This document shows positions 1 through 64,000 of a stretch of 64,000 nucleotides of DNA, piece by piece. Positions within the stretch are counted from its first letter, which is position 1, and each line of letters begins with the position of its first letter. The stretch is from contig NZ_JADFCO010000066.1 of assembly GCF_015356755.1 (NCBI RefSeq), positions 62,001-126,000 of the forward strand. The letters run 5' to 3'. Origin of the DNA: Nonlabens antarcticus. GTDB lineage: Bacteria; Bacteroidota; Bacteroidia; Flavobacteriales; Flavobacteriaceae. The notes beneath the pieces were generated by a model. That model saw only the letters and a program-made list of their open reading frames with translations, was not told where the DNA came from and ran no database searches. The translations under genes were made by a program, and so were the position numbers.

Positions 1-61
1 ATTTTGGAAATTCTTTTTTCTCAATAAATTCGTCTTGAACGAACTTTACTAAATCAGACAT
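1..61 (-). CDS. rplS: 50S ribosomal protein L19, N-terminal fragment
   Basis: The first 20 codons of a minus-strand gene run off the left edge of the window. They read MSDLVKFVQDEFIEKKEFPK, which matches the start of Bacteroidota ribosomal protein L19 (large subunit, at the 30S-50S interface). The call is supported by trmD upstream on the same strand, since trmD-rplS is a widely conserved pair, although here a small gene separates them. Only the N-terminus is visible, so the rest cannot be checked. Confidence 0.85.
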   Translation of the reverse strand, partial: MSDLVKFVQDEFIEKKEFPK

Positions 62-186
62 CTTGATAATTTAATATGTTAGGTAAATAAACAACATTCA
101 CGTATATCGTCAGAGGTTGATTTTTTACGAGCTGCAAAAATAGGATTATTAATTAATTCTACCAAAGTTTTGAAAAAGATAGATAC

Positions 187-540
187 CTATTGTATAATCA
201 ACTTTTTTACAAAATTGGATCGATTTGTATTTACACGCAAATAATATATTCCTGAGGCAATGGTAGAGACATCAAATATCTGTACTTGTTTATTTAGGCT
301 GCGCTCTGCCTTAAAGACTTGCTTTCCTAAAGAATTGATCACCACTACATTCATGGAGTCGCTTTGTAGATTTGAAAACGAAAGCTTAAGCATGCCGTCC
401 TTAATAGGATTTGCTAGCAAGGTCATTTTCTCTGGTTTTTGCACCACTTGAACCTTCATAGGATTTTTTTCCAGCATAGAAATCGCATTTCCTGTAAATG
501 CGTAAACACTTAAAAATAAAGAGAGTATAAGTATTTTCAT
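187..540 (-). CDS. Secreted miniprotein made almost entirely of a type IX sorting domain
   Basis: This 117-residue protein has an N-terminal signal peptide (about residues 1-19) followed, after roughly 20 residues, by a C-terminal domain of the Por secretion tail type. That domain starts near ANPIKDGMLKLSF, has the middle motif INSLGKQVF, and ends with the typical GIYYLRV and KKLIIQ strands. In known proteins such domains direct outer-membrane passage and surface attachment by the type IX system and sit behind a large cargo. Here there is no cargo. It lies 49 bases downstream of trmD on the same strand and before rplS. It could be a decayed remnant of a larger secreted protein or a genuine small secreted product. 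Confidence 0.75.
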   Translation of the reverse strand: MKILILSLFLSVYAFTGNAISMLEKNPMKVQVVQKPEKMTLLANPIKDGMLKLSFSNLQSDSMNVVVINSLGKQVFKAERSLNKQVQIFDVSTIASGIYYLRVNTNRSNFVKKLIIQ

Positions 541-589
541 AAGTGATTCCTTGTTTGCAAAATTACATTATTAATATGATTTCTGGTTA

Positions 590-1270
590 TTAATAGTCCG
601 TTAAAAGATCTGGTCTTCTACTCTTCGTACGTTCATAGGCCTGTTCTTCACGCCATTTATCAATCGCTGGAAGATTGCCACTTAATAGTATTTCTGGCAC
701 TGTTGTCCCTTTATAATCTGCCGGTCTAGTATATACAGGTGGTGCCAGTAAATCATCCTGAAAACTATCAGTCAACGCACTGGTTTCATCACTGATTACA
801 CCAGGAATCAATCTAATGATCGCATCACATAAAACAGCCGCTCCCAACTCACCACCGCTCAAAACATAATCACCTATAGAAATTTCCTTTGTAACATATA
901 AATCTCTAACTCGCTGATCGACACCTTTATAATGACCGCAAAGAATGATCAGATTTCCTTTAATAGATAGATGGTTAGCCATTCTCTGATTTAATGTTAC
1001 TCCATCTGGAGTCATATAAATAACCTCATCATAATCACGCTCACTTTTCAACTCGGCTATCATTTTATCAATCGGTTCAATCATCATCACCATTCCTGCG
1101 CCGCCACCATATTGATAATCATCAATTTGATTGTATTTATTCAAACCGTATCTTCTTAAATCGTGCATGTGGACTTCTACAATCCCTTTATCTACCGCAC
1201 GCTTTAATATGGACGCCTCAAATGGGCTTTTGATCAATTCTGGCAATACTGTAATAATATCTATTCTCAA
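590..1270 (-). CDS. trmD: tRNA (guanine-37 N1)-methyltransferase TrmD
   Basis: The 226-residue product has the usual length for TrmD, the SPOUT-fold enzyme that methylates N1 of G37 next to the anticodon using S-adenosylmethionine and prevents +1 frameshifting. Family motifs are clear: GGGAGM at residues 55-60, [10 protein letters not shown] at 111-120 and [11 protein letters not shown] at 131-141, the last two forming the knotted SAM site. The start ATG gives the standard [12 protein letters not shown]-terminus. A TACTTTTG promoter element lies 18-25 bases upstream. rplS follows on the same strand after a small secreted-protein gene. Confidence 0.96.
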
Positions 1271-1287
1271 GAGTTCTAACTTTAGGA

Positions 1288-1295
1288 CAAAAGTA
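1288..1295 (-). promoter_or_regulatory. Promoter -7 element of trmD
   Basis: On the minus strand this reads TACTTTTG, matching the Bacteroidota -7 consensus TAnnTTTG. It lies 18 bases upstream of the trmD start codon. No clear -33 TTTG box was identified, so the call rests on the -7 match and position. Confidence 0.5.
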
Positions 1296-1526
1296 CTTCT
1301 TCTAAAAACATACCGTAAACTAGTTTAGACTCAATTTACATAACGATAAAAGCACATCATTGCTTTTCACAACTCTTGTTTGACCCAATAAATATTAAAA
1401 AGTTTAAACACCAGCTCTTCTCTCGATTTGTTGATTTGACCTTTTGATTTTCATATGAAACCAGTAGAATATAAATTATCACATAAGAAAATTGAAGTCA
1501 AATTTGAATTGATTTTAGTAAACCTT

Positions 1527-1540
1527 GCTTTCGCGAAAGC
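1527..1540. repeat. Dispersed palindrome copy 1 (intergenic)
   Basis: Exact 14-base palindrome GCTTTCGCGAAAGC, intergenic, 126 bases before the membrane protein gene at 1666. The flanks (CTT and AAC) do not extend the symmetry. Confidence 0.9.
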
Positions 1541-1665
1541 AACTTTATCTTGTTATTTTGCAATCAATTATATGCAACAAGGCACTTTGTATTTTTAAAT
1601 GCCAACTTAAATTTAAGAATCTGGGAAAAACATATATTTGAAACTCTAGTAATACATAATAAGTC

Positions 1666-2100
1666 ATGCACACCGTACAACAGCCTAGCCACAATCTAGA
1701 ATTACTGCGAATTCTCTATATCGTTAAAGCCAGTTTTAATTTCTTAGGGGTTTTGTTTTTTATCGCTTATGCGAGCTTCGGTGCTTTGATGTTCAATTTT
1801 ATGGATGAAATACCTAATGCAAATGGATCCGAAGAATTTCCTTCTCAGCTCAGCTGGATATTTGTAATTATTGGCGTTTTGGGTGCTTTGATTTGTCTGG
1901 TTTTTGCCGTTGTTACATTAATCGCGGCAAAACGCATCAAGGAACGTCGCAATGAAACCTTCATATTTGTAGTAGGTGTCATCAACTGTTTTACTGGAAT
2001 ACTGGGAATAGGATTGGGAGTTTTTACGTTTGTAGAAATGACAAAACCTCACGTAAAAGCATTATTTCAGCCTTCTGTACAGGACAGCACAGAATTCTAA
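1666..2100 (+). CDS. Small integral membrane protein, unknown function
   Basis: The 144-residue product shows three or four hydrophobic stretches, at about residues 18-45, 65-88 and 97-120, with short polar loops such as KRIKERRNE near residue 90. I do not recognise a family; it loosely resembles small DUF4870- or CPBP-free four-helix membrane proteins that Bacteroidota encode in number. It stands alone, convergent with the DUF1569-like gene that ends two bases later on the other strand. No function can be inferred from the neighbours. Confidence 0.65.
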   Translation: MHTVQQPSHNLELLRILYIVKASFNFLGVLFFIAYASFGALMFNFMDEIPNANGSEEFPSQLSWIFVIIGVLGALICLVFAVVTLIAAKRIKERRNETFIFVVGVINCFTGILGIGLGVFTFVEMTKPHVKALFQPSVQDSTEF

Positions 2101-2101
2101 A

Positions 2102-2575
2102 CTAGGTACCCTTTATAATATCCCGCATTATTTTCAAATGGTGGTTCGTGTGAATTCCTAAAAATTTCACCGTTTCATCACGCTTCAATGATCCAAAAAG
2201 CGGATGCCTAAAATGCGCCCATTCTGGCAATTCATGAATGGAGTTGACCCGAGCGTAAGCTTCTTCTCCTCGACTTTTAATTTCTTCTATGGAAAGATGA
2301 TTTTCATCTGGAACCACATTTTTAGGTGATACTCCTTTTCCTCTGGGAATCCATTTAAAGGTCATAATCACCCATTTTATGATAGAAGTTTTAGGCTTGT
2401 AGTCCTCTTTTTTAGAAAGACGTAACATTTCTGGTACTCCTTCCAGTATTCTGTAGCTGTGATCAACGTGCCAGTAAATTCCTTCTTTTGAAACTTCTAG
2501 ATTTGTGATGTTTCCCAACTTTAAATAGGATTCAAGCTCGTTAAATTCCTCTTGTAATGGATTTTTCATAGACAT
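2102..2575 (-). CDS. DUF1569/DinB-like putative metal-binding protein
   Basis: The 157-residue soluble protein carries the features of the DUF1569 branch of the DinB four-helix fold: a histidine in helix 2 (WHVDHSYRIL), and a C-terminal HPLFGSLKRDETVKFLGIH-like segment followed by THHLK-type histidines. In DinB folds three spaced histidines bind a divalent metal, and thiol or stress roles are suggested but usually unproven. It lies 8 bases downstream of the GreA-like gene on the same strand, so the two are probably co-transcribed. The specific substrate is unknown. Confidence 0.6.
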   Translation of the reverse strand: MSMKNPLQEEFNELESYLKLGNITNLEVSKEGIYWHVDHSYRILEGVPEMLRLSKKEDYKPKTSIIKWVIMTFKWIPRGKGVSPKNVVPDENHLSIEEIKSRGEEAYARVNSIHELPEWAHFRHPLFGSLKRDETVKFLGIHTNHHLKIMRDIIKGT

Positions 2576-2583
2576 CTTTGTTT

Positions 2584-3051
2584 CTAAAGTATGTTTTCTA
2601 TTATAGAATTCTTACCGTTAAATATAATGGGGTCCCCTTTTCTTTTCCCTTTTAGAGATTTGCCCAGTGGTGATTCTAGCGATAGTACAAAAACCTCTTG
2701 TTTGTTCATTGTGACTTTCCCGATACCTACCGCAAGATAAAAAAAGCCCAAATCTGATTTGATAAGTGCTCCCTTATCGGCAGCAATCATCACCTTTTCC
2801 GGATCGATGGACTTTAAGTGGTTCATACGTCCTTTAGCCTCTGCTTGCTGGCGTCTGTATAATTCTTCTTGGTTCTGGATCATTGCCATTCCAGTTTCAT
2901 ATTTGTCACCAGCGCTGCTTTTGGTTTCACTATTTTTTGCCTCCATCAATTGGTCCAGACTTGACTGGATGGTATCCAGTTGTGCTTGAACTAGATCTAT
3001 ACAATGCTGGTGAATTTGTGATTTCAAAGAAAGAAGGGTGTCGATGCTCAT
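2584..3051 (-). CDS. GreA/GreB C-terminal-domain-like protein
   Basis: This 155-residue protein begins with a long predicted coiled coil (about residues 1-75, including SSAGDKYETGMAMIQNQEEL). It ends with a small domain whose SPLGKSLKGKRKGD segment resembles the SPxxxALxGKxxGD core of the GreA/GreB C-terminal domain. That suggests a factor that might act at the RNA polymerase secondary channel, but the N-terminal acidic tip of true Gre factors cannot be confirmed. Homologues are often mislabelled as 3-oxoacyl-ACP synthase; nothing here supports that name. It lies just upstream of the DUF1569-like gene and just downstream of the fasciclin lipoprotein gene. Confidence 0.5.
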   Translation of the reverse strand: MSIDTLLSLKSQIHQHCIDLVQAQLDTIQSSLDQLMEAKNSETKSSAGDKYETGMAMIQNQEELYRRQQAEAKGRMNHLKSIDPEKVMIAADKGALIKSDLGFFYLAVGIGKVTMNKQEVFVLSLESPLGKSLKGKRKGDPIIFNGKNSIIENIL

Positions 3052-3052
3052 T

Positions 3053-4015
3053 TTAATTTTGCCGAAGTACGAAATCCAGCGAGTGGATCACGCCGTTAAA
3101 TGCGGTAATGTTTGTCGCGGTAATATTAGAACGGGTTCCAGTTCCATCAAGAATCGTAAATCCAGCACTGGTATTTAAAACAAAAGTCCCAGTTCCCAGC
3201 GGGTTGATAATAGCACCATCCACAAAATCTTCCAGTCGCAAACGCTGCTCGCCTATCACGTGATAGAGCAACTTATCATCAAAATTACTTTGATTTAAAA
3301 TATCTTGAAGGTTGTCTAGATTGTCATCAGGATCAGAAGCAATTAATGCTGTAAAAGCAGCATTACTAGGAGCAAAAACCGTAAACGGAGCTGAGGCATC
3401 CGTATTGTTCTCTAAAGTTATGGTGAGACCTTCTTGATTGAGTGCCGTTAAAAGGTTTGAATAATTAGGATTTGCAGCAATCAATGTGATCACACTAGGT
3501 AAATCCAGTACATTGTTGACCACATGAACTACACCATTGCTTACTTTATTATCAGCTAGGGTTACAATAGCCTCATTATTTAATTTGAAGACTCCATCCA
3601 TATTTGAAACAAATACGTCCATTTGGGAAGAGTTTATAGAAGCTTGTGTCTTGTAATATTGGGAGTTGTATTGATCTGCAGTTCGCACATCAGATTGAAT
3701 GTGATATAGAACTATGGTACGTAATAACTCTTCAGGAATGGCGCTGACGCTCCCGTAATTATTAGCGGCAAGAAAAGTATTAAATGCTTGGTCTGTAGGA
3801 GCAAAAGTGGTCAGGTTACCAGAGTTATCTAACGTTTGATCCAACTTTGTTATGGACAGCGCCTCTATAAAAATGACGTGATTTGTACGGTCCTCTAGAA
3901 AGTCCAGGGCTGTCGGGCCATTAATGACATTCATGTTGTCGTCATCGTCCACACAACCTAAAACAGTTGAGGCACATACAAAAATCAGTAAAAAGCGATA
4001 TAAAAATATCTTCAT
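3053..4015 (-). CDS. Lipoprotein with two fasciclin (FAS1) domains
   Basis: From the chosen start (MKIFLYRFLL) the protein has 320 residues with a lipoprotein signal peptide ending in STVLGC. An acidic DDDD stretch follows, often seen in surface-exposed lipoproteins of this phylum. Two FAS1 repeats follow, each with the hallmark LTTFAPTDQAFN or FTVFAPSNAAF strand and a later VLYHIQS or LLYHVIGEQ strand. FAS1 domains mediate adhesion or polysaccharide and protein contacts. An in-frame ATG 19 codons upstream would place an unsuitable leader before the signal peptide, so the downstream start is preferred. Confidence 0.85.
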   Translation of the reverse strand: MKIFLYRFLLIFVCASTVLGCVDDDDNMNVINGPTALDFLEDRTNHVIFIEALSITKLDQTLDNSGNLTTFAPTDQAFNTFLAANNYGSVSAIPEELLRTIVLYHIQSDVRTADQYNSQYYKTQASINSSQMDVFVSNMDGVFKLNNEAIVTLADNKVSNGVVHVVNNVLDLPSVITLIAANPNYSNLLTALNQEGLTITLENNTDASAPFTVFAPSNAAFTALIASDPDDNLDNLQDILNQSNFDDKLLYHVIGEQRLRLEDFVDGAIINPLGTGTFVLNTSAGFTILDGTGTRSNITATNITAFNGVIHSLDFVLRQN

Positions 4016-4170
4016 GGGTAACCTATGTTTATGTACGCAAAATAACGAATCATTAAATAGCCTATTGCACAAGCAAGACCTAAAAAGAGGTTTAATGTAT
4101 GCATAGACAATAATATACTAGATATAGGCAAATAGAATATGGACGAGTTCGCCATCCATAGGATCTGCCG

Positions 4171-4178
4171 TATTTTTG
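4171..4178 (+). promoter_or_regulatory. Promoter -7 element of mnmA
   Basis: TATTTTTG matches the TAnnTTTG consensus and ends only 4 bases before the mnmA ATG. If used, transcription would start at or next to the start codon, giving a leaderless or nearly leaderless mRNA. Confidence 0.5.
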
Positions 4179-4182
4179 CAAC

Positions 4183-5361
4183 ATGGCAAAAGTAGTAGTA
4201 GGGCTTTCAGGTGGTGTAGATTCCAGCGTCGCCGCACATTTATTGAAGGAGCAGGGCCACGAGGTCATCGGTCTGTTTATGAAAAACTGGCATGATGATA
4301 CCGTTACCATTAGTGATGAATGCCCGTGGTTAGAGGATTCTAACGATGCGATGCTTGTTGCAGATAAGTTGGGAATTCCATTCCAGTCGGTAGATTTAAG
4401 TGAAGAATATAAGGAGCGTATCGTTAACTATATGTTTGATGAATATGCTCGTGGTCGTACCCCTAATCCTGATGTGCTGTGTAATCGCGAGATTAAGTTT
4501 GATGTGTTTATGGACATCGCAATTGACCTGGGAGCTGACTTTGTCGCGACGGGTCACTATTGCCAAAAAACCACAACGAGAGAAAATGGTGTTGAGATCC
4601 ATCACCTGATTGCTGGAGCAGATTCTGGAAAAGATCAAAGCTATTTTTTATGCCAGGTGTCACAAGAACAACTTGCCAAAACTCTTTTTCCCATAGGTCA
4701 TCTGCAAAAATCTAAAGTCCGGGAGATTGCGGCGAGCCAGGACCTTATTACCGCTGGAAAAAAGGACAGTCAAGGCTTGTGCTTTATCGGTAAGGTAAGG
4801 TTGCCAGATTTTTTACAACAGCAACTCAAGCCCAAAACTGGAAATATAATTGAGATTCCGTCGGAATTGAGTGTTTCAAGAATGAAGGAATTGAGTAATG
4901 ATGATGAGGCGGTTTCGCTTTCGCGAAAGCGAACTTATCAAGAATCAGAGGGAACTTTAAAAGGACAGCATCAAGGAGCGCATTTTTTCACGCGAGGGCA
5001 GCGTCGTGGGCTTCATGTAGGTGGAACGCCAGAGCCTCTATTTGTTATAGAAACTGATGTGGAATCAAATACAATTTATGTGGGGCAGGGAAAGATGCAC
5101 GCTGGTTTATACCGTCGCGGACTATATATAAAACCCGAAGAAACGCACTGGATTCGCACCGATTTAAGGTTAGAAGATGGGGAAACCATGGAGGTTATGG
5201 GTCGTATCAGATACCGTCAGAAATTAGAGAAAGCAACACTTGTGCAGCGTACAGAGGGGCTTTACATGATTTTTGATGATCCGCAGAGTGCTATATCGCC
5301 TGGTCAATTTGCCGCTTGGTATCAAAATGAAGAGTGTTTGGGATCTGGTGTAATTGCTTAA
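4183..5361 (+). CDS. mnmA: tRNA-specific 2-thiouridylase MnmA
   Basis: MnmA makes the 2-thio group of wobble uridine 34 in tRNA Lys, Glu and Gln. The 392-residue protein has the PP-loop ATP site GLSGGVDSS (residues 7-15), catalytic cysteines Cys100 in [12 protein letters not shown] and Cys200 in DSQGLCFIG, and the later [15 protein letters not shown] segment of the central domain. A copy of the dispersed palindrome encodes LSRKR at residues 246-250, inside a long linker between the catalytic and central domains, so activity should be kept. It heads a plus-strand run into the subtilase gene 9 bases on. Confidence 0.95.
4917..4930. repeat. Dispersed palindrome copy 2 (inside mnmA)
   Basis: Exact GCTTTCGCGAAAGC; symmetry extends to TTCGC and GCGAA. 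It is read as LSRKR at residues 246-250 of MnmA, in a linker. Confidence 0.9.
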
Positions 5362-5370
5362 ATTGCTGGA

Positions 5371-6960
5371 ATGAAGACCTTTATTATAAGCGTGTTTGTT
5401 CTATTATTTTCTGCGAGTCTTGTCGCTCAGGATTTAAATGCCATTGTTTATTTTAAGGATAAACCCAACATTGACTTCTCAATTTCAAATCCATCCACGA
5501 TTCTCACGCAACGAGCGCTGGAGCGAAAACGAAGACATAAAATCGCTGTCGATGAGCGGGATGTGCCAGTGAATCAGCAGTATGTAAACGATTTAAAAAA
5601 TAGATTTGGAATCGATTATAGAACCCAGTCTAAATGGTTCAATTGTGCGCATGTGATAGGTTCGTACCAGAATATTCAGAATCTAAAATCACTCAGTTAC
5701 GTGAAAGAGGTCGTTTATGCAGATCCCTCCAAAAGTTCTTATGTAAAGCAAGAGAATAAATTTAGTGAAGATATCTCGCTGCCTGTAAATTATGGAAATG
5801 CCAGAAATCAGATCGAAATGATAAGTCTGGATAAATTGCACAACCAGGGAAATACGGGAAAAGGAATATATATCGCATTAACTGATAGCGGCTTTCCTAA
5901 TGTAAATACCAATACTGCGTTCATTACGGCAAGAGCAGAGAACAGGATACTAGGAGGCTATGATTTTGTGGCTGGTGACAATAGTATATATGAGGATAAT
6001 TTCCACGGTGCACGAGTGTTGAGCATCCTTGCAGGACAAGTTGAATCGACGCAAGGAACTTATATCGGAAGTGCTCCAGATGCCAGTTATTATCTATTCC
6101 GTACGGAAGATGTTAGGTCAGAAACTCCAGTAGAAATGAGTTATTGGGTTGCCGCAGCAGAGCGTGCAGATTCGCTAGGCGTGGATGTTATTAATGTTTC
6201 GTTAGGATATTTAGATTTTGATAATGAGGATGAAAGCTTGTCTTATAAAGATATGGACGGTTCATCTTTCATTTCGAGAGGAGCTACTATCGCAACCGAA
6301 AAAGGTATGTTGATTGTGACTAGTGCGGGAAACTCAGGAAGAAGCAGTGAGCATCCATGGATTGCAGCACCCGCAGATGCAAAAGGAGTTTTCGCCGTAG
6401 GAGCCGTAATGATTAATGGAGATAAGTCTAGCTTTTCTAGCATCGGGCCTACTTGGGATAATCGCATCCGACCCAGTGTAGTTGCCCAAGGCTCTGATAC
6501 ACAATTAATTTCCGAATTTGGCCAATTAGAAGCTGGTAACGGCACAAGTTACAGCGGTCCAATCATTGCCGGTGCCATGGCTTGTTTTATTCAGGCATTT
6601 CCTAATTTATCTGTAGAAGAATTGATCAGCACGATTCAAAACAGTAGCTCGCAAGCTTCAAACCCTGATAATCTTAGGGGCTATGGTATTCCCGATTTTG
6701 GTAAGGCATTCCAGATGATTTCTAGTTCTCAGGTTAGTATTCCTGATGATTTTACATATTATGTCAAGGATAAAAAATTGAATCTCAACATTCCGCTGGG
6801 CCGAAATAAAACTCAGTTTCAGCTATTTAATTTACAGGGACAAGTGTTACTCGAATTAAAATTATCTGAGACTGAAAATATAGATCTATCTATATTCCCT
6901 AACGGAATTTATATCTTTCGATTTGAAGATGAATCCAGAGGTTATAAAATTGCTTTTTAA
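5371..6960 (+). CDS. Secreted subtilisin-like serine protease (S8) with type IX sorting domain
   Basis: The 529-residue protein begins with a signal peptide cleaved near residue 20 (SLVAQ). A propeptide-like region runs to about residue 150. The S8 catalytic triad is visible as Asp172 (TDSG), His212 (NFHGARV) and Ser393 (GTSYSGP), with the oxyanion Asn321 in SAGNSG. Residues from about 455 form a Por secretion tail (QLFNLQGQVL and NGIYIFRF), so export through the type IX system and surface display or release are expected. It sits 9 bases after mnmA and directly abuts the next gene, so the three may be one transcript although the functions are unrelated. Confidence 0.92.
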   Translation: MKTFIISVFVLLFSASLVAQDLNAIVYFKDKPNIDFSISNPSTILTQRALERKRRHKIAVDERDVPVNQQYVNDLKNRFGIDYRTQSKWFNCAHVIGSYQNIQNLKSLSYVKEVVYADPSKSSYVKQENKFSEDISLPVNYGNARNQIEMISLDKLHNQGNTGKGIYIALTDSGFPNVNTNTAFITARAENRILGGYDFVAGDNSIYEDNFHGARVLSILAGQVESTQGTYIGSAPDASYYLFRTEDVRSETPVEMSYWVAAAERADSLGVDVINVSLGYLDFDNEDESLSYKDMDGSSFISRGATIATEKGMLIVTSAGNSGRSSEHPWIAAPADAKGVFAVGAVMINGDKSSFSSIGPTWDNRIRPSVVAQGSDTQLISEFGQLEAGNGTSYSGPIIAGAMACFIQAFPNLSVEELISTIQNSSSQASNPDNLRGYGIPDFGKAFQMISSSQVSIPDDFTYYVKDKKLNLNIPLGRNKTQFQLFNLQGQVLLELKLSETENIDLSIFPNGIYIFRFEDESRGYKIAF

Positions 6961-7914
6961 ATGAAAAACAGAATCACCCAACTTTTTAATATCAAATATC
7001 CCATCATTCAAGGTGGGATGGTATGGGCTAGCGGCTGGAAACTGGCAAGTGCTGTTAGTAATGCGGGTGGCTTAGGCCTTATAGGTGCAGGCTCCATGTA
7101 TCCTGAGGTTTTGCGGGAGCATATTCAAAAATGTAAGTCGGCTACAGACAAACCTTATGGAGTCAATGTCCCGTTGCTTTATTCAGATCTGGATGAGATC
7201 CTGGATATTATTATAGAAGAAAAAGTTCCTATCGTTTTTACCAGCGCAGGAAATCCTAAAAGTTACACGCCACAATTAAAAGCTGCTGGAATCACCGTCG
7301 TTCACGTGGTGAGCTCGGTGAAGTTTGCCTTGAAATCACAGGAGGCCGGCGTCGATGCTGTGGTAGCAGAAGGTTTTGAAGCCGGTGGTCACAACGGCCG
7401 CGAGGAATCCACGACCTTAACTTTGATCCCGCAAGTGGCACAAGCGATCGACATTCCATTAATAGCAGCGGGTGGTATTGCCACAGGTCGTGCTATGCTT
7501 GCTGCAATGACGCTGGGAGCAGATGGCGTGCAAGTAGGAAGCAGATTTGTCTGTACTCCAGAAGCGAGCAGCCACATCAATTTTAAAAATGCGATTGTAG
7601 AAGCTGGAGAAGGCGACACGCATTTGACGTTTAAGGAACTCGCGCCAGTGCGCATGATGCGCAATAAGTTCTGGAATCAGGTGCAGGAATTATATCAACA
7701 GTCCCCATCAAAGGAAGATCTTACTAAGTTGCTGGGCAGAGCCAGAGCAAAAAAAGGAATGTTTGAAGGCGATATGGACGAGGGCGAACTCGAGATAGGA
7801 CAAGTTTCTGGACTGATAAAAGACATTATTCCAGCAGCACAAGTGGTGGCGGATATGGTAGCCGAGTATGAAGCAGCCAGAAAAGAGATGATCGATAAAT
7901 CGCTACATGGCTAG
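6961..7914 (+). CDS. Nitronate monooxygenase / FabK-like flavoprotein
   Basis: The 317-residue TIM-barrel FMN enzyme shows the family pattern: KYPIIQGGMVWAS at the N-terminus, VVAEGFEAGGHNGRE in the middle with the active-site His, and IAAGGIATGRAMLAAMTLGADGVQVGSRF binding the FMN phosphate. Members either oxidise alkyl nitronates or reduce enoyl-ACP (FabK type); sequence alone does not decide between these. The start ATG follows the subtilase stop codon without a gap, and its end overlaps the next gene by 8 bases, which indicates translational coupling. Confidence 0.85.
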   Translation: MKNRITQLFNIKYPIIQGGMVWASGWKLASAVSNAGGLGLIGAGSMYPEVLREHIQKCKSATDKPYGVNVPLLYSDLDEILDIIIEEKVPIVFTSAGNPKSYTPQLKAAGITVVHVVSSVKFALKSQEAGVDAVVAEGFEAGGHNGREESTTLTLIPQVAQAIDIPLIAAGGIATGRAMLAAMTLGADGVQVGSRFVCTPEASSHINFKNAIVEAGEGDTHLTFKELAPVRMMRNKFWNQVQELYQQSPSKEDLTKLLGRARAKKGMFEGDMDEGELEIGQVSGLIKDIIPAAQVVADMVAEYEAARKEMIDKSLHG

Positions 7915-8545
7915 AGCTCAAACCGCGCTAGAAGAACGCTGGAATGTAATTACTCACGGCTTTGGTTTTTTAGTGTTTCTAATCGCAAGTTATTTTTTGC
8001 TCAAACAAGCTGTCGAAAGTACGGCACAATATGCATTGATTGCCATTATCATTTACTGCATATCCCAATTATTTCTATACGCTGCATCTACCTCATATCA
8101 TTACGCAAAACCAGAAAAGATCAAATGGGCCTTGCGCAAGATGGATCACATTTCCATCTATTTCTCTATTGCGGCAACTTACACTCCGGTATGTTTAATC
8201 AGTCTGGAAGATAGCAGCGGCTGGACCATACTTGCTGTTGTATGGGGAATTGCATTATTCGGGACGGTTTGGAAACTGTTCTTTACCGGAAAATTTGAGG
8301 CGTTTTCCAGCGTTTTATATTTGGTAATGGGTTACATGGTAGTTCTGGATCTCGATTCTTTATTGGCTGCTTTTAACAATGCAGAATTGGGGTGGCTTAT
8401 CGCAGGTGGTGTTTTCTTTTCTCTAGGAATTATTTTTTACTCTTGGAGCAGGCTTTATTTCAACCACGTGATTTGGCATTTATTTGTTTTGGGTGGTAGT
8501 TTGAGCCATTTGGTAATGGTCTGGATGGTGTTAAATAATAATTGA
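7907..8545 (+). CDS. HlyIII/PAQR-family membrane protein
   Basis: This 212-residue protein has about seven membrane helices and the typical HlyIII signatures: NVITHGFGF near the N-terminus, STSYHYAKPEKIKWALRKMDH with conserved Ser, His and Asp residues, and a C-terminal HVIWHLFVLGGSLSH helix. The conserved Asp and His residues form a zinc site in the related adiponectin receptors. Bacterial members (TrhA type) affect membrane fluidity; the haemolysin name is historical. It overlaps the preceding flavoenzyme gene by 8 bases. Confidence 0.88.
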   Translation: MARAQTALEERWNVITHGFGFLVFLIASYFLLKQAVESTAQYALIAIIIYCISQLFLYAASTSYHYAKPEKIKWALRKMDHISIYFSIAATYTPVCLISLEDSSGWTILAVVWGIALFGTVWKLFFTGKFEAFSSVLYLVMGYMVVLDLDSLLAAFNNAELGWLIAGGVFFSLGIIFYSWSRLYFNHVIWHLFVLGGSLSHLVMVWMVLNNN

Positions 8546-8567
8546 TAAACTATCAAGAATAAAGCTT

Positions 8568-10763
8568 TTAATAACAGTCCATTTTCAACTGGTCTTTATG
8601 AACTAGTTCGTCCAGACTTAAATCAGGTTCATCTTTAAGAATTATTTCTAAGGTGTCTAAAACATCATTTTGCATCGCTAATGAACCACAAATCATGATT
8701 ACTGCATTATCCTTTATTTTTTGAAGAACAAAATCTTTTTGCTCTAAAAGACCATTTTGAACATACTGCTTAGTTCCTTCCTGAGAATAGAATTTTTGAA
8801 CCTGGTTTTTTTTGGAATCTTTGGAGATCTGACTGAAAATATCTTCGTAAATCCCTGCAGATTGAGCTCTACGGCCACCCCAGAAAAGATGTATGTCCGT
8901 TTTCTTATTTTCTAATAGCATTCCTAGAAACGGAGCGATACCTGTGCCGTTCGCAATTAATAGGGCAGATGCTGCCTTTTTCGGTAAATGGAAATCGGCG
9001 TTTTTTTGAAGGGCAGCTTTGACCTGAGACCCTTGTTGAAGTTCTGATAAGTAGGAAGAACATTTTCCTAAATCGTGTTTTTTAATGCTTAGCAATATTT
9101 CATTATTCCATCGCGCAACGGAATATTCCCGAACTATATCACTGTCTGGAACTTGGATGGCAAGCAGATCACCTGAAGAAAAAGCTATCCTGCGTTTTGA
9201 TTTTAACCTCAATAAAAAGGTGTCATCAAGATTTAATGGCGATCGCTCTACGACTTCAAAATCTTGATATTTGAGTTTTTTCTTTTTGGCTTTGGGCAAT
9301 TTGACTTTAATATCAATTCCCGTAGTTCTAGACCATTCTCGCGTCCAGTTTTGGAAAGCACTTTGACTAGCATTGTTGATTTTATGAAGCTCTAGGACAG
9401 GCTGAAAACGCTCTTGCTTTTGCAGTGATTGATCCACCTCGATGGCATACTGGCAGTACTCTGGATATTCTAGTGACCCAAATCCCACCACGCTATATTT
9501 AATAGCTTCCATTGATTTTTGGGCAAGAATGGCCGCTTCAAACTTTCTGGCATTTGTAGGTGCTTCTCCATCACCATAGGTGGCCGTGAAAATGATGAGG
9601 TGTTCCGCTTTCGCGAAAGCGGAATAGTCATTCATTTCTGTCATAAAAACAGTCTTTCCAGCAGCTATCAATGCATTGCAAAATCTTGCTGCAAAATCAC
9701 GAGTTGTTCCGGTTTCAGAACCCACTAAAATGACAAATTCTGCCTTATCGCGATCGCTCAAAACTCCCTGCTGGATCACTTTTTTCCTGCGACGTAAAGC
9801 CATTGCAAATCCAGAATACATAAAAAACAAGAGGGAAAGGCTGGTCAATAGCAAGACGATGGACCACAAAATGCTGCCTTGTCCCGTATGCAGTATCATG
9901 CTGAGTCTAAAGGAAACCATCACAAATGGATAAGTTGCGCTGCTTTCAACAATACCACTTTGCGCATTCACGCGTATTTCTTTATCCTGCAATGCCACCT
10001 GATAATACTCTGATGGGTCATCAGAAAACGGAAATTCGACCATTCTAACGTCGTCCAGAAATATCTCTTCAAATGGAGATAGCATTTTAGATTTCCCACT
10101 TTCAGTATTTTCCAACGCCGGATTATTCTGAACATGAACAAGCGAGCTGTCTGGCAATAAATCAAATTTCTCCACCGAAAGAAAAACACCAGTAGCCGCG
10201 ACAATAATTATTGGAATAAAAAACCAGCGACTTAAAATCACATGGTATCGCATGGTAAAACGATCCTTTTGAACTTTGGCGAAAAGTCCTTTCAAGCCAC
10301 CTTGACGCTTGAATAATAGGAAGAATCCAGTCACTGCAATAAGCACCAAAAGAAAAGAAACTAATCCCACAAAAATCCGCCCGATGCTTTTTAAGAATAA
10401 AGACCGGTGCAAGTTTGTAGAGAACTTATAAATTTCAGATCGCTTTTCGACAGCGCCTAATTCTTCTCCAGTTCTAGGATTGACATAAACATCCCGCGTT
10501 TCAAAATCTGCAGTAAGAACGGAAGCCTTTACAAAGCCAGACGGTTCCACTTCCAGCGTGAAAATTTCATCATAATTTTCATCTAGGATTTCAATGGTAG
10601 AAACAAGAGAAACTTCCTCAAGGTTTTCTATTTCATAACCTTTATTTTGATGCTGTATAGGCTCTACGGCAAGAATAATTCCCGTAACGCAAGCAAGGAT
10701 TAGAAATATAGAAGAAACTAAGGCCAGCGCCAGATGGCTGAATCGCCAGATGGAAATCGTCAT
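8568..10763 (-). CDS. PepSY membrane domain fused to flavodoxin and FAD/NAD(P)H reductase
   Basis: This 731-residue fusion has an N-terminal PepSY-associated membrane region (helices near residues 10-33, 135-155, 190-212 and 295-320). A flavodoxin domain starts at FVILVGSETGTT near residue 347, followed by a ferredoxin-reductase-like module with REYSVARW for FAD and LLIANGTGIAPFLGML for the nucleotide. The layout is that of membrane ferric or siderophore reductases and of sulfite reductase flavoproteins; it should pass electrons from NAD(P)H through FAD and FMN to a periplasmic acceptor. A palindrome copy encodes SAFAKA at residues 381-386 in the flavodoxin domain. It is last in a three-gene operon. 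Confidence 0.85.
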   Translation of the reverse strand: MTISIWRFSHLALALVSSIFLILACVTGIILAVEPIQHQNKGYEIENLEEVSLVSTIEILDENYDEIFTLEVEPSGFVKASVLTADFETRDVYVNPRTGEELGAVEKRSEIYKFSTNLHRSLFLKSIGRIFVGLVSFLLVLIAVTGFFLLFKRQGGLKGLFAKVQKDRFTMRYHVILSRWFFIPIIIVAATGVFLSVEKFDLLPDSSLVHVQNNPALENTESGKSKMLSPFEEIFLDDVRMVEFPFSDDPSEYYQVALQDKEIRVNAQSGIVESSATYPFVMVSFRLSMILHTGQGSILWSIVLLLTSLSLLFFMYSGFAMALRRRKKVIQQGVLSDRDKAEFVILVGSETGTTRDFAARFCNALIAAGKTVFMTEMNDYSAFAKAEHLIIFTATYGDGEAPTNARKFEAAILAQKSMEAIKYSVVGFGSLEYPEYCQYAIEVDQSLQKQERFQPVLELHKINNASQSAFQNWTREWSRTTGIDIKVKLPKAKKKKLKYQDFEVVERSPLNLDDTFLLRLKSKRRIAFSSGDLLAIQVPDSDIVREYSVARWNNEILLSIKKHDLGKCSSYLSELQQGSQVKAALQKNADFHLPKKAASALLIANGTGIAPFLGMLLENKKTDIHLFWGGRRAQSAGIYEDIFSQISKDSKKNQVQKFYSQEGTKQYVQNGLLEQKDFVLQKIKDNAVIMICGSLAMQNDVLDTLEIILKDEPDLSLDELVHKDQLKMDCY
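9607..9620. repeat. Dispersed palindrome copy 3 (inside PepSY-flavodoxin reductase gene)
   Basis: Exact GCTTTCGCGAAAGC with symmetric flanks TTCC and GGAA. Read on the minus strand as AFAKA in the flavodoxin domain. Confidence 0.9.
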
Positions 10764-10771
10764 GAAATTTT

Positions 10772-11257
10772 TTATTGTGGCAACATGCGCACGTAGCGTA
10801 TAAAGCCTGTGCCTTCTTTTTTACTTTTAAGATTTGCAGTGGTCAGTTCAAATTCTAGATCTGCAGTATAATATTTTTGATCTTCCACGGAAGTTTCAAA
10901 TCTGATGCTGTAACCCTTATCAATCTTATCTTCAGAGATTTTTAAAAGGCTTACGGTTCGTCCGCCGCCACTAACGGTAGCGCCAGAAATCCCATCGATG
11001 TTTGATTTTTTCTGGCCATAAAAGCTCCACCATTGGCCTATCTCGCTGTACCACTCGCTGTCTTTTCCCTGTACGTAAAGTGTTTCTTCATAATTGCCCT
11101 TAGGATCTAGTAGAGAAACTACAACATAAGCTCCCTCTCCAGAATAGTTAGTCAACTGGATCAGGCATTTTACGTTCTTTTTATCTGCCGTTATAAAACT
11201 ACTCGTAAATAAAAAAATGAGTAATAGGAATGGAAGTGTTTTCAAAAAGTTTTTCAT
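10772..11257 (-). CDS. DUF2271 secreted protein
   Basis: The 161-residue protein has a signal peptide (residues 1-25) and one DUF2271 domain. Recognisable segments are VVVSLLDPKGNYEETLYVQGKD, the WWSFYGQKK stretch, DGISGATVSGGG and YTADLEFELTT. DUF2271 proteins are periplasmic and commonly lie next to PepSY membrane proteins and flavin-linked reductases, as here, 8 bases before the reductase gene. The last base of its upstream neighbour overlaps its first base. The biochemical role is not established; iron or flavin-related electron transfer is an inference from context. Confidence 0.8.
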   Translation of the reverse strand: MKNFLKTLPFLLLIFLFTSSFITADKKNVKCLIQLTNYSGEGAYVVVSLLDPKGNYEETLYVQGKDSEWYSEIGQWWSFYGQKKSNIDGISGATVSGGGRTVSLLKISEDKIDKGYSIRFETSVEDQKYYTADLEFELTTANLKSKKEGTGFIRYVRMLPQ

Positions 11258-12753
11258 TATTTCAAAAATTCTAAAGCAGTCTGCTGTTTATTTAATAATT
11301 CGTTTTCGCCGGCAAGATCATAAGCAGTTTCTTCGAAATCAGTGGTGATAGAAGTATCTGCACCTAAAGAAATAAGGTATTTCATCATTTCGACATTGTC
11401 AGATCGCATAGCTGCGATATGTAACGCAGTCAAACCTTCTTCATTAGTCGCATTTACGGGAACTTTATAACCGGACAGCTCTTTTAAAAGTTCCAAATCG
11501 CTTTCCGCAGCAGCTATATGATATAAGGTATTCTCATTTGCTTGAGTGGCACTCATGTCAACACCTAATGCGACTAGTAAGTCCAGTTTAGCCTTAAAAT
11601 CTTCTGTGTTATTCTTATTGTACGATCGAGCTAGATAATAAGCCGGCGTATTGCCAGCGGCGTCTGATGGTTTAAAGTCTTTACCGGTTTCACTTATTAC
11701 AAAGCTTAGAACATTTGCAGTGTTGCGCTTTGTTGCTAGCATCATAGCAGTTTGTCCATTTTTATTACTCAGGTTGAAATCCTTTACATCTGTAGAAAGT
11801 AACTCTACAATCTCTAAATTGTTACGATACGCCGCGTTTAAAAACGGAGTATTTCCTTCAGCATCTTTTTGATTTACATCTGCACCTTCTCGCAAAAAGA
11901 AATTGAAGATTTCTACATCTGTATTTGAATAGGCAAGTGCATGTAACGGAGTATATCCGTCTTTAGTGATTACATTAGGATTCAAACCCGATTGCTTTAA
12001 AAATTGATATATTTCTATGGTGTTGCTATGGCCGCGAGCTCCTTGAGCTGCAAATATGAACGCATTGCCACCGTTCATATTGGCAGATTTATAATCTACG
12101 CCAGCAGCTATCAATTCCTTTAAGAAAGAAATATTTCCTTTCTTAGCAGCGTAGGAAAAAATGCCGTTACCATCTTTGTCATTACTGTTGATATCAATAC
12201 CGTTGTCCGTGAAAAACGCCGTTTCTCTAAAAGAGCTCATGGAAGGTGCGGCAAGAAGAAGTGTATTTGCACCTTCATCATTTTTCTCGTCAGCTAGTTT
12301 AATTCCCTGTTTCATAAACAGATTGTAAAGCTCTGGATCCATATTACCGCCGTTAGCGGCATAAGTTAATGGTGTATTACCGTGACTTTCCAAAGCTGTT
12401 AATGACGATCCTTTATTTAGCAACGTTTTGACAATTTCCAGATTGCCAGTGTATGCTGCCCAGTGTAAATAAATACGACTGTCGTGCGTTTTTTTGTCGA
12501 TACCATTACCGTCAAGAGTTAATAAATATTTGATTACATCATCACTGGCATTTCCAAGGATAGCATAAGTTGTGGCGTCATACCCGTTTGAATTCATGGC
12601 GATAGCATCATTACCGGCAGTATTTTTTTCTTTTACTATGGTTAAGTCTGGATTAGACTTCCAGAAATCACGGTCCAGAAAAACGTTGTCTTGGGCAAAT
12701 GCACTACCTGTAAACATTAGTGCAATTAATAGGGAATAGAAAATACGATTCAT
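11257..12753 (-). CDS. Periplasmic or secreted ankyrin-repeat protein
   Basis: The 498-residue protein starts with a signal peptide cleaved after AFAQ (near residue 20). The rest is about a dozen ankyrin repeats, seen as repeated patterns such as HGNTPLTYAANGG, DGYTPLHALAYSN, AEGNTPFLNAAYRNN and EGLTALHIAAMRSD. Such repeats form a binding solenoid rather than an enzyme. It is the first gene of an operon with the DUF2271 protein and the PepSY-flavodoxin reductase, so a scaffold or partner role in that electron-transfer or metal-handling unit is likely but unproven. Its promoter element is at 12814-12821. Confidence 0.88.
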   Translation of the reverse strand: MNRIFYSLLIALMFTGSAFAQDNVFLDRDFWKSNPDLTIVKEKNTAGNDAIAMNSNGYDATTYAILGNASDDVIKYLLTLDGNGIDKKTHDSRIYLHWAAYTGNLEIVKTLLNKGSSLTALESHGNTPLTYAANGGNMDPELYNLFMKQGIKLADEKNDEGANTLLLAAPSMSSFRETAFFTDNGIDINSNDKDGNGIFSYAAKKGNISFLKELIAAGVDYKSANMNGGNAFIFAAQGARGHSNTIEIYQFLKQSGLNPNVITKDGYTPLHALAYSNTDVEIFNFFLREGADVNQKDAEGNTPFLNAAYRNNLEIVELLSTDVKDFNLSNKNGQTAMMLATKRNTANVLSFVISETGKDFKPSDAAGNTPAYYLARSYNKNNTEDFKAKLDLLVALGVDMSATQANENTLYHIAAAESDLELLKELSGYKVPVNATNEEGLTALHIAAMRSDNVEMMKYLISLGADTSITTDFEETAYDLAGENELLNKQQTALEFLK

Positions 12754-12813
12754 AGTTTTGCTTTTTTAGCAATTCATAAATGAGCGATATAAGTTAGTTC
12801 CTAAATGAGATTG

Positions 12814-12821
12814 CAAAAATA
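12814..12821 (-). promoter_or_regulatory. Promoter -7 element of the ankyrin/DUF2271/reductase operon
   Basis: The minus strand reads TATTTTTG, a match to TAnnTTTG, about 60 bases upstream of the ankyrin gene start. A second near match (TATCTTTA) lies a little further upstream. Confidence 0.45.
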
Positions 12822-12900
12822 AGGGTTTTATTTAGACTGAATAAAGATAGAGCGTGTTCTTTAGTTCAAATTGTGCTTTTTTAAATATAATTTAAGATAC

Positions 12901-12926
12901 TATTCCGCTTTCGCGAAAGCGGAATA
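12901..12926. repeat. Dispersed palindrome copy 4 (intergenic, 26-base perfect palindrome)
   Basis: The exact core at 12907-12920 is flanked by TATTCC and GGAATA, so all 26 bases are a perfect inverted repeat with no loop. It lies 148 bases upstream of the ankyrin gene. There is no adjacent T-run, so it is not a normal terminator. Confidence 0.92.
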
Positions 12927-13070
12927 ACATTCATACTTTTTTCTAGATACTATCATTTTGACTCTCACGTCTTTTAGATCAAAGTAATAACAAATTGAAA
13001 CTTGATTTCAAAAAAGCTCCGTCTCAGGAGATACGTTGCCGAACACTTAAATAATAAGAATCAAACCTTT

Positions 13071-16000
13071 TTATTTTACTTCCAATGTCGAATAACCATG
13101 GCTGTCGCGCCTTAACACGACTTGAGTTTGAATCCGTTCTTTTAAAGACTCTACATGCGAAATAACACCGATAGTTTTACCCGATTCCGTTTGTAATTTT
13201 TCTAACGTATCCATCGTTTGATCTAAAGTTTCTGGATCCAGCGTCCCAAACCCTTCATCAATAAACATGCTCTCAATCCGCACTTTTTTTGAAGCTAAAT
13301 CTGATAGGGCGAGTGCCAGCGCTAGACTCATGACAAAAGTTTCCCCTCCAGAAAGCGTTTTAACAGACCTGCGTTGACCGCCCATATGATCATCAATGGC
13401 GATCAGACTGTCATCTTCATCTGGCATAGATTTATCAATGGTGTATCGATCGCTCAATTGCTCCATGCGTTTGTTGGCAAATAGCAGCAACCTCGATAAG
13501 GTCAGGTCTTGCGCAAAATCATTAAACTTATTTCCCGTGGAGTCGCCTATGAGTTCGTTGAGTACTCGCCATCTTTTTACATGGGCAGAATGCTTTTCAA
13601 TCTTTTCTTTTAAGTCCTCAATTCGCTTTAAACTCTCTAGCTGATTCTTTGTCTTTCTTTCACTATTATTAACCAACAGATCTAATTGCTCTAACCTGCT
13701 TGAAATAACGACTAGTTTTTCCTCAATACTTTCTAAAGATTCTTCAGGATTTTTCTCTAGTAGTTTTTCCAACTGGGCAGCTAGGGTTTGCAGTGTAGAT
13801 TTTTGTGATTCAATGCCAGTATTTAATCTTCCACGCTCTTTATTTAGGTTGAGATAGATGTTATCAGGCAACCTTGCTAGCGCGGCATCTTCAATAGATT
13901 TAAATTCTAAGGAAATAAGAGCTGCGTTCAAATCATTTGTAAGATTTGATAACTGCTTCTGGGAATCGTCTAGTTCGACATTCTGGGTGTTTTCTGCTCT
14001 TTTGATACTACTTTCTTGAGATTGTAGTTTACTCCAGTTGGTTTTAATGCTATTGACATCTCTATTAAGATTGTCGCCTTTGTAAATTTTCTCAAGCTCT
14101 GTTGTGATTTTATTTCCGTCAATAATTGTTGCTTGCATGTGGGGAACAAGCTTTTCTGCGGCCACTAGAGCGTTCAATCGGGCTTGTATATCTATATAGA
14201 GTTTCAAGGCAACCAGTTTTTCTTTAGAAATTACAGCTTGTTTTTCTAACTCCTCAGAATCCATGGGCAAGCCTTCATAATCAGATGTAAAAAGGAACTT
14301 TATTTTCTCGAACTCATTATCAATTTTTGATTTTTTCTCATTTAGTTCAATTAAGGATTCATTGACGGATTTGGATTCGGCACTTGTTTGGGTAATCGCA
14401 GTTTCTAATGTGCGTAAAGCTCTTTTATTATCATTTATTTTACTTTCCATCTCATCATCGCTGGATTGTAAATCTTTTGCATAAGGATGATGAACAGATC
14501 CACATAATGGGCATGGATGCTGCTCAACTAATTTATTTCTTAAATCTTCCAGACTAGCAGATAACAGGTGGTTTTCTTGTTGCAGTTGAAGAACTTTTTC
14601 ATCTTTTGATTCTAGTAGATGCTTGTCACTAAGAATTTTTAAATGCTCAGGAAATGATTTTTGTTTATCGGTAGCGATTTTGATTTTTTCAAGTAAACTG
14701 GAAGACTCAGTTTTAAGAGGTTCGATGCGATCGTTTAAGCGTATAGCCTTTTGCAGCTGGTCTATTTCTTTTTCTAGGCGTGGTTCATGTTTTTTTAGTT
14801 GGTCTATATCAGAGCTTGGGACAATTGGAATGAGTTCTTCCTTCCTCCGTTTCAAATCTAATTTGAGTGCCGCCAACTTTATTTCTAGTAAGTCAATTGA
14901 TGGGTTCTTATCTAGATCTAAAGGACGGAGTTCTCCATTTAATTGTGCTTTAAGCTCATTATGCTTAGAACGCAGGGCTTCACGCTTTTGGATTAAGTCA
15001 GATACTTTATCTCTAAAAGTTTCTAGGGATTCTGCAGCGTCTTGTTTTTTGATTTCGGCGCCTAAAAACGTTGCAGTTGTTCTTGATAGGTTATTTTCTT
15101 CCTGAACTAGTTGCTCTTTCTCCGTTTTTAATTCTGCGAGTACTTTTGTCTTTTGCGTAATGATTTTCCGCAATTCTTCCCATGTTCTGAGCTTTTCAGA
15201 TATAGTTTGGGTTTTTTCATGAGCATCAAGTTTGCTCCCGTTTTGTTGAAAAAAGTCTGCTTGTTCTTTTAATTGTAGTGTTTGTTTCGCTTTCGCGAAA
15301 GCGATTTCTTCATTCTTCCCGGTAATCTCTTTTAAAACAGTTTGATCAGCTTTAAGTTTTTCCAGTTCTTTTAAAGTAGCCTCTTTTTCTACTTTCAGTT
15401 TTTTAAGATCTTTTTGGATCTGTTCAAAAATCTCATCCTCAATTAGATTATTCTTTTCGTAATTGATGTTTGTTTCCTCGCTTTTGATGAGTTCACTTGC
15501 CTGCTTGTTTTTTTCGAAAGCACGAGCACCTAACTGCCGGTAGATTCCAGTACCCGTTATTTTTTCCAGCAACTCGCTGCGTTCTTTTTTAGGAACTTTG
15601 AGGAATTGAGCAAATTCGCCTTGAGCGAGCACCACACTTTTTATAAACTGCTCATAATTTAAACCTATAAATGCTTCGTTTTTTGCAGGAACTTCCGACT
15701 TTTTGAGCGGCAGTTCTTTTCCGGAAACTACGTTTTTCAACTGCATTTCATAATCCCGCAAACTTCCTGTTCTAGCTGTCGAGATACTCCAGGTGGATTG
15801 AAAAATCCCTTTGGTACAAGAATAAGTGATACTTGCATAAGCATCCTGCTGATTCTTAGTCAGAACAGCGCCCGTATCATTAATAGTATTTTTTGTAATA
15901 CGCCCCAATCGTGGAACTATAGTAAACAGGGCTAAAGAAATTACATCTAGAATGGTGCTTTTTCCGCTTCCAGTGGGACCCGTAATCGCAAATAGCGAAT

Positions 16001-16088
16001 TATCCTTGAGTGGTGCAGTCTCAAAATCAATATGGTGCTCACCACGAAGCGAATTGATATTCTTAAGAGAAATTTTTAAAATCTTCAT
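13071..16088 (-). CDS. sbcC: Nuclease subunit SbcC (Rad50-like SMC ATPase)
   Basis: The 1005-residue protein is the ATPase arm of the SbcCD (Mre11-Rad50) complex that opens and trims DNA ends, hairpins and palindromes. It has Walker A GPTGSGKST at 37-45, long coiled coils on both sides of a zinc hook CPLCG at 526-530, the signature LSGGETF near residue 910 and Walker B MFIDEGFGTLD after it. sbcD lies 9 bases upstream on the same strand. A palindrome copy encodes IAFAKAKQT at about residues 261-269 in the coiled coil. Confidence 0.95.
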   Translation of the reverse strand: MKILKISLKNINSLRGEHHIDFETAPLKDNSLFAITGPTGSGKSTILDVISLALFTIVPRLGRITKNTINDTGAVLTKNQQDAYASITYSCTKGIFQSTWSISTARTGSLRDYEMQLKNVVSGKELPLKKSEVPAKNEAFIGLNYEQFIKSVVLAQGEFAQFLKVPKKERSELLEKITGTGIYRQLGARAFEKNKQASELIKSEETNINYEKNNLIEDEIFEQIQKDLKKLKVEKEATLKELEKLKADQTVLKEITGKNEEIAFAKAKQTLQLKEQADFFQQNGSKLDAHEKTQTISEKLRTWEELRKIITQKTKVLAELKTEKEQLVQEENNLSRTTATFLGAEIKKQDAAESLETFRDKVSDLIQKREALRSKHNELKAQLNGELRPLDLDKNPSIDLLEIKLAALKLDLKRRKEELIPIVPSSDIDQLKKHEPRLEKEIDQLQKAIRLNDRIEPLKTESSSLLEKIKIATDKQKSFPEHLKILSDKHLLESKDEKVLQLQQENHLLSASLEDLRNKLVEQHPCPLCGSVHHPYAKDLQSSDDEMESKINDNKRALRTLETAITQTSAESKSVNESLIELNEKKSKIDNEFEKIKFLFTSDYEGLPMDSEELEKQAVISKEKLVALKLYIDIQARLNALVAAEKLVPHMQATIIDGNKITTELEKIYKGDNLNRDVNSIKTNWSKLQSQESSIKRAENTQNVELDDSQKQLSNLTNDLNAALISLEFKSIEDAALARLPDNIYLNLNKERGRLNTGIESQKSTLQTLAAQLEKLLEKNPEESLESIEEKLVVISSRLEQLDLLVNNSERKTKNQLESLKRIEDLKEKIEKHSAHVKRWRVLNELIGDSTGNKFNDFAQDLTLSRLLLFANKRMEQLSDRYTIDKSMPDEDDSLIAIDDHMGGQRRSVKTLSGGETFVMSLALALALSDLASKKVRIESMFIDEGFGTLDPETLDQTMDTLEKLQTESGKTIGVISHVESLKERIQTQVVLRRDSHGYSTLEVK
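15289..15302. repeat. Dispersed palindrome copy 5 (inside sbcC)
   Basis: Exact GCTTTCGCGAAAGC; read on the minus strand as AFAKA in the ascending coiled coil of SbcC. Confidence 0.9.
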
Positions 16089-16097
16089 GTGCTCTGT

Positions 16098-17306
16098 TTA
16101 ATTTCCCTGATTGACTTCTTCTAAAATTTCTTGAAAAGAACTGATGATTTCATTCTTCATTTCTGGTTCAAAAGTGGATTTTTCCAGAAGTTTTAGAAAA
16201 ACATCTTGTGGTGAAAGGTTTTCCAGCTCCTGTTCTACTTGATAGAAATCTGTCATGGCAGGAGCTTTTTCACTGAAACTTATTTTTTGTTTTACGATCT
16301 CATAACCAGAACACTCAAATTGTGAAACCAGCTGATCGAGCTCATATATTAGATTAGCATCGTGCTGAACGGATTGTAATTCGATTTCTATAAAAGAGTT
16401 TAGACCTGTTTGAACCTCTAGTGATTGTAATTTTTGCTTGATATGTTCCAATTCACCTTTAATACGTATCAGTTTTCTGAAGACGGGAATTTCCACGCTA
16501 GTTACCGCATGATCTTCTAAGTCAAAAATCAGCACTCTTTTTAGATCTTGACTTTCACTGAAAGATAAAGGTAGCGGTGATCCACTATAATAGGTGGGGA
16601 TACTGGTGGTAAGTTGTTGAGGTTTGTGAATGTGTCCTAAAGCAACATAAGAAAAATAATCCCCAAAATTATCTGCTTCAAAACTGGCCAGATTTCCTAT
16701 TTGGATTTCCCGTTCGCTCTCTGATGTGGAAACACCAGCGGCATACAAATGTCCCATTGCGATGGCAGGAATACCTTCATAATGTAATGCACAGAGATCT
16801 GAAGCTTCTTTAAAAACAGCCGTAATTCCTTCTCTAATAGCGATAAGTCTAGAATCATAATCATGAGCATCACCCATGTTGCGCAAATCTGCATCACGAA
16901 TAAACGGAATCGCAGCAACTACAGCTTCCACTTTTCCTAATTCATTTTTAATAGGAATGAGCGTGTCGTTTATTTGTTCTGGAAGCCCGCCTATCACATC
17001 AATATCAAGCTGTTTCAGGATTTCTTTAGGCGCATTCAATACGGAAGGGGAATCATGATTCCCACCGGTTATGATGATTTTACATTTTAAATCTCTTAAA
17101 GCAAGGAGCGTCCGGTAGTATTGAGATCGAGCTTCTGAAGACGGATTGGAAATATCATAAATATCCCCAGAAACTAATATCACTTCTATACGCTCCGTTT
17201 TTACGAGCGAACATAGCCATTCAATGAATAGGTCAAAATCTTGATAGAGATCCTTCTTGTAAAGTTTCTTGCCTATATGCCAGTCTGCAGTGTGAAGTAT
17301 CTTCAT
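16098..17306 (-). CDS. sbcD: Nuclease subunit SbcD (Mre11-like)
   Basis: The 402-residue product has the calcineurin-like phosphoesterase motifs of SbcD/Mre11: HTADWHIGKKL (residues 4-14), VSGDIYDISNPS, ITGGNHDSPS and GHIHKPQ. They bind two Mn ions for 3'-5' exonuclease and endonuclease activity. The C-terminal part is a capping and SbcC-binding region. It is followed by sbcC after 9 bases, so the two subunits are made from one transcript. The length is normal for the family and nothing is missing. Confidence 0.95.
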   Translation of the reverse strand: MKILHTADWHIGKKLYKKDLYQDFDLFIEWLCSLVKTERIEVILVSGDIYDISNPSSEARSQYYRTLLALRDLKCKIIITGGNHDSPSVLNAPKEILKQLDIDVIGGLPEQINDTLIPIKNELGKVEAVVAAIPFIRDADLRNMGDAHDYDSRLIAIREGITAVFKEASDLCALHYEGIPAIAMGHLYAAGVSTSESEREIQIGNLASFEADNFGDYFSYVALGHIHKPQQLTTSIPTYYSGSPLPLSFSESQDLKRVLIFDLEDHAVTSVEIPVFRKLIRIKGELEHIKQKLQSLEVQTGLNSFIEIELQSVQHDANLIYELDQLVSQFECSGYEIVKQKISFSEKAPAMTDFYQVEQELENLSPQDVFLKLLEKSTFEPEMKNEIISSFQEILEEVNQGN

Positions 17307-17499
17307 GAAGTGGTTTTGGAAGGGAATCCGATAAAGATAAAAACCTCGACGGAAAAGATGGATGGCATAAACATATACTTTTCAACGATCGTTATATCAA
17401 TTTACAATACATGATATTCAAATATTCCGCTAAGCATTCAAAATCGTATAACCAATTTCTAGTTGGAGAAGTATATTATTTAGAGGCTTAGAAACTGCA

Positions 17500-18168
17500 T
17501 CAAATCATAAAAGCAAGTCCGGCTCCTGCAAGCATTACTAGCATTTTAGCAAGGTTGAATTGGTGTCCATCGCTGGATTCTAAAATCAAGGTGGTGGAAA
17601 CATGTAATACAATCCCAGCGACCAGTGCTTTTATGGGAAGCATGATGTCTACATTGAAATTTGCATTCTGTGCAATTAGTGATCCTAGTGGAGACATCAC
17701 CGCAAATATCCCAATAACTAAAAGAATCTTGCTCATAGAAGCTTTGTTAGCAATTAGAAACCCGGTAAATATAAAAGCAATAGGAATTTTATGAATAGCT
17801 ACTCCATACGTCATACCACTGGCGTCCTGTAATGGCATTCCCTCTAAAAATGCGTGAATACACAAACTGACAAACAAGGCATAGGGAAAACTTGCGACAT
17901 CTTTACGTACGTGCATGTGTCCATGTTCTGCACCTTTAGAAAAGAACTCAAGGATGATCTGAATAAATACTCCTGCGATCAGATATATTCCATAGGTAGC
18001 ATTCCCAGATTCATATATTTCAGGTAAAAACTCTACCGCGACTGCACTCAATAAAAAAGCTCCTGAAAATGCGAGCAACAATTTCATGCGCAAGTTGGAA
18101 ACCTCCTTAAATAAAAAGGCAGCCAAAGAACCGATGACAACGGCAAGAAATGGTAATAAATAGTTCAT
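17500..18168 (-). CDS. ZIP-family divalent metal transporter
   Basis: The 222-residue protein has about seven or eight membrane helices with the metal-binding pattern of ZIP transporters in the fourth and fifth main helices: IHAFLEGMP and, about 20 residues on, AIHKIPIAF. A histidine-containing loop (GAEHGHMH) lies between helices 3 and 4, as usual. ZIP proteins bring zinc, iron or manganese into the cytoplasm; the exact metal is not predictable here. It starts 2 bases after the stop of the methyltransferase gene, so both are probably in one transcript. Confidence 0.88.
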   Translation of the reverse strand: MNYLLPFLAVVIGSLAAFLFKEVSNLRMKLLLAFSGAFLLSAVAVEFLPEIYESGNATYGIYLIAGVFIQIILEFFSKGAEHGHMHVRKDVASFPYALFVSLCIHAFLEGMPLQDASGMTYGVAIHKIPIAFIFTGFLIANKASMSKILLVIGIFAVMSPLGSLIAQNANFNVDIMLPIKALVAGIVLHVSTTLILESSDGHQFNLAKMLVMLAGAGLAFMI

Positions 18169-18170
18169 GG

Positions 18171-18977
18171 TTATTCTGTTGCAGATTTAAAGATCATAAT
18201 CAGTCGATCAGAGGTTTTTTCATCGAAATCTTCCAATTGATAACTCCCATAAACTTGTTCTAATTCTAGTCCTGCAGCTTTAAAATATTTTTGGAAATCG
18301 GCTAGAGTTAGGGCTTGAACGCGTTCTGTAAAATGATAGCGATTCCCGTCGTCTTTAAAATTGATATCCTTGAAAATATAACCGTCTTCCAATCGACGGT
18401 TTTGCTCAAAAGTGATTCCTTTTTCGGTTTTCTCGTTATAAGGAACAAGGTTTTCAATCACTTTTTTCACGTTAAAAAAGTCAATCACACCACACGCACC
18501 AGGTTTCAAACTGAGTTTGATGGCCTTAATAGTTCTCAAATTATCCTCTGAGTCATCAAAATAACCGAAGCTGGTAAACAAATTGAAAACGGCATCAAAT
18601 TTTGCAGGATATGTTTCGGTCATGTTGTGGACTGCAAATTGGATTCGGTCAAGGTTTACGGGACCTGTTCCTAGCTCACCCAACTCCAGATTTCCAGATT
18701 TAATGTGTTTTAATTTTGCTTTCGCGAAAGCGATACTGCTCTCACTCAAATCCACACCGGTAACCTCATAGCCCAACCTATTGAGGAAAATACTGTGACG
18801 GCCACGGCCACAGGCAAGATCTAAAATTTGCGCGTTAGGCTCCAATTCTAATCTGGCAGTAAGGCTTTTCATAAACTGTCCAGCCTCGAGATAGTCGCGA
18901 TCGCGGTAAAGTATGTGATAATAGGGTGTGTCAAACCAGCTGGCATACCACGTGATCTCGTCTTTTCTATCGCTCAT
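18171..18977 (-). CDS. Class I SAM-dependent methyltransferase
   Basis: From the preferred start (MSDRKDEITWYASWFD) the protein has 268 residues. Motif I reads ILDLACGRGRHS, motif II VTGVDLSESSI and the acidic post-motif segment FDAVFNLFTSFGYF. An in-frame ATG 11 codons upstream exists but lies closer to the divergent gene and adds residues not expected of the family. The substrate is unknown. A palindrome copy encodes IAFAKAKL immediately after VDLSESS, where the family usually has a similar helix (IxxAKxKA), so the palindrome seems to fit the normal fold. It precedes the ZIP transporter gene. Confidence 0.85.
   Translation of the reverse strand: MSDRKDEITWYASWFDTPYYHILYRDRDYLEAGQFMKSLTARLELEPNAQILDLACGRGRHSIFLNRLGYEVTGVDLSESSIAFAKAKLKHIKSGNLELGELGTGPVNLDRIQFAVHNMTETYPAKFDAVFNLFTSFGYFDDSEDNLRTIKAIKLSLKPGACGVIDFFNVKKVIENLVPYNEKTEKGITFEQNRRLEDGYIFKDINFKDDGNRYHFTERVQALTLADFQKYFKAAGLELEQVYGSYQLEDFDEKTSDRLIMIFKSATE
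18718..18731. repeat. Dispersed palindrome copy 6 (inside methyltransferase gene)
   Basis: Exact GCTTTCGCGAAAGC; read on the minus strand as AFAKA in the helix after motif II of the methyltransferase. Confidence 0.9.
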
Positions 18978-18994
18978 AGGCGACAAAAATACCT

Positions 18995-19002
18995 TAATTT
19001 TG
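18995..19002 (+). promoter_or_regulatory. Promoter -7 element of the RlmL-like gene
   Basis: TAATTTTG matches TAnnTTTG and ends 19 bases before the start codon at 19022. It lies in the short divergent gap before the methyltransferase gene on the minus strand. Confidence 0.5.
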
Positions 19003-19021
19003 CCGTCCAAATCCCGATAGA

Positions 19022-20179
19022 ATGCCCCAAAATTTTAAGATGATCGCCAAAACACTTTTTGGCCTAGAAGAAGTGCTGGAAGAAGAGCTTAAAAACCTAG
19101 GCGCCATTGACGTTGAAAAAGGCGTTCGCATGGTAAGTTTTAAGGGAGATCAAGGCTTTATGTATAAGGCTAACATGATGTTGCGCACCGCGATCAGGAT
19201 CTTGAAACCTATTCACAGTTTCCGCGCTCGTAATGAGGTGGATCTTTATGATGGGATTTACCAGATGGACTGGTCAAAATATTTGACGCCTCACGATACG
19301 CTTGCTGTAAATGCTACGGTTTCCTCGCAATATTTCAATCACAGTCAGTATATCGCTTTGAAAACCAAGGATGCGATAGTTGATCAATTGCGCGAAAAAC
19401 ATGGTCGGCGTCCAGATGTGGATACGAAACATCCAGATTTGCGTATTTCCATTCACATTAACGATCAATCTGTAGATGTATCTCTGGATACTAGTGGTGA
19501 TGCTTTGTACAAACGTGGTTACAGGGATCAAACGAATCTTGCGCCTATTAATGAGGTTCTAGCCGCTGGGATTATTTTATTGAGCAACTGGGATCAACGA
19601 TCTACATTTATAGATCCCATGTGTGGTAGTGGAACCATCGCCATTGAGGCTGCAATGATAGGAGCTAATATTGCACCTAACATCAATAGAAAAGAATTTG
19701 GTTTTGAGAAATGGCCCGATTATGACAATCAGCTTTTTGAAGATATCCAGGCAAGTTGTTTGAAAAAAATACGTGGTTTTGATGGGAAGATCATTGCCAG
19801 AGATGCTGATGGAGATACGGTTCAAAAAGCCATAGAAACAGTTAAAAACGCAAACCTTGAGGATTTCATCAGTGTAGAAAAAGGAGATTTCTTTAGAGAT
19901 TCCCAAAGCGCTGAAGCTTTCCTAATGTTCAACCCGCCTTATGATGAGCGACTGGAAATTGACATGGAGAGTTTTTATAAGGAAATAGGAGATACTCTCA
20001 AAACGAGATATTCTGGTAGCACCGCGTGGATGATTACTGGTAATCTGGAGGCCTTGAAATTTGTAGGTTTAAAAGCATCACGTAGGATCAAACTTTTTAA
20101 TGGAAAATTAGAAGCGAGATTAGTCAAATATGAGATGTATAAAGGTTCTAAAAAGGCCAGCAAACAAGACCAAGAGTAG
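19022..20179 (+). CDS. THUMP-domain 23S rRNA methyltransferase (RlmL N-terminal type)
   Basis: The 385-residue protein has an N-terminal ferredoxin-like and THUMP RNA-binding region (MIAKTLFGLEEVLEEEL, and DVSLDTSGDALYKRGYR at the end). It is followed by a Rossmann methyltransferase with DPMCGSGTIAIEAA (motif I) and the catalytic FNPPYDERL (motif IV, N/D-PPY type for amino-group methylation). This matches the RlmL part that makes N2-methylguanosine at the position of E. coli G2445; the RlmK part present in E. coli is absent. Four small genes follow on the same strand. Confidence 0.88.
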   Translation: MPQNFKMIAKTLFGLEEVLEEELKNLGAIDVEKGVRMVSFKGDQGFMYKANMMLRTAIRILKPIHSFRARNEVDLYDGIYQMDWSKYLTPHDTLAVNATVSSQYFNHSQYIALKTKDAIVDQLREKHGRRPDVDTKHPDLRISIHINDQSVDVSLDTSGDALYKRGYRDQTNLAPINEVLAAGIILLSNWDQRSTFIDPMCGSGTIAIEAAMIGANIAPNINRKEFGFEKWPDYDNQLFEDIQASCLKKIRGFDGKIIARDADGDTVQKAIETVKNANLEDFISVEKGDFFRDSQSAEAFLMFNPPYDERLEIDMESFYKEIGDTLKTRYSGSTAWMITGNLEALKFVGLKASRRIKLFNGKLEARLVKYEMYKGSKKASKQDQE

Positions 20180-20231
20180 ATGATAATTGCAGTTAGCAAT
20201 GATATATTTGAATGTTTAAAAGCAGCGGATT

Positions 20232-20414
20232 ATGGCAATGAATAAAAACGGAGTTTTAGGCTGGGCGACCCTTATTATGATTATTATAGGTATCGCACTG
20301 ATTGCCATGGGAGCATTTAGGTACAGAGATATTGCGGGCTACGGATTTGCTTCTGTAGGAATCGGTTTTTTTGCGATTGCTTGGGTTTTTAATGCTTTAA
20401 AAGGAAGGGTCTAG
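20232..20414 (+). CDS. Small two-helix membrane protein
   Basis: This 60-residue protein has two hydrophobic helices (about residues 9-27 and 36-55) joined by FRYRDIAGY. It resembles a small Flavobacteriia membrane family (CAL67264 type), but I cannot verify this. Its stop codon overlaps the GTG start of the next gene by one base, indicating coupling. An alternative start at the second ATG (codon 3) is equally plausible. Confidence 0.65.
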   Translation: MAMNKNGVLGWATLIMIIIGIALIAMGAFRYRDIAGYGFASVGIGFFAIAWVFNALKGRV

Positions 20415-20824
20415 TGGAAAGAAAAATTGATATAAAAAATTTGAATTCGCCTAAATACCGCGCTCTGACAAGTGCAGGAGGCATTCTCATTCTTATAGCG
20501 CTGGCAAGCTGGTGGTTAGAAGGTCCAGATTATGTGGCGTATACCGCTGCAGCTTTGGGGGTGACTGCATTTACTGTATTGAGTATGGATGGTTTTACAG
20601 CAGCAAATTCCGTTTCTTATGGTGGGAAAAGCGTGACCATGAAATTACTGGGCAATAAAACCATCGGATTTCTATTTAAAGATATTCAGGAAGTGAATCT
20701 GCAGGAACCGGGACTACTGATACGAGTGGAAGGAATGGAGGCTGTTAAGCTTTCGCGAAAGCGGTACACAGAAGAGTCTCTAGAGGAATTAACGAAATTA
20801 TTAAATGATAAAAAAGACAAATAA
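20414..20824 (+). CDS. Small membrane-anchored protein, unknown function
   Basis: The 136-residue protein starts at GTG within the preceding stop codon and has two hydrophobic helices (about residues 16-32 and 38-55). A cytoplasmic beta-rich tail follows that looks PH-like (GYGGKSVTMKLLG-type strands, FKDIQEVNLQEPGLLIRVEG). A palindrome copy encodes LSRKR at about residues 113-117 in that tail. Its stop overlaps the ettA start (TAATG). I do not recognise the family; coupling suggests shared expression with ettA, not necessarily shared function. Confidence 0.65.
   Translation: MERKIDIKNLNSPKYRALTSAGGILILIALASWWLEGPDYVAYTAAALGVTAFTVLSMDGFTAANSVSYGGKSVTMKLLGNKTIGFLFKDIQEVNLQEPGLLIRVEGMEAVKLSRKRYTEESLEELTKLLNDKKDK
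20749..20762. repeat. Dispersed palindrome copy 7 (inside small membrane protein gene)
   Basis: Exact GCTTTCGCGAAAGC; read on the plus strand as KLSRKR. Confidence 0.9.
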
Positions 20825-22515
20825 TGAGCGACGATAAACAAGTAATTTTTTCCATGTCGGGTCTTTCAAAGACCTATCAAAGTACTGGAAAACAAGTATT
20901 AAAAAATATTTACCTAAGCTTCTTCTACGGAGCGAAAATTGGGATTTTGGGTCTCAATGGATCAGGTAAATCCACGTTGATGAAGATCATCGCGGGAACA
21001 GAAAAAAACTATCAGGGAGATATCAATTTTCTGCCTGGATATAAAGTAGGTCATCTGGAACAAGAACCAGAATTAGACCCTACTAAAACAGTCATGGAAA
21101 TTGTACGGGAAGGTGTTGCTGAAACAGTCGCGATTCTGGACGAATACAATAAAATCAACGACGATTTTGGGTTGGAAGAAGTTTATTCTGATGCCGACAA
21201 GATGGAGAAGTTGATGAACCGTCAAGCGGAATTGCAAGATAAAATTGATGCAGTAAATGCTTGGGAACTCGATACAAAACTAGAAATCGCGATGGATGCA
21301 TTGCGCACGCCACCTGGTGATGCGAGCATCGCAAATCTTTCTGGTGGAGAGAAACGCCGCGTGGCGCTGTGTAGGTTATTGCTACAAGAGCCTGAGATTT
21401 TATTGCTAGATGAGCCTACCAACCACCTGGATGCAGAATCGGTTTTATGGTTAGAGCAGCACCTAGCTCAATATAAAGGAACCGTAATCGCGGTGACTCA
21501 CGATAGGTATTTCCTAGATAACGTCGCTGGATGGATTCTTGAACTAGATCGCGGCGAGGGAATTCCCTACAAAGGGAATTACTCCAGCTGGTTGGAACAA
21601 AAAAGTGACCGACTTGCCAAAGAAGAAAAAACAGAATCCAAACGTCGCAAGACTTTACAGCGCGAGCTGGACTGGGTACGTCAAGGAGCAAAAGGACGTC
21701 AAACGAAGCAAAAAGCCCGTTTGAACAACTATGATAAACTCTTAAATGAGGATCAAAAAGGAAAAGAAGAAAACCTGGAAATATACATTCCTAACGGTCC
21801 GCGATTAGGAACAAATGTTATCGATGCTAAGGGCGTGAGCAAGGCATTCGGTGATAAATTATTGTATGAAGATCTGAACTTTGTACTTCCACAAAATGGC
21901 ATCGTAGGAATTATCGGGCCCAACGGTGCTGGTAAGACGACGATTTTCAAAATGATTATGGGAGAGGTAGAGCCAGACAAAGGAACTTTTGAAGTAGGAG
22001 AAAGCGTAAAGCTTGCCTATGTTGATCAGGACCATTCCAATATCGATCCTGAAAAATCAATATGGGAGAATTTTGCTGACGCTCAGGATATGATCATGAT
22101 GGGCGGTAAAATGGTAAACTCGAGAGCTTACTTAAGCCGCTTCAACTTCTCAGGTTCAGAACAGAATAAAAAAGTAAGTGCCCTTTCTGGTGGAGAACGC
22201 AACAGACTGCATCTTGCCATGACTTTGAAGGAGGAAGGGAACGTATTGTTACTGGATGAGCCTACCAACGATCTTGATGTAAATACATTGAGAGCACTTG
22301 AAGAAGGATTGGAAAACTTTGCTGGTTGTGCAGTTATTATTTCTCACGACAGGTGGTTCCTAGACAGGGTTTGTACGCATATCATAGCGTTTGAAGGTGA
22401 TTCCCAAATCTATTCCTTTGATGGAAGTTTTACAGAATATGAGGAGAATAAGAAGAAGAGATTGGGTGATGTTACCCCTAAGAGAATCAGATATAAGAAG
22501 TTGATCAGAGATTAA
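20824..22515 (+). CDS. ettA: Energy-dependent translational throttle protein EttA (ABC-F)
   Basis: The 563-residue protein has two ATP-binding cassettes with Walker A GLNGSGKST and GPNGAGKTT, two signatures LSGGEKRRVAL and LSGGERNRLHL, and two Walker B motifs ending DEPTNHLD and DEPTNDLD, joined by a basic linker (KRRKTLQRELDWVRQGAKGRQ). Length, linker and arm fit EttA, which binds the ribosomal E site and gates translation according to ATP/ADP levels. The start overlaps the previous stop (TAATG). A strong terminator follows at 22557-22600. Confidence 0.93.
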   Translation: MSDDKQVIFSMSGLSKTYQSTGKQVLKNIYLSFFYGAKIGILGLNGSGKSTLMKIIAGTEKNYQGDINFLPGYKVGHLEQEPELDPTKTVMEIVREGVAETVAILDEYNKINDDFGLEEVYSDADKMEKLMNRQAELQDKIDAVNAWELDTKLEIAMDALRTPPGDASIANLSGGEKRRVALCRLLLQEPEILLLDEPTNHLDAESVLWLEQHLAQYKGTVIAVTHDRYFLDNVAGWILELDRGEGIPYKGNYSSWLEQKSDRLAKEEKTESKRRKTLQRELDWVRQGAKGRQTKQKARLNNYDKLLNEDQKGKEENLEIYIPNGPRLGTNVIDAKGVSKAFGDKLLYEDLNFVLPQNGIVGIIGPNGAGKTTIFKMIMGEVEPDKGTFEVGESVKLAYVDQDHSNIDPEKSIWENFADAQDMIMMGGKMVNSRAYLSRFNFSGSEQNKKVSALSGGERNRLHLAMTLKEEGNVLLLDEPTNDLDVNTLRALEEGLENFAGCAVIISHDRWFLDRVCTHIIAFEGDSQIYSFDGSFTEYEENKKKRLGDVTPKRIRYKKLIRD

Positions 22516-22556
22516 TTTATTGCTGAGGTGATTTAAATTTCAAATCTCAAAAAAAT

Positions 22557-22600
22557 AAAATCCCAAAACGCAACAGATTCTGTTGGTTTTGGGATTTTTT
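22557..22600 (+). terminator. Rho-independent terminator after ettA
   Basis: A stem of TCCCAAAAC and CAACAG pairs with CTGTTG and GTTTTGGGA around an ATT loop (one bulged G) and is followed by a T-run. An A-run precedes it, so it could act on both strands. Confidence 0.85.
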
Positions 22601-22867
22601 AATTTAGAATAGAAATTTTGTTGGAATTTTAAATCTCAAATTCTAAAATATTGTAGATTTTTGATTGAAAAGTTTTGCTGAGGTTATTTCGATAATAGGA
22701 GTATTGTGATTTGGGTCACAGATGGTAACTCAAATTTCGTTCTCGTGAACATAAAAATTAGGAGAGAAAAGTGGTGAAGTTTCTACAGCTAATGAGTCTA
22801 AATATCTCCTTCAAAACCGTTGTAAAGTCGGCTATTGATCGTATATAAATCACAGTTCAAATAACCG

Positions 22868-22875
22868 TACCTTTG
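22868..22875 (+). promoter_or_regulatory. Promoter -7 element of the DEAD-box helicase gene
   Basis: TACCTTTG matches TAnnTTTG and lies 16 bases before the start codon, predicting a very short leader. Confidence 0.55.
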
Positions 22876-22891
22876 CAGCTTAATTTATTAC

Positions 22892-24181
22892 ATGACATTT
22901 AAAGAATTGGGGCTCGACGAGTCCATCCTGAAAGCTTTACAGGACCAAGGTTACGAGAATCCAACTCCTATACAAGCACAATCCATTCCCATCTTATTAA
23001 AAGGCAAAGATCTACTAGGGGTCGCTCAAACGGGTACTGGAAAGACCGCTGCATTTGCTATTCCCATCCTTCAACAATTGTTGGAAGGTGAAGGTCCCAG
23101 AAAGCAACGCAAGATTAGAACTTTAGTGGTAACTCCTACACGGGAGCTTGCTATACAGATTGATGAAAACTTTTCCGCTTACGCGAAATATACCAACATC
23201 AAGAATACGGTTATCTACGGTGGTGTAAAACAAACGAAACAAGTTTATGCCTTGCACCAAGGTGTGGATGTTCTGGTTGCAACTCCAGGAAGATTATTGG
23301 ATTTGATCAGTCAAAAATACATTTCGCTTAAAGATATTCAGTATTTCGTACTCGATGAAGCAGATCAAATGCTTGATATGGGATTCATCCATGACATCAA
23401 AAAACTACTGAAATTATTACCTAAAGAACGTCAATCACTGTTTTTTAGTGCCACTATGCCCAGAGCAATCGTGGATCTTTCCAAACAAATTTTGGGAGAC
23501 TTTGAGCGTGTTACCATTGAGCCTGAGAAAACTACTGCGGAGAAAGTAGAGCAACGCATTTACCACGTTAACAAAAAGAACAAAACAGAATTGTTGGTTC
23601 ATTTATTAACGACAGACATGAATGATTCTACCCTTGTTTTTTCAAGAACTAAACATGGAGCTAACAAGATTGTAAAAGATCTTGAAAAGGCAGGAATCAA
23701 TAGTGCGGCTATTCATGGAAATAAATCCCAAACAGCACGTCAAAAGGCACTGGGAGATTTCAAGGATGGAAAATTACAAGCACTTGTAGCGACAGATATT
23801 GCAGCTCGTGGTATCGATATCGACGAGTTATCTTATGTTCTCAATTATGACTTGCCTAATGTGGCAGAATCTTATGTACACCGTATAGGTCGTACCGGTA
23901 GAGCAGGGTCAAGCGGTCTTGCCGCAAGTTTTTGCATGCTTGAAGAACGTCCGTTTTTGAGGGATATTGAAAAATTGATCCAGACTAAGATTCCTGTGGT
24001 GAATGATCATCCGTTTGAATTTAAAATGGAAGATGCTGCAGAGCCTAGTTTGAAAAAGCAAGGTGGAAATCGAGGCCGTGGCGGCGGTGGCGGTAGAAAC
24101 TCCAAACCTTCTGGAGGGAAACCAAAATCTAATTCTGGTGGTGGTAATCGCAATAAGAGCCGTAGCCGTAACAGCAATTAG
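22892..24181 (+). CDS. DEAD-box ATP-dependent RNA helicase (RhlE-like)
   Basis: The 429-residue protein has the helicase motifs Q (GYENPTPIQAQSIP), I (AQTGTGKT, residues 45-52), II (VLDEADQM), III (FSATMP) and VI (HRIGRTGRAG). It ends with a low-complexity basic tail rich in Gly, Arg, Ser and Asn from about residue 385, which binds RNA non-specifically. RhlE-type helicases act in ribosome assembly and cold adaptation. It stands alone between a terminator before and another at 24234-24262 after it. Confidence 0.92.
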   Translation: MTFKELGLDESILKALQDQGYENPTPIQAQSIPILLKGKDLLGVAQTGTGKTAAFAIPILQQLLEGEGPRKQRKIRTLVVTPTRELAIQIDENFSAYAKYTNIKNTVIYGGVKQTKQVYALHQGVDVLVATPGRLLDLISQKYISLKDIQYFVLDEADQMLDMGFIHDIKKLLKLLPKERQSLFFSATMPRAIVDLSKQILGDFERVTIEPEKTTAEKVEQRIYHVNKKNKTELLVHLLTTDMNDSTLVFSRTKHGANKIVKDLEKAGINSAAIHGNKSQTARQKALGDFKDGKLQALVATDIAARGIDIDELSYVLNYDLPNVAESYVHRIGRTGRAGSSGLAASFCMLEERPFLRDIEKLIQTKIPVVNDHPFEFKMEDAAEPSLKKQGGNRGRGGGGGRNSKPSGGKPKSNSGGGNRNKSRSRNSN

Positions 24182-24233
24182 ATTTCTGAACTAAAAATTA
24201 TCTACGTCAATTGAGGTGGAGCAGAGATAAAAA

Positions 24234-24262
24234 AAAATGGCGGCAATTTGCCGCCATTTTTA
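24234..24262 (+). terminator. Rho-independent terminator after the helicase gene
   Basis: GGCGGCAA pairs perfectly with TTGCCGCC, extended by flanking AAAAT and ATTTT, giving a stable hairpin with A-run before and T-run after. It probably works in both directions. Confidence 0.85.
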
Positions 24263-24318
24263 GTTGCTATATTTTTGGAGTGCGTGGGATTAAGTGTTTG
24301 GAACCCGTTAAGAATTGA

Positions 24319-24332
24319 AATTTCGCGAAAGC
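24319..24332. repeat. Degenerate copy of the dispersed palindrome
   Basis: AATTTCGCGAAAGC differs from the core at two bases on the left. It is intergenic, between the helicase terminator and the end of the GNAT gene. The flanks give a separate ATTTCGC/GCGAAAT inverted repeat. Confidence 0.55.
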
Positions 24333-24353
24333 GAAATCCTTGAGAATCGAATG

Positions 24354-24872
24354 CTATAACTCTTTTTCATAGAGATTATTGAGAGAAAGCGGCATTTGGA
24401 TTTGACCAACTTTTTTAAAACTAAGCTTCTCATAGTATCTACAGAGCGCATGATTCCCAGCGTCGCAATCCAGCCGCAACAAATGGATACCTCTATCGAT
24501 AGCCTGTTTCTCAATAGTATAAATTAAAGTGCTTCCTATCTGTAAACCGCTGTATTCAGAGCTCACCACAAGGGAATGCAGGTAGAATGCAGGTGTAGTT
24601 TGTAAGCCCCAATATTTCAAATCTTGCACCATTAATCTGTACATCCCAATGAGGTTATCGTCCTGATATATAAATGTAAATTCGGCATCCTCGAAACCTT
24701 CCTTTAACCATTGCATCCGCTCTGCTGGTGGGTCTAACCAATAGCTCCATTGCGTAAAGCCTTTCGATTTTAGCCTATTTGCAGCTTCTTTTAATAGCTC
24801 CAAAGCATCATCGATACCTTCTATTTTAGGCGTTTTATAGGTCAATTCAGAATGGTTAATAGATAAGGTCAC
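24354..24872 (-). CDS. GNAT-family N-acetyltransferase
   Basis: The 172-residue protein shows the GNAT fold: an N-terminal helix region with WLDPPAERMQWLKEGF, a central strand FTFIYQDDNLIGMYRL, and the acetyl-CoA-binding motif LHSLVVSSEYSGLQIGSTLIYTIE (usual Q/RxxGxG/A, here GLQIGS). It ends with the LRLDCDAGNHALCRYYEKLSFKKVG segment. The acceptor substrate is unknown. It stands alone between the helicase gene and the divergent SulP gene. Confidence 0.85.
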   Translation of the reverse strand: MTLSINHSELTYKTPKIEGIDDALELLKEAANRLKSKGFTQWSYWLDPPAERMQWLKEGFEDAEFTFIYQDDNLIGMYRLMVQDLKYWGLQTTPAFYLHSLVVSSEYSGLQIGSTLIYTIEKQAIDRGIHLLRLDCDAGNHALCRYYEKLSFKKVGQIQMPLSLNNLYEKEL

Positions 24873-25013
24873 AGTAATTATTTGTTATAATGGAGGCCTC
24901 ACATTTTCACTGAGAATGGGTGAAAGATTCCATATTCAAATGTCCGTATATCCAATGATTAGTAAAGGCTTAGATCCATCGGTTAACATTATTTTAATAC
25001 CGTTTCAATGGAC

Positions 25014-25021
25014 TATCTTTG
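25014..25021 (+). promoter_or_regulatory. Promoter -7 element of the SulP gene
   Basis: TATCTTTG matches TAnnTTTG, 34 bases before the ATG at 25056. Its position inside the first codons of the longest reading frame (from 25008) argues that the true start is 25056. Confidence 0.55.
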
Positions 25022-25055
25022 CGCCCTTCAAAAAATTAAAATAAATCCCCCCTTA

Positions 25056-26693
25056 ATGAAGCTGTTTAACAATTTTGTAGGAAATCCTAAAAACGATATC
25101 CTTGCTGGGATAACCGTGTCTCTAGCGATGATTCCAGAAGTGGTTGCATTTGCTTTTGTTGCAGGGATTGACCCATTAGTGGCACTATCTGGAGCTTTTA
25201 TTTTAGGTTTGATAACCGCACTTTTTGGTGGTAGACCGGGTTTGATCTCTGGTGCGGCCGGAGCCGTTGCAGTGATTTTTGTTGACTTGATTATAAAGGG
25301 TCATGAGAAGGGAATGATGATGGAGAATCCCATAGAAAATATGGGGCTGTACTACTTGTTCGGTGCTGTGATTCTAATGGGATTGATTCAGATTTTAGCA
25401 GGTGTTTTCAAAATAGGGAAATTTGTTCGATTGATTCCGCATCCTGTGATGATGGGGTTTGTGAATGGTTTGGCTATTGTTATCTTTTTGGCGCAGGTGG
25501 AAATGTTTTCACATAAAAGTCTAGTGATAGGAGCTGATGATGTCAAGAAATACATAAGCACTTACATGCAAGGAGCAGAATTGTGGATCATGATGGGCCT
25601 TGTGGCATTAACCATGGCAATTATATGGGGGCTTCCTAAATTAACTAAGAAAATTCCAGCAGCGCTAACGGCCATTTTAGTGACTACAGGAATCGTAGTT
25701 TTTAGTGGTATGGATGTAAGTACGGTAGGTTCTTACATTATTGAAGGCGGAGGAACTGGTCTCAAAGGAGAACTGCCAACACCTAATATGGAATTGTGGC
25801 AATACTTACCCATAGGTTACGATACGTTCATGTTTATTTTGCCCTATGCGTTTCTTGCTGCTGCGGTAGGATTGATTGAATCCCTAATGACCATGAATCT
25901 GGTTGATGAATTGACGGAAACACGTGGTAGCGGTAATAGGGAATGTGTTGCTCAAGGAGCAGGAAATATTGTCAGCGGCCTCTTCGGTGGGACTGGTGGT
26001 TGTGGAATGATAGGGCAAACTGTTATTAATATTAATGCTGGTGGTCGTGGTCGTCTGTCTGGTGTGATGATGTCCGTTACGTTATTGGTTTTTCTGCTTT
26101 TCACGGATAAACTCATTGAACAGGTACCGATCGCTGCTTTAATAGGGGTGATGTTCATGATGGTAATCGAGACTTTCGCATGGTCTAGTTTTAGAATTTT
26201 GCGTAAAATTCCATTGTCAGATGCATTTGTTTTAGTGACTGTTTCTGTAGTAACAGTCGTGTTTGACCTAGCTATTGCAGTTTTTGTGGGAGTAATTATT
26301 TCTGCATTGGTATTTGCCTGGGAAAGTGCTAAACGAATCAGAGCTCGTAAAAGTATTAAGACTGATGGAACTAAAGTCTATGAGATTTGGGGACCTTTAT
26401 TCTTCGGTTCTGTAACGGACTTCAACAATAAATTTGATCCTAAAAATGATCCCGATAAAATCGAAATAGATTTTATAGAAGCCCGTGTGCAAGATCATTC
26501 TGGTATTGAGGCGTTGAGAGGAGTAGCTAATAAATACCTAGACTTAGGTAAAGAAATAAAATTAACACACTTGAGCCCAGAATGTAAGCAATTATTGATG
26601 CGCAATAATCCTGAATTTGACACCATTATTGAAAGTAGCATTGAAGACCCACGATACCATATCGCTACGGACTTATTAGATGCAGAAGCATAG
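25056..26693 (+). CDS. SulP-family anion transporter with STAS domain
   Basis: From the preferred start (MKLFNNFVGNPKND) the protein has 545 residues. It has about twelve to fourteen membrane helices with the SulP signature GITVSLAMIPEVVAFAFVAG, the FGGRPGLISGAAGA loop and EALMTM-like helix, then a C-terminal STAS domain (from about residue 440, VYEIWGPLFFGSVTDF). Family members carry sulfate, bicarbonate or other anions; the substrate here is unknown. The upstream ATG at 25008 lies before the promoter element and is rejected. It is convergent with the aspartyl protease gene, 4 bases away. Confidence 0.9.
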   Translation: MKLFNNFVGNPKNDILAGITVSLAMIPEVVAFAFVAGIDPLVALSGAFILGLITALFGGRPGLISGAAGAVAVIFVDLIIKGHEKGMMMENPIENMGLYYLFGAVILMGLIQILAGVFKIGKFVRLIPHPVMMGFVNGLAIVIFLAQVEMFSHKSLVIGADDVKKYISTYMQGAELWIMMGLVALTMAIIWGLPKLTKKIPAALTAILVTTGIVVFSGMDVSTVGSYIIEGGGTGLKGELPTPNMELWQYLPIGYDTFMFILPYAFLAAAVGLIESLMTMNLVDELTETRGSGNRECVAQGAGNIVSGLFGGTGGCGMIGQTVININAGGRGRLSGVMMSVTLLVFLLFTDKLIEQVPIAALIGVMFMMVIETFAWSSFRILRKIPLSDAFVLVTVSVVTVVFDLAIAVFVGVIISALVFAWESAKRIRARKSIKTDGTKVYEIWGPLFFGSVTDFNNKFDPKNDPDKIEIDFIEARVQDHSGIEALRGVANKYLDLGKEIKLTHLSPECKQLLMRNNPEFDTIIESSIEDPRYHIATDLLDAEA

Positions 26694-26697
26694 AGAT

Positions 26698-27918
26698 TTA
26701 ATTTCTGAGCAATCTTTTTCGATTTACTTGGAATTCCATTTTCTGGCCATTCTTTAGATATTGAACCGTAATGGAGTCCAATTTTTCTTCCACCTTATTA
26801 TTAGTTAGACGGCAAGCAGATAGCTTGTTTAGATTCTGCAAACTAGTGTTGTTGATAGAAAGGATTGTATCTCCTATCTTAATAGGTAAATCGATTTCTG
26901 GAATTGTATAGGCTACGATAGCCTTCAGGGTATTTAATCTATAGGCAAACCCAAAAGTTTTATAGTCTGAATTATCATTAGGCGCCACTTCTTTCCAATA
27001 GATTTTATTGGTTTTCCAGTCAATAATAGAGATATAATTGTCAATCAATTCATTCCCTATCAAGTTAGAATTCCCATTTCTAATAACGATATCTTCTAGT
27101 TGAATACCTCCTAAGTCGATTTGTTTCACTTTATAAATAGATCGTTCCTGCGCTTTCCCAGCCCCAAAAATCCCTGCAGATAAAACTCCTGAGATTGTCA
27201 CCTTTTCGAAATTATCTAAATGTTCTGATTCATTTATTGTAACGCCGCCAGTGAAGCCCGTATCATAGGTAAATTCTGTTTTTTGATCATTGATGGTCAC
27301 ATCAAAAAGTGGCGTCATCTGCGGTTTTTTAGGATGAAATCCTATAGTTTCAAAGTCTGAGGCATCAAAAGCTTCCAGAGAATTTGCGATTTGAATTTCT
27401 TTTTTTTGATAGTCAAATTTCCAGACGGACACCGCCATTTGATTAGCTCCTAAAATCCCGTCATATCCCATACACTCTATTTCAAAGGCAGTATCAAGGT
27501 CATTTACAACGGCGCCCACGTTGCGGTAAGTCAGGCTGCCCAATTTTATTTCTGGGACTACTACAAATTGTTGATTTTTCTTGACTCCTTGAGAATCTCC
27601 CATCTGGTAATCCTTACTTTTCTTGATATTCAAATCTGCCAAAATCGCAGATGAAATTATGGTAGGTGCTCCCGTGTCCACAAGAAATCGGTAGGTTTTA
27701 GAATTGATTTCCACTTGCACGATGGGCAAGTCATTATATTCAAAAGGGATGGTTACAATTTGCTCATTTCCAGAAACGCTTTCTTTTCCAAAAACTTTCA
27801 ACGCAGTAGCACAGCCAGTGAAAATGAGGCAAATCATTATAATTATAAATGATTTAAAAGGAGTTTTCACGAAAGTTCGCTTTCGCGAAAGCGTGTTCAA
27901 CGACTTAATCAGCTTCAT
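26698..27918 (-). CDS. Lipoprotein aspartyl protease with PDZ domain
   Basis: The 406-residue protein has a lipoprotein signal with lipobox LIFTGC (Cys36), two retropepsin-like halves with DTGAP (residues 81-85) and DTGFTG (219-224), and a C-terminal PDZ domain (about 320-400, IKIGDTILSINNTSL). It should be a periplasmic or outer-membrane-anchored aspartic protease. A palindrome copy encodes LSRKR at residues 10-14, giving the basic n-region of the signal peptide; the next ATG (codon 28) would leave too short a signal. It overlaps the upstream SIMPL gene by 14 bases. Confidence 0.87.
   Translation of the reverse strand: MKLIKSLNTLSRKRTFVKTPFKSFIIIMICLIFTGCATALKVFGKESVSGNEQIVTIPFEYNDLPIVQVEINSKTYRFLVDTGAPTIISSAILADLNIKKSKDYQMGDSQGVKKNQQFVVVPEIKLGSLTYRNVGAVVNDLDTAFEIECMGYDGILGANQMAVSVWKFDYQKKEIQIANSLEAFDASDFETIGFHPKKPQMTPLFDVTINDQKTEFTYDTGFTGGVTINESEHLDNFEKVTISGVLSAGIFGAGKAQERSIYKVKQIDLGGIQLEDIVIRNGNSNLIGNELIDNYISIIDWKTNKIYWKEVAPNDNSDYKTFGFAYRLNTLKAIVAYTIPEIDLPIKIGDTILSINNTSLQNLNKLSACRLTNNKVEEKLDSITVQYLKNGQKMEFQVNRKRLLRN
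27879..27892. repeat. Dispersed palindrome copy 8 (start of aspartyl protease gene)
   Basis: Exact GCTTTCGCGAAAGC; read on the minus strand as TLSRKR at codons 9-14 of the aspartyl protease, in the signal-peptide n-region. Confidence 0.9.
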
Positions 27919-28636
27919 AAACTAACTTCATGGTGATGGTCGCGGTTTTGTCTTTAGAGCTGGTATTATAGGTACCGCCCCAGCTATAATCCTCTGAGCT
28001 GTTTTGACCAGTAATCTGGAAAACACCCATGTCTGCAGACTTTAGATCGCCCAGTTTTCCACCAGAATTCTCTGCGATTTTTTCCGCTCTAAGTCTGGCA
28101 TCTTCCGTGGCTTTGGAAATCATTTCTATTTTAAGATCGGCTAGTTTTGTATAGTAATACCTTGGTGATTGGGAATAGAACTGAACGCCTTGATTGAGCA
28201 ATTCCGTCACCTCACGAGAGATCTTTTCTATCTTCTCCACATCATTAGATTGTACGCTAATGGTCTGAGATAGTTCAAAACCTACGAAGTTCTCACCTTG
28301 ATAATTTCCATTGTCCCCATAAATAGGAGTTGTATTCTTTGACGTATTGACGGCACTGAAAACAAGTGTTGATGCATCTAGACCTTTGTTTTTAAGGTAA
28401 GCTTCAATCGTCTCTTTATTTTCTGCAATCTCATTGTAGGCATTGCTCAAGATAGAACTGTTTGCCGTGAATCGTCCTTCCCACACGATTAGATCTGATA
28501 CAAAATCTTGTGTTCCTGAACCAGTCACGCCTATTGTTCCTTGTTTGTTATTGCGATTCATAAATGCATTACCTAAGAAAACAGCGGCTAGCACGATGGC
28601 AATCCCAAATATGATTGCACTTACTGAGTTTTTCAT
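27905..28636 (-). CDS. SIMPL-domain (DUF541) membrane-anchored protein
   Basis: The 243-residue protein has an N-terminal hydrophobic anchor (residues 5-26) followed by one SIMPL domain. The pattern includes ITVTGSG-like GTIGVTGSGTQDF, LNQGVQFYSQSPRYYYTKLADLKIEMISKATEDARLRAEKIAENSGGKLGDL and a last strand TATITMKLVYE. SIMPL proteins lie in the periplasm or on the surface and have been tied to stress responses and oligomer formation, but the mechanism is unclear. Its end overlaps the protease start by 14 bases, so the two are translationally coupled. Confidence 0.85.
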   Translation of the reverse strand: MKNSVSAIIFGIAIVLAAVFLGNAFMNRNNKQGTIGVTGSGTQDFVSDLIVWEGRFTANSSILSNAYNEIAENKETIEAYLKNKGLDASTLVFSAVNTSKNTTPIYGDNGNYQGENFVGFELSQTISVQSNDVEKIEKISREVTELLNQGVQFYSQSPRYYYTKLADLKIEMISKATEDARLRAEKIAENSGGKLGDLKSADMGVFQITGQNSSEDYSWGGTYNTSSKDKTATITMKLVYEAD

Positions 28637-28966
28637 AATTATCCAATTTATGCTTTAAAAGTACCAAATTTTGCGCGGTACTTGATGCCCTTTCTAGAAT
28701 AACTAGAAGATCATTAGACCTTAATGACGCCCACTATTTTTCAAACTTTGATAGTATGGAATGAGTTCAAATTTATCTCAATTCAGTAATAAAGAAACAA
28801 TAATATTCCACGGCTGTTGAGCTAGAATTCTTCTTTGGTGCTACAAAATAAAATTCAGACTTGTCTTAAACTGGATGTTTTAGAGTCACAGACTGCAGTG
28901 GGCTTCTAGTGTGAATATCGCATTTATTAAAAATGGTACCATTTACAATAGAAAAATTCTGAGTTG

Positions 28967-28980
28967 GCTTTCGCGAAAGC
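28967..28980. repeat. Dispersed palindrome copy 9 (upstream of carboxylase gene)
   Basis: Exact GCTTTCGCGAAAGC, intergenic, 36 bases before the TATTTTTG promoter element of the acyl-CoA carboxylase gene. Confidence 0.9.
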
Positions 28981-29015
28981 GGAATAAACAGCAACATCTT
29001 CACATCTAAAATCGC

Positions 29016-29023
29016 TATTTTTG
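29016..29023 (+). promoter_or_regulatory. Promoter -7 element of the acyl-CoA carboxylase gene
   Basis: TATTTTTG matches TAnnTTTG and ends 16 bases before the ATG at 29040. Confidence 0.55.
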
Positions 29024-29039
29024 GTAAAAACCAAAATTG

Positions 29040-30668
29040 ATGGATCTAGAATTCAATAAAAACGAAGATCATAATAAATTGTTGCTGTCAGACATGCGCC
29101 GCAAGCTAGGTGAGGTGCATAAAGGAGGCGGTGAAAAGCGTATAGAAAAGCAGCATGCAAAGGGCAAAATGACTGCTCATGAACGTATAGATTACTTACT
29201 TGATTATCCTAAAAAGGCTATAGAAATTGCAGCTTTTGCCGGTGATCAAATGTATGAGGAGCATGGTGGTTGTCCCAGTGGTGGTGTAGTAATTAAAATA
29301 GGTCACGTTCAAGGCAGACAGGTAATTGTAGTGGCAAACGATGCTACTGTAAAGGCTGGAGCCTGGTTTCCTATAACTGGAAAAAAGAACCTACGGGCTC
29401 AAGAAATAGCTATGGAAAATAGATTGCCCATTATCTATTTAGTAGATAGTGCGGGTGTTTATTTGCCTATGCAGGACGAGATTTTCCCTGATAAAGAGCA
29501 TTTTGGTCGCATATTTAGAAATAATGCGGTGATGAGTAGTATGGGAATCACGCAGATCGCTGCCGTCATGGGAAGCTGTGTTGCTGGTGGCGCTTATTTA
29601 CCCATCATGAGTGATGAAGCTTTAATCGTTGATAAAACCGGAAGTATTTTTCTTGCGGGAAGCTACCTGGTAAAGGCTGCGATAGGCGAGAGCATTGATA
29701 ACGAGACTTTAGGTGGTGCGACTACACACTGTGAAATTAGTGGAGTTACAGACTATAAAGCAAAAGATGATAAAGATGCGCTGGACAAGATCAAGCGTAT
29801 TATGGATAAAATAGGTGATTATGACAAAGCAGGTTTTAGCAAAGTCAAAGCTGTAAAGCCAGCAAAGGATCCAGAAGAATTATTTGGTATTCTGCCACGT
29901 GAGCGCAATGCACAATACAACATGATGGAAATCATAGAGCGTATGATTGATGCAGATACTTTTGAAGAATACAAAGCTGGTTATGGCCAAACCATTATTA
30001 CCGGTTACGCGCGTATTGATGGATGGGCTGTAGGCATCGTTGCAAATCAACGTAAAATTGTAAAGACCGCTAAAGGCGAGATGCAATTTGGTGGTGTGAT
30101 CTACAGCGATAGTGCGGATAAATCAACACGCTTTATAGCCAACTGTAACCAAAAGAAGATTCCGCTAGTATTTTTACAGGATGTTACCGGTTTTATGGTA
30201 GGATCAAAATCAGAACATGGTGGTATCATAAAAGATGGTGCAAAAATGGTGAGTGCCGTATCTAATAGTGTGGTGCCAAAGTTTACAGTGATCATAGGAA
30301 ATAGTTATGGAGCTGGAAATTATGCGATGTGTGGTAAAGCATATGATCCACGGTTGATATTTGCATGGCCTAGTGCTGAGCTTGCCGTTATGAGTGGGAA
30401 TAGTGCCGCCAAAGTATTGATGCAGATAGAAAAGGCATCCCTTGAAAAATCAGGCAATAAACTGAGTGAGGAAGAAGAAAAAGAATTGTTTGCAAAAACA
30501 AAGGACAGGTACGATCATCAGGTATCTCCCTATTATGCAGCTGCAAGAATCTGGACCGATGGTATTATAGATCCTAGAGATACCAGAAAATGGATCTCTA
30601 TGGGAATAGAAGCCGCAGATCATGCTCCTATTACTAAGGATTTCAATCTGGGAGTAATACAGACTTAG
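29040..30668 (+). CDS. Acyl-CoA carboxylase beta (carboxyltransferase) subunit
   Basis: The 542-residue protein (ATG at 29040; the TTG just before it is in frame but unlikely) has the two crotonase-like halves of biotin-dependent carboxyltransferases. The first has the acyl-CoA site (DSAGVYLPMQDEIFPD, GSCVAGGAYLPIMSDE). The second has the carboxybiotin site (FLQDVTGFMVG, NSYGAGNYAMCGKAYDPRLIFAWPSAE). It belongs to the methylcrotonyl-, propionyl- or geranyl-CoA carboxylase beta group; the NSYGAGNYAM and LPMQDEIFPD patterns lean towards methylcrotonyl-CoA (leucine breakdown). No biotin-carrying subunit is nearby. A terminator follows at 30802-30836. Confidence 0.9.
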   Translation: MDLEFNKNEDHNKLLLSDMRRKLGEVHKGGGEKRIEKQHAKGKMTAHERIDYLLDYPKKAIEIAAFAGDQMYEEHGGCPSGGVVIKIGHVQGRQVIVVANDATVKAGAWFPITGKKNLRAQEIAMENRLPIIYLVDSAGVYLPMQDEIFPDKEHFGRIFRNNAVMSSMGITQIAAVMGSCVAGGAYLPIMSDEALIVDKTGSIFLAGSYLVKAAIGESIDNETLGGATTHCEISGVTDYKAKDDKDALDKIKRIMDKIGDYDKAGFSKVKAVKPAKDPEELFGILPRERNAQYNMMEIIERMIDADTFEEYKAGYGQTIITGYARIDGWAVGIVANQRKIVKTAKGEMQFGGVIYSDSADKSTRFIANCNQKKIPLVFLQDVTGFMVGSKSEHGGIIKDGAKMVSAVSNSVVPKFTVIIGNSYGAGNYAMCGKAYDPRLIFAWPSAELAVMSGNSAAKVLMQIEKASLEKSGNKLSEEEEKELFAKTKDRYDHQVSPYYAAARIWTDGIIDPRDTRKWISMGIEAADHAPITKDFNLGVIQT

Positions 30669-30680
30669 TTCACAAAATTC

Positions 30681-30698
30681 CAAATCTCAAATCTCAAA
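30681..30698. repeat. AAATCTC-type short tandem repeat
   Basis: Two 7-base units CAAATCT followed by an A-rich tract. The same motif is seen at 22541 and, in three copies, at 35801-35823. Confidence 0.6.
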
Positions 30699-30801
30699 AA
30701 ACAAAAAACAAAATATAAAATTGTTTCGGGCGATTGTCGAGAAAGACATAATAAATAAGGTAGCATATAAATTTAAATTCCAATACTGGAACTGCAATCA
30801 G

Positions 30802-30836
30802 TCAGCAATCACAAATCGTGATTGCTGATTTTTTTT
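30802..30836 (+). terminator. Rho-independent terminator after the carboxylase gene
   Basis: TCAGCAATCAC pairs perfectly with GTGATTGCTGA around an AAATC loop, followed by eight T. It is 134 bases past the stop codon. Confidence 0.85.
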
Positions 30837-31010
30837 ACCTATAAATTGAATTTTCTTGGGCTTCTTCCAAAAAGCAGTTTAGAAGCAGATAATTTCCAGC
30901 GTCATTTTCACTTGCGAATTGATCATTCAGATTTACGCCTTATGGGTTTTTGAAACGGGCTAAGGTTGACAGAGTTTACCCATGAACTGACAAAATCAAA
31001 TGCGATTTTC

Positions 31011-31472
31011 TCAAACGGGAACCTGCGTATTATTCTTTACCTCAGTAATCGTAAAGGAACTCTGTGTACTGCCTACATGTTCAATACTGGTCAGTTTTGC
31101 AGTCATAAATTCTCTAAAGTGTTCCATATTTCGAACGATTACCTTCAGTAAATAGTCATATTCACCACTCACGTGAAAACATTCCACAACTTCATCAAGT
31201 TTTGAAATTTGATTCTCAAACAGTTGAATGTGCTTTTGAGTATGTTGTGCTAGTTTGATGTGACAAAACACTTGAAATCCAAGGCCGACTTTCTTCTTAT
31301 CCACTAATGCTACATATTGTTTTATGATACCATTGCGCTCAAGCTTCTTGATGCGCTCATAAACTGCTGTCACCGATAAGTTCAAGTTCAGTGATAGTTT
31401 TTTATTGGTTTGTTTTGCATCATTTTGCAGTAAGTTGATCAGTTTGAGGTCGGTATGGTCTAGTTTCATCAT
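31011..31472 (-). CDS. Lrp/AsnC-family transcriptional regulator
   Basis: The 153-residue protein (start ATG, with a second in-frame ATG at codon 2) has an N-terminal winged helix-turn-helix (LDHTDLKLINLLQNDAKQTNKKLSLNLNLS, then VYERIKKLERNGII). It also has the C-terminal Lrp ligand-binding RAM domain (VECFHVSGEYDYLLKV, GVGSTQSSFTI-like HVGSTQSSFTITEV). It is divergent from a PLP C-S lyase gene, a typical arrangement in which the regulator senses an amino acid and controls the lyase and itself. An inverted repeat in the shared gap is a likely binding site. Confidence 0.92.
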   Translation of the reverse strand: MMKLDHTDLKLINLLQNDAKQTNKKLSLNLNLSVTAVYERIKKLERNGIIKQYVALVDKKKVGLGFQVFCHIKLAQHTQKHIQLFENQISKLDEVVECFHVSGEYDYLLKVIVRNMEHFREFMTAKLTSIEHVGSTQSSFTITEVKNNTQVPV

Positions 31473-31476
31473 GAAA

Positions 31477-31520
31477 ATTTATCTATCAAAATTACAGAAT
31501 TGTATCTGTCTTAGATAAAT
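31477..31520. promoter_or_regulatory. Possible Lrp operator: 9-base inverted repeat
   Basis: ATTTATCTA (31477-31485) and TAGATAAAT (31512-31520) form a perfect inverted repeat with a 26-base spacer, in the gap between the Lrp gene and the PLP lyase gene. The regulator promoter (TAATTTTG on the minus strand, 31487-31494) lies between the arms, which would allow autoregulation. Binding is inferred, not shown. Confidence 0.45.
31487..31494 (-). promoter_or_regulatory. Promoter -7 element of the Lrp gene
   Basis: The minus strand reads TAATTTTG, a TAnnTTTG match, 15 bases before the regulator start codon and between the arms of the inverted repeat. Confidence 0.45.
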
Positions 31521-31620
31521 AAACTATGGGAAACTTATAAATAGATTTTTAAACTATAATTATTATGATCTATTGAATCTTCATCTATATGATTTTACAT
31601 TTAATGAAAATATAGAACTC

Positions 31621-32826
31621 ATGGATTTCAAAGATTTCAAACCAGCAAACAACATTCAAGACCTTCAATATTTTGGAGAATTCGGTGGTGTAAATCCATC
31701 AATATCTGATTCCTCAACCTACACTTTTCTGTCGGCAAAAACCATGTTTGACACCTTTGAAGGAAATGCAGATGGTTGCTATCTTTATTCTCGTCATACC
31801 ACGCCTTCTAATTTATATTTAGGAGAAGCACTTGCCGCCATGGAAGGCACAGAAACGGCTAATGTAGCTGCGAGTGGGATGGGCGCTATTACTCCTACAA
31901 TATTACAGCTTTGTCAAGCGGGCGATCATATTGTTTCTAGTCGTACTATATATGGCGGTACCTATGCATTTCTGAAAAACTTCATCCCTAGAATGGACAT
32001 TCAAACTTCGTTTGTTGATATTACAAAACTGGAAGTTGTTGAAGCTGCGATTCGTCCGGAAACTAAAATCCTTTTCTGTGAATGTGTTAGTAATCCTTTG
32101 CTAGAAATAGCCGATATCAAAAACTTAGCAGCCCTCGCCAAAAAACACAACCTGCAACTGCTTGTGGACAATACTTTCTCTCCATTATCTATATCACCAG
32201 TAACATTAGGAGCAGATGTTGTTATGCACAGTCTTACAAAGTTCATCAATGGAAGCAGCGACACCATGGGTGGTGTCGTTTGTGGGAGTCGTGAACTAAT
32301 AGACTCTCTGCGCAGTGTAAATGATGGCGCCAGCATGTTATTAGGAGCCTCGATGGATAGTTTACGGGCGGCATCGATCCTTAAAAACTTAAGAACGCTG
32401 CATATACGCATGCAACAACATAGTAAAAACGCTATGTTTCTTGCCCAAAAATTTGAAGCTGACGGGTTCAGAACTGTTTATCCAGGATTGAAATCTCATC
32501 CAGGTCACGAACTTATGACGTCGCAAATGAATAAACAATATGGATATGGTGGTATGCTTACTATAGATGTTGGAAGTCTGGATCGCGCAAACGCATTGAT
32601 GGAACTGATGCAGGAAAGAAACCTGGGATACCTAGCGGTAAGTTTAGGGTTCTACAAAACCTTGTTCTCTGCACCCGGTTCTTCTACCTCTAGTGAGATA
32701 CCCGAGGATGAGCAAGAAGAAATGGGACTGACTGATGGACTGATCAGGTTTTCCATAGGCCTTGATGCGGACATTGAACGTACCTATGAGCTTATGAAAC
32801 AATGTATGGTAGAGACATTAAAATAG
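31621..32826 (+). CDS. PLP-dependent Cys/Met metabolism enzyme, methionine gamma-lyase type
   Basis: From the preferred start (MDFKDFKPAN) the protein has 401 residues. It is a fold type I PLP enzyme of the gamma-lyase/synthase family: YSRHTTPSNLYLGEALAAMEGTE, SGMGAITPTILQL, VDNTFSPLSISPVTLGADVVMHSLTKFINGSSD with the PLP lysine at about residue 207, and FSIGLDADIERT. The family includes methionine gamma-lyase, cystathionine gamma-lyase and O-acetylhomoserine sulfhydrylase; the divergent Lrp gene favours an amino-acid-inducible lyase. The ATG 16 codons upstream gives a leader not typical of the family. Confidence 0.87.
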   Translation: MDFKDFKPANNIQDLQYFGEFGGVNPSISDSSTYTFLSAKTMFDTFEGNADGCYLYSRHTTPSNLYLGEALAAMEGTETANVAASGMGAITPTILQLCQAGDHIVSSRTIYGGTYAFLKNFIPRMDIQTSFVDITKLEVVEAAIRPETKILFCECVSNPLLEIADIKNLAALAKKHNLQLLVDNTFSPLSISPVTLGADVVMHSLTKFINGSSDTMGGVVCGSRELIDSLRSVNDGASMLLGASMDSLRAASILKNLRTLHIRMQQHSKNAMFLAQKFEADGFRTVYPGLKSHPGHELMTSQMNKQYGYGGMLTIDVGSLDRANALMELMQERNLGYLAVSLGFYKTLFSAPGSSTSSEIPEDEQEEMGLTDGLIRFSIGLDADIERTYELMKQCMVETLK

Positions 32827-33101
32827 AATATTTATGGCTCGAGTGAAAAATTAGGAGTCTCAAAATATTTTTTCAACGTGCTATCACTGACTATGGAATT
32901 GAGCAACATTTTTTTAAGTACAGAGTATTCAAAACCGACATGTAAAACATGGAAATGATTGAGTACGCACAATTATTCTAAATTATTCGTTGCTATTTTT
33001 TATTTAAAAGACCTAAGCTGTAAATCGCTTCATTTTTTACGATGGACAGACTCTCGCTCGGTTTAATAATTCACTGTATATTTAAATCATAAAGATTTCG
33101 T

Positions 33102-33959
33102 ATGAATTGCAAGTTGCCTTTAGTAGGCATAATATTTTTGATTTCAATAACAGCCTCGTTCGCTCAACAAAATAGGAGCGATCTTTTTAAAAGATATGTT
33201 TCGATTGAAAATGTTGTTGATTCTGAAGGTTTAGAATTGATGATTCTTAAGAGCGATACTTTAGTTAGATCAGATAGAACATTTGGTAAGGTTGCTGATA
33301 AGGAGATTTATCAAGATGATTTTATTTACAAGAAGTACCTCCAGTTTGCATTCTCAAAAGCAAATAACGATAAAGATTCTAAATATCGTGTGCCCATTAT
33401 TCAATGGAAGGAAGACATTGAGATTTACTTAGATAAAAATTTACCTAAAGGATTGAGAAAACGCTTTGAATCCCACGTTAATGATTCCTATAGGCAGATT
33501 CCCAATTTATTGATTGACTTTACTCGGCATAAAAATGAGGCTTCCATAGCATTCATAAATACGGATAAGGCCGTTTATCAAATAAATCCAGAATCCAGAA
33601 AATATAAATATTATCAAAAACAGTTCCCTGACGGCTTGCCTTTTGATCACATTAAATTACAACAGTCCAGTAATTTTGATGGTATGAGAAATCCGGCGCT
33701 GGTTCAAATAAATTACGATATTATAAATTTTGAAGATGCTGCGTTAAAGAAAATGAAGCATTTATTTTATCTCATATTGACAGGTTTTAGACCTTCTAAT
33801 TACGGAAATGTGGGAAGCTTCACAACATACGGATATGAAAATCAAGAAGTCATAGAAGAAATGGACAGAGACCTTTTAAAAATGCACTATCATGTAATTT
33901 GGAATAAGGGTCCTACCTATAAAGATTTTATAAGTTTAACTAATCCTAATTATGAATAA
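33102..33959 (+). CDS. Secreted protein of unknown function, first of a tandem pair
   Basis: The 285-residue protein has a signal peptide cleaved after SFAQ (residue 21). I cannot place it firmly. Its order of elements (WKEDIEIYLD strand, a long helix, a strand-rich part and a final helix with EEMDRDLLKMHYHVIWNKGPT) recalls DUF2927-like degenerate metzincin folds, and no zinc HExxH motif is present. The next gene, overlapping by 8 bases, encodes a protein with the same signal-peptide layout and similar segments, so the two are probable paralogues. Function is unknown; a periplasmic or surface location is likely. Confidence 0.7.
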   Translation: MNCKLPLVGIIFLISITASFAQQNRSDLFKRYVSIENVVDSEGLELMILKSDTLVRSDRTFGKVADKEIYQDDFIYKKYLQFAFSKANNDKDSKYRVPIIQWKEDIEIYLDKNLPKGLRKRFESHVNDSYRQIPNLLIDFTRHKNEASIAFINTDKAVYQINPESRKYKYYQKQFPDGLPFDHIKLQQSSNFDGMRNPALVQINYDIINFEDAALKKMKHLFYLILTGFRPSNYGNVGSFTTYGYENQEVIEEMDRDLLKMHYHVIWNKGPTYKDFISLTNPNYE

Positions 33960-34842
33960 AGTCATACTCGCTTTAACCGTACTAATTCTATGTTCTTCTT
34001 TGTCTTTAGCCCAGCACGGCACGGAGGGATCAGAATTAATTTCTCTAGAGAGTTTTATGCAAATTAGTGGGCTCAAAAAAAATGAGGTTCCAAAAGAGGC
34101 GATAATATTTAAAGATCAAGATACTCTTATTAGAGCGCGTTTTGAAACTAAGGCAAACGATAGCTTGATAAGTGTTCCCTATGATTATCGTTCTAAAGAA
34201 TTTACAGATTTATATAAAAAAGTCGCTTTTGTAGACCCGAATAGAAACGACACAATTCCAGCTAGAATGCGGTATTGGAAAGATGAGATGCGGGTTTATT
34301 TTGCAGAGGAAGTCGATAGGAAGGATAAAAAAGGATTGACTGCTTTTGCTGATGAAATTTTTAAACAAGTAGACAGCCTCAAAATACGAATAGTTCGCAA
34401 ATTAGAAGACGCTAATTTTATAGTTTATTACAGCAACCACTATGAATTCGAGCCTAGAATGAGCAAAACGGCTCATATAGATTATTATTTGTCATGGAAT
34501 GGAGCGTTCATTGATCGAGGCTTTTTGAGAGTAGATAAAGAACGATATTTTAATGATGATCAAAGACTCCAGAGCCTCAAGCGGTACTTTTTTAGAACGT
34601 TAGGATATTTCAACGGTACCAATAGTCTTGATTGTGGTAGTTATTTTTCAACGTGCTCAAATGCGGAAGATTCATTGAGCCAGTTAGATCTCGAGCTGTT
34701 ACAATACCATTATTCTTATGGAATATGTAAAGGAGTAACGTTACAAACATATGACGAGCAACTCGAGAGTGCCCAAACCTATAAAAAAGAAGGAATTATA
34801 TTCTCAGTCTTACATGACAAAAGTATATTTTCAAAAGACTAG
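33952..34842 (+). CDS. Secreted protein of unknown function, second of a tandem pair
   Basis: The 296-residue protein has a signal peptide cleaved after SLAQ (about residue 20). It matches its neighbour in outline: RYWKDEMRVYFAEEV corresponds to WKEDIEIYLDKNL, and LSQLDLELLQYHYSYGICKGVT corresponds to IEEMDRDLLKMHYHVIWNKGPT. A pair of cysteines (DCGSYFSTC) is specific to this copy. The start overlaps the end of the first gene by 8 bases, indicating coupling. As for its partner, a degenerate metzincin-like (DUF2927-like) fold is only a suggestion. Confidence 0.7.
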   Translation: MNKVILALTVLILCSSLSLAQHGTEGSELISLESFMQISGLKKNEVPKEAIIFKDQDTLIRARFETKANDSLISVPYDYRSKEFTDLYKKVAFVDPNRNDTIPARMRYWKDEMRVYFAEEVDRKDKKGLTAFADEIFKQVDSLKIRIVRKLEDANFIVYYSNHYEFEPRMSKTAHIDYYLSWNGAFIDRGFLRVDKERYFNDDQRLQSLKRYFFRTLGYFNGTNSLDCGSYFSTCSNAEDSLSQLDLELLQYHYSYGICKGVTLQTYDEQLESAQTYKKEGIIFSVLHDKSIFSKD

Positions 34843-34847
34843 GTGAT

Positions 34848-35660
34848 CTACTTCAAAAGAGCAGCCATCTGCTGTTGTAGTTCCTTGGTTTTTGCTCTCG
34901 CAGCCACTGTAAAGTCTTCTTTTTGCGACGCATAAATAATACCACGGGAAGAATTCACGAGCAATCCTATTTGTTCATTTGAGCCATATTTATAGACCTC
35001 TTCAAGGCTGCCGCCCTGAGCACCCACGCCGGGAACGAGTAAGAATGAATCAGGAACTATTTGTCTGATTTCTTTGAGGTATTCTGCTTTGGTAGCACCC
35101 ACAACATACATCAATCGGTTGCTGTTTTTGTATTGGGATGCTGTTTGCAACACTTTTTGATAGAGTGGTTTTCCATCAATTATTTCCGTTTGGAAATCAA
35201 ATGCTCCTTCGTTGGATGTCAGTGCGAGGAGTATAGCAAACTTGTCCACAAATTCCAGGAAAGGCTCCACGCTGTCTTTCCCCATGTAGGGCGCGATGGT
35301 TACACTGTCAAAGTTGAGATCTTCAAAAAATGCCTTGGCATATCGTGCTGAGGTGTTTCCTATGTCGCCGCGTTTTGCATCTGCGATTGTAAAATGATCT
35401 GGATAATTTTCGTTAAGGTAACTGATAATCTTTTCTAATGATCGCCAGCCTTTCACGCCATAAGCTTCAAAGAACGCGGTATTGGGTTTGTAGGCCACGC
35501 ATAGATCGTGGGTGGCATCGATGATTACTTTCGCGAAAGCGAACATAGGATCATCTTCCTGCAATAAATGCGGTGGTATCTTTTCCAGATCAACATCAAG
35601 ACCCACGCATAAGAAGGACTTCTTTTCTTTTATTTGTTGGGTTAGCTTTGAAAGATTCAT
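34848..35660 (-). CDS. pyrF: Orotidine 5'-phosphate decarboxylase
   Basis: This 270-residue type 2 enzyme makes UMP in pyrimidine synthesis. Key parts are LCVGLDVD (residues 17-24), the catalytic [13 protein letters not shown] (residues 91-103, Lys-Asp pairs) and the phosphate-gripping [10 protein letters not shown] near-exact palindrome copy (one mismatch) encodes FAFAKV at residues 40-45, directly before the conserved [15 protein letters not shown] segment; family members commonly have FNKAI here, so the palindrome replaced codons without changing length. Confidence 0.93.
35527..35540. repeat. Dispersed palindrome, one-mismatch copy (inside pyrF)
   Basis: ACTTTCGCGAAAGC differs from the core only at the first base. 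Read on the minus strand as AFAKV. Confidence 0.75.
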
Positions 35661-35746
35661 TCAGCCGATAATTTAAATATAATGCTGGGTGCTTTAATTG
35701 CTTATTTGTTTTTCAAATTAGCTTAAGTCTTTTTTTCTAAAATAAT

Positions 35747-35798
35747 TCAAGATTTTGACGCCTCAATTGTTCTCGACGGCGTTCGAACTGAAATTTTT
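35747..35798. repeat. Intergenic direct repeat, copy A
   Basis: This 52-base block runs from TCAAGATTTTGACG to GAACTGAAATTTTT, with the core TCTCGACGGCGTTCGAACTG. It is about 80% like copy B at 35864-35914 in the same orientation. Similar CTCGAC..CGAACTGA motifs are known to me as common intergenic repeats in Flavobacteriia. Confidence 0.65.
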
Positions 35799-35800
35799 AA

Positions 35801-35823
35801 AAATCTCAAATCTCAAATCTCAA
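35801..35823. repeat. Three-unit AAATCTC tandem repeat
   Basis: Three consecutive AAATCTC units between the two direct-repeat copies. The same unit recurs near 22541 and 30681. Confidence 0.65.
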
Positions 35824-35863
35824 CTCCGTCCAATCTATGTCTGTAAATGACCCAGACTTTTGT

Positions 35864-35914
35864 TCAAGATTTTAACTCTTTAACTGTTCTTGACTGCGCC
35901 CGAACTGACATTTT
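35864..35914. repeat. Intergenic direct repeat, copy B
   Basis: This block runs from TCAAGATTTTAACTC to GAACTGACATTTT, with the core TCTTGACTGCGCCCGAACTG, and parallels copy A. ACTAAAT units (three tandem) follow at 35913-35937 up to the prfA stop codon. Confidence 0.65.
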
Positions 35915-35929
35915 ACTAAATACTAAATA

Positions 35930-37006
35930 CTAAATATCATCGTCATTCATTTGCATCTTTTCTGTGTTATTGACCAACTGTAACTCGTCGATAATCTTTT
36001 GAATATCACCGTTGATAATATTATCTAGGTCATAGAGCGTGAGGTTGATCCTATGATCTGTGACGCGGCCTTGAGAATAATTATAGGTACGTATTTTTGC
36101 ACTACGATCACCAGAACTCACCATGCTTTTACGCTTGGCACTGTCGGCTTCCATTTTCTTTGCAAGTTCGATGTCATACAATCGGGAACGCAATACCTTC
36201 AATGCTTTCTCGAGGTTTTTATGAGAGGACTTTTCGTCTTGACAACTCACGATCATTCCTGTAGGCTCGTGGTGCAATTTAATTGCTGAATACGTGGTGT
36301 TTACAGACTGTCCTCCAGGGCCTGTAGAAGTGGTACGTTCTATACGAACCTCACTCATATCCAGTTGTACGTCAAATTCCTCTGCTTCTGGAAGTACCAT
36401 GACCGTGGCGGCGCTGGTGTGAACACGACCTTGAGTTTCAGTTTGTGGAACACGTTGTACGCGGTGCACACCAGCCTCAAATTTTAAGAGCCCGTAAACG
36501 TCGTCACCGTTAACTTCAAAAATAATTTCTTTAAACCCGCCGCTGGTACCGTGACTGGTATCGACAACATTAGTACTCCATCCTTTTGTGGAACAGTATT
36601 TTTCATACATGCGGTACAGATCACCTGCAAAAATACTGGCTTCATCACCACCAGTTCCTGCACGTATTTCCATAACGGCATTTTTAGCATCTTCAGGATC
36701 CTTAGGAATCATCATCATGCGTATTTCCTCCTCCAGTTTTGGAATCGCTTCTTTGGCTTCATCCATCTGCATTTGAGCCATTTCTACCATGTCGGGATCA
36801 CCACCATCGGCAAGGATTTCTCGTGCCTCTTGTAAATTAGAGTCCAGCACGATATATTCATCGCGTTTGTCCATCAAATCTTTAAGCTCTTTATACTCCT
36901 TCGTTAAGGAGACATACCGCTTTTGATCTGAAATAATATCGGGTTGGATGATCAGGTCATTTACCTCATCAAATCTATTTCTTACTATATTTAATTTATC
37001 TAACAT
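35930..37006 (-). CDS. prfA: Peptide chain release factor 1
   Basis: The 358-residue protein ends translation at UAA and UAG. The GGQ motif is at residues 231-233 ([11 protein letters not shown]) and the stop-codon-reading motif is PQT at 187-189 ([16 protein letters not shown]), a PxT form as in RF1 rather than the SPF of RF2. The rest of the sequence matches the family in length. It lies downstream of the intergenic repeat cluster at 35747-35937. Confidence 0.95.
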
Positions 37007-37090
37007 CTTCTTTTCTCAAGTCCTGCGAAAATACGGAAATTGCAGCACATTTATTTGGTACAAAAGTTGACTTACCAAAGAATCTAGAAC

Positions 37091-37702
37091 ATGCTTATGA
37101 GAAAAATTACCGCAATTTTAATCCTATTTATCTCTGTAATCACCACAGCCCAATCGTTTGAAATAGCTGGAGGGTTAGGAACGGGTGCCTTTTATTTCAT
37201 AGAAGAGGTAGATAACAGCGTCAACACGACCTATGAATCACCAGCCTCATTATATTTTGATCTTAAATATAATTTTAAAGACCGGATTGACGGTATAAAG
37301 TTGAGGGTACAGAGCACGAGCGTCAATATCGATGGTCAAGATTATCAAACTGGAGTAGCGCTGGATGGAAACGTAGAGACTTTTACTACTTTATTGATGT
37401 ATGAGCGACTCAGGTCTGACAAAGTATTTAATATAGGCTATCAAATGGGAATGGGTTTGACCCAGCAAGAGTTTATACGACAAAAGAATTCAAACATACA
37501 GCCGCTGGAGGAAAAATTTATGAGCGTGACTTTTGGTGGTCTTTATTCCATAAGATTGCATGAAAAATTGCGATTGAATCTAGAGACTGCTATATTTTGG
37601 ACAGATCCTATCAACACATTTAGAGGATCTAAGAACTGGCAAACTGCAGGAGAGGATATTAGCTTTCTAGCCCAATTAGGAGTTTCCTACAATTTTAAAT
37701 AG
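37091..37702 (+). CDS. Outer-membrane beta-barrel-like secreted protein, unknown function
   Basis: The 203-residue protein has a signal peptide (to about residue 20, TTAQ) and then alternating hydrophobic and polar strands, ending in LAQLGVSYNFK with a terminal aromatic-basic pair like many small beta-barrels. I do not recognise a family. A second ATG two codons in may be the true start. The msrA reading frame begins inside its last codons, so the two genes are closely linked. Confidence 0.6.
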   Translation: MLMRKITAILILFISVITTAQSFEIAGGLGTGAFYFIEEVDNSVNTTYESPASLYFDLKYNFKDRIDGIKLRVQSTSVNIDGQDYQTGVALDGNVETFTTLLMYERLRSDKVFNIGYQMGMGLTQQEFIRQKNSNIQPLEEKFMSVTFGGLYSIRLHEKLRLNLETAIFWTDPINTFRGSKNWQTAGEDISFLAQLGVSYNFK

Positions 37703-38180
37703 TATCGAAAAAGCAAAAACAATAGGATTAGGTGGCGGTTGTCACTGGTGTACAGAGGCTGTGTTCCAGCAAATAGATGGTGTAAAAAATGTCAGGCAGG
37801 GATATGTGAAAAGCGTAGCGCCCAACGATACGTGGAGTGAAGCAATTCTTATAGATTATGATTCTGAAGCCGTAGATCTTGTGTATCTCATAGACATTCA
37901 TCTAGAAACACATGCATCAACCGTAGGTCATCAGCGGCGCACGGAATATCGCAGCGCTATTTATAACTTCCACCCAGATCAGATAAAACCTATTGAAGCT
38001 GTAATGAGTTCGCTTTCGCGAAAGCGTAAAAAATCCTACATCACGCAAATTTTAGAATTCGCTGAATTTAAAGAATCACGGGAATCCATTCGTAATTATT
38101 ATAAAACCAGGCCGGAAGCGCCATTTTGTAGAAGGTATATTGAACCTAAGCTAGAGATTGTTAGGGGTATGAAAACTTGA
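37692..38180 (+). CDS. msrA: Peptide-methionine (S)-S-oxide reductase MsrA, start uncertain
   Basis: The frame encodes MsrA, which repairs oxidised methionine: catalytic GLGGGCHWCTEAVFQQ, then VGHQRRTEYRSAIY and a C-terminal FCRRYIEPKL. From the last upstream stop (37677-37679) to the catalytic cysteine there is no ATG, GTG or TTG. A GTG at 37761 would lose the active site. I placed the start at the ATT at 37692, just before the upstream stop; ATC at 37704 or ATA at 37722 are alternatives. A palindrome copy encodes SLSRKRKKS in a linker helix near the C-terminus. Confidence 0.8.
   Translation: MLNSIEKAKTIGLGGGCHWCTEAVFQQIDGVKNVRQGYVKSVAPNDTWSEAILIDYDSEAVDLVYLIDIHLETHASTVGHQRRTEYRSAIYNFHPDQIKPIEAVMSSLSRKRKKSYITQILEFAEFKESRESIRNYYKTRPEAPFCRRYIEPKLEIVRGMKT
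38012..38025. repeat. Dispersed palindrome copy 10 (inside msrA)
   Basis: Exact GCTTTCGCGAAAGC; read on the plus strand as LSRKR in MsrA, before KKSYITQIL. Confidence 0.9.
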
Positions 38181-38200
38181 ATTAAATAATGAGCAATCCA

Positions 38201-38234
38201 TTGAGGTATTGATATCGCTTTGATCAATACTCAA
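38201..38234. terminator. Hairpin between convergent msrA and purM
   Basis: TTGAGGTATTGAT pairs with ATCAATACTCAA (one extra G in the left arm) around a 9-base loop. The right arm overlaps the purM stop codon. There is no strong T-run, so it may be a shared weak terminator. Confidence 0.4.
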
Positions 38235-39402
38235 ATTTCCCAAATTCACTTTCTATAGTCAACTTCTTATGATCACTCGCCTCAACACGACCAATTATTT
38301 GAGCAGGAACGTTGAAAGATTCAGAGATTTCAATAATCTCATTAGCTATGGATTCATTTACATACAATTCCATGCGATGACCCATATTAAATACCTGATA
38401 CATTTCCTTCCAGTCGGTTCCAGATTCGTTCTGAATCATTTTAAATAATGGAGGCAATTCAAATAGATGGTCCTTTATAATGTGAAGATTATCTATAAAA
38501 TGCAGAATTTTAGTCTGGGCACCACCACTGCAATGCACCATCCCGTGAATGCTGTTTTTATCTACGGTATCTAGTATCTTTTTTATTATGGGAGCATAGG
38601 TTCGGGTAGGAGAGAGTACTAATTTTCCAGCATCAATGGGGCTGTCCGCTACTTTATCTGTTAGACCTTTAGATCCTGAGTAAACAAGATCTTCTGGAAC
38701 CATAGCGTCAAAACTTTCCGGATACTTTTTTGCTACGTTTTTATTGAAAACATCATGTCTGGCACTGGTCAGGCCATTGCTGCCCATGCCGCCATTATAT
38801 TCAGATTCATAAGTAGCTTGTCCAGAACTTGCTAATCCTATGATGACATCGCCGGCTTTTATGTTTACATTATCGATTACATCGCTACGTTTCATACGTG
38901 CAGTAACGGTAGAATCAACAATAATCGTGCGAACCAGATCACCTACATCTGCCGTTTCACCGCCGGTAGATATGATGTCAACGCCGTGTTTTTTAAGATC
39001 TGCAATGAGTTCTTCCGTGCCATTGATAATAGCACTGATGACCTCGCCTGTGATCAGGTTTTTGTTACGGCCTATGGTGCTTGATAGTAAAATATTATCG
39101 GTTGCACCTACACATAAAAGATCGTCAATATTCATAATGAGCGCATCTTGAGCGATACCTTTCCATACAGATAAGTCCCCTGTTTCTTGCCAGTACATGT
39201 AGGCAAGACTGGATTTTGTTCCCGCACCGTCTGCATGCATGATCAAACAATGATCTTCAGAGCCTGTCAAATGATCTGGAACAATTTTGCAAAAAGCTTG
39301 TGGAAAGAGTCCTTTGTCCACATTTTTTATCGCATTGTGGACGTCCTCTTTTCCTGCACTCACGCCTCGCTGGGCATATCTTTTTGAAACTTCTTTGCTC
39401 AT
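38224..39402 (-). CDS. purM: Phosphoribosylformylglycinamidine cyclo-ligase (AIR synthetase)
   Basis: The 392-residue enzyme closes the imidazole ring in purine synthesis. PurM features are YAQRGVSAGKEDV at the N-terminus, HADGAGTKSSLAYMYW, IAQDALIMNIDDLLCVGA with the ATP-site aspartates, and GGETADVGDLVRTI. It is longer than the E. coli enzyme (345), which is common in Bacteroidota. It stands alone on the minus strand, convergent with msrA. Confidence 0.92.
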   Translation of the reverse strand: MSKEVSKRYAQRGVSAGKEDVHNAIKNVDKGLFPQAFCKIVPDHLTGSEDHCLIMHADGAGTKSSLAYMYWQETGDLSVWKGIAQDALIMNIDDLLCVGATDNILLSSTIGRNKNLITGEVISAIINGTEELIADLKKHGVDIISTGGETADVGDLVRTIIVDSTVTARMKRSDVIDNVNIKAGDVIIGLASSGQATYESEYNGGMGSNGLTSARHDVFNKNVAKKYPESFDAMVPEDLVYSGSKGLTDKVADSPIDAGKLVLSPTRTYAPIIKKILDTVDKNSIHGMVHCSGGAQTKILHFIDNLHIIKDHLFELPPLFKMIQNESGTDWKEMYQVFNMGHRMELYVNESIANEIIEISESFNVPAQIIGRVEASDHKKLTIESEFGKFEY

Positions 39403-39512
39403 GTCACAAAAATACCAATTACAGCGGGTTCCATTCGAAGTATCCAGTTAAAAAGTTAGGATTTCTATATGCTTATTGATTTTAGATAAATTGATTCTTA
39501 TCTTAAAGAGAC

Positions 39513-39539
39513 AAAAAAATCCTCACTTCGGTGGGGATT
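39513..39539 (-). terminator. Rho-independent terminator after glnN
   Basis: On the minus strand AATCCCCAC and GTGAGGATT pair (one G-T) around a CGAA tetraloop, followed by a T-run (the A-run at 39513-39519 of the plus strand). It is 20 bases past the glnN stop codon. Confidence 0.8.
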
Positions 39540-39559
39540 ATATTAATGCCATAAAAAAT

Positions 39560-41746
39560 CTATCTCGTGAATAAAAGCTCACGGTATTTAGTTAATGGCC
39601 ATAGCTCATCATCTACTAAAATCTCTAATTTATCACAGTGGTATCTGATATCCTCAAAAAATGGTTTCACCTCGTCACAATATAAATGCGCTGTTTCAAC
39701 AGCATTTTTTGCATTGTTTGCTTTTTTTCTAGCTTCGGTCATATCAGTAATTCCTTTATTGATATGAGACATATGATCAGAGATTTCTTCAATTAAAACC
39801 ATTTGCTCGTGTGCAATTTTTTTGAAATCATCGCCATAAATTTCTTTCAGTCCTTTCACGTTTTCTATTAGGGTATTCTGATACTTAATACCGGTTGGAA
39901 TCACGTGATTACGAGCAATATCACCTAGTAAACGTCCCTCTATTTGAATACGCATGGCATAATCTTCAATCTCGATTTCATAACGTGATTCTGACTCCAC
40001 CTTACTCATGATTTTTAGGTCTTCAAAAAGAGCAATCGCTTTTTTAGATACCTTAGCTTTTAGAGCTGTTGGTGTTGTTTTATTATTACTAAGACCGCGC
40101 TTTTTAGCTTCTTTCTCCCATGCTTCTCCATAACCATCTCCTTCAAATCTGATTTTCTTGGATTTTTTAATGTATTCTCTCAAAACATTAAAGATAGCCT
40201 CATCTTTTTTGAGCTTTTGATCCTTAATCATCGCATCAACCTCTTCCTTAAACTCGATCAGTTGTTTTGCTACAATTGCATTAAGAACAGTCATAGGATT
40301 TGCACAATTTGCGGTAGAGCCTACACCGCGCATTTCAAATTTATTTCCAGTAAATGCAAATGGGGAAGTACGGTTGCGGTCTGTATTATCTAGAATTACT
40401 TCAGGAATCTTACCTACTACATTGAGTTTAAGGTCGGTCTTCTCTTCTGGACTTAATTTCCCGTCAGTTACTTTTTCTAGTTCGTCTAGAACCTTTGTTA
40501 ATTGAGATCCTATAAATACCGATATAATTGCCGGTGGTGCTTCATTTGCACCCAGACGGTGGTCGTTTGAAGCGCTAGCTATAGAAGCTCTAATTAATTC
40601 TTCATAATCATGAACTGCCTTAATTGTGTTAATAAAGAAAGTCAGGAACTGAAGGTTTTTCATAGGTGTGCTTCCCGGGCTTAGGAGATTAACTCCCGTA
40701 TTTGTAGAAAGCGACCAATTATTGTGTTTACCACTACCATTAATTCCCTTAAATGGTTTCTCATGGAACAATACTTTAAAATGATGTCTGGTTGCTGTTT
40801 TGCGCATCACATCCATCAATAGACTATTGTGATCTACGGCTAAATTAGCTTCTTCAAAAATAGGAGCCAATTCAAACTGATTAGGAGCAACCTCGTTATG
40901 TCTAGTTTTAACAGGAATTCCCAGCAGCATACATTCGGTTTCCATATCTCGCATAAAATTCAATACACGGGATGGTATCGCACCAAAATAATGATCGTCC
41001 AGCTGCTGTCCTTTTGCAGAAGCGTGTCCTAATAAGGTACGTCCAGAAAGATCAAGGTCAGGTCTGGAAGCTGCAAGCGAACTATCAATTAAAAAATACT
41101 CTTGCTCCCATCCTAGCGTAGCAATCGTTTTATTTACATTCTTATCAAAATATTTGCAAACTGCAGTGGCTGCTTGATCTATAGTTTGAAGCGACCTCAA
41201 TAATGGGGTCTTATAATCTAGAGCCTCACCAGTATAGGCGACAAATACCGTAGGAATACATAAAGTAGTTCCCATTAGAAAGGCGGGTGACGTTGGGTCC
41301 CAGGCTGTGTAACCACGCGCTTCGAAGGTATTTCTAATCCCACCATTGGGGAAAGAAGAGGCATCTGGCTCTTGTTGAACCAATTGTCCACCACCAAATT
41401 TTTCCATAACCTCACCATCTGGCTCCATTTCAAAAAAGGCATCGTGCTTTTCGGCAGTAGAACCTGTCAATGGTTGAAACCAGTGCGTGTAATGAGTGGC
41501 ACCGTTTTGAATAGACCATTCCTTCATCCCTGTAGAAATATGGTCAGCAATCTCACGATCAATCTTAACACCTGATTCCATAGCAGCCATGACACTATTG
41601 TACGCTTGCTTAGTCAAATGCTGACGCATGGCAGCCTTATTAAAGACATTTTTACCAAAAATACTGCTACGTCTTTCTGGCTCCTCAACGTGAATAGGTT
41701 TACGATTAAGCGTTTCCTTAATTGCTTCAAATCTTAATGTGGACAT
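39560..41746 (-). CDS. glnN: Glutamine synthetase type III
   Basis: The 728-residue protein has the length and motifs of GSIII, the large glutamine synthetase typical of Bacteroidota: FFEMEPDGEVMEKF, ARGYTAWDPTSPAF, EQEYFLID with metal-binding glutamates, AHEVAPNQFELAP-type RHNEVAPNQFELAPIFEEAN, and NGSGKHNNWSLSTN. It forms glutamine from glutamate and ammonia with ATP. A stand-alone gene with a terminator after it; no GlnB/GlnK gene is nearby. Confidence 0.94.
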   Translation of the reverse strand: MSTLRFEAIKETLNRKPIHVEEPERRSSIFGKNVFNKAAMRQHLTKQAYNSVMAAMESGVKIDREIADHISTGMKEWSIQNGATHYTHWFQPLTGSTAEKHDAFFEMEPDGEVMEKFGGGQLVQQEPDASSFPNGGIRNTFEARGYTAWDPTSPAFLMGTTLCIPTVFVAYTGEALDYKTPLLRSLQTIDQAATAVCKYFDKNVNKTIATLGWEQEYFLIDSSLAASRPDLDLSGRTLLGHASAKGQQLDDHYFGAIPSRVLNFMRDMETECMLLGIPVKTRHNEVAPNQFELAPIFEEANLAVDHNSLLMDVMRKTATRHHFKVLFHEKPFKGINGSGKHNNWSLSTNTGVNLLSPGSTPMKNLQFLTFFINTIKAVHDYEELIRASIASASNDHRLGANEAPPAIISVFIGSQLTKVLDELEKVTDGKLSPEEKTDLKLNVVGKIPEVILDNTDRNRTSPFAFTGNKFEMRGVGSTANCANPMTVLNAIVAKQLIEFKEEVDAMIKDQKLKKDEAIFNVLREYIKKSKKIRFEGDGYGEAWEKEAKKRGLSNNKTTPTALKAKVSKKAIALFEDLKIMSKVESESRYEIEIEDYAMRIQIEGRLLGDIARNHVIPTGIKYQNTLIENVKGLKEIYGDDFKKIAHEQMVLIEEISDHMSHINKGITDMTEARKKANNAKNAVETAHLYCDEVKPFFEDIRYHCDKLEILVDDELWPLTKYRELLFTR

Positions 41747-41857
41747 GGAAGTGTTTTATATTTATAGGGACAAAAATAAATTATAAATGGGTTTACCCCA
41801 TAATAAATAAGGATAAATATCTGATAAAGCAGAATAAAACACAATGACCCCTATGAT

Positions 41858-42820
41858 TTATAGGGTATGGAAAGCAAAGTATAAAAATAAGCAATAACAT
41901 GAGGTTAAGAATACCCCCTTAAATCTAGAGATTACATACCTTTTAGGAATATAGGCAAGAGGTAATAAAATCAGCGCAAATCCTAACATCCACCAGATGT
42001 CACTGGTTAACAATCTTAAATTATCACCTTCTAGAGCAATAGGCTCAATTAAGGCTGTGATTCCTAAAACAGAACCTATGTTAAAAATATTACTCCCGAC
42101 TAGATTCCCCAATGAGATCGCTTTTTCTTTTTTAAGCGCAGCAATTACAGACGCAGCTAGTTCTGGTATGGACGTGCCTATTGCAATCATAGATACTGCA
42201 ATAACACTTTCTGGAATTTCAAGTCTTGTAGCGATATCTACTGCACCTGTAACCAGCCATTCTGAACCCAACCACAAAGCGCCACCGCCTAATATGAGGA
42301 AGAAAAAGATTTTCCACCAGCTATTTTTATTTTCATCTTCAGCAATATCTTCGTCGATCATTGTTGCGTTGGGCTCTTTGCGCGCTTTGTGTATGAGCAC
42401 CACAAGGAATATTACGAGCAATAGCAATAAAAGAATACCTTCCCATCTCAAGAGATTATTTCCTGTTTTTAGTAACACGTAACATACAATGCTAAAAAAT
42501 ACCATCCATGGCCAGCTAAAGGTAAAGAAGTCTTTTTCCATCACCAGTGGTGCTATCAATGCTGTAATACCTAGAACAATTCCAATGTTTGCAATGTTAG
42601 AACCCAGTACGTTTCCAACGGCTAGTCCAGATAATCCATTTAAAGCACCCTGAACACTGACAATCAATTCTGGGGCACTGGTAGCAAATGACACCACCGT
42701 AAGCCCTATGATCATTCTAGATAAATTAAGCTTTAGGGACAACCCTACAGAGGAACGAACCAGAAACTCGCCACCTATGACTAATAATACAAATCCTGAT
42801 AATAAATATAATATGCTCAT
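41858..42820 (-). CDS. Calcium/sodium antiporter (CaCA family, YrbG-like)
   Basis: The 320-residue membrane protein has about ten helices in two inverted repeats. Each has the alpha-repeat signature: VVSFATSAPELIVSVQGALNG with GNVLGSNIANIG, and MIAIGTSIPELAASVIAALKK with GNLVGSNIFNIG. The acidic loop (DEDIAEDENKN) lies in the middle. These transporters expel Ca2+ using Na+ or protons. The start codon follows immediately after the stop of the DUF421 gene (zero-base gap), so both are probably coupled. Confidence 0.92.
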   Translation of the reverse strand: MSILYLLSGFVLLVIGGEFLVRSSVGLSLKLNLSRMIIGLTVVSFATSAPELIVSVQGALNGLSGLAVGNVLGSNIANIGIVLGITALIAPLVMEKDFFTFSWPWMVFFSIVCYVLLKTGNNLLRWEGILLLLLLVIFLVVLIHKARKEPNATMIDEDIAEDENKNSWWKIFFFLILGGGALWLGSEWLVTGAVDIATRLEIPESVIAVSMIAIGTSIPELAASVIAALKKEKAISLGNLVGSNIFNIGSVLGITALIEPIALEGDNLRLLTSDIWWMLGFALILLPLAYIPKRYVISRFKGVFLTSCYCLFLYFAFHTL

Positions 42821-43354
42821 TTAATAACCTTGTACATCTTTCATAATAAAATCTTCCATCTGTTCATCACCACTAGTGTGTAAAACACTTATGTCTCCCG
42901 TCGTTTCTAACACAACAGCGCGAACCTCATGCAGTCTAATGACATTTGCCTCTCTTAATTTACCACGCAATTCATCTGCTGTCACCTTGGTTTTGTCTAA
43001 ATTCTCTTGAAGAACCTTACCATCCCGCATCAAAAGAATGGGACTGTTATCCATAATTTCTCTAGCTGTTTTACTTTTAAAAGTTGCGAGAGTGACTAGA
43101 TAGTTAAGCAAGTATAACAACCCTATTAATAAAGCGCCTACAAATAGGGAAGGGGAACTGGTAGCCGCACTCATGGCTAGTAAATTACCTATTGCCAGCG
43201 TGTTTAAAAAATCAAATCCAGTCATTTTGCTGAAACTCTTCAACCCAAATATTCTGGTATAAATAATGATCAAAACATACAGGATTATCGTTCCCACAAT
43301 AACCTCTGGCATGATCTCTATTTTATCGGTAAAATGTTTCCAGTCGATTTCCAT
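42821..43354 (-). CDS. DUF421 (YetF-type) membrane protein
   Basis: The 177-residue protein has three membrane helices near the N-terminus (about residues 17-36, 45-65 and 70-90) and a cytoplasmic DUF421 part with RIFGLKSFSKMTGFDFLNTLAIGNLLA, ILLMRDGKVLQENL and ADELRGKLREANV. YetF homologues are implicated in stress tolerance; the function is unclear. It lies immediately upstream of the CaCA antiporter gene, sharing a transcript. A palindrome copy lies 37 bases before its start codon. Confidence 0.85.
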   Translation of the reverse strand: MEIDWKHFTDKIEIMPEVIVGTIILYVLIIIYTRIFGLKSFSKMTGFDFLNTLAIGNLLAMSAATSSPSLFVGALLIGLLYLLNYLVTLATFKSKTAREIMDNSPILLMRDGKVLQENLDKTKVTADELRGKLREANVIRLHEVRAVVLETTGDISVLHTSGDEQMEDFIMKDVQGY

Positions 43355-43390
43355 AAGCTTTGTAATATATAAAATTGAAGAGGATTATTC

Positions 43391-43404
43391 GCTTTCGCGA
43401 AAGC
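43391..43404. repeat. Dispersed palindrome copy 11 (upstream of DUF421 gene)
   Basis: Exact GCTTTCGCGAAAGC with symmetric TTC..GA-type flanks; intergenic, 37 bases before the DUF421 gene start. Confidence 0.9.
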
Positions 43405-43416
43405 GAGATATATCAG

Positions 43417-43578
43417 CTACTTTTCAACATTTAAAAGAGTAAAATTAACTTGTTCTACTTCACTAACACATGCAAAACCAGTCTTTAATTTTGAGTCTGC
43501 GTAGTAATTGAGCAATGCATTCATTAAAAAGAGACACATACCATTTTCACTTATCTCATTGATTTCTATTATTATCAT
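43417..43578 (-). CDS. Small protein of 53 residues, possibly a real small gene
   Basis: ATG at 43576-43578 opens a frame reading MIIIEINEISENGMCL to a TAG at 43417-43419. An A-rich GGGAATATTGAA precedes it, and the TGA of another open frame ends one base before the ATG, as in coupled genes. It is not recognised. Since the upstream frame lacks a start and is broken further up, both may be remnants of a degraded two-gene unit. Confidence 0.35.
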   Translation of the reverse strand: MIIIEINEISENGMCLFLMNALLNYYADSKLKTGFACVSEVEQVNFTLLNVEK

Positions 43579-43582
43579 TTCA

Positions 43583-43705
43583 ATATTCCCTTAATTTTTT
43601 AAAGTGTAATCCAGCCTGGCCAGAAAATTCATCCTCTAGAGTTATTGGAATCTTGCCTTCATAAATGACCTTATGTTTCCAGTCTGGGACTGAAAAACGG
43701 TTTGT
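43583..43705 (-). pseudogene. Probable remnant of a coding sequence
   Basis: A 41-codon open stretch without a start codon reads RFSVPDWKHKVIYEGKIPI and ends in HFKKLREY just before a TGA. In another frame further upstream on the same strand there is NNLENYWNFKKIDRIQNYPR ending in a stop near 43720. Both look protein-like (charged and aromatic mix) and could be pieces of one frameshifted gene. The family is not recognised. Confidence 0.3.
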
Positions 43706-44084
43706 TTAGCAAAGTCTTAGCGCGGGTAATTTTGAATGCGATCAATCTTTTTAAAATTCCAGTAATTCTCAAGATTGTTCAAGAATTCATTCTACATACC
43801 TTTAGTTGCAGGTCTTTTACACTATTTAAAAGGAATTGTAATCCTTTAACTTCCTAAATGAAATATACATAGCATTTACTGCTACAACCTCTAGAGGCAA
43901 TACTTTAGCAATCGAATTGCAGGACGATAATGCGAGTTAAAACAGAACCATTGGGATGTAATTATAGTTGAAGTTGTTTATGAGATTGTTTTGGTTTGTG
44001 AATGTCTGATCCAAAAATAACTTGAACCTAAGCTGTTAAACTCCTTTAGACTCGTATTTTTACTGGAAATTTAAGATCCATATT

Positions 44085-44741
44085 ATGAAGTTTTTTATCG
44101 ATACTGCAAATCTCCAACAAATTACCGAAGCCCAAGATCTAGGAGTTCTGGACGGTGTGACTACAAACCCGAGCCTGATGGCAAAAGAAGGTATCACAGG
44201 CGAGGATAATATCATCAACCATTATAAAAAAATCTGTGAAATTGTTGACGGCGATGTAAGTGCGGAAGTTATTGCAACTGATTTTGAAGGAATGGTCAAA
44301 GAAGGTGAAGCGCTAGCCAAACTTCATAAGCAAATTGTGGTAAAAGTACCGATGATTAAAGATGGTATAAAGGCTATCAAATACTTTTCAGATAAAGGAA
44401 TTAGAACAAACTGTACGCTTGTGTTTAGCGCTGGACAAGCGTTACTTGCTGCTAAAGCCGGTGCCACCTATGTGTCTCCTTTCATAGGAAGGCTGGATGA
44501 CATCAGTACAGATGGTTTAAATCTGATTGCTGAAATACGCATGATATATGACAATTATGGTTTTGAAACTCAAATTCTAGCTGCTTCTGTACGCCATACG
44601 ATGCACATTATAGATTGTGCAAAATTAGGGGCAGATGTAATGACGGGACCTTTATCTTCCATTGAGAGTTTGTTGAAACACCCATTAACAGATATAGGAC
44701 TGGCACAATTTCTAGCCGATTATAAAAAAGGAAACTCTTAA
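44085..44741 (+). CDS. tal: Transaldolase (fructose-6-phosphate aldolase / TalC type)
   Basis: The 218-residue TIM-barrel enzyme is of the short transaldolase type: [34 protein letters not shown] with the Schiff-base lysine at residue 87, [29 protein letters not shown], and ILAASVRH. It moves a dihydroxyacetone unit in the pentose phosphate pathway, or acts as fructose-6-phosphate aldolase; sequence leans to transaldolase as in most Bacteroidota. A strong terminator follows at 44764-44798. Confidence 0.93.
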
Positions 44742-45105
44742 TTTTAAGATTTCTAAAACACTCAAAAGCCGAAATCCTCAATGGATTTCGGCTTTTTTGA
44801 TCAATTTAATTTGAAGCGCAAAACGATTGTATAGATTACTATGGAGAGCTTCAACTGCTTTCATTGATATAACTTTTGAGAAGAACTTCGATGAAACTAG
44901 GAATGTCTGCCTCAAGAGCGTTGACTATCTCTTCTTTTAAAGATTATGCAATTAAAATTTACAACTCTGACAGTGAAAAATAGAGAGATAAAAATACCCA
45001 GCTCAACTATTTATCTAAACTGATTAGAAATTAGTACTTTATAAAGGACAATTAAGGTTTACGCGGGCAATCTTGATGTGCCAGCAGTGCTTAGAAAAGA
45101 AGTGA
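44742..45105. other. Intergenic region after the transaldolase gene
   Basis: This 364-base gap between convergent genes holds the transaldolase terminator. I see no other feature in the remaining AT-rich sequence. Confidence 0.6.
44764..44798 (+). terminator. Rho-independent terminator after transaldolase
   Basis: AAAAGCCGAAATCC pairs with GGATTTCGGCTTTT around a TCAAT loop, followed by T. Confidence 0.88.
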
Positions 45106-46554
45106 TTAACGGTTGAGGTATCCTAAAAGTGTGGTTTCAATCTTGTAGTAAAACAAATTGATGTTAGGATCAATAATGGTTAAGTTGCGATCGATGACCA
45201 TGCTGCGATTGCTGTTGCGCAATGCAAGTTGGCGATTGATGGCAGATTTGTCAAACAATAAATATTCTTTAGAATTCCTGAAGTCGTTATTTGATATGGC
45301 ATCCTGCCATACTTCAAAACTCAGATTGTCAATGTTGATGCCTATAAATTCAATTTCGGGATACTTCATTTGCAAATCTTTCACCTGATCATGAATTCCC
45401 AGCGCATAATCTTTGTCCTGTACAGACCAGTAATATAATACCGTCAATCGCTTTACGCGATTTGATAATTTTGTTTTTTTATTATTAGCATCTCGCAAAT
45501 CAAAATTAGGCAACTGGTTTCCAGGTCCTAAATTAATATAAGTTGCTGCCATTTGAGCCACTTGCTCATTAACAGTAGCATCTGTTGACATGGTCAGAAA
45601 ATCTGTTACTAACAAATTGATTTCTTTGGAATCTTTACCACCTCGAACAAAATTGCGTATCTCACCGGCGGCAAAATAATTTTGCAAATCAACGTTATCA
45701 AAAATGCTGTCAATAACCCGCAACCTCTCTTTATTATAACGATAACCCTTTAAATCAATTTGTAAATCAGGAGTTTTAGAAATGTTACGTAGAGCAATGT
45801 TTGAAGCTAACGCATTAGCATATGGTCTAAAGGCATAGTTGTTTAATAATTTTGACTTATCAATTTCTACGCGTTCGCGATGTGCAAAGAACTCCTTAGG
45901 GAACTTAATGCTTTTGTCTCGATAGATATTTTGACTGTGAACAACAGGGTAACGCTCAAGTTCATAGTAACTGTTTAAATTGATGATAAAAGTTGCAAAG
46001 TCCTGAAAGCGTTGTTCAAATTTATGTTTGGTAGCTGCTTTTTTGAATTTCTTTAAGCGATTTTTTTTAACTTCTTGAACGTGATCGTAAAAAACCTGAG
46101 GCGCGAGGTTTTTATACTTGAGCATTCCCATGTTTGAATCCTCAATATCTATAAAAAGATTGATAAGATAATTATTTTCTCTAGCTTGAGAACCCGTAAA
46201 AGATAAGGTCTCATCAAATGCTTTGGTGTTAGCACGCATGCTCAAACTATCTCCAGGCTGCAGATAAAAAGACTGATATTCGCCGGGATAAGAAATTGAG
46301 AAAAGTCCAGAGTCTATGGTTTGGTAGGAGATATTGAACCTTCCTTTTTCATCTAATTTTAAAGTGTCTGTGAGGTTAGCATAATCTGAAATTATAATGT
46401 AATCAGATTTAGGATTAACTATTTTGCCGTTGATGTAGGTAGTCGATGGTTTTTCCTCTTCACAAGAAATGAAGATCAGTGTGAACAAAATTCCTATGGC
46501 AAAGAGTAAATATGATATAGTCCGCTTTCGCGAAAGCGTGTAAATTTCAGTCAT
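45106..46554 (-). CDS. Thioredoxin-fold (TlpA/DUF4369-like) lipoprotein lacking CXXC
   Basis: The 482-residue lipoprotein (lipobox IFISC) has an N-terminal beta-rich DUF4369-like domain (about residues 35-140) and a helical middle. A C-terminal thioredoxin-like domain starts near LPNFDLRDANNKKTKLS, with RLTVLYYWSVQDKDY where TlpA/ResA proteins have WxSWCxPC. No CXXC is present, so dithiol-disulfide chemistry is not expected; a binding or structural role is more likely. A palindrome copy encodes LSRKR at codons 7-11, the basic n-region of the signal peptide. Confidence 0.82.
   Translation of the reverse strand: MTEIYTLSRKRTISYLLFAIGILFTLIFISCEEEKPSTTYINGKIVNPKSDYIIISDYANLTDTLKLDEKGRFNISYQTIDSGLFSISYPGEYQSFYLQPGDSLSMRANTKAFDETLSFTGSQARENNYLINLFIDIEDSNMGMLKYKNLAPQVFYDHVQEVKKNRLKKFKKAATKHKFEQRFQDFATFIINLNSYYELERYPVVHSQNIYRDKSIKFPKEFFAHRERVEIDKSKLLNNYAFRPYANALASNIALRNISKTPDLQIDLKGYRYNKERLRVIDSIFDNVDLQNYFAAGEIRNFVRGGKDSKEINLLVTDFLTMSTDATVNEQVAQMAATYINLGPGNQLPNFDLRDANNKKTKLSNRVKRLTVLYYWSVQDKDYALGIHDQVKDLQMKYPEIEFIGINIDNLSFEVWQDAISNNDFRNSKEYLLFDKSAINRQLALRNSNRSMVIDRNLTIIDPNINLFYYKIETTLLGYLNR
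46524..46537. repeat. Dispersed palindrome copy 12 (start of TlpA-like gene)
   Basis: Exact GCTTTCGCGAAAGC; read on the minus strand as TLSRKR at codons 6-11 of the lipoprotein gene. Confidence 0.9.
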
Positions 46555-46651
46555 TATTGAACTTAAAAGCTTGTCTATACAAAAAAAGCTGTTCTAACGC
46601 AGTAGATGAGTTAATGGGCTGTTAAAAAGGAGCCTAGTTGGTTGCCTATAA

Positions 46652-48313
<1,662 letters not shown>

Positions 48314-48400
48314 ACTGGCCATTTTTATTGTTGGTAGATAGGCATCATCTTTGCGCTGGTTAATGTTTATTGTCTTTAACTTTGTAAAATAGCACAGATT

Positions 48401-48685
48401 ATGGGAGTTCTATCACGTCGCAAAAATAAAAAATATTCCTACGAACCGCGTTATTATAATAACAAGGACAAGGATGGAAATCCTTTTGAAATCAAGCATA
48501 GATTTGATGATCAGCGATCCACCATACATACTCGTGGGTTGAAAACCAAGTTCAATAACGCGATGCGCGATTACAAGGAAGGTACTGATATCATAATCAG
48601 AAAGCGCATTTACATTATCGTCGCGGTTTTGATTCTTTTATTTTTGTGGTTTATTGAATTTGACTTATCCATTTTTAGCATTTAA
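48401..48685 (+). CDS. Small basic membrane-tail protein
   Basis: The 94-residue protein has a highly basic, aromatic N-terminal half (RRKNKKYSYEPRYYNNKDKDG) and one C-terminal membrane helix (about residues 68-86). It is a conserved small Flavobacteriia family often mislabelled as riboflavin synthase beta; nothing here supports that. It is 8 bases upstream of mutL, so the two are co-transcribed. The function is unknown. Confidence 0.7.
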   Translation: MGVLSRRKNKKYSYEPRYYNNKDKDGNPFEIKHRFDDQRSTIHTRGLKTKFNNAMRDYKEGTDIIIRKRIYIIVAVLILLFLWFIEFDLSIFSI

Positions 48686-48693
48686 TTGACTTT

Positions 48694-50523
48694 ATGTCAG
48701 ATATCATTCGTTTATTACCAGATCATGTAGCTAACCAGATTGCAGCAGGTGAGGTCGTTCAAAGACCGGCAAGTGTGGTAAAGGAATTATTGGAAAATGC
48801 CATTGATGCTTCCGCGAAAGCGATTACACTCATCATTAAAGATGCCGGCAAAACCCTAGTTCAAGTCATTGACGATGGAAAGGGAATGAGCACCACTGAT
48901 GCTCGCATGGCGTTCGAAAGGCACGCAACCTCAAAAATATCTACGGCTCAGGATTTATTCAATCTCGCCACAAAAGGATTTAGAGGGGAAGCACTGGCTT
49001 CTGTAGCGGCGATTTCTCATGTGAGCGTTAAAACCCGTCGTGAAGAAGATGACCTAGGAACTCAAATCGATATCGAGGGAAGTAAGGTCACATCTCAAGA
49101 ACCGGTCGTGACACCGCAGGGAACCATGATAAGCGTGCGCAATTTGTTTTATAATGTTCCCGCTCGCAGGAAATTCCTGAAATCTGATAGCGTGGAATTG
49201 CGCAACATTACAAATGAATTTCACAGGGTCGCGATGGCCCACCCACAAATTGCTTTTAAGTTTCTAAACAATGACAGTGAGTTGTTCAACCTTCCATCTG
49301 GAACCTACAGACACAGGATTGTCAATATTATGGGGTCTCGCGTTGATGATAAACTTGTTCCCATAAAAGAAGAAACAGAGCTGCTTACCATTCACGGTTA
49401 CATAGGTAAGCCTGAATTTACACGTAAAACTAAAGGGCTCCAGTACTTTTTTGCAAACGATAGATTTATAAAACACTCCTATTTGCATCATGCCGTTGTG
49501 AGTGCATTTGAAGGATTGTTGGCGGATAAGGCTAATCCTAGTTACTTTCTTTATCTAGATGTCCCAACAGACAGTCTCGATATTAATATTCACCCTACAA
49601 AGACTGAGGTTAAGTTTGAGGATGAACATAGCCTGTACGCGATTGTTCGAGCGACTGTAAAACACGCGCTGGGTCAGTTTAGTATTGATGCCATCGATTT
49701 TCAAAAAGACACTGAGTTGGATTTGCCGTATAATATCGCTAAAAATGGTACTCAAGCACCTCGAATAGATGTCGATCCTGATTTTAATCCGTTTAAGGCT
49801 GATGGGGGTTTAAAGCAGGCTTCTGGAAACGCTAATTTTCAATCCAAAGCCACTGGATCCTGGGATACTTTGTATGCTGGACTGGAAGACTCTTCTACCA
49901 TGAATGATGAGAGTTCTCTACATCCAGATATGGAAACCTTATTTTCTAAAGAGGAATCAACCGATAAAAATATATTCCAACTCCAGCGTAAATTCATTAT
50001 CAGTACACTTCAAAGCGGTTTACTGGTGATTAATCAAAACCGGGCGCACGAGCGTGTTTTGTATGAGCAGCTATTGCGACAACTAACGGTGCAAAATGGG
50101 GTCAGTCAGCAGTTGTTATTTCCCATCAGTTTAGAACGACCGTTGGAAGAGGTAACGATCCTATCACAATTGCAAGCCGAGTTAGAAAGCGTCGGTTTTC
50201 TTTTTAAGACTTTAGAAAAAAACCTGATTGAGATTGAAGGCTTGCCTCTAGATTTGAAATCGGCAGATGTAGAAGGATTGCTGGATTCTATAATAAGATT
50301 TCAGCAAGAGGAATTACCGGAAACTAATTTCTCTCATGTGGATCGATTAGCTTCTAGAATGGCTGCAAGTATGGCTATTAAAACGGGTGATGCACTTAAC
50401 GGCCAGCAGATGCAACAATTGATTGATGAACTTTTCGCCTGCAAGGAGCCAGAACTGACGGCACAGGGAAGAAAGGTTTTTATTAATATCACGGGTGAGA
50501 ACCTGAACTCAAAATTCAATTAA
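48694..50523 (+). CDS. mutL: DNA mismatch repair protein MutL
   Basis: The 609-residue protein has the GHKL ATPase motifs ELLENAIDA (residues 31-39), DDGKGM (60-65) and KGFRGEAL, then the transducer domain and a C-terminal dimerisation domain from about residue 430. The C-terminal endonuclease motif DQHAxxExxxxE appears as NQNRAHERVLYE, with the glutamates kept but Asp, His and Ala changed. A one-mismatch palindrome copy at 48808-48821 encodes DASAKAI next to the ATP-site Asn. It is followed by two rhomboid genes 3 bases away. Confidence 0.94.
   Translation: MSDIIRLLPDHVANQIAAGEVVQRPASVVKELLENAIDASAKAITLIIKDAGKTLVQVIDDGKGMSTTDARMAFERHATSKISTAQDLFNLATKGFRGEALASVAAISHVSVKTRREEDDLGTQIDIEGSKVTSQEPVVTPQGTMISVRNLFYNVPARRKFLKSDSVELRNITNEFHRVAMAHPQIAFKFLNNDSELFNLPSGTYRHRIVNIMGSRVDDKLVPIKEETELLTIHGYIGKPEFTRKTKGLQYFFANDRFIKHSYLHHAVVSAFEGLLADKANPSYFLYLDVPTDSLDINIHPTKTEVKFEDEHSLYAIVRATVKHALGQFSIDAIDFQKDTELDLPYNIAKNGTQAPRIDVDPDFNPFKADGGLKQASGNANFQSKATGSWDTLYAGLEDSSTMNDESSLHPDMETLFSKEESTDKNIFQLQRKFIISTLQSGLLVINQNRAHERVLYEQLLRQLTVQNGVSQQLLFPISLERPLEEVTILSQLQAELESVGFLFKTLEKNLIEIEGLPLDLKSADVEGLLDSIIRFQQEELPETNFSHVDRLASRMAASMAIKTGDALNGQQMQQLIDELFACKEPELTAQGRKVFINITGENLNSKFN
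48808..48821. repeat. Dispersed palindrome, one-mismatch copy (inside mutL)
   Basis: GCTTCCGCGAAAGC has one change (T to C at the fifth base). Read on the plus strand as ASAKA beside the conserved NAIDA. Confidence 0.7.
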
Positions 50524-50525
50524 AA

Positions 50526-51221
50526 ATGTTAGATAATATTACGCCAGTCATAAAAAACCTGATCATTCTAAATGTGATCGTTTTTATAGGTGCCGGGTTT
50601 ATAGCGCCAGGACTGTCAGATGATTTGACTTTGTGGTTCTATGCAAACCCAAAGTTCCAATTTTGGCAAGTACTGACACACATGTTTATGCATGGTGGGG
50701 TTATGCATATCGTTTTTAATATGTATGCTCTTATCATCTTCGGCCCGCCTATTGAACGCTGGATGGGAACTAATAAGTTTCTCTTTTTCTATTTTGCCTC
50801 TGGTCTAGGTGCTTACCTGTTGACTACTGGAATTGATTTTATAGAGTATCAAAGAGTCCTTGCAGAGTTGTCTTCTAGCGGTTACAGTGCTAAAGAAATG
50901 GAAGAGATAATCTTCACACCTAACAGAGGTACAAATTTATGGCAGGGAATGGTGGGGGCCAGTGGTTGTATCTTCGGCGTGCTGGCTGGATTTGCTTATT
51001 TGTTTCCTAATGTAAAATTACAGATCCTTTTCATACCTTATCCCATTGCCGCAAAATGGTTGATAGGAGCTTATGTGCTCTATGAAACACTCAGCACATT
51101 TGGAATTATAAGTATTCAGGATAACGTAGGTCACGCAGCTCATTTAGGAGGTGCAATAGTTGGCTTTATTATGGTTTGGTACTGGAAAAGAAACGATATG
51201 GATCATTATAGAATCGACTGA
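50526..51221 (+). CDS. Rhomboid-family intramembrane serine protease
   Basis: The 231-residue membrane protein has about six helices and the rhomboid catalytic elements: GASG with Ser146 (MVGASGCIFGVLAGF) and HAAHLGG with His206. It also has the usual first loop (WQVLTHMFMHGGVMHIVFNMYAL) and an extra loop in the middle. It should cleave membrane proteins within the bilayer; targets are unknown. Its stop overlaps the start of the second rhomboid gene by one base. Confidence 0.9.
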   Translation: MLDNITPVIKNLIILNVIVFIGAGFIAPGLSDDLTLWFYANPKFQFWQVLTHMFMHGGVMHIVFNMYALIIFGPPIERWMGTNKFLFFYFASGLGAYLLTTGIDFIEYQRVLAELSSSGYSAKEMEEIIFTPNRGTNLWQGMVGASGCIFGVLAGFAYLFPNVKLQILFIPYPIAAKWLIGAYVLYETLSTFGIISIQDNVGHAAHLGGAIVGFIMVWYWKRNDMDHYRID

Positions 51222-52084
51222 TGGAGTTTATAGATAACCTAAAACTGAAATACGCGCAACTCAATGTAGCTGGTAAACTAGTAGTTTTTGTGAGTTTAAT
51301 CACCATAGCTTTCTGGTTATTAGGATATATTTACCCACCCGTTACAGACTGGTTTGCATTACCTGCTGGCTTTATCCCTGCAGTCTTACAACCATGGTCC
51401 TGGTTTACTTATGGTTTTTTACATGGAGGCATTTTTCACCTCGCTATCAATATGCTCGTTCTGTATTTTACGGGACAAATGATGTTGAATTTGCTTAACG
51501 GCCGGCAATTTCTAACGTTGTTTTTTACGGGAATCATTGCTGGTGGTCTGGCCTTTACACTTGTGAGTGGCTTATTTACAGGTTATTTTGACAATACGCT
51601 TTTAGTAGGTGCAAGTGCTGGAGTTTATGCAACGCTTTTCTTTATTTGTGCTTATATGCCAGATACACAAGTCCGTTTATTCTTTGTTCTTAACGTCAAG
51701 CTTAAGTATCTGGGTTATGGACTGGTCGTTTTAGATTTGATAGCGGTTATTACAAATACAAACGCAGGAGGTAGTATTTCACATCTTGCTGGTGCGGCTC
51801 TAGGATACTACTCTGCCACTAAAATGAAGGCAGGAACTGATATTTTAGAAGGATTTGCAGCCACAGGTGATGGTATAGTGAACATGTTCAAGCCTCGAGA
51901 GAAAAAGACACGTAAAGGCAATATGAAGACCGTTTACAAGAATCAGACGAAGACCACAAAAACAAAATCATCTTCCACCCATCAACAGCGCATTGATGGT
52001 ATCCTCGATAAGATATCTGCAAGTGGTTATGAAAGCCTGAGTCGGGATGAGAAAGACTTTTTATTCAAGGCTGGTAAAGATTAG
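51221..52084 (+). CDS. Rhomboid-family intramembrane protease with C-terminal tail domain
   Basis: The 287-residue protein has six helices with Ser132 in VGASAGVY and His188 in ISHLAGAALG, and the loop WSWFTYGFLHGGIFHLAINMLV. After the membrane part comes a basic linker and a small C-terminal helical domain (RIDGILDKISASGYESLSRDEKDFLFKAG), seen in many Bacteroidota rhomboids. It overlaps the preceding rhomboid gene by one base, so the pair is made together; partner or tandem cleavage is possible. Confidence 0.9.
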   Translation: MEFIDNLKLKYAQLNVAGKLVVFVSLITIAFWLLGYIYPPVTDWFALPAGFIPAVLQPWSWFTYGFLHGGIFHLAINMLVLYFTGQMMLNLLNGRQFLTLFFTGIIAGGLAFTLVSGLFTGYFDNTLLVGASAGVYATLFFICAYMPDTQVRLFFVLNVKLKYLGYGLVVLDLIAVITNTNAGGSISHLAGAALGYYSATKMKAGTDILEGFAATGDGIVNMFKPREKKTRKGNMKTVYKNQTKTTKTKSSSTHQQRIDGILDKISASGYESLSRDEKDFLFKAGKD

Positions 52085-52097
52085 TCCCTGTACTGCC

Positions 52098-52565
52098 TTA
52101 TGCTGTGTTTCTATTTCTTACCAGTCGATAAGCTGCGTAAATAAGAATAATTAGAGCAATTAATATCGTTACTAAAAGTACGATACTAACAATTGCAGCG
52201 TCACTAATACCCGCAGTGTTGGGGTTTGAACTTGAGAAAAGGTTTGGACTGTTTATGTGGAGAGCATATATAATTCCCATCAGGATTATAAATAGACTAT
52301 TGAAAAATAAGTAAACCATTGTAAGCACATTATTTTCAAAACGATTTAGAATCATTCTGATCAAATAGATGATGGAATACAAGGGAATACTCACCATCAG
52401 AAAAGCGTACAGCTGTTCTAAAACAAAATACGTGTCGTGGATATTGATATCGAAGGTTTCGTTCTGGGCAAAAAGATCAATACCGCAATAAAACTGGGTA
52501 AATAGAAGGATACTAACGGTGATTCCGCAAAACCAGATAAGCTCTTTTAATAGTAGATTTTTCAA
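52098..52565 (-). CDS. Four-helix membrane protein, unknown function
   Basis: The 155-residue protein has four hydrophobic helices (about residues 8-27, 47-68, 80-103 and 124-147) separated by short polar loops, including DIHDTYFVLEQ after the first. I do not recognise the family, though the FNINIHDTYFV segment is seen in small Bacteroidota membrane proteins. It stands alone on the minus strand, convergent with the rhomboid genes. A palindrome copy lies 42 bases before its start. Confidence 0.6.
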   Translation of the reverse strand: MKNLLLKELIWFCGITVSILLFTQFYCGIDLFAQNETFDINIHDTYFVLEQLYAFLMVSIPLYSIIYLIRMILNRFENNVLTMVYLFFNSLFIILMGIIYALHINSPNLFSSSNPNTAGISDAAIVSIVLLVTILIALIILIYAAYRLVRNRNTA

Positions 52566-52601
52566 CTGTCTTATTTTTTAATGTTAGGATGCGGTTGATA
52601 A

Positions 52602-52625
52602 AGTTCGCTTTCGCGAAAGCGAACT
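52602..52625. repeat. Dispersed palindrome copy 13 (intergenic, 24-base perfect palindrome)
   Basis: The exact core at 52607-52620 with flanks AGTTC and GAACT gives a perfect 24-base palindrome. It is intergenic, between the TRIC gene end and the four-helix protein gene start. Confidence 0.92.
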
Positions 52626-52640
52626 CCTTCCCCATTCTTT

Positions 52641-53279
52641 TTAAAACTCTGTTGGTTTTTCGGGAACGTCGCCATACAGGTTGGGCAATTCCAACTTGAA
52701 GACCACCGCAAGTAAACGGATCAGAAATACCGTACTCGCTGCAATAGCAAAAACGAAATTCTCAAGCACTCCTATTTTTATCATTAGAAAGTACACGAGC
52801 CCGCCGATAATACATGCAGTGGCATAGATATTCTTTCTAAAAATAACGGGAATTTCATTGATAAGTATATCCCGAATCACACCACCAAAACAGGCCGTTA
52901 CACAACCTAATGTGATACAAATTAAAGGATGAAGTCCCGCTTGTAAACCCAATTCAAGACCTACCACCGTATATAAACCGATTCCAATCGTGTCAAATAA
53001 AAATAAGGTTTTGCTCAATTTCAATAACCATTTGCGAAAGATGGTTGTGATTATTACACAAATTATAATGGTATAGACTAGGTTCATATTGAGCATCCAG
53101 GAAACTGGCTGAATCCCTATTAGAATATCGCGCAAGGTCCCGCCACCTGCTGCGGTAACAAATGCCAGAATAATCACTCCAAAAGGATCTAGTTTTTTAG
53201 AAAATGCCGCTAGTGCTCCTGATATCGCAAAAGCAATGGTTCCCAATAAATCGAATATGTCAATGACTTCCATTTCCAT
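52641..53279 (-). CDS. TRIC-type (UPF0126) cation channel family protein
   Basis: The 212-residue protein has about seven helices in two repeats: AISGALAAFSKKLDPFGVIILAFVTAAGGGTLRDILIG and the second GLQAGLHPLICITLGCVTACFGGVIRDILINEIP. The GGGxxRDxxxG and FGGxxRDxxxN pairs are the TRIC/YicG signature. Members form trimeric potassium- or cation-conducting channels or carry glycine. It abuts the RDD gene (zero gap). Confidence 0.9.
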   Translation of the reverse strand: MEMEVIDIFDLLGTIAFAISGALAAFSKKLDPFGVIILAFVTAAGGGTLRDILIGIQPVSWMLNMNLVYTIIICVIITTIFRKWLLKLSKTLFLFDTIGIGLYTVVGLELGLQAGLHPLICITLGCVTACFGGVIRDILINEIPVIFRKNIYATACIIGGLVYFLMIKIGVLENFVFAIAASTVFLIRLLAVVFKLELPNLYGDVPEKPTEF

Positions 53280-54002
53280 CTAGTTGCCTTGTGTTAGGTA
53301 TGAATAATCTTTGAGAACCGTGCGTACAAATATTCCATCGCGCAGATCGCTCTTGATGGATAAAAGTTCTTCTACCCGCAAGCGCAACATGCGCAGGGTT
53401 TCATAATCGCGGCTCTCACCTGCGAGCCTATAAATTTCTTTGATCTCGTTCACATCTTTATCCGTAAGCATATTAACGGTTAGGAAAATGGGCTCATAGT
53501 CGTCTTTTACATCTTCCAATATTGTATGGCTAATTTTAGTTTTCTTGCGATTATCAATAACGATCGTGTCTGATGCGATATCGCCTAATCGCTGATTCTT
53601 GTCCGTAAAAATGATCGATAAAACAGCTGGACCAGGCATAAATGTCCATAAATCTACCAACCGCAAGACCCAACTCACTAAATAATCGCTCCATGTTGCG
53701 GGAGAACCATCAATTTTTACAACTTTAGTCTGGACGATAAATTTGCCCGGAGTCCTGCCGTTAAATATTATATTAAAGAATAATGAGTAAAAAGCAATCG
53801 GTAGAAAGAGCAGCTGGCTGATGCCCAATGTTGTGAATTTCTCAAAAATATTGTCCATCCCATCAACCAGGTATCCTATGATTATCAAGTAGATAAACAT
53901 AATGATGAGGTCTATTACAAAACCTAACATGCGATACCCTAAACTCGCAACATTGTAATTAATGTTGACATTTTGAGCGGTATTGATAGAAGTGTTTGAC
54001 AT
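53280..54002 (-). CDS. RDD-family membrane protein
   Basis: The 240-residue protein has an RDD domain with three or four helices (about residues 18-42, 60-85 and 100-130): GYRMLGFVIDLIIMF near the start and NGRTPGKFIVQTKVVK in the middle. A cytoplasmic tail of about 90 residues (RLAGESRDYETLRMLRLRVEELL) follows. RDD proteins commonly accompany SpoIIM, MoxR and DUF58 genes, which are divergent here. Its function is unproven. Confidence 0.85.
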   Translation of the reverse strand: MSNTSINTAQNVNINYNVASLGYRMLGFVIDLIIMFIYLIIIGYLVDGMDNIFEKFTTLGISQLLFLPIAFYSLFFNIIFNGRTPGKFIVQTKVVKIDGSPATWSDYLVSWVLRLVDLWTFMPGPAVLSIIFTDKNQRLGDIASDTIVIDNRKKTKISHTILEDVKDDYEPIFLTVNMLTDKDVNEIKEIYRLAGESRDYETLRMLRLRVEELLSIKSDLRDGIFVRTVLKDYSYLTQGN

Positions 54003-54017
54003 GCTGTAATTAGTTTT

Positions 54018-54025
54018 TATCTTTA
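54018..54025 (+). promoter_or_regulatory. Promoter -7 element of the SpoIIM/MoxR operon
   Basis: TATCTTTA, one mismatch from TAnnTTTG, ends 15 bases before the ATG at 54041, in the 38-base gap to the divergent RDD gene. Confidence 0.45.
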
Positions 54026-54040
54026 GCCAAAATTTACTAA

Positions 54041-55012
54041 ATGCGCGAGGCGGCTTTTGTCAAGCAAAATAAGGCAAAATGGATGGCATTTGAAAAAGCA
54101 CTCGATGCAAATTCAAATATAAATGCAGATAGGTTAGCAGGTTTGTACATACAGCTGACTAATGACTTGTCATTTGCCCAATCTTATTATCAGGATAGCA
54201 AGACTTTACTCTATCTAAACTCGCTTGCAAGTCAAGCGCACCAGAAGATTTATGTCAACAAAAAAGAAAAGGGAAACAAGATCTTCAGGTTCTTTAAAAC
54301 GGAATTCCCTTTGTTTTTTGCAGACTATCAAAAAACTTTCCTTTATGCGTTTGCCATTTTTATGGTTGCGGTAGGCATCGGGACGATTAGTTCGCTAAAT
54401 GATGATTCATTCGTGAGGTTGATTTTAGGAGATTCTTATGTAAATATGACCCTCCAGAATATAAGAGAAGGAAACCCCACAGGCGTTTATCAGCAGGATG
54501 GTGCTTTCGGGATGTTTCTTGCAATTACCATAAATAACATAAAAGTGGGAATGCTCTGTTTTGCGGCGGGCCTGTTAACTTCCATAGGAACTAGTTATAT
54601 TTTATTTTCTAATGGTGTGATGGTGGGTGCATTTTTCAGCATGTTTGCAATTGAAAATGTACAACTGGAATCCTGGAGTGTGATTATGTTACATGGTACG
54701 ATAGAGCTTTCAGTCATTGTAATTTGTGGTGCCGCGGGTATGGTAATGGGAAATGCGATCTTGTTTCCCGGGACTTATTCTAGACGTGTTTCTTTTGTAA
54801 AGGGTGCAAAAGCAGGCCTTAAAATCCTGATGAGCACCGTACCTTTATTCATTATTGCCGGTTTAATAGAAGGTTTTGTCACTAGATATGCCTTTATGCC
54901 AGCCATTATAAAATATGCGATTCTACTAGTGAGTGCCACAATAATTATAGGATATTACGTCATCTATCCACAATACCTTAAAAAGAAGTATGAGCAATTA
55001 CATAGAGCCTAG
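54041..55012 (+). CDS. SpoIIM-family (DUF95) membrane protein
   Basis: The 323-residue protein has a soluble helical N-terminal part of about 95 residues (FVKQNKAKWMAFEKALD). Five or six membrane helices follow, with the SpoIIM signature NNIKVGMLCFAAGLLTSIGTSYILFSNGVMVGAFFSMF and HGTIELSVIVICGAAGM. The name comes from a Bacillus sporulation protein; here it belongs to the MoxR/DUF58 context. The next gene overlaps by 23 bases, showing tight coupling in a six-gene run. Confidence 0.9.
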   Translation: MREAAFVKQNKAKWMAFEKALDANSNINADRLAGLYIQLTNDLSFAQSYYQDSKTLLYLNSLASQAHQKIYVNKKEKGNKIFRFFKTEFPLFFADYQKTFLYAFAIFMVAVGIGTISSLNDDSFVRLILGDSYVNMTLQNIREGNPTGVYQQDGAFGMFLAITINNIKVGMLCFAAGLLTSIGTSYILFSNGVMVGAFFSMFAIENVQLESWSVIMLHGTIELSVIVICGAAGMVMGNAILFPGTYSRRVSFVKGAKAGLKILMSTVPLFIIAGLIEGFVTRYAFMPAIIKYAILLVSATIIIGYYVIYPQYLKKKYEQLHRA

Positions 55013-55910
55013 ACTGCGCCGCGATTTTGGTGGGATAGTTACAGCTTTTTTCAACTTTATGAAGGCAAATATTAGAGGACTCATAAATGTCTTTATAGGC
55101 TATAATGGAGTGTTTTTCATTTTATTCTTGATTAGCGTTTACTTTGTAATCACTGGATTGGTGGATTATCTCATTCAAGAGAAACTAGGCAGTGGAGATA
55201 CTGATGTGGCTGCTTTAACCATGGGTTTTGCGACGATCTTTTTAGTGTTTTTGATAGCTTTAGCAACCATTTTTAATTACGCCATAAGTAGCAGTTATCT
55301 GTCTATTTATGAACGCAGAAAAGAAAATAACCTGCCTAAGCGGGATGTTTGGTTGCTTGCAAAAAAGATGTTTTGGGGGATTTTACTGGTGGGTGTTTGT
55401 GCGATAGGTCTCTACGTGATTTATTTTATTGTTCAAATTGTTCTGGCGTTTATTCCCATTTTAGGTACCATAATTTCGCTGGTTCTTGGACTTGCTTTCA
55501 ATGCCTGGATCAGTTTGACTATTTTCAGCTACGTTCATAATAAAGAGAAGAATGTTTTTGATGCTTTTGGTGAGGCTTGGCAATTGTTGTTTAGCGGGTT
55601 CTGGAAAACTTTAGGTGTCAATTTTGTCTTGGGTTTTTTAGTTCAGATCTGTTTGTTTTCCCTTCAAATCGTGCCTGCCATTATTGCTGGCGTCATCGCA
55701 TTTCATGCCGTTCAAGATTCTGGTAGCTTTACAGACAGCACCTTGAGCCATATTTTAATTATCCTTATTCTGACTCTTTTATGTATCATGATCATGTTTA
55801 TACAAATGATCTCTCAAATCATAAATGGCTTTTTGTACTTCAATCTGCACGAGTTCAAACACAATGAATACTTGCGCAGTCGAATTTCACAAATAGGAAC
55901 TGCAGAATGA
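54990..55910 (+). CDS. Multi-helix membrane protein of the MoxR operon
   Basis: The 306-residue protein begins inside the previous gene and has about six helices (residues 35-60, 78-100, 120-150, 160-190, 205-235 and 250-275). No clear domain name is seen; glycerophosphodiester-phosphodiesterase-type membrane domains look similar in outline. It sits between SpoIIM and the DUF4129 gene and overlaps the latter by 4 bases. A membrane-remodelling or scaffold role is an inference. Confidence 0.7.
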   Translation: MSNYIEPRLRRDFGGIVTAFFNFMKANIRGLINVFIGYNGVFFILFLISVYFVITGLVDYLIQEKLGSGDTDVAALTMGFATIFLVFLIALATIFNYAISSSYLSIYERRKENNLPKRDVWLLAKKMFWGILLVGVCAIGLYVIYFIVQIVLAFIPILGTIISLVLGLAFNAWISLTIFSYVHNKEKNVFDAFGEAWQLLFSGFWKTLGVNFVLGFLVQICLFSLQIVPAIIAGVIAFHAVQDSGSFTDSTLSHILIILILTLLCIMIMFIQMISQIINGFLYFNLHEFKHNEYLRSRISQIGTAE

Positions 55911-56665
55911 AGTTGAAAATTTTCATGCTATTCTTTTTGTGTTTCGCTTTCGCGAAAGCGCAATCCCTTCAAGATCTCGTTCCAGAAATAGAACAGCGCC
56001 CCAGACAGATAACGGACACGCTAGATCGGGACTATGATAACCGAAGTCTTACCGTAAACGAGCTTCCGGAGGATTTGAAGGAAGCTTATAATGGTGCTGA
56101 TTTTGATTATGAGGAGACTACAAATGAGGTGGATAATATTTTTTCTAAATTTTTTGACTGGCTTTTAGGGAAGTTGGGATCATTATTTGGAATTGATATC
56201 AGTCCATTTTGGGCCATGGTGCTCAAATGGATAATCTATGGATTGTTTGCTGCAATAGCGATCTATTTTTTAGTGCGATTATTAGCAAATGAAAAGGCTT
56301 CAGGAATACGTTCCCGAGGTAAAACTACCAGAAACCAAATTAAAGTCCTGGAAACCCACATTGAAGAAATTGACCTGAACCAGTTCATTAAAGATGCTAT
56401 TGCAAACAGTAATTATAGAAATGCTGTGCGTTACTTGTATTTGAATTCGCTCAAGAAACTAAGCGCTAGTGGTAAGATTGACTGGGACTTTCAAAAAACC
56501 AATAGTGATTACTACCGTGAACTCACCGACCAGTCGCTAAAAGAGCAATTTAAAAAAGTCTCTTATTTGTACGACTACATCTGGTATGGTGAGTTTCCTA
56601 TTGACGAGCAGGCTTTCGCGAAAGCGCAAACCGAGTTTGAGATTTTGAATAAACAGGCAGCCTAA
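55907..56665 (+). CDS. DUF4129-type membrane protein with palindrome-encoded signal cleavage site
   Basis: The 252-residue protein has a signal peptide (residues 1-18), a periplasmic stretch, one membrane helix near residues 105-128 and a cytoplasmic DUF4129 domain (DLNQFIKDAIANSNYRNAVRYLYLNSLKKLSASGKIDW...SYLYDYIWYGEF). The palindrome encodes AFAKA at residues 14-18, which makes the AKA-Q signal peptidase I site. A second copy encodes QAFAKAQ at about residues 235-241. It is in the MoxR/DUF58 operon, overlapping the DUF4350 gene by one base. Confidence 0.85.
   Translation: MKLKIFMLFFLCFAFAKAQSLQDLVPEIEQRPRQITDTLDRDYDNRSLTVNELPEDLKEAYNGADFDYEETTNEVDNIFSKFFDWLLGKLGSLFGIDISPFWAMVLKWIIYGLFAAIAIYFLVRLLANEKASGIRSRGKTTRNQIKVLETHIEEIDLNQFIKDAIANSNYRNAVRYLYLNSLKKLSASGKIDWDFQKTNSDYYRELTDQSLKEQFKKVSYLYDYIWYGEFPIDEQAFAKAQTEFEILNKQAA
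55946..55959. repeat. Dispersed palindrome copy 14 (signal peptide of DUF4129 gene)
   Basis: Exact GCTTTCGCGAAAGC; read on the plus strand as AFAKA at codons 14-18, forming the signal peptidase site. Confidence 0.9.
56612..56625. repeat. Dispersed palindrome copy 15 (C-terminus of DUF4129 gene)
   Basis: Exact GCTTTCGCGAAAGC; read on the plus strand as AFAKA near residue 236, 666 bases after copy 14 in the same gene. Confidence 0.9.
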
Positions 56666-57981
56666 TGGACAAAAGATCTAAAATCATCTTATATGCGCTG
56701 GGGGCAATTTTAATAGCATTATTTGTTTTAGAAAGCAACAGGCCTAAACCAGTGAACTGGAGTCCTAGTTACACGAGCGGAGATAAAGTACCGCTGGGTT
56801 CATATGTTCTCTATGATAATCTAGGGAAGATTTTTCAGGGATCTAATATTAAAAACATTGACAAGGTTCCTGTCGATTTTCTGATAGAAAACGATACAAT
56901 TACTGACGCTACTTACATTTTCATCAATGATTATCTGTTCTTTGACAAAACAGAAACAGATTATTTATTGAAATTTGTGGAGCGAGGTAACAAGGTCTTT
57001 ATCTCTTCCAACAATGCTGGTGGACCACTGGCGGATACCTTAAAGTTAGAAGTAAGTTCTAACAGTTTTTATGCAGGTGGCGGCGAGGATACCATTAGAA
57101 CCCGATTGATTAATAAATCTTTTGAGGACCGCAGTTATGTTTACCATCGGGCTGGAGCTTACCGGTATTTTGAAAGTTATGACACCTTAAACACAAAGGT
57201 ACTAGGAGAGGTGCTGGCCTTCAATCCAGGTTCTGGATATCTAGAATCTCTTTTTGAAGAGAAAGAAGAGATCGATGCTGTTGTGGATGAAGAGGTAGAT
57301 GAAGAAAGTTATGCCTATACAAAAGCCAGAGAATTAAAAACCAGAAAGACGCCGCAAGTGGACTATGTAGAGGTAAAACGTGGTAAAGGTGCTTTTTACT
57401 ACAACCTCAATCCAGTAGCTTATAGCAATTATTATATGCTTAATGGGAAACAGCAATATGTTGCAGAATCCCTTTCTTATTTAAATAAAGGTGACGTTTA
57501 TTTTGATGACTATGGAAAGTCGGGTAAAAAGGTCGTGACGTCATCTATGCGATTTGTTTTGTCAGATCCATCCTTGCGATGGGCTTACTATATTGCGATA
57601 GGTGGAGTGCTTTTGTATATGATATTTGTTAGTAAACGAGAACAAAGGATAGTTCCAGTAGTTAAACCTTTAGAAAATTCTACAGTGGAGTTTACAAAGA
57701 CTATTGGAAATCTGTATTTTCAAAGTGGTGATTTTACGAGCATTGTAGAGAAAAAAATCACCTTCTTTTTAGAACGATTGCGAAGCTCTTATTACCTAAA
57801 CACAGAAAAATTAGACAGCGCTTTTATAAAAAGGCTGGCCACTAAATCTGGTAAATCTCTAGATCAGACTCAGGATCTCATTAATTACATTATTAATTTA
57901 AGGGCAAAACCTTTACATAACGAAAATGAATTAAAGCGACTCAATAAACGTATTGATGCTTTCTTTAAAGAAAACAAATAG
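56665..57981 (+). CDS. DUF4350 membrane protein
   Basis: The 438-residue protein has an N-terminal membrane helix (residues 7-23), a periplasmic DUF4350-like domain (PKPVNWSPSYTSGDKVPLGSYVLYDNL, FINDYLFFDKTETDYLLKFVERGNKVFISS), a second helix near residues 306-325 and a cytoplasmic helical tail. An acidic stretch (EEKEEIDAVVDEEVDEE) sits in the periplasmic part. Members occur with MoxR/DUF58 genes; the first domain resembles a Rossmann-like GATase, suggesting ligand binding. It overlaps the DUF4129 gene by one base and abuts the MoxR gene. Confidence 0.85.
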   Translation: MDKRSKIILYALGAILIALFVLESNRPKPVNWSPSYTSGDKVPLGSYVLYDNLGKIFQGSNIKNIDKVPVDFLIENDTITDATYIFINDYLFFDKTETDYLLKFVERGNKVFISSNNAGGPLADTLKLEVSSNSFYAGGGEDTIRTRLINKSFEDRSYVYHRAGAYRYFESYDTLNTKVLGEVLAFNPGSGYLESLFEEKEEIDAVVDEEVDEESYAYTKARELKTRKTPQVDYVEVKRGKGAFYYNLNPVAYSNYYMLNGKQQYVAESLSYLNKGDVYFDDYGKSGKKVVTSSMRFVLSDPSLRWAYYIAIGGVLLYMIFVSKREQRIVPVVKPLENSTVEFTKTIGNLYFQSGDFTSIVEKKITFFLERLRSSYYLNTEKLDSAFIKRLATKSGKSLDQTQDLINYIINLRAKPLHNENELKRLNKRIDAFFKENK

Positions 57982-59115
57982 ATGGAAGAAAATAACAATA
58001 ACACACCGGAGGATCACAAAGACAATCTTCCAGAACCAGCACAGAAGCAAAATATTCACAAAGCTACAGATGCCGCTGAACCTAAAGAAAACGTTGCTGA
58101 TCAAGTAGTTTCTGATGCTGCGGCAATCTCAAATGATTCTGGTGATTTGAAATTCAATAATCGGGTAGATTTAACGGAGCTTTCCAGTGCTGTAGAACGA
58201 GTTAAAAATGAATTACGTAAAGTAATCGTGGGGCAGGAAGAAATGATGGATCTCTTGATTGTTTCCATTCTTGCCAACGGACATTCACTTATTGAAGGAG
58301 TTCCTGGTGTTGCAAAAACAGTTACTGCTAAATTATTAGCAAAAACAATGCAAGTGGGTTTCTCAAGAATCCAATTTACCCCAGATTTGATGCCTAGCGA
58401 TATTTTAGGAACGTCCGTTTTTTCAATGAAGGATAATGAATTTGACTTTAAGAAAGGACCTATATTTTCTAATATCATTCTGATTGACGAGATCAACCGC
58501 GCTCCAGCAAAAACTCAAGCGGCACTGTTTGAAGCTATGGCAGAACGTCAAGTTACTATTGATGGAAAGGAATATACAATGGACAAACCATTCTTAGTAT
58601 TTGCAACCCAGAACCCTATTGAGCAAGAAGGAACTTATAGATTGCCAGAAGCTCAACTAGACCGATTTCTTTTTAAGATTAATGTAAACTATCCTAATTT
58701 AGAGGAAGAGATTAAAATTTTAGAAGGAAACCATCACAGAAAAAATGCTGATCCAGAAAGTCTGATAGAAGGTGTAATGAGCGCTGAGCAGATCGTGAAG
58801 CATCAAGAAACCGTGCGTGGGATTGTGGTAGAAGACCATTTGATTAAGTACATCGCAGAGATCGTACTGAATACACGTAATAATGCCAATCTGTATTTAG
58901 GAGCTTCACCTAGAGCTTCTATTGCAATAATGAACGGTTCTAAAGCTTATGCTGCGATCATGGGAAGGGATTTCGTAACTCCAGACGACGTTAAGTATAT
59001 CGCTAAAGCTGTAATGAGACACCGCATCATCCTCACACCGGAACGCGAGATGGAGGGCTTTACCGCTGACCGCGCCGTCAATCAGATTTTAGAAACGATC
59101 GAGATTCCACGATAG
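57982..59115 (+). CDS. MoxR-family AAA+ ATPase
   Basis: The 377-residue protein starts with an acidic, likely disordered tail (about residues 1-55). The MoxR AAA+ core follows: Walker A GVPGVAKTV, Walker B ILIDEINRAPAKTQAALFEAMAERQVT, sensor 1 ATQNPIEQEGTYRLPEAQLDRF and a C-terminal lid with ASPRASIAIMN. MoxR ATPases act as chaperones that mature metal enzymes or VWA-domain complexes. The DUF58 gene overlaps its end by one base, the classic partner order. Confidence 0.93.
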   Translation: MEENNNNTPEDHKDNLPEPAQKQNIHKATDAAEPKENVADQVVSDAAAISNDSGDLKFNNRVDLTELSSAVERVKNELRKVIVGQEEMMDLLIVSILANGHSLIEGVPGVAKTVTAKLLAKTMQVGFSRIQFTPDLMPSDILGTSVFSMKDNEFDFKKGPIFSNIILIDEINRAPAKTQAALFEAMAERQVTIDGKEYTMDKPFLVFATQNPIEQEGTYRLPEAQLDRFLFKINVNYPNLEEEIKILEGNHHRKNADPESLIEGVMSAEQIVKHQETVRGIVVEDHLIKYIAEIVLNTRNNANLYLGASPRASIAIMNGSKAYAAIMGRDFVTPDDVKYIAKAVMRHRIILTPEREMEGFTADRAVNQILETIEIPR

Positions 59116-60449
59116 TGAAGAAAATTTATAAAGCTACCTTTTTAAGTAAACGATTTTTTCAGGTTCTGATCGTATTGGTCCTGTCATTTATCTTGGCGTT
59201 CTTTTTTGAACGTTTGCAAGGATATCTGATCATGGGATTTTTCATCTTATTAGGTTTACTATTTGTAGATTTCTTATTGCTGTATCGCTCTAAAAATGGC
59301 GTTGAAGCCAGTCGCGTTTTACCCGACAAGTTTTCCAATGGAGATGAAAATACAGTAGAGATCAAGCTGCGTAATAATTATGGTTTTAAGGCTCATTATA
59401 AAATCATCGATGAATTGCCTATTCAATTCCAGATGCGGGATTTTAAAATAGAAAAGCAGCTCTCGGCTTCAGAGGCGACAACCATGATGTACACGGCAAG
59501 ACCTGTAGAGCGTGGAGAGTTTCATTTTGGATCTTTAAACGTATTTGTGAAATCGGGAATAGGCCTGGTATGGCGTAAATATATTTTTGATCACAATGCG
59601 ATGGTTCCCAACTATCCATCTTTCCTTCAAATGAGAAAGTATGAGTTGATGGCTTTTACAAATAAGCTCAAGGATTATGGGATGAAGAAAATCCGCAGGA
59701 TCGGGCACACCATGGAATTTGAGCAGATTAAAGATTACACTCTAGGTGATGATGTGCGCAATATTAACTGGAAAGCGACTGCAAAACGCAACCAATTAAT
59801 GATCAATCAATATCAGGACGAAAAATCGCAACCGGTGTATTCGGTTATTGATAAAGGTCGGGTTATGAAAATGCCTTTTGAAGGATTGAAGTTGGTTGAT
59901 TATGCGATTAATGCCACATTAGTCATTTCGAGCATCGCTTTAAAAAAGGGCGATAAGGCAGGGATGTTTAGCTTTTCGAGTAAAGTAGATAATCAAGTGA
60001 TGGCTCAAAAAAGAGCCTCTCAAATGAACTTGATTTTAGAAACCTTGTACAACCTGGATACCGATTTTAGAGAAAGTGATTTTTCCAGACTTTATATTGA
60101 CGTAAAAAGGAAAATTACGCAGCGAAGTTTATTGTTGCTCTATACAAATTTTGAGACACTGGATGCACTTCACAGACAATTGCCCTATTTACAAGCTATT
60201 GCTAAAAATCATTTGCTGGTAGTTATCTTTTTTGAGAATACAGAATTGACTGGAATGCTGGAAGAGAAAGTGGAGGATACTCAAGATATATTCACAAAGA
60301 CGATCGCCGAAAAGTTTGCCTATGAAAAAAAGCTCATTGTAAATGAGCTTAATAAATTTGGTATTCAAACGATTTTGACAAAGCCTCAAGAGCTTACGGT
60401 AAATACGATTAATAAATATTTGGAAATTAAAGCTAGAGGATTATTATAG
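59115..60449 (+). CDS. DUF58 (VWA-like) protein
   Basis: The 444-residue protein has two N-terminal membrane helices (about residues 14-30 and 35-53), a beta-rich domain and a DUF58 signature: FEQIKDYTLGDDVRNINWKATAKRNQLMINQYQDEKSQPVY. The VWA-like part follows with YSVIDKGRVM in place of the MIDAS DxSxS, so metal binding is doubtful. It is the last gene of the operon, next to its MoxR partner, and probably the MoxR client. Confidence 0.9.
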   Translation: MKKIYKATFLSKRFFQVLIVLVLSFILAFFFERLQGYLIMGFFILLGLLFVDFLLLYRSKNGVEASRVLPDKFSNGDENTVEIKLRNNYGFKAHYKIIDELPIQFQMRDFKIEKQLSASEATTMMYTARPVERGEFHFGSLNVFVKSGIGLVWRKYIFDHNAMVPNYPSFLQMRKYELMAFTNKLKDYGMKKIRRIGHTMEFEQIKDYTLGDDVRNINWKATAKRNQLMINQYQDEKSQPVYSVIDKGRVMKMPFEGLKLVDYAINATLVISSIALKKGDKAGMFSFSSKVDNQVMAQKRASQMNLILETLYNLDTDFRESDFSRLYIDVKRKITQRSLLLLYTNFETLDALHRQLPYLQAIAKNHLLVVIFFENTELTGMLEEKVEDTQDIFTKTIAEKFAYEKKLIVNELNKFGIQTILTKPQELTVNTINKYLEIKARGLL

Positions 60450-60459
60450 CGATTTTTTA

Positions 60460-60648
60460 TTAAGCGTAGTTCAATACTTTTCTTGTATCCATAATTTCAT
60501 CATACAAAGCTTCTGCCTTTTTGTGAAACGCACGAGCTTTTTCTCGATTGTTTAAAGAGACCTCAAATGATTTGCGCATTAGTTCGGTATACTTGCGTTC
60601 AATCATGTTTAGTTGCTTTTCCTTTTCGGCAATTTGTATTTGAGTCAT
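60460..60648 (-). CDS. Small helical protein, possibly Lacal_2735 family
   Basis: The 62-residue protein is a helical hairpin (EKQLNMIERKYTELMRKSFEVSLNNREKARAFHKKAEALYDEIM). The pattern KYxxLMxxxxxxSxxNRxKxxxxxxKAEALxxEI fits a small Flavobacteriia family known under the name Lacal_2735; I cannot verify it. Function is unknown. It is convergent with the DUF58 gene, 10 bases away. Confidence 0.6.
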   Translation of the reverse strand: MTQIQIAEKEKQLNMIERKYTELMRKSFEVSLNNREKARAFHKKAEALYDEIMDTRKVLNYA

Positions 60649-60764
60649 TTTGAAGAGCTTCTGTAATTAGTAATAATACAAATTTAATGGAGCTGAGCAA
60701 AAACTATCCACAAGAACGTCTTAACAATTGTTAACGATTAATTAAAATATACGAACTATCTCCT

Positions 60765-61469
60765 TTAATCTTGTAAAGCAAAGACCCGTTTTAGTAAATC
60801 TGTAGTGCGTTGATTGACTTGGGTTCTGATTTGAGTTTCTTCTTTAGCAATCATTACAAAAATACCTTCTAAGGCTTTTTGAGTTACATAATCTCTCAAA
60901 TCTGGATTTACATCATTCAATAAAGGGATGGTATTGTATTTAGTGATAGCATCAGACCATAGCTTTGTGGCACCTACTTGTCCTAAATTTTTATCTATGA
61001 CCGGCGAGAATTTATCATATAGTTCTTTTTTAGTTTTTGATTGTAGGTAAGAAGTCGCGGCACGTTGATCACCTAATAGAATATTTTTAGCATCTGTAAA
61101 TGTGATGTTCTTAACGGCGTCTATAAATATGGGTAGCGCTTCTTTTGTCGCTTCTTCTGCAGCGCGGTTTAGAAGTTTCAACCCTTCATCTGCCACGCTG
61201 CCCAATCCTATTTTACGCAAGCCGCTGTCCACATCTTGCAATTCTTGTGGTAGTAATATTTTAACGGCCTCATTGCGATAGAAACCATCCTTAGCCATCA
61301 AGGTAGTCACTTGTTGATTGATTCCCTTATCAAGGGCTTGACGTAAACCATTTCCTATGTCGGCTTGAGATAAAGGACCACTTTGTGGCAACTGACTGGC
61401 AATAGCTTGAAGCTCTGCACAACTTTGTAATGTGACAATGGCTATGACTAGAAGGATTACTTTTTTCAT
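60765..61469 (-). CDS. DUF4197 lipoprotein
   Basis: The 234-residue protein has a lipoprotein signal (TLQSCAELQ) followed by one DUF4197 domain spanning the rest. Helical segments include GLRQALDKGINQQVTTLMAKDGFYRNEAVKILLP and DVNPDLRDYVTQKALEGIFVMIAKEE, the latter being the family signature. These proteins are in the cell envelope, and their role is not known. It stands alone, divergent from the next lipoprotein gene. Confidence 0.85.
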   Translation of the reverse strand: MKKVILLVIAIVTLQSCAELQAIASQLPQSGPLSQADIGNGLRQALDKGINQQVTTLMAKDGFYRNEAVKILLPQELQDVDSGLRKIGLGSVADEGLKLLNRAAEEATKEALPIFIDAVKNITFTDAKNILLGDQRAATSYLQSKTKKELYDKFSPVIDKNLGQVGATKLWSDAITKYNTIPLLNDVNPDLRDYVTQKALEGIFVMIAKEETQIRTQVNQRTTDLLKRVFALQD

Positions 61470-61576
61470 CAGGAAGTTTTTTCAAATATAGTTTATTTGA
61501 GGAGCCTGTTTTATAAGGCATTTATAAAACGGAATAAACCTTGATAAGAAATTACCAATTCATCCAACAACTTCAA

Positions 61577-62104
61577 ATGAGAAATTCACTCTTATTAATC
61601 GCTCTTTCTATATTTACTACATCCTGTTTTAGCCATCGAGGTCTCGATCGTAAATCAGATTATACGGTGAATTCATTTTCAAATGATAAGATCAACGGTC
61701 TATACCAAAACCTAATTCCAGGAGATGATAGAAACAGTTTGTGGCAAGATCTCTATAAAAATAAATCGCATAAGGATCTTATATTCAATGCCGAAAGAAC
61801 GCAAGTAGAACTTATTTTAATGTCAAAAAAAAGATTGAAAGCAAACCTTTACAGAAAGGGAAGACTAGAAGATTCTATAGAATTGAAAGGTAAAATAAGA
61901 AACGGATACTTTGTGATCAACAGGCGAGTGAGTACATTTCCATTACCTATTTTTTTCCTTTATGCAGAGAATAAGACCATCCTAGGAAATGATGATCTGG
62001 GCAATCTCATTCTTGTTCAAGGTCAAAATAACCAATTTCTCATCATGTTTGCATTATCTGGCGGTGATAGCGAGGTAATAAGTGCACGATACACCAGATT
62101 ATAA
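61577..62104 (+). CDS. Lipoprotein of unknown function
   Basis: From the chosen start (MRNSLLLIALSIFTTSCF) the protein has 175 residues with lipobox FTTSC. The in-frame ATG 12 codons upstream would add a polar leader that does not suit a signal peptide. The mature part is beta-rich (QVELILMSKKRLKANLYRKGRLEDSIELKGKIRNGYF) and unrecognised. It faces the thioredoxin operon across a shared hairpin at 62103-62139. Confidence 0.7.
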   Translation: MRNSLLLIALSIFTTSCFSHRGLDRKSDYTVNSFSNDKINGLYQNLIPGDDRNSLWQDLYKNKSHKDLIFNAERTQVELILMSKKRLKANLYRKGRLEDSIELKGKIRNGYFVINRRVSTFPLPIFFLYAENKTILGNDDLGNLILVQGQNNQFLIMFALSGGDSEVISARYTRL

Positions 62105-62139
62105 AAAAAAAGTTCCGATAAAATTTATATCGGGACTTT
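62103..62139 (-). terminator. Terminator between the lipoprotein gene and the thioredoxin operon
   Basis: AAAGTTCCGATA pairs with TATCGGGACTTT (one G-T) around AAATTTA; on the minus strand a nine-base T-run follows, serving the DUF6952/thioredoxin transcript. On the plus strand it begins at the lipoprotein stop codon. Confidence 0.8.
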
Positions 62140-62162
62140 CAATTCTGAACTTAGGGATATTC

Positions 62163-62411
62163 TTACTTATCTATGGATCCCATTACTTTTTGTGCAAAAG
62201 CATTTGCTGCTTCAATGCCGCTCATTCCTTGATTCACATTATTATGAACCTCTAGCGCTCCACAGATATTAGTTATCAACTCGCCTACCACGTCCATTTC
62301 CTCTTCAGATACAGATCTGTGTTCGACAAAGTATTCAAGAACTTCCAGGGTAGTTTCTAATTGCTCTGGTGTAGTTCCTTTTTGAAGGTGTCTAATTACT
62401 GGTAATTTCAT
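62163..62411 (-). CDS. Small DUF6952-like protein
   Basis: The 82-residue protein is mainly helical (TTPEQLETTLEVLEYFVEHRSVSEEEMDVVGELITNICGALEVHNNV) and ends with GIEAANAFAQKVMGSIDK. It matches a small flavobacterial family that lies after a thioredoxin and near peroxiredoxin (DUF6952, from memory). It overlaps the thioredoxin gene by 20 bases, implying coupling and a joint role in the thiol-redox system; the activity is unknown. The AFAQ-like end does not come from a palindrome. Confidence 0.7.
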   Translation of the reverse strand: MKLPVIRHLQKGTTPEQLETTLEVLEYFVEHRSVSEEEMDVVGELITNICGALEVHNNVNQGMSGIEAANAFAQKVMGSIDK

Positions 62412-62703
62412 TTACTAGGTCTTTAAGGTTTTCAAATTTGTTAGTCTGTACTTGATTGACAAAGCTTCCGCCCTTGAAAGTAGCAAATGTGGGTAGATTA
62501 TCCACGCTAGCTAGTTTTCTAGATTCAGGGAATTTCTCTGCGTCTGCAAGGATAAATATGGTGTCCTCGTTTTCTGAAGCTAGTTTTTTAAACTTAGGCT
62601 TCATCACGCGACAGTTTCCACACCAGCTCGCCATATATTGTACTACAACTGTTGGATTGTTTGCTACAATTTCCTGTAAGTTATCTTGTTCTAATGTTTG
62701 CAT
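62392..62703 (-). CDS. Thioredoxin-family protein
   Basis: The 103-residue protein has a thioredoxin fold with MASWCGNCRVMKPKFKKL (CGNC at 28-31) and the cis-proline segment DNLPTFATFKGG. CGNC instead of CGPC suggests a less reducing, special-purpose thioredoxin. It lies between the peroxiredoxin gene upstream and the DUF6952-like gene, which overlaps its end by 20 bases. It probably serves as electron donor in the same redox block. Confidence 0.9.
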   Translation of the reverse strand: MQTLEQDNLQEIVANNPTVVVQYMASWCGNCRVMKPKFKKLASENEDTIFILADAEKFPESRKLASVDNLPTFATFKGGSFVNQVQTNKFENLKDLVNEITSN

Positions 62704-62905
62704 TTTTCTAGTATTAAGTAGTCCATATTTAGTAGTTGGATCAAAGAAAATGTCTAGACATTTCTATAAGTTAAAACTACTAAATACTACTACAGATATT
62801 GATGATTTCTGAAATATTCAGTGCTAAATATGTAATACTTAGAAGGTGAAAATTAGCATTGTGCTAAGCTTTAAAACCTAATTATTACATTCTAACTACT
62901 GAAAA

Positions 62906-63541
62906 TTAGTTCTGGGATAGGTATGCTGCAGTCGCTAGACGATCTGCTTTCATCGCATCTTTTCCTTCTTCCCAGTTTGCTGGACAAACCTCTCCATTCT
63001 TTTGAACGTGCGTGTACGCATCGATCATTCTTAAGAATTCGTTTACGTTACGTCCTACTGGCATATGATTAACACCTTCATGAAACACAGTTCCTTCCTC
63101 ATCGATTAAGTAGGTCGCACGGTAAGATACCATGTCCCCTTTGAGTAAATAACCTTCTAAGTCGTCGTTATAAACTTCCTCTACATCAAGAATATCGAGC
63201 ATATTTGCAAGATTTCTATTGGAATCTGCAAGGATAGGATAGGTTACACCTTCAATCCCACCGTTATCTTTTGAAGTATTTAACCATGCAAAGTGAACCT
63301 CTGCAGTATCACAAGATGCACCGATAACGATCGTATTTCTTTTTTCAAATTCACCTAGAGCGTCTTGAAAAGCGTGTAATTCAGTTGGGCATACAAAGGT
63401 GAAATCCTTTGGATACCAGAATAAGATTACTTTTTTGTTATTATTTTTTGCTTCTTCCAGAACGTTGATTTGGAACGTGTCGCCCATTTCGTTCATTGCA
63501 TTTACATTTAAATCTGGAAATTTTTTACCTACTATGGCCAT
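62906..63541 (-). CDS. Peroxiredoxin (2-Cys, AhpC/Prx1 type)
   Basis: The 211-residue enzyme reduces peroxides. It has the peroxidatic Cys51 in DFTFVCPTELHAF and a resolving Cys near residue 186 in GEVCPANW, plus PVGRNVNEFLRMIDA. The paired CP and CPANW motifs fit typical 2-Cys peroxiredoxin. The promoter (TATCTTTG on the minus strand, 63574-63581) has a dispersed palindrome in its spacer. The thioredoxin gene is 202 bases downstream on the same strand. Confidence 0.93.
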   Translation of the reverse strand: MAIVGKKFPDLNVNAMNEMGDTFQINVLEEAKNNNKKVILFWYPKDFTFVCPTELHAFQDALGEFEKRNTIVIGASCDTAEVHFAWLNTSKDNGGIEGVTYPILADSNRNLANMLDILDVEEVYNDDLEGYLLKGDMVSYRATYLIDEEGTVFHEGVNHMPVGRNVNEFLRMIDAYTHVQKNGEVCPANWEEGKDAMKADRLATAAYLSQN

Positions 63542-63573
63542 TATAATATCTTTTTTAGATTGTTTTAGTACTG

Positions 63574-63581
63574 CAAAGATA
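63574..63581 (-). promoter_or_regulatory. Promoter -7 element of the peroxiredoxin gene
   Basis: The minus strand reads TATCTTTG, an exact TAnnTTTG match, 32 bases before the start codon. The palindrome at 63588-63601 starts 6 bases upstream and fills the -13 to -30 spacer. Confidence 0.6.
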
Positions 63582-63587
63582 GGTTCC

Positions 63588-63601
63588 GCTTTCGCGAAAG
63601 C
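63588..63601. repeat. Dispersed palindrome copy 16 (peroxiredoxin promoter)
   Basis: Exact GCTTTCGCGAAAGC, intergenic, within the promoter spacer of the peroxiredoxin gene. Confidence 0.9.
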
Positions 63602-63682
63602 GAACTCATGTCAATCTAAACACTCCATTGCATGATAGAGTAAAGTTATGGTTATTTAATAAAATAATAGCTTTTGCTTATA

Positions 63683-64000
63683 TTAATCCTCGTTAGGTTT
63701 AATCTCATTGAGCTCTGTATTCTTACTCGCCGCATAGTTGTAGCCGCTTTCCCACCATTGTGTCATCTTCTCTTGATTGAAAACGAGTGAGTTGGTCGTC
63801 AAAACAGTAGGCGTGTAATACAAATTAATAATCGCCTCTTTATTAGTGGCCACAAATTTACCGATGGATATATTCTGCTTTTCAATGCGATCCATCATAA
63901 AGCCATGTAGGTTTGTAAGAAGCGAAAATGCATTTTTAGAAGGCAGGTTATTCAAATGATTCAATTCTGTTTCTAAAACAATTACATCAACCGTTGTAGC
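63683..64000 (-). CDS. C-terminal part of an unrecognised protein
   Basis: The last 105 codons of a minus-strand gene are visible, ending at 63683 with KNTELNEIKPNED. The frame stays open to the window edge, so the start lies outside it. The visible part has MMDRIEKQNISIGKF, TPTVLTTNSLVFNQEKM and QWWESGYNYAAS segments and appears soluble. I do not recognise the family. Confidence 0.6.
   Translation of the reverse strand, partial: ATTVDVIVLETELNHLNNLPSKNAFSLLTNLHGFMMDRIEKQNISIGKFVATNKEAIINLYYTPTVLTTNSLVFNQEKMTQWWESGYNYAASKNTELNEIKPNED

Follow-up and report, generated by a model that had tools for sequence, protein, structure and literature searches.

An evenly spaced 14-base palindrome in Nonlabens and related Flavobacteriaceae suggests a chromosome mark read by a protein

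Introduction

Motifs that recur along bacterial chromosomes are known from several systems. Chi sites are read on one strand, and those known are accordingly short and asymmetric; in E. coli they lie at a density of about one per 4.6 kb. The parS and Noc sites are palindromes of ~14–16 bp bound by a dimeric chromosome protein, and the uptake motifs DUS of Neisseria and USS of Haemophilus are asymmetric. The highly iterated palindromes of cyanobacteria, HIP1 among them, are perfect and present in hundreds of copies, genic as well as intergenic, lineage-specific and constrained; HIP1 is 8 bp long and its function is still debated. HIP sequences were linked to orphan methyltransferases in the accessible text of PMC4390886. 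For neisserial DUS the available portion of PMC2397512 describes copies that are spaced in keeping with conversion fragments, stringently conserved (71% exact across all genomes), missing from genes acquired recently and situated in permissive places, and for USS a spacing of ~1 kb is given in the accessible part of PMC7811141.

In the present study the 14-base palindrome GCTTTCGCGAAAGC was analysed, starting from a stretch of 64,000 nucleotides of Nonlabens antarcticus (hereafter the window). It resembles the cyanobacterial palindromes in perfect symmetry, copy number, genic and intergenic location, lineage specificity and constraint, but differs from HIP1 in length (a 14-bp core with a weak consensus of ~5–8 bases per side), in sequence and in its host, a member of the Flavobacteriaceae, and is not known to be linked to a methyltransferase. 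In 346 kb of the same genome 9 copies of HIP1 itself, GCGATCGC, are present, and GCTTTCGCGAAAGC is a different motif. Copies lie one per 4–5 kb and regularly, a regularity stated for this palindrome alone. With DUS and USS it has in common abundance, regular spacing, conservation in place, absence from new DNA, A/T-rich flanks and clade dialects, whereas its density is a quarter to a fifth of that of USS (USS spacing from the accessible part of PMC7811141). The likeness to parS and Noc sites would be one of working only: the palindrome has hundreds of sites along the chromosome, and no ParB-family protein of matching distribution was found in the genomes searched.

Results

Occurrence in the window and the genome

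All 16 exact copies reported in the earlier note were recovered at exactly the same positions, and the ORF list gave the same division into ten copies in genes and six between them. The intergenic copies lie at 1527..1540 (between ORFs 590-1270(-) and 1666-2100(+)), 12907..12920 (between 11257-12753(-) and 13071-16088(-), with flanks TTCC..GGAA), 28967..28980 (between 27905-28636(-) and 29037-30668(+)), 43391..43404 (between 42821-43354(-) and 44085-44741(+)), 52607..52620 (between 52098-52565(-) and 52641-53279(-), with flanks GTTC..GAAC) and 63588..63601 (between 62906-63541(-) and 63683-63964(-)). Genic copies were found at 4917..4930 in an MnmA-like ORF (4183-5361(+), tRNA_Me_trans), at 9607..9620 in a PepSY_TM/flavodoxin oxidoreductase (8568-10763(-)), and at 15289..15302 in sbcC (13071-16088(-); AAA_23, SbcC_Walker_B), one copy-bearing gene among many. 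The copy at 18718..18731 lies in ORF 18171-19010(-), with a predicted SAM methyltransferase domain of the Methyltransf_25 type, a match that does not imply a DNA substrate; that at 20749..20762 lies in ORF 20414-20824(+), which is without Pfam match, and that at 38012..38025 in a methionine sulfoxide reductase (37761-38180(+), PMSR). Two copies are read as LSRKR, one near the start of an aspartyl protease with PDZ domain (27879..27892, ORF 26698-27918(-)) and one at the start of ORF 45106-46554(-) (46524..46537). ORF 55907-56665(+), DUF4129-like just below the Pfam cut-off, carries a copy near its start (55946..55959) and another near its end (56612..56625); lying 666 bp apart, they are the closest pair in the window.

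Both one-mismatch copies of the earlier note were found again: ACTTTCGCGAAAGC at 35527..35540 in ORF 34848-35660(-), where the outermost base, a tolerated position, is changed, and GCTTCCGCGAAAGC at 48808..48821 in ORF 48694-50523(+), the commonest tolerated variant. With a two-mismatch copy at 24319, which may be a chance match, the window holds 19 matches at up to two mismatches, whereas dinucleotide-shuffled sequences gave 0.27 on average and none of 100 reached 19.

The earlier note had held that a near-random count outside the window, or confinement to one recent mobile element, would refute a maintained motif. Both outcomes fail, since the genome of the window (G000; 3,270,668 bp in 66 contigs) contains 611 exact copies and none of the reversed control pattern; GCTTTCGCGAAAGC is thus over-represented genome-wide, as in the HIP class in the wide sense. 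In 346 kb of this genome 68 copies were counted against an expectation that rounds to 0.0. The earlier figure of roughly one copy per 4 kb is right for the window (one per 4.0 kb), whereas the genome average is one per 5.35 kb. Contrary to the claim that no conserved sequence adjoins the copies, the 14-mer is embedded in a weaker symmetric consensus, ~ATTYC-GCTTTCGCGAAAGC-GRAAT in Nonlabens; around the copies no transposon-like conserved flank was seen, and nothing is common beyond a few bases.

Distribution among lineages

Among 249 Flavobacteriaceae genomes, hundreds of copies were present in five only, namely three Nonlabens (the window's genome, G010 and G242, assigned by an RpoB tree, in which protein G010 and G242 are 99.9% identical), Dokdonia sinensis (G206) and G190. 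From 603 to 1058 copies, at up to one mismatch, are present in each of twelve named Nonlabens and Dokdonia genomes, and about 30 scattered remnants in the sister genus Leeuwenhoekiella. In 100 kb from each of four motif-poor genera no alternative palindrome of 12 or 14 bases occurred more than twice.

The metagenome-assembled genome (MAG) SAT149 (430 copies at up to one mismatch) was rejected as a further motif-rich lineage, since it mixes contigs that resemble Nonlabens with others that resemble Dokdonia. SAT51, with 224 copies at the same threshold, is placed with Leeuwenhoekiella by RpoB and has one 19-kb contig devoid of copies; it may be mixed too and was left out of the evidence. In 200 kb of the MAG P03SST1bin.21, CTTTCGGCGAAAG occurs 11 times, in 10 cases within one identical 17-mer, with the same half-sites separated by one base; this is only suggestive of a possible dialect, and a repeat of the Saprospiraceae HKST-UBA18 proved to be an ordinary tandem array. 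A full-text literature search, with most subscription papers outside its scope, did not return GCTTTCGCGAAAGC; judged by title and opening of the abstract, the 10 papers containing TTTCGCGAAA did not concern this subject, and listings for Dokdonia palindromes, Nonlabens repeats, the methylome and palindromes with the nucleoid held nothing relevant.

Spacing and conservation of sites

Spacing is far more even than chance, with copies both within and between genes. Over five contig stretches of the window's genome (100 gaps) the coefficient of variation (CV) was 0.50, compared with 0.96±0.09 for random placement, and none of 5000 simulations was as even; only two of these gaps were shorter than 1 kb, where 18.1 were expected. 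G010 and G242 together gave a CV of 0.43 (0/5000 simulations). G206 and G190, both with a CV of 0.72, were regular, but more weakly than Nonlabens (58/5000 and 25/5000, respectively). A CV of 1.12, not below random, results for the window's genome when a 53-kb gap is counted in; the regularity is seen without that gap and in the other sets. In G190, 20 chromosomal stretches held 0–4 copies each and no trend along the chromosome was visible.

Positions are conserved as well. Between Nonlabens orthologs the exact site was kept in 54 of 60 directional comparisons, and in 8 of 11 at 35–60% protein identity, every shared site being counted from both sides and the near-identical G010 and G242 both included. 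The 4917 site recurs at the equivalent position of the G010 and G242 orthologs (79% protein identity), and the 38012 site is kept in both genomes; for that at 20749 the G242 ortholog has the same site and reading frame despite 42% protein identity (41% in G010). For ORF 45106-46554(-), too, the reciprocal best match in G242 (47% identity) bears a copy close to its start, although the surrounding DNA aligns poorly. Some positions are common to Nonlabens and G190; at one of them the reading frames differ, so that this shared site may be coincidence.

Symmetry and mismatches

High copy number and palindromic form would also suit a self-copying repeat (REP/RAYT, MITE or some other small mobile unit), or a hairpin that is active in RNA or in single-stranded DNA. 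This explanation is scarcely credible, given that 104 of 150 copies examined lie within ORFs, where REP/RAYT or MITE units would be mostly intergenic with a long shared unit, and given the short common flanks, the positions fixed within the genus and the regular spacing. Nor do the flanks covary: in 24 tests (172 copies from Nonlabens, 97 from Dokdonia and 59 from G190) the smallest p was 0.074, complementary pairs at positions -3/+3 were fewer than in shuffled data in two clades, and the compensating arm changes expected of a stem-loop or cruciform were not seen. The two half-sites each follow a weak consensus of their own, and outer bases vary by clade. Such independent flanks are easier to reconcile with a dimeric protein bound to duplex DNA than with a hairpin, and favour a protein-binding site among the HIP1-like, uptake-sequence-like and protein-binding options.

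The central CGCG was hit in 1 of 44 one-mismatch copies of the window's genome and G190, whereas in islands of other genera it was hit in 5 of 8 (Fisher p 1.2e-4; 11 of 17 island-type stretches were taken in, and the islands are related to each other). Two-mismatch counts of the control palindromes are inflated because one control is two bases from the motif, and this comparison uses exact and one-mismatch counts only. Mismatches in the former sit at positions that a binding protein would tolerate, and copies in the islands decay at their centre. Genome-wide count, lineage restriction, even spacing, conserved positions and decay elsewhere all fit the earlier proposal of a selected or copied motif that is not a transposon, and one maintained by selection or drive.

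A HIP1-like palindrome could be maintained through a DNA methyltransferase, or through some other enzyme that modifies or senses DNA, with mutation and repair bias at the modified site. That GCTTTCGCGAAAGC is palindromic, very abundant, lineage-specific and constrained in position agrees with this, but a site of 14 fully constrained bases with flanks in addition is long for a methyltransferase. Moreover, TCGCGA occurs 116 times in 346 kb of the window's genome (44.7 expected), 82 times within TTTCGCGAAA, and outside the motif it is neither depleted nor enriched; we therefore regard this explanation as improbable.

Mobile elements and viruses

A 53-kb conjugative, BREX-carrying element in the window's genome contains no copy, so that depletion in recently acquired DNA, as for DUS and USS, is observed from this one element. 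Copies are likewise absent from P12024S/L, two near-identical isolated Nonlabens phages with their own Erf/YqaJ recombination genes. Some virus contigs with integrase or transposase, such as one with 5 copies in 27 kb, approach host density, a density biased upward since these contigs were selected by presence of the motif.

The absence from P12024S/L and the conjugative element, together with a density similar to that of Chi in E. coli, would be compatible with a palindrome that works like Chi in either direction and restrains a nuclease of the RecBCD/AddAB type. A 14-bp palindrome with symmetric flanks and without orientation dependence is, in contrast to short, asymmetric Chi, unexpected under this explanation, which is very unlikely.

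The main rival is a self mark resembling an uptake signal, by which competent cells would prefer palindrome-bearing fragments, and bias in uptake or recombination would spread and repair the motif (molecular drive), as for DUS and USS. Many features of neisserial DUS recur here (accessible part of PMC2397512), and the clade-specific outer bases resemble dialects. With the ratio taken between exact and one-mismatch copies, ln(42 × ratio) comes to 4.9–5.9, compared with 4.3 for the DUS ratio of 2.4 (formula from the available portion of PMC2397512). The copy-free conjugative element is comparable to a USS-poor island (available text of PMC7811141), and own DNA is preferred by Riemerella columbina, a member of the Flavobacteriaceae (accessible part of PMC7965970). 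ComEC was present in 14 of 14 genomes tested, but equally in all nine motif-poor ones among them, and is hence uninformative and was dismissed as a discriminator. Unlike asymmetric DUS and USS, GCTTTCGCGAAAGC is a perfect palindrome with equal half-sites, and the temperate-phage contigs at host density are less easily explained by a slow transformation drive. On balance an uptake mark seems rather unlikely.

Search for the reading protein

ParB was searched with the PF02195 profile in 30 of the 249 genomes and then aligned. A canonical ParB was found in every genome searched, exactly one each in G010, G242, G190 and G206; two extra ParB-like proteins of ~600 aa in the window's genome are missing from these four. 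One alignment column splits the five motif-rich from the 25 other rows and lies outside the DNA-binding part, in which no change is common to the five. ParB was therefore rejected and is unlikely to be the reader. At one Dokdonia locus, sites are one mismatch off the parS consensus. Among small Nonlabens proteins that match Dokdonia or G190 better than motif-poor DNA (113 rows, from partial genomes), a DNA-binding candidate was absent.

Discussion

We tentatively favour the explanation that the palindromes are evenly placed binding sites of a host protein that probably acts in chromosome organisation. A sequence-specific, host-encoded protein would grip duplex DNA at the palindrome as a symmetric dimer, and ~600–850 sites per genome, one per 4–5 kb, would serve as its binding sites. 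The reader would most likely be a nucleoid architectural protein, with the sites as anchor, loop or segregation mark; it would need at least one site per few kilobases of resident DNA, and a second site nearby would add little. We infer all three elements, namely a protein as reader, its dimeric state and its architectural job, from abundance, lineage restriction, spacing, conserved positions, independent half-sites and decay in other hosts. Against reading by a host protein speak the fact that the ParB search and the partial small-protein comparison yielded no DNA-binding candidate, the tolerated 53-kb element without any copy, and the lesser regularity in G206 and G190. In addition, uptake sequences would be expected, to the same degree, to be regularly spaced, conserved in place, absent from new DNA and enriched at permissive positions (accessible part of PMC2397512).

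It is conceivable, though we would put it no higher than tentative, that Nonlabens, Dokdonia and G190 share one chromosome-wide marking, in which a single dimeric protein acts at ~400–860 even palindromes delimiting units of ~4–5 kb; some sites would be old enough to persist between genera, the marking would have been lost with site decay in Leeuwenhoekiella, and resident prophages would have adopted it.

Whole-chromosome marks that are both evenly spaced and conserved in position are rare in bacteria. Here both states occur naturally, in genera with 400–860 exact sites and in the sister genus Leeuwenhoekiella with ~30 remnants, and the palindrome is usable as a tracer, short runs in other genera marking DNA probably derived from motif-rich lineages. 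The hundreds of copies, one per ~4–5 kb and often at the same places across species of these marine bacteria, suggest that a protein reads the palindrome as a chromosome mark. Either reading would be consequential, as a new nucleoid architecture or, as far as the literature searched shows, as the first uptake-type signal in Bacteroidota.

Distribution among Flavobacteriaceae

The 16 exact copies of the palindrome GCTTTCGCGAAAGC that the earlier note had reported in the window (G000:C66:62001-126000) were all recovered at their positions, and with up to two mismatches 19 copies were found vs. 0.27 in shuffled sequence. Over the whole 3.27-Mb genome of Nonlabens antarcticus, where a full count had been proposed, 611 exact copies were present and the reversed control pattern gave 0. 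Among 249 Flavobacteriaceae genomes, evenly drawn from a larger group, 53 contained at least one match and only five contained hundreds: N. antarcticus itself (611), its congeners G010 (578) and G242 (664), Dokdonia sinensis (857; one-mismatch count 1017) and a further lineage, G190 (408); the other 48 had 1–17 copies each. A scan of named genomes matched at least 108 stretches, and 71 of those listed belonged to Nonlabens, BBFL7 or Dokdonia, with 603–766 copies (at most one mismatch) in seven Nonlabens-type and 668–1058 in five Dokdonia genomes. In the RpoB tree Nonlabens, including N. xiamenensis, and BBFL7 formed one fully supported group, separated with modest support (SH-aLRT 87–88) from a clade of G190, Dokdonia and Leeuwenhoekiella. 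The metagenome-assembled genome (MAG) SAT149 (L223, L249, L273, L427), labelled Cytophagaceae, appeared to mix Nonlabens-like and Dokdonia-like contigs.

Conservation of sites

Sites were compared between reciprocal best protein matches in both directions, so that each shared site counts twice. Within Nonlabens 54 of 60 directional comparisons were exact, three gave near-copies and three no copy; even in orthologs of 35–60% protein identity the site was exact in 8/11. Sharing was lower across clades (Nonlabens–G190 10/32, Nonlabens–Dokdonia 2/12, Dokdonia–G190 4/12, shared sites again counted twice), and included a protein of 41% identity in which N. antarcticus and G190 have an identical 14-mer with matching frame, as well as one pair in differing reading frames. 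The motif either predates the split, in a common ancestor, or arose twice at some places.

Placement, spacing and anatomy

Placement was assessed on 150 copies in stretches of five genomes, excluding the C58 stretch of N. antarcticus with its 53-kb copy-free gap. Since ORFs made up 89.5% of this sequence yet held 104 of the copies, intergenic places were enriched about threefold (binomial p 1.2e-11). Copies inside ORFs used frames 0, 1 and 2 at 56:18:30. The first 7% of ORFs seemed over-represented (15/104), and near protein starts the palindrome is translated as LSRKR, which makes the N-terminal stretch positively charged (window 26698–27918 and 45106–46554; L064, L082, a 131-aa ORF).

Spacing in N. 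antarcticus was regular (100 gaps, CV 0.50 vs. 0.96±0.09 for random placement), with two gaps below 1 kb vs. 18.1 expected. The CV was 0.43 over 45 gaps in G010 and G242, and 0.72 in both D. sinensis and G190 (0.97–0.98 expected; reached in 58 and 25 of 5000 simulations, respectively). Inclusion of the 53-kb gap raised the CV of the N. antarcticus set to 1.12, with gaps below 2 kb still rare (7/68 vs. 21.8 expected). Twenty 20-kb stretches of the G190 chromosome held 0–4 copies each (47 in total) without visible trend.

The 14-mer was close to all-or-none, with 68 exact, 19 one-mismatch and 5 two-mismatch copies in 344 kb of N. antarcticus sequence. It is surrounded by a weaker symmetric consensus, TTYC before and GRAA after in Nonlabens, with TAC and GTA more frequent in Dokdonia. 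Left and right flanks showed no covariation: across 172, 97 and 59 copies the lowest p value of 24 tests was 0.074. At positions -3/+3 complementary pairs fell below the shuffled level in two clades. This independence, which a stem would not explain, argues for half-sites read separately on duplex DNA. In the MAG P03SST1bin.21 (L408–L417) a dispersed 17-mer, GCCTTTCGGCGAAAGCC, accounts for 10 of the 11 occurrences that its 13-bp core has in 200 kb; consisting of the same half-sites and one intervening base, it is possibly a dialect of the palindrome.

Mobile DNA and phages

The 53-kb gap (G000:C58:45586-98869; L288–L290) contained 0 copies vs. 10 expected and encodes a full BREX set (BrxA, BrxB, BrxC, PglX, PglZ, BrxL), a tyrosine integrase and the ATPase TraG, a gene content that identifies it as an integrated conjugative element with BREX. 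Two phages of Nonlabens, P12024S and P12024L, which share about 98% identity across most of their length, had no copy at up to two mismatches (6.7 expected, P 0.0013) and no annotated integrase. The motif occurred in at least 120 stretches of IMG/VR; 16 selected records carried 1–7 copies (e.g., 7 in 37.4 kb, 5 in 27.0 kb), a density biased by retrieval via the motif, and three of those tested had an integrase or transposase.

Decay outside the motif-rich lineages

Many low counts in other genera reflected clustered copies. In related heavy-metal islands of G078, G087, G101 and G215, an outer-membrane efflux gene contained two copies separated by 933 bp (Pfam assignment made on one of them). 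G076 had 16 exact copies in 78 kb, and a single contig of G051 carried 12 of the 17 in that genome. Such heavy-metal islands (L150, L152, L153, L156 and relatives; also G000:C66:1-17000), with RND efflux, outer-membrane efflux, P-type ATPases and an ArsP-type permease, are common to several genera and carry palindromes at conserved places. Copy density was host-like in G076:C3:32331-110016 (~80 kb), G051 C6 (38 kb) and G051 C98, in genomes otherwise nearly devoid of copies. One-mismatch copies were altered at the central CGCG in 5/8 cases in 11 island stretches, which are mutually related and not fully independent, vs. 1/44 in N. antarcticus and G190 (p 1.2e-4). This looks like neutral decay without site maintenance, and the islands were probably derived from motif-rich donors.

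Leeuwenhoekiella G144 (RpoB 99.5% identical to L. marinoflava) had 9 exact and 20 one-mismatch copies, compared with 0–8 (median 1) in 54 other genomes selected from the 249; named L. marinoflava and L. palythoae had 29 and 26 at up to one mismatch. Five of the 20 were altered centrally (p 0.0096), and at least 4/29 copies lay in island-type DNA. All 22 examined (of 29) lay in ORFs of at least 70 aa, as expected if protein-coding constraint alone keeps them. In one copy, in an island gene of 82.6% protein identity, a site that is exact in N. antarcticus has decayed by a central G-to-A change; a one-mismatch copy is common to G190 in the same codon.

Interpretation

No description of the 14-mer or its 10-bp core was found in the literature searched, which also covered Dokdonia palindromes, Nonlabens repeats, methylome motifs, flavobacterial uptake sequences (including PMC7965970) and palindromes in the nucleoid. 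The highly iterated palindromes of cyanobacteria (PMC4390886) are the nearest known kind.

The results establish that a trans-acting property, confined to a few lineages, keeps the motif in place; its reader would be a dimeric protein. As its purpose, an uptake signal sustained by molecular drive ranks closely behind the favoured one, because published DNA uptake sequences (PMC2397512, PMC7811141) are likewise conserved, similarly spaced and missing from new DNA; the pull on the motif by the formula in PMC2397512 (4.9–5.9) is of the same order as that on the uptake sequences of Neisseria (4.3) or slightly higher. On account of its symmetry, its regular spacing and the prophages, chromosome organisation is the purpose we favour.
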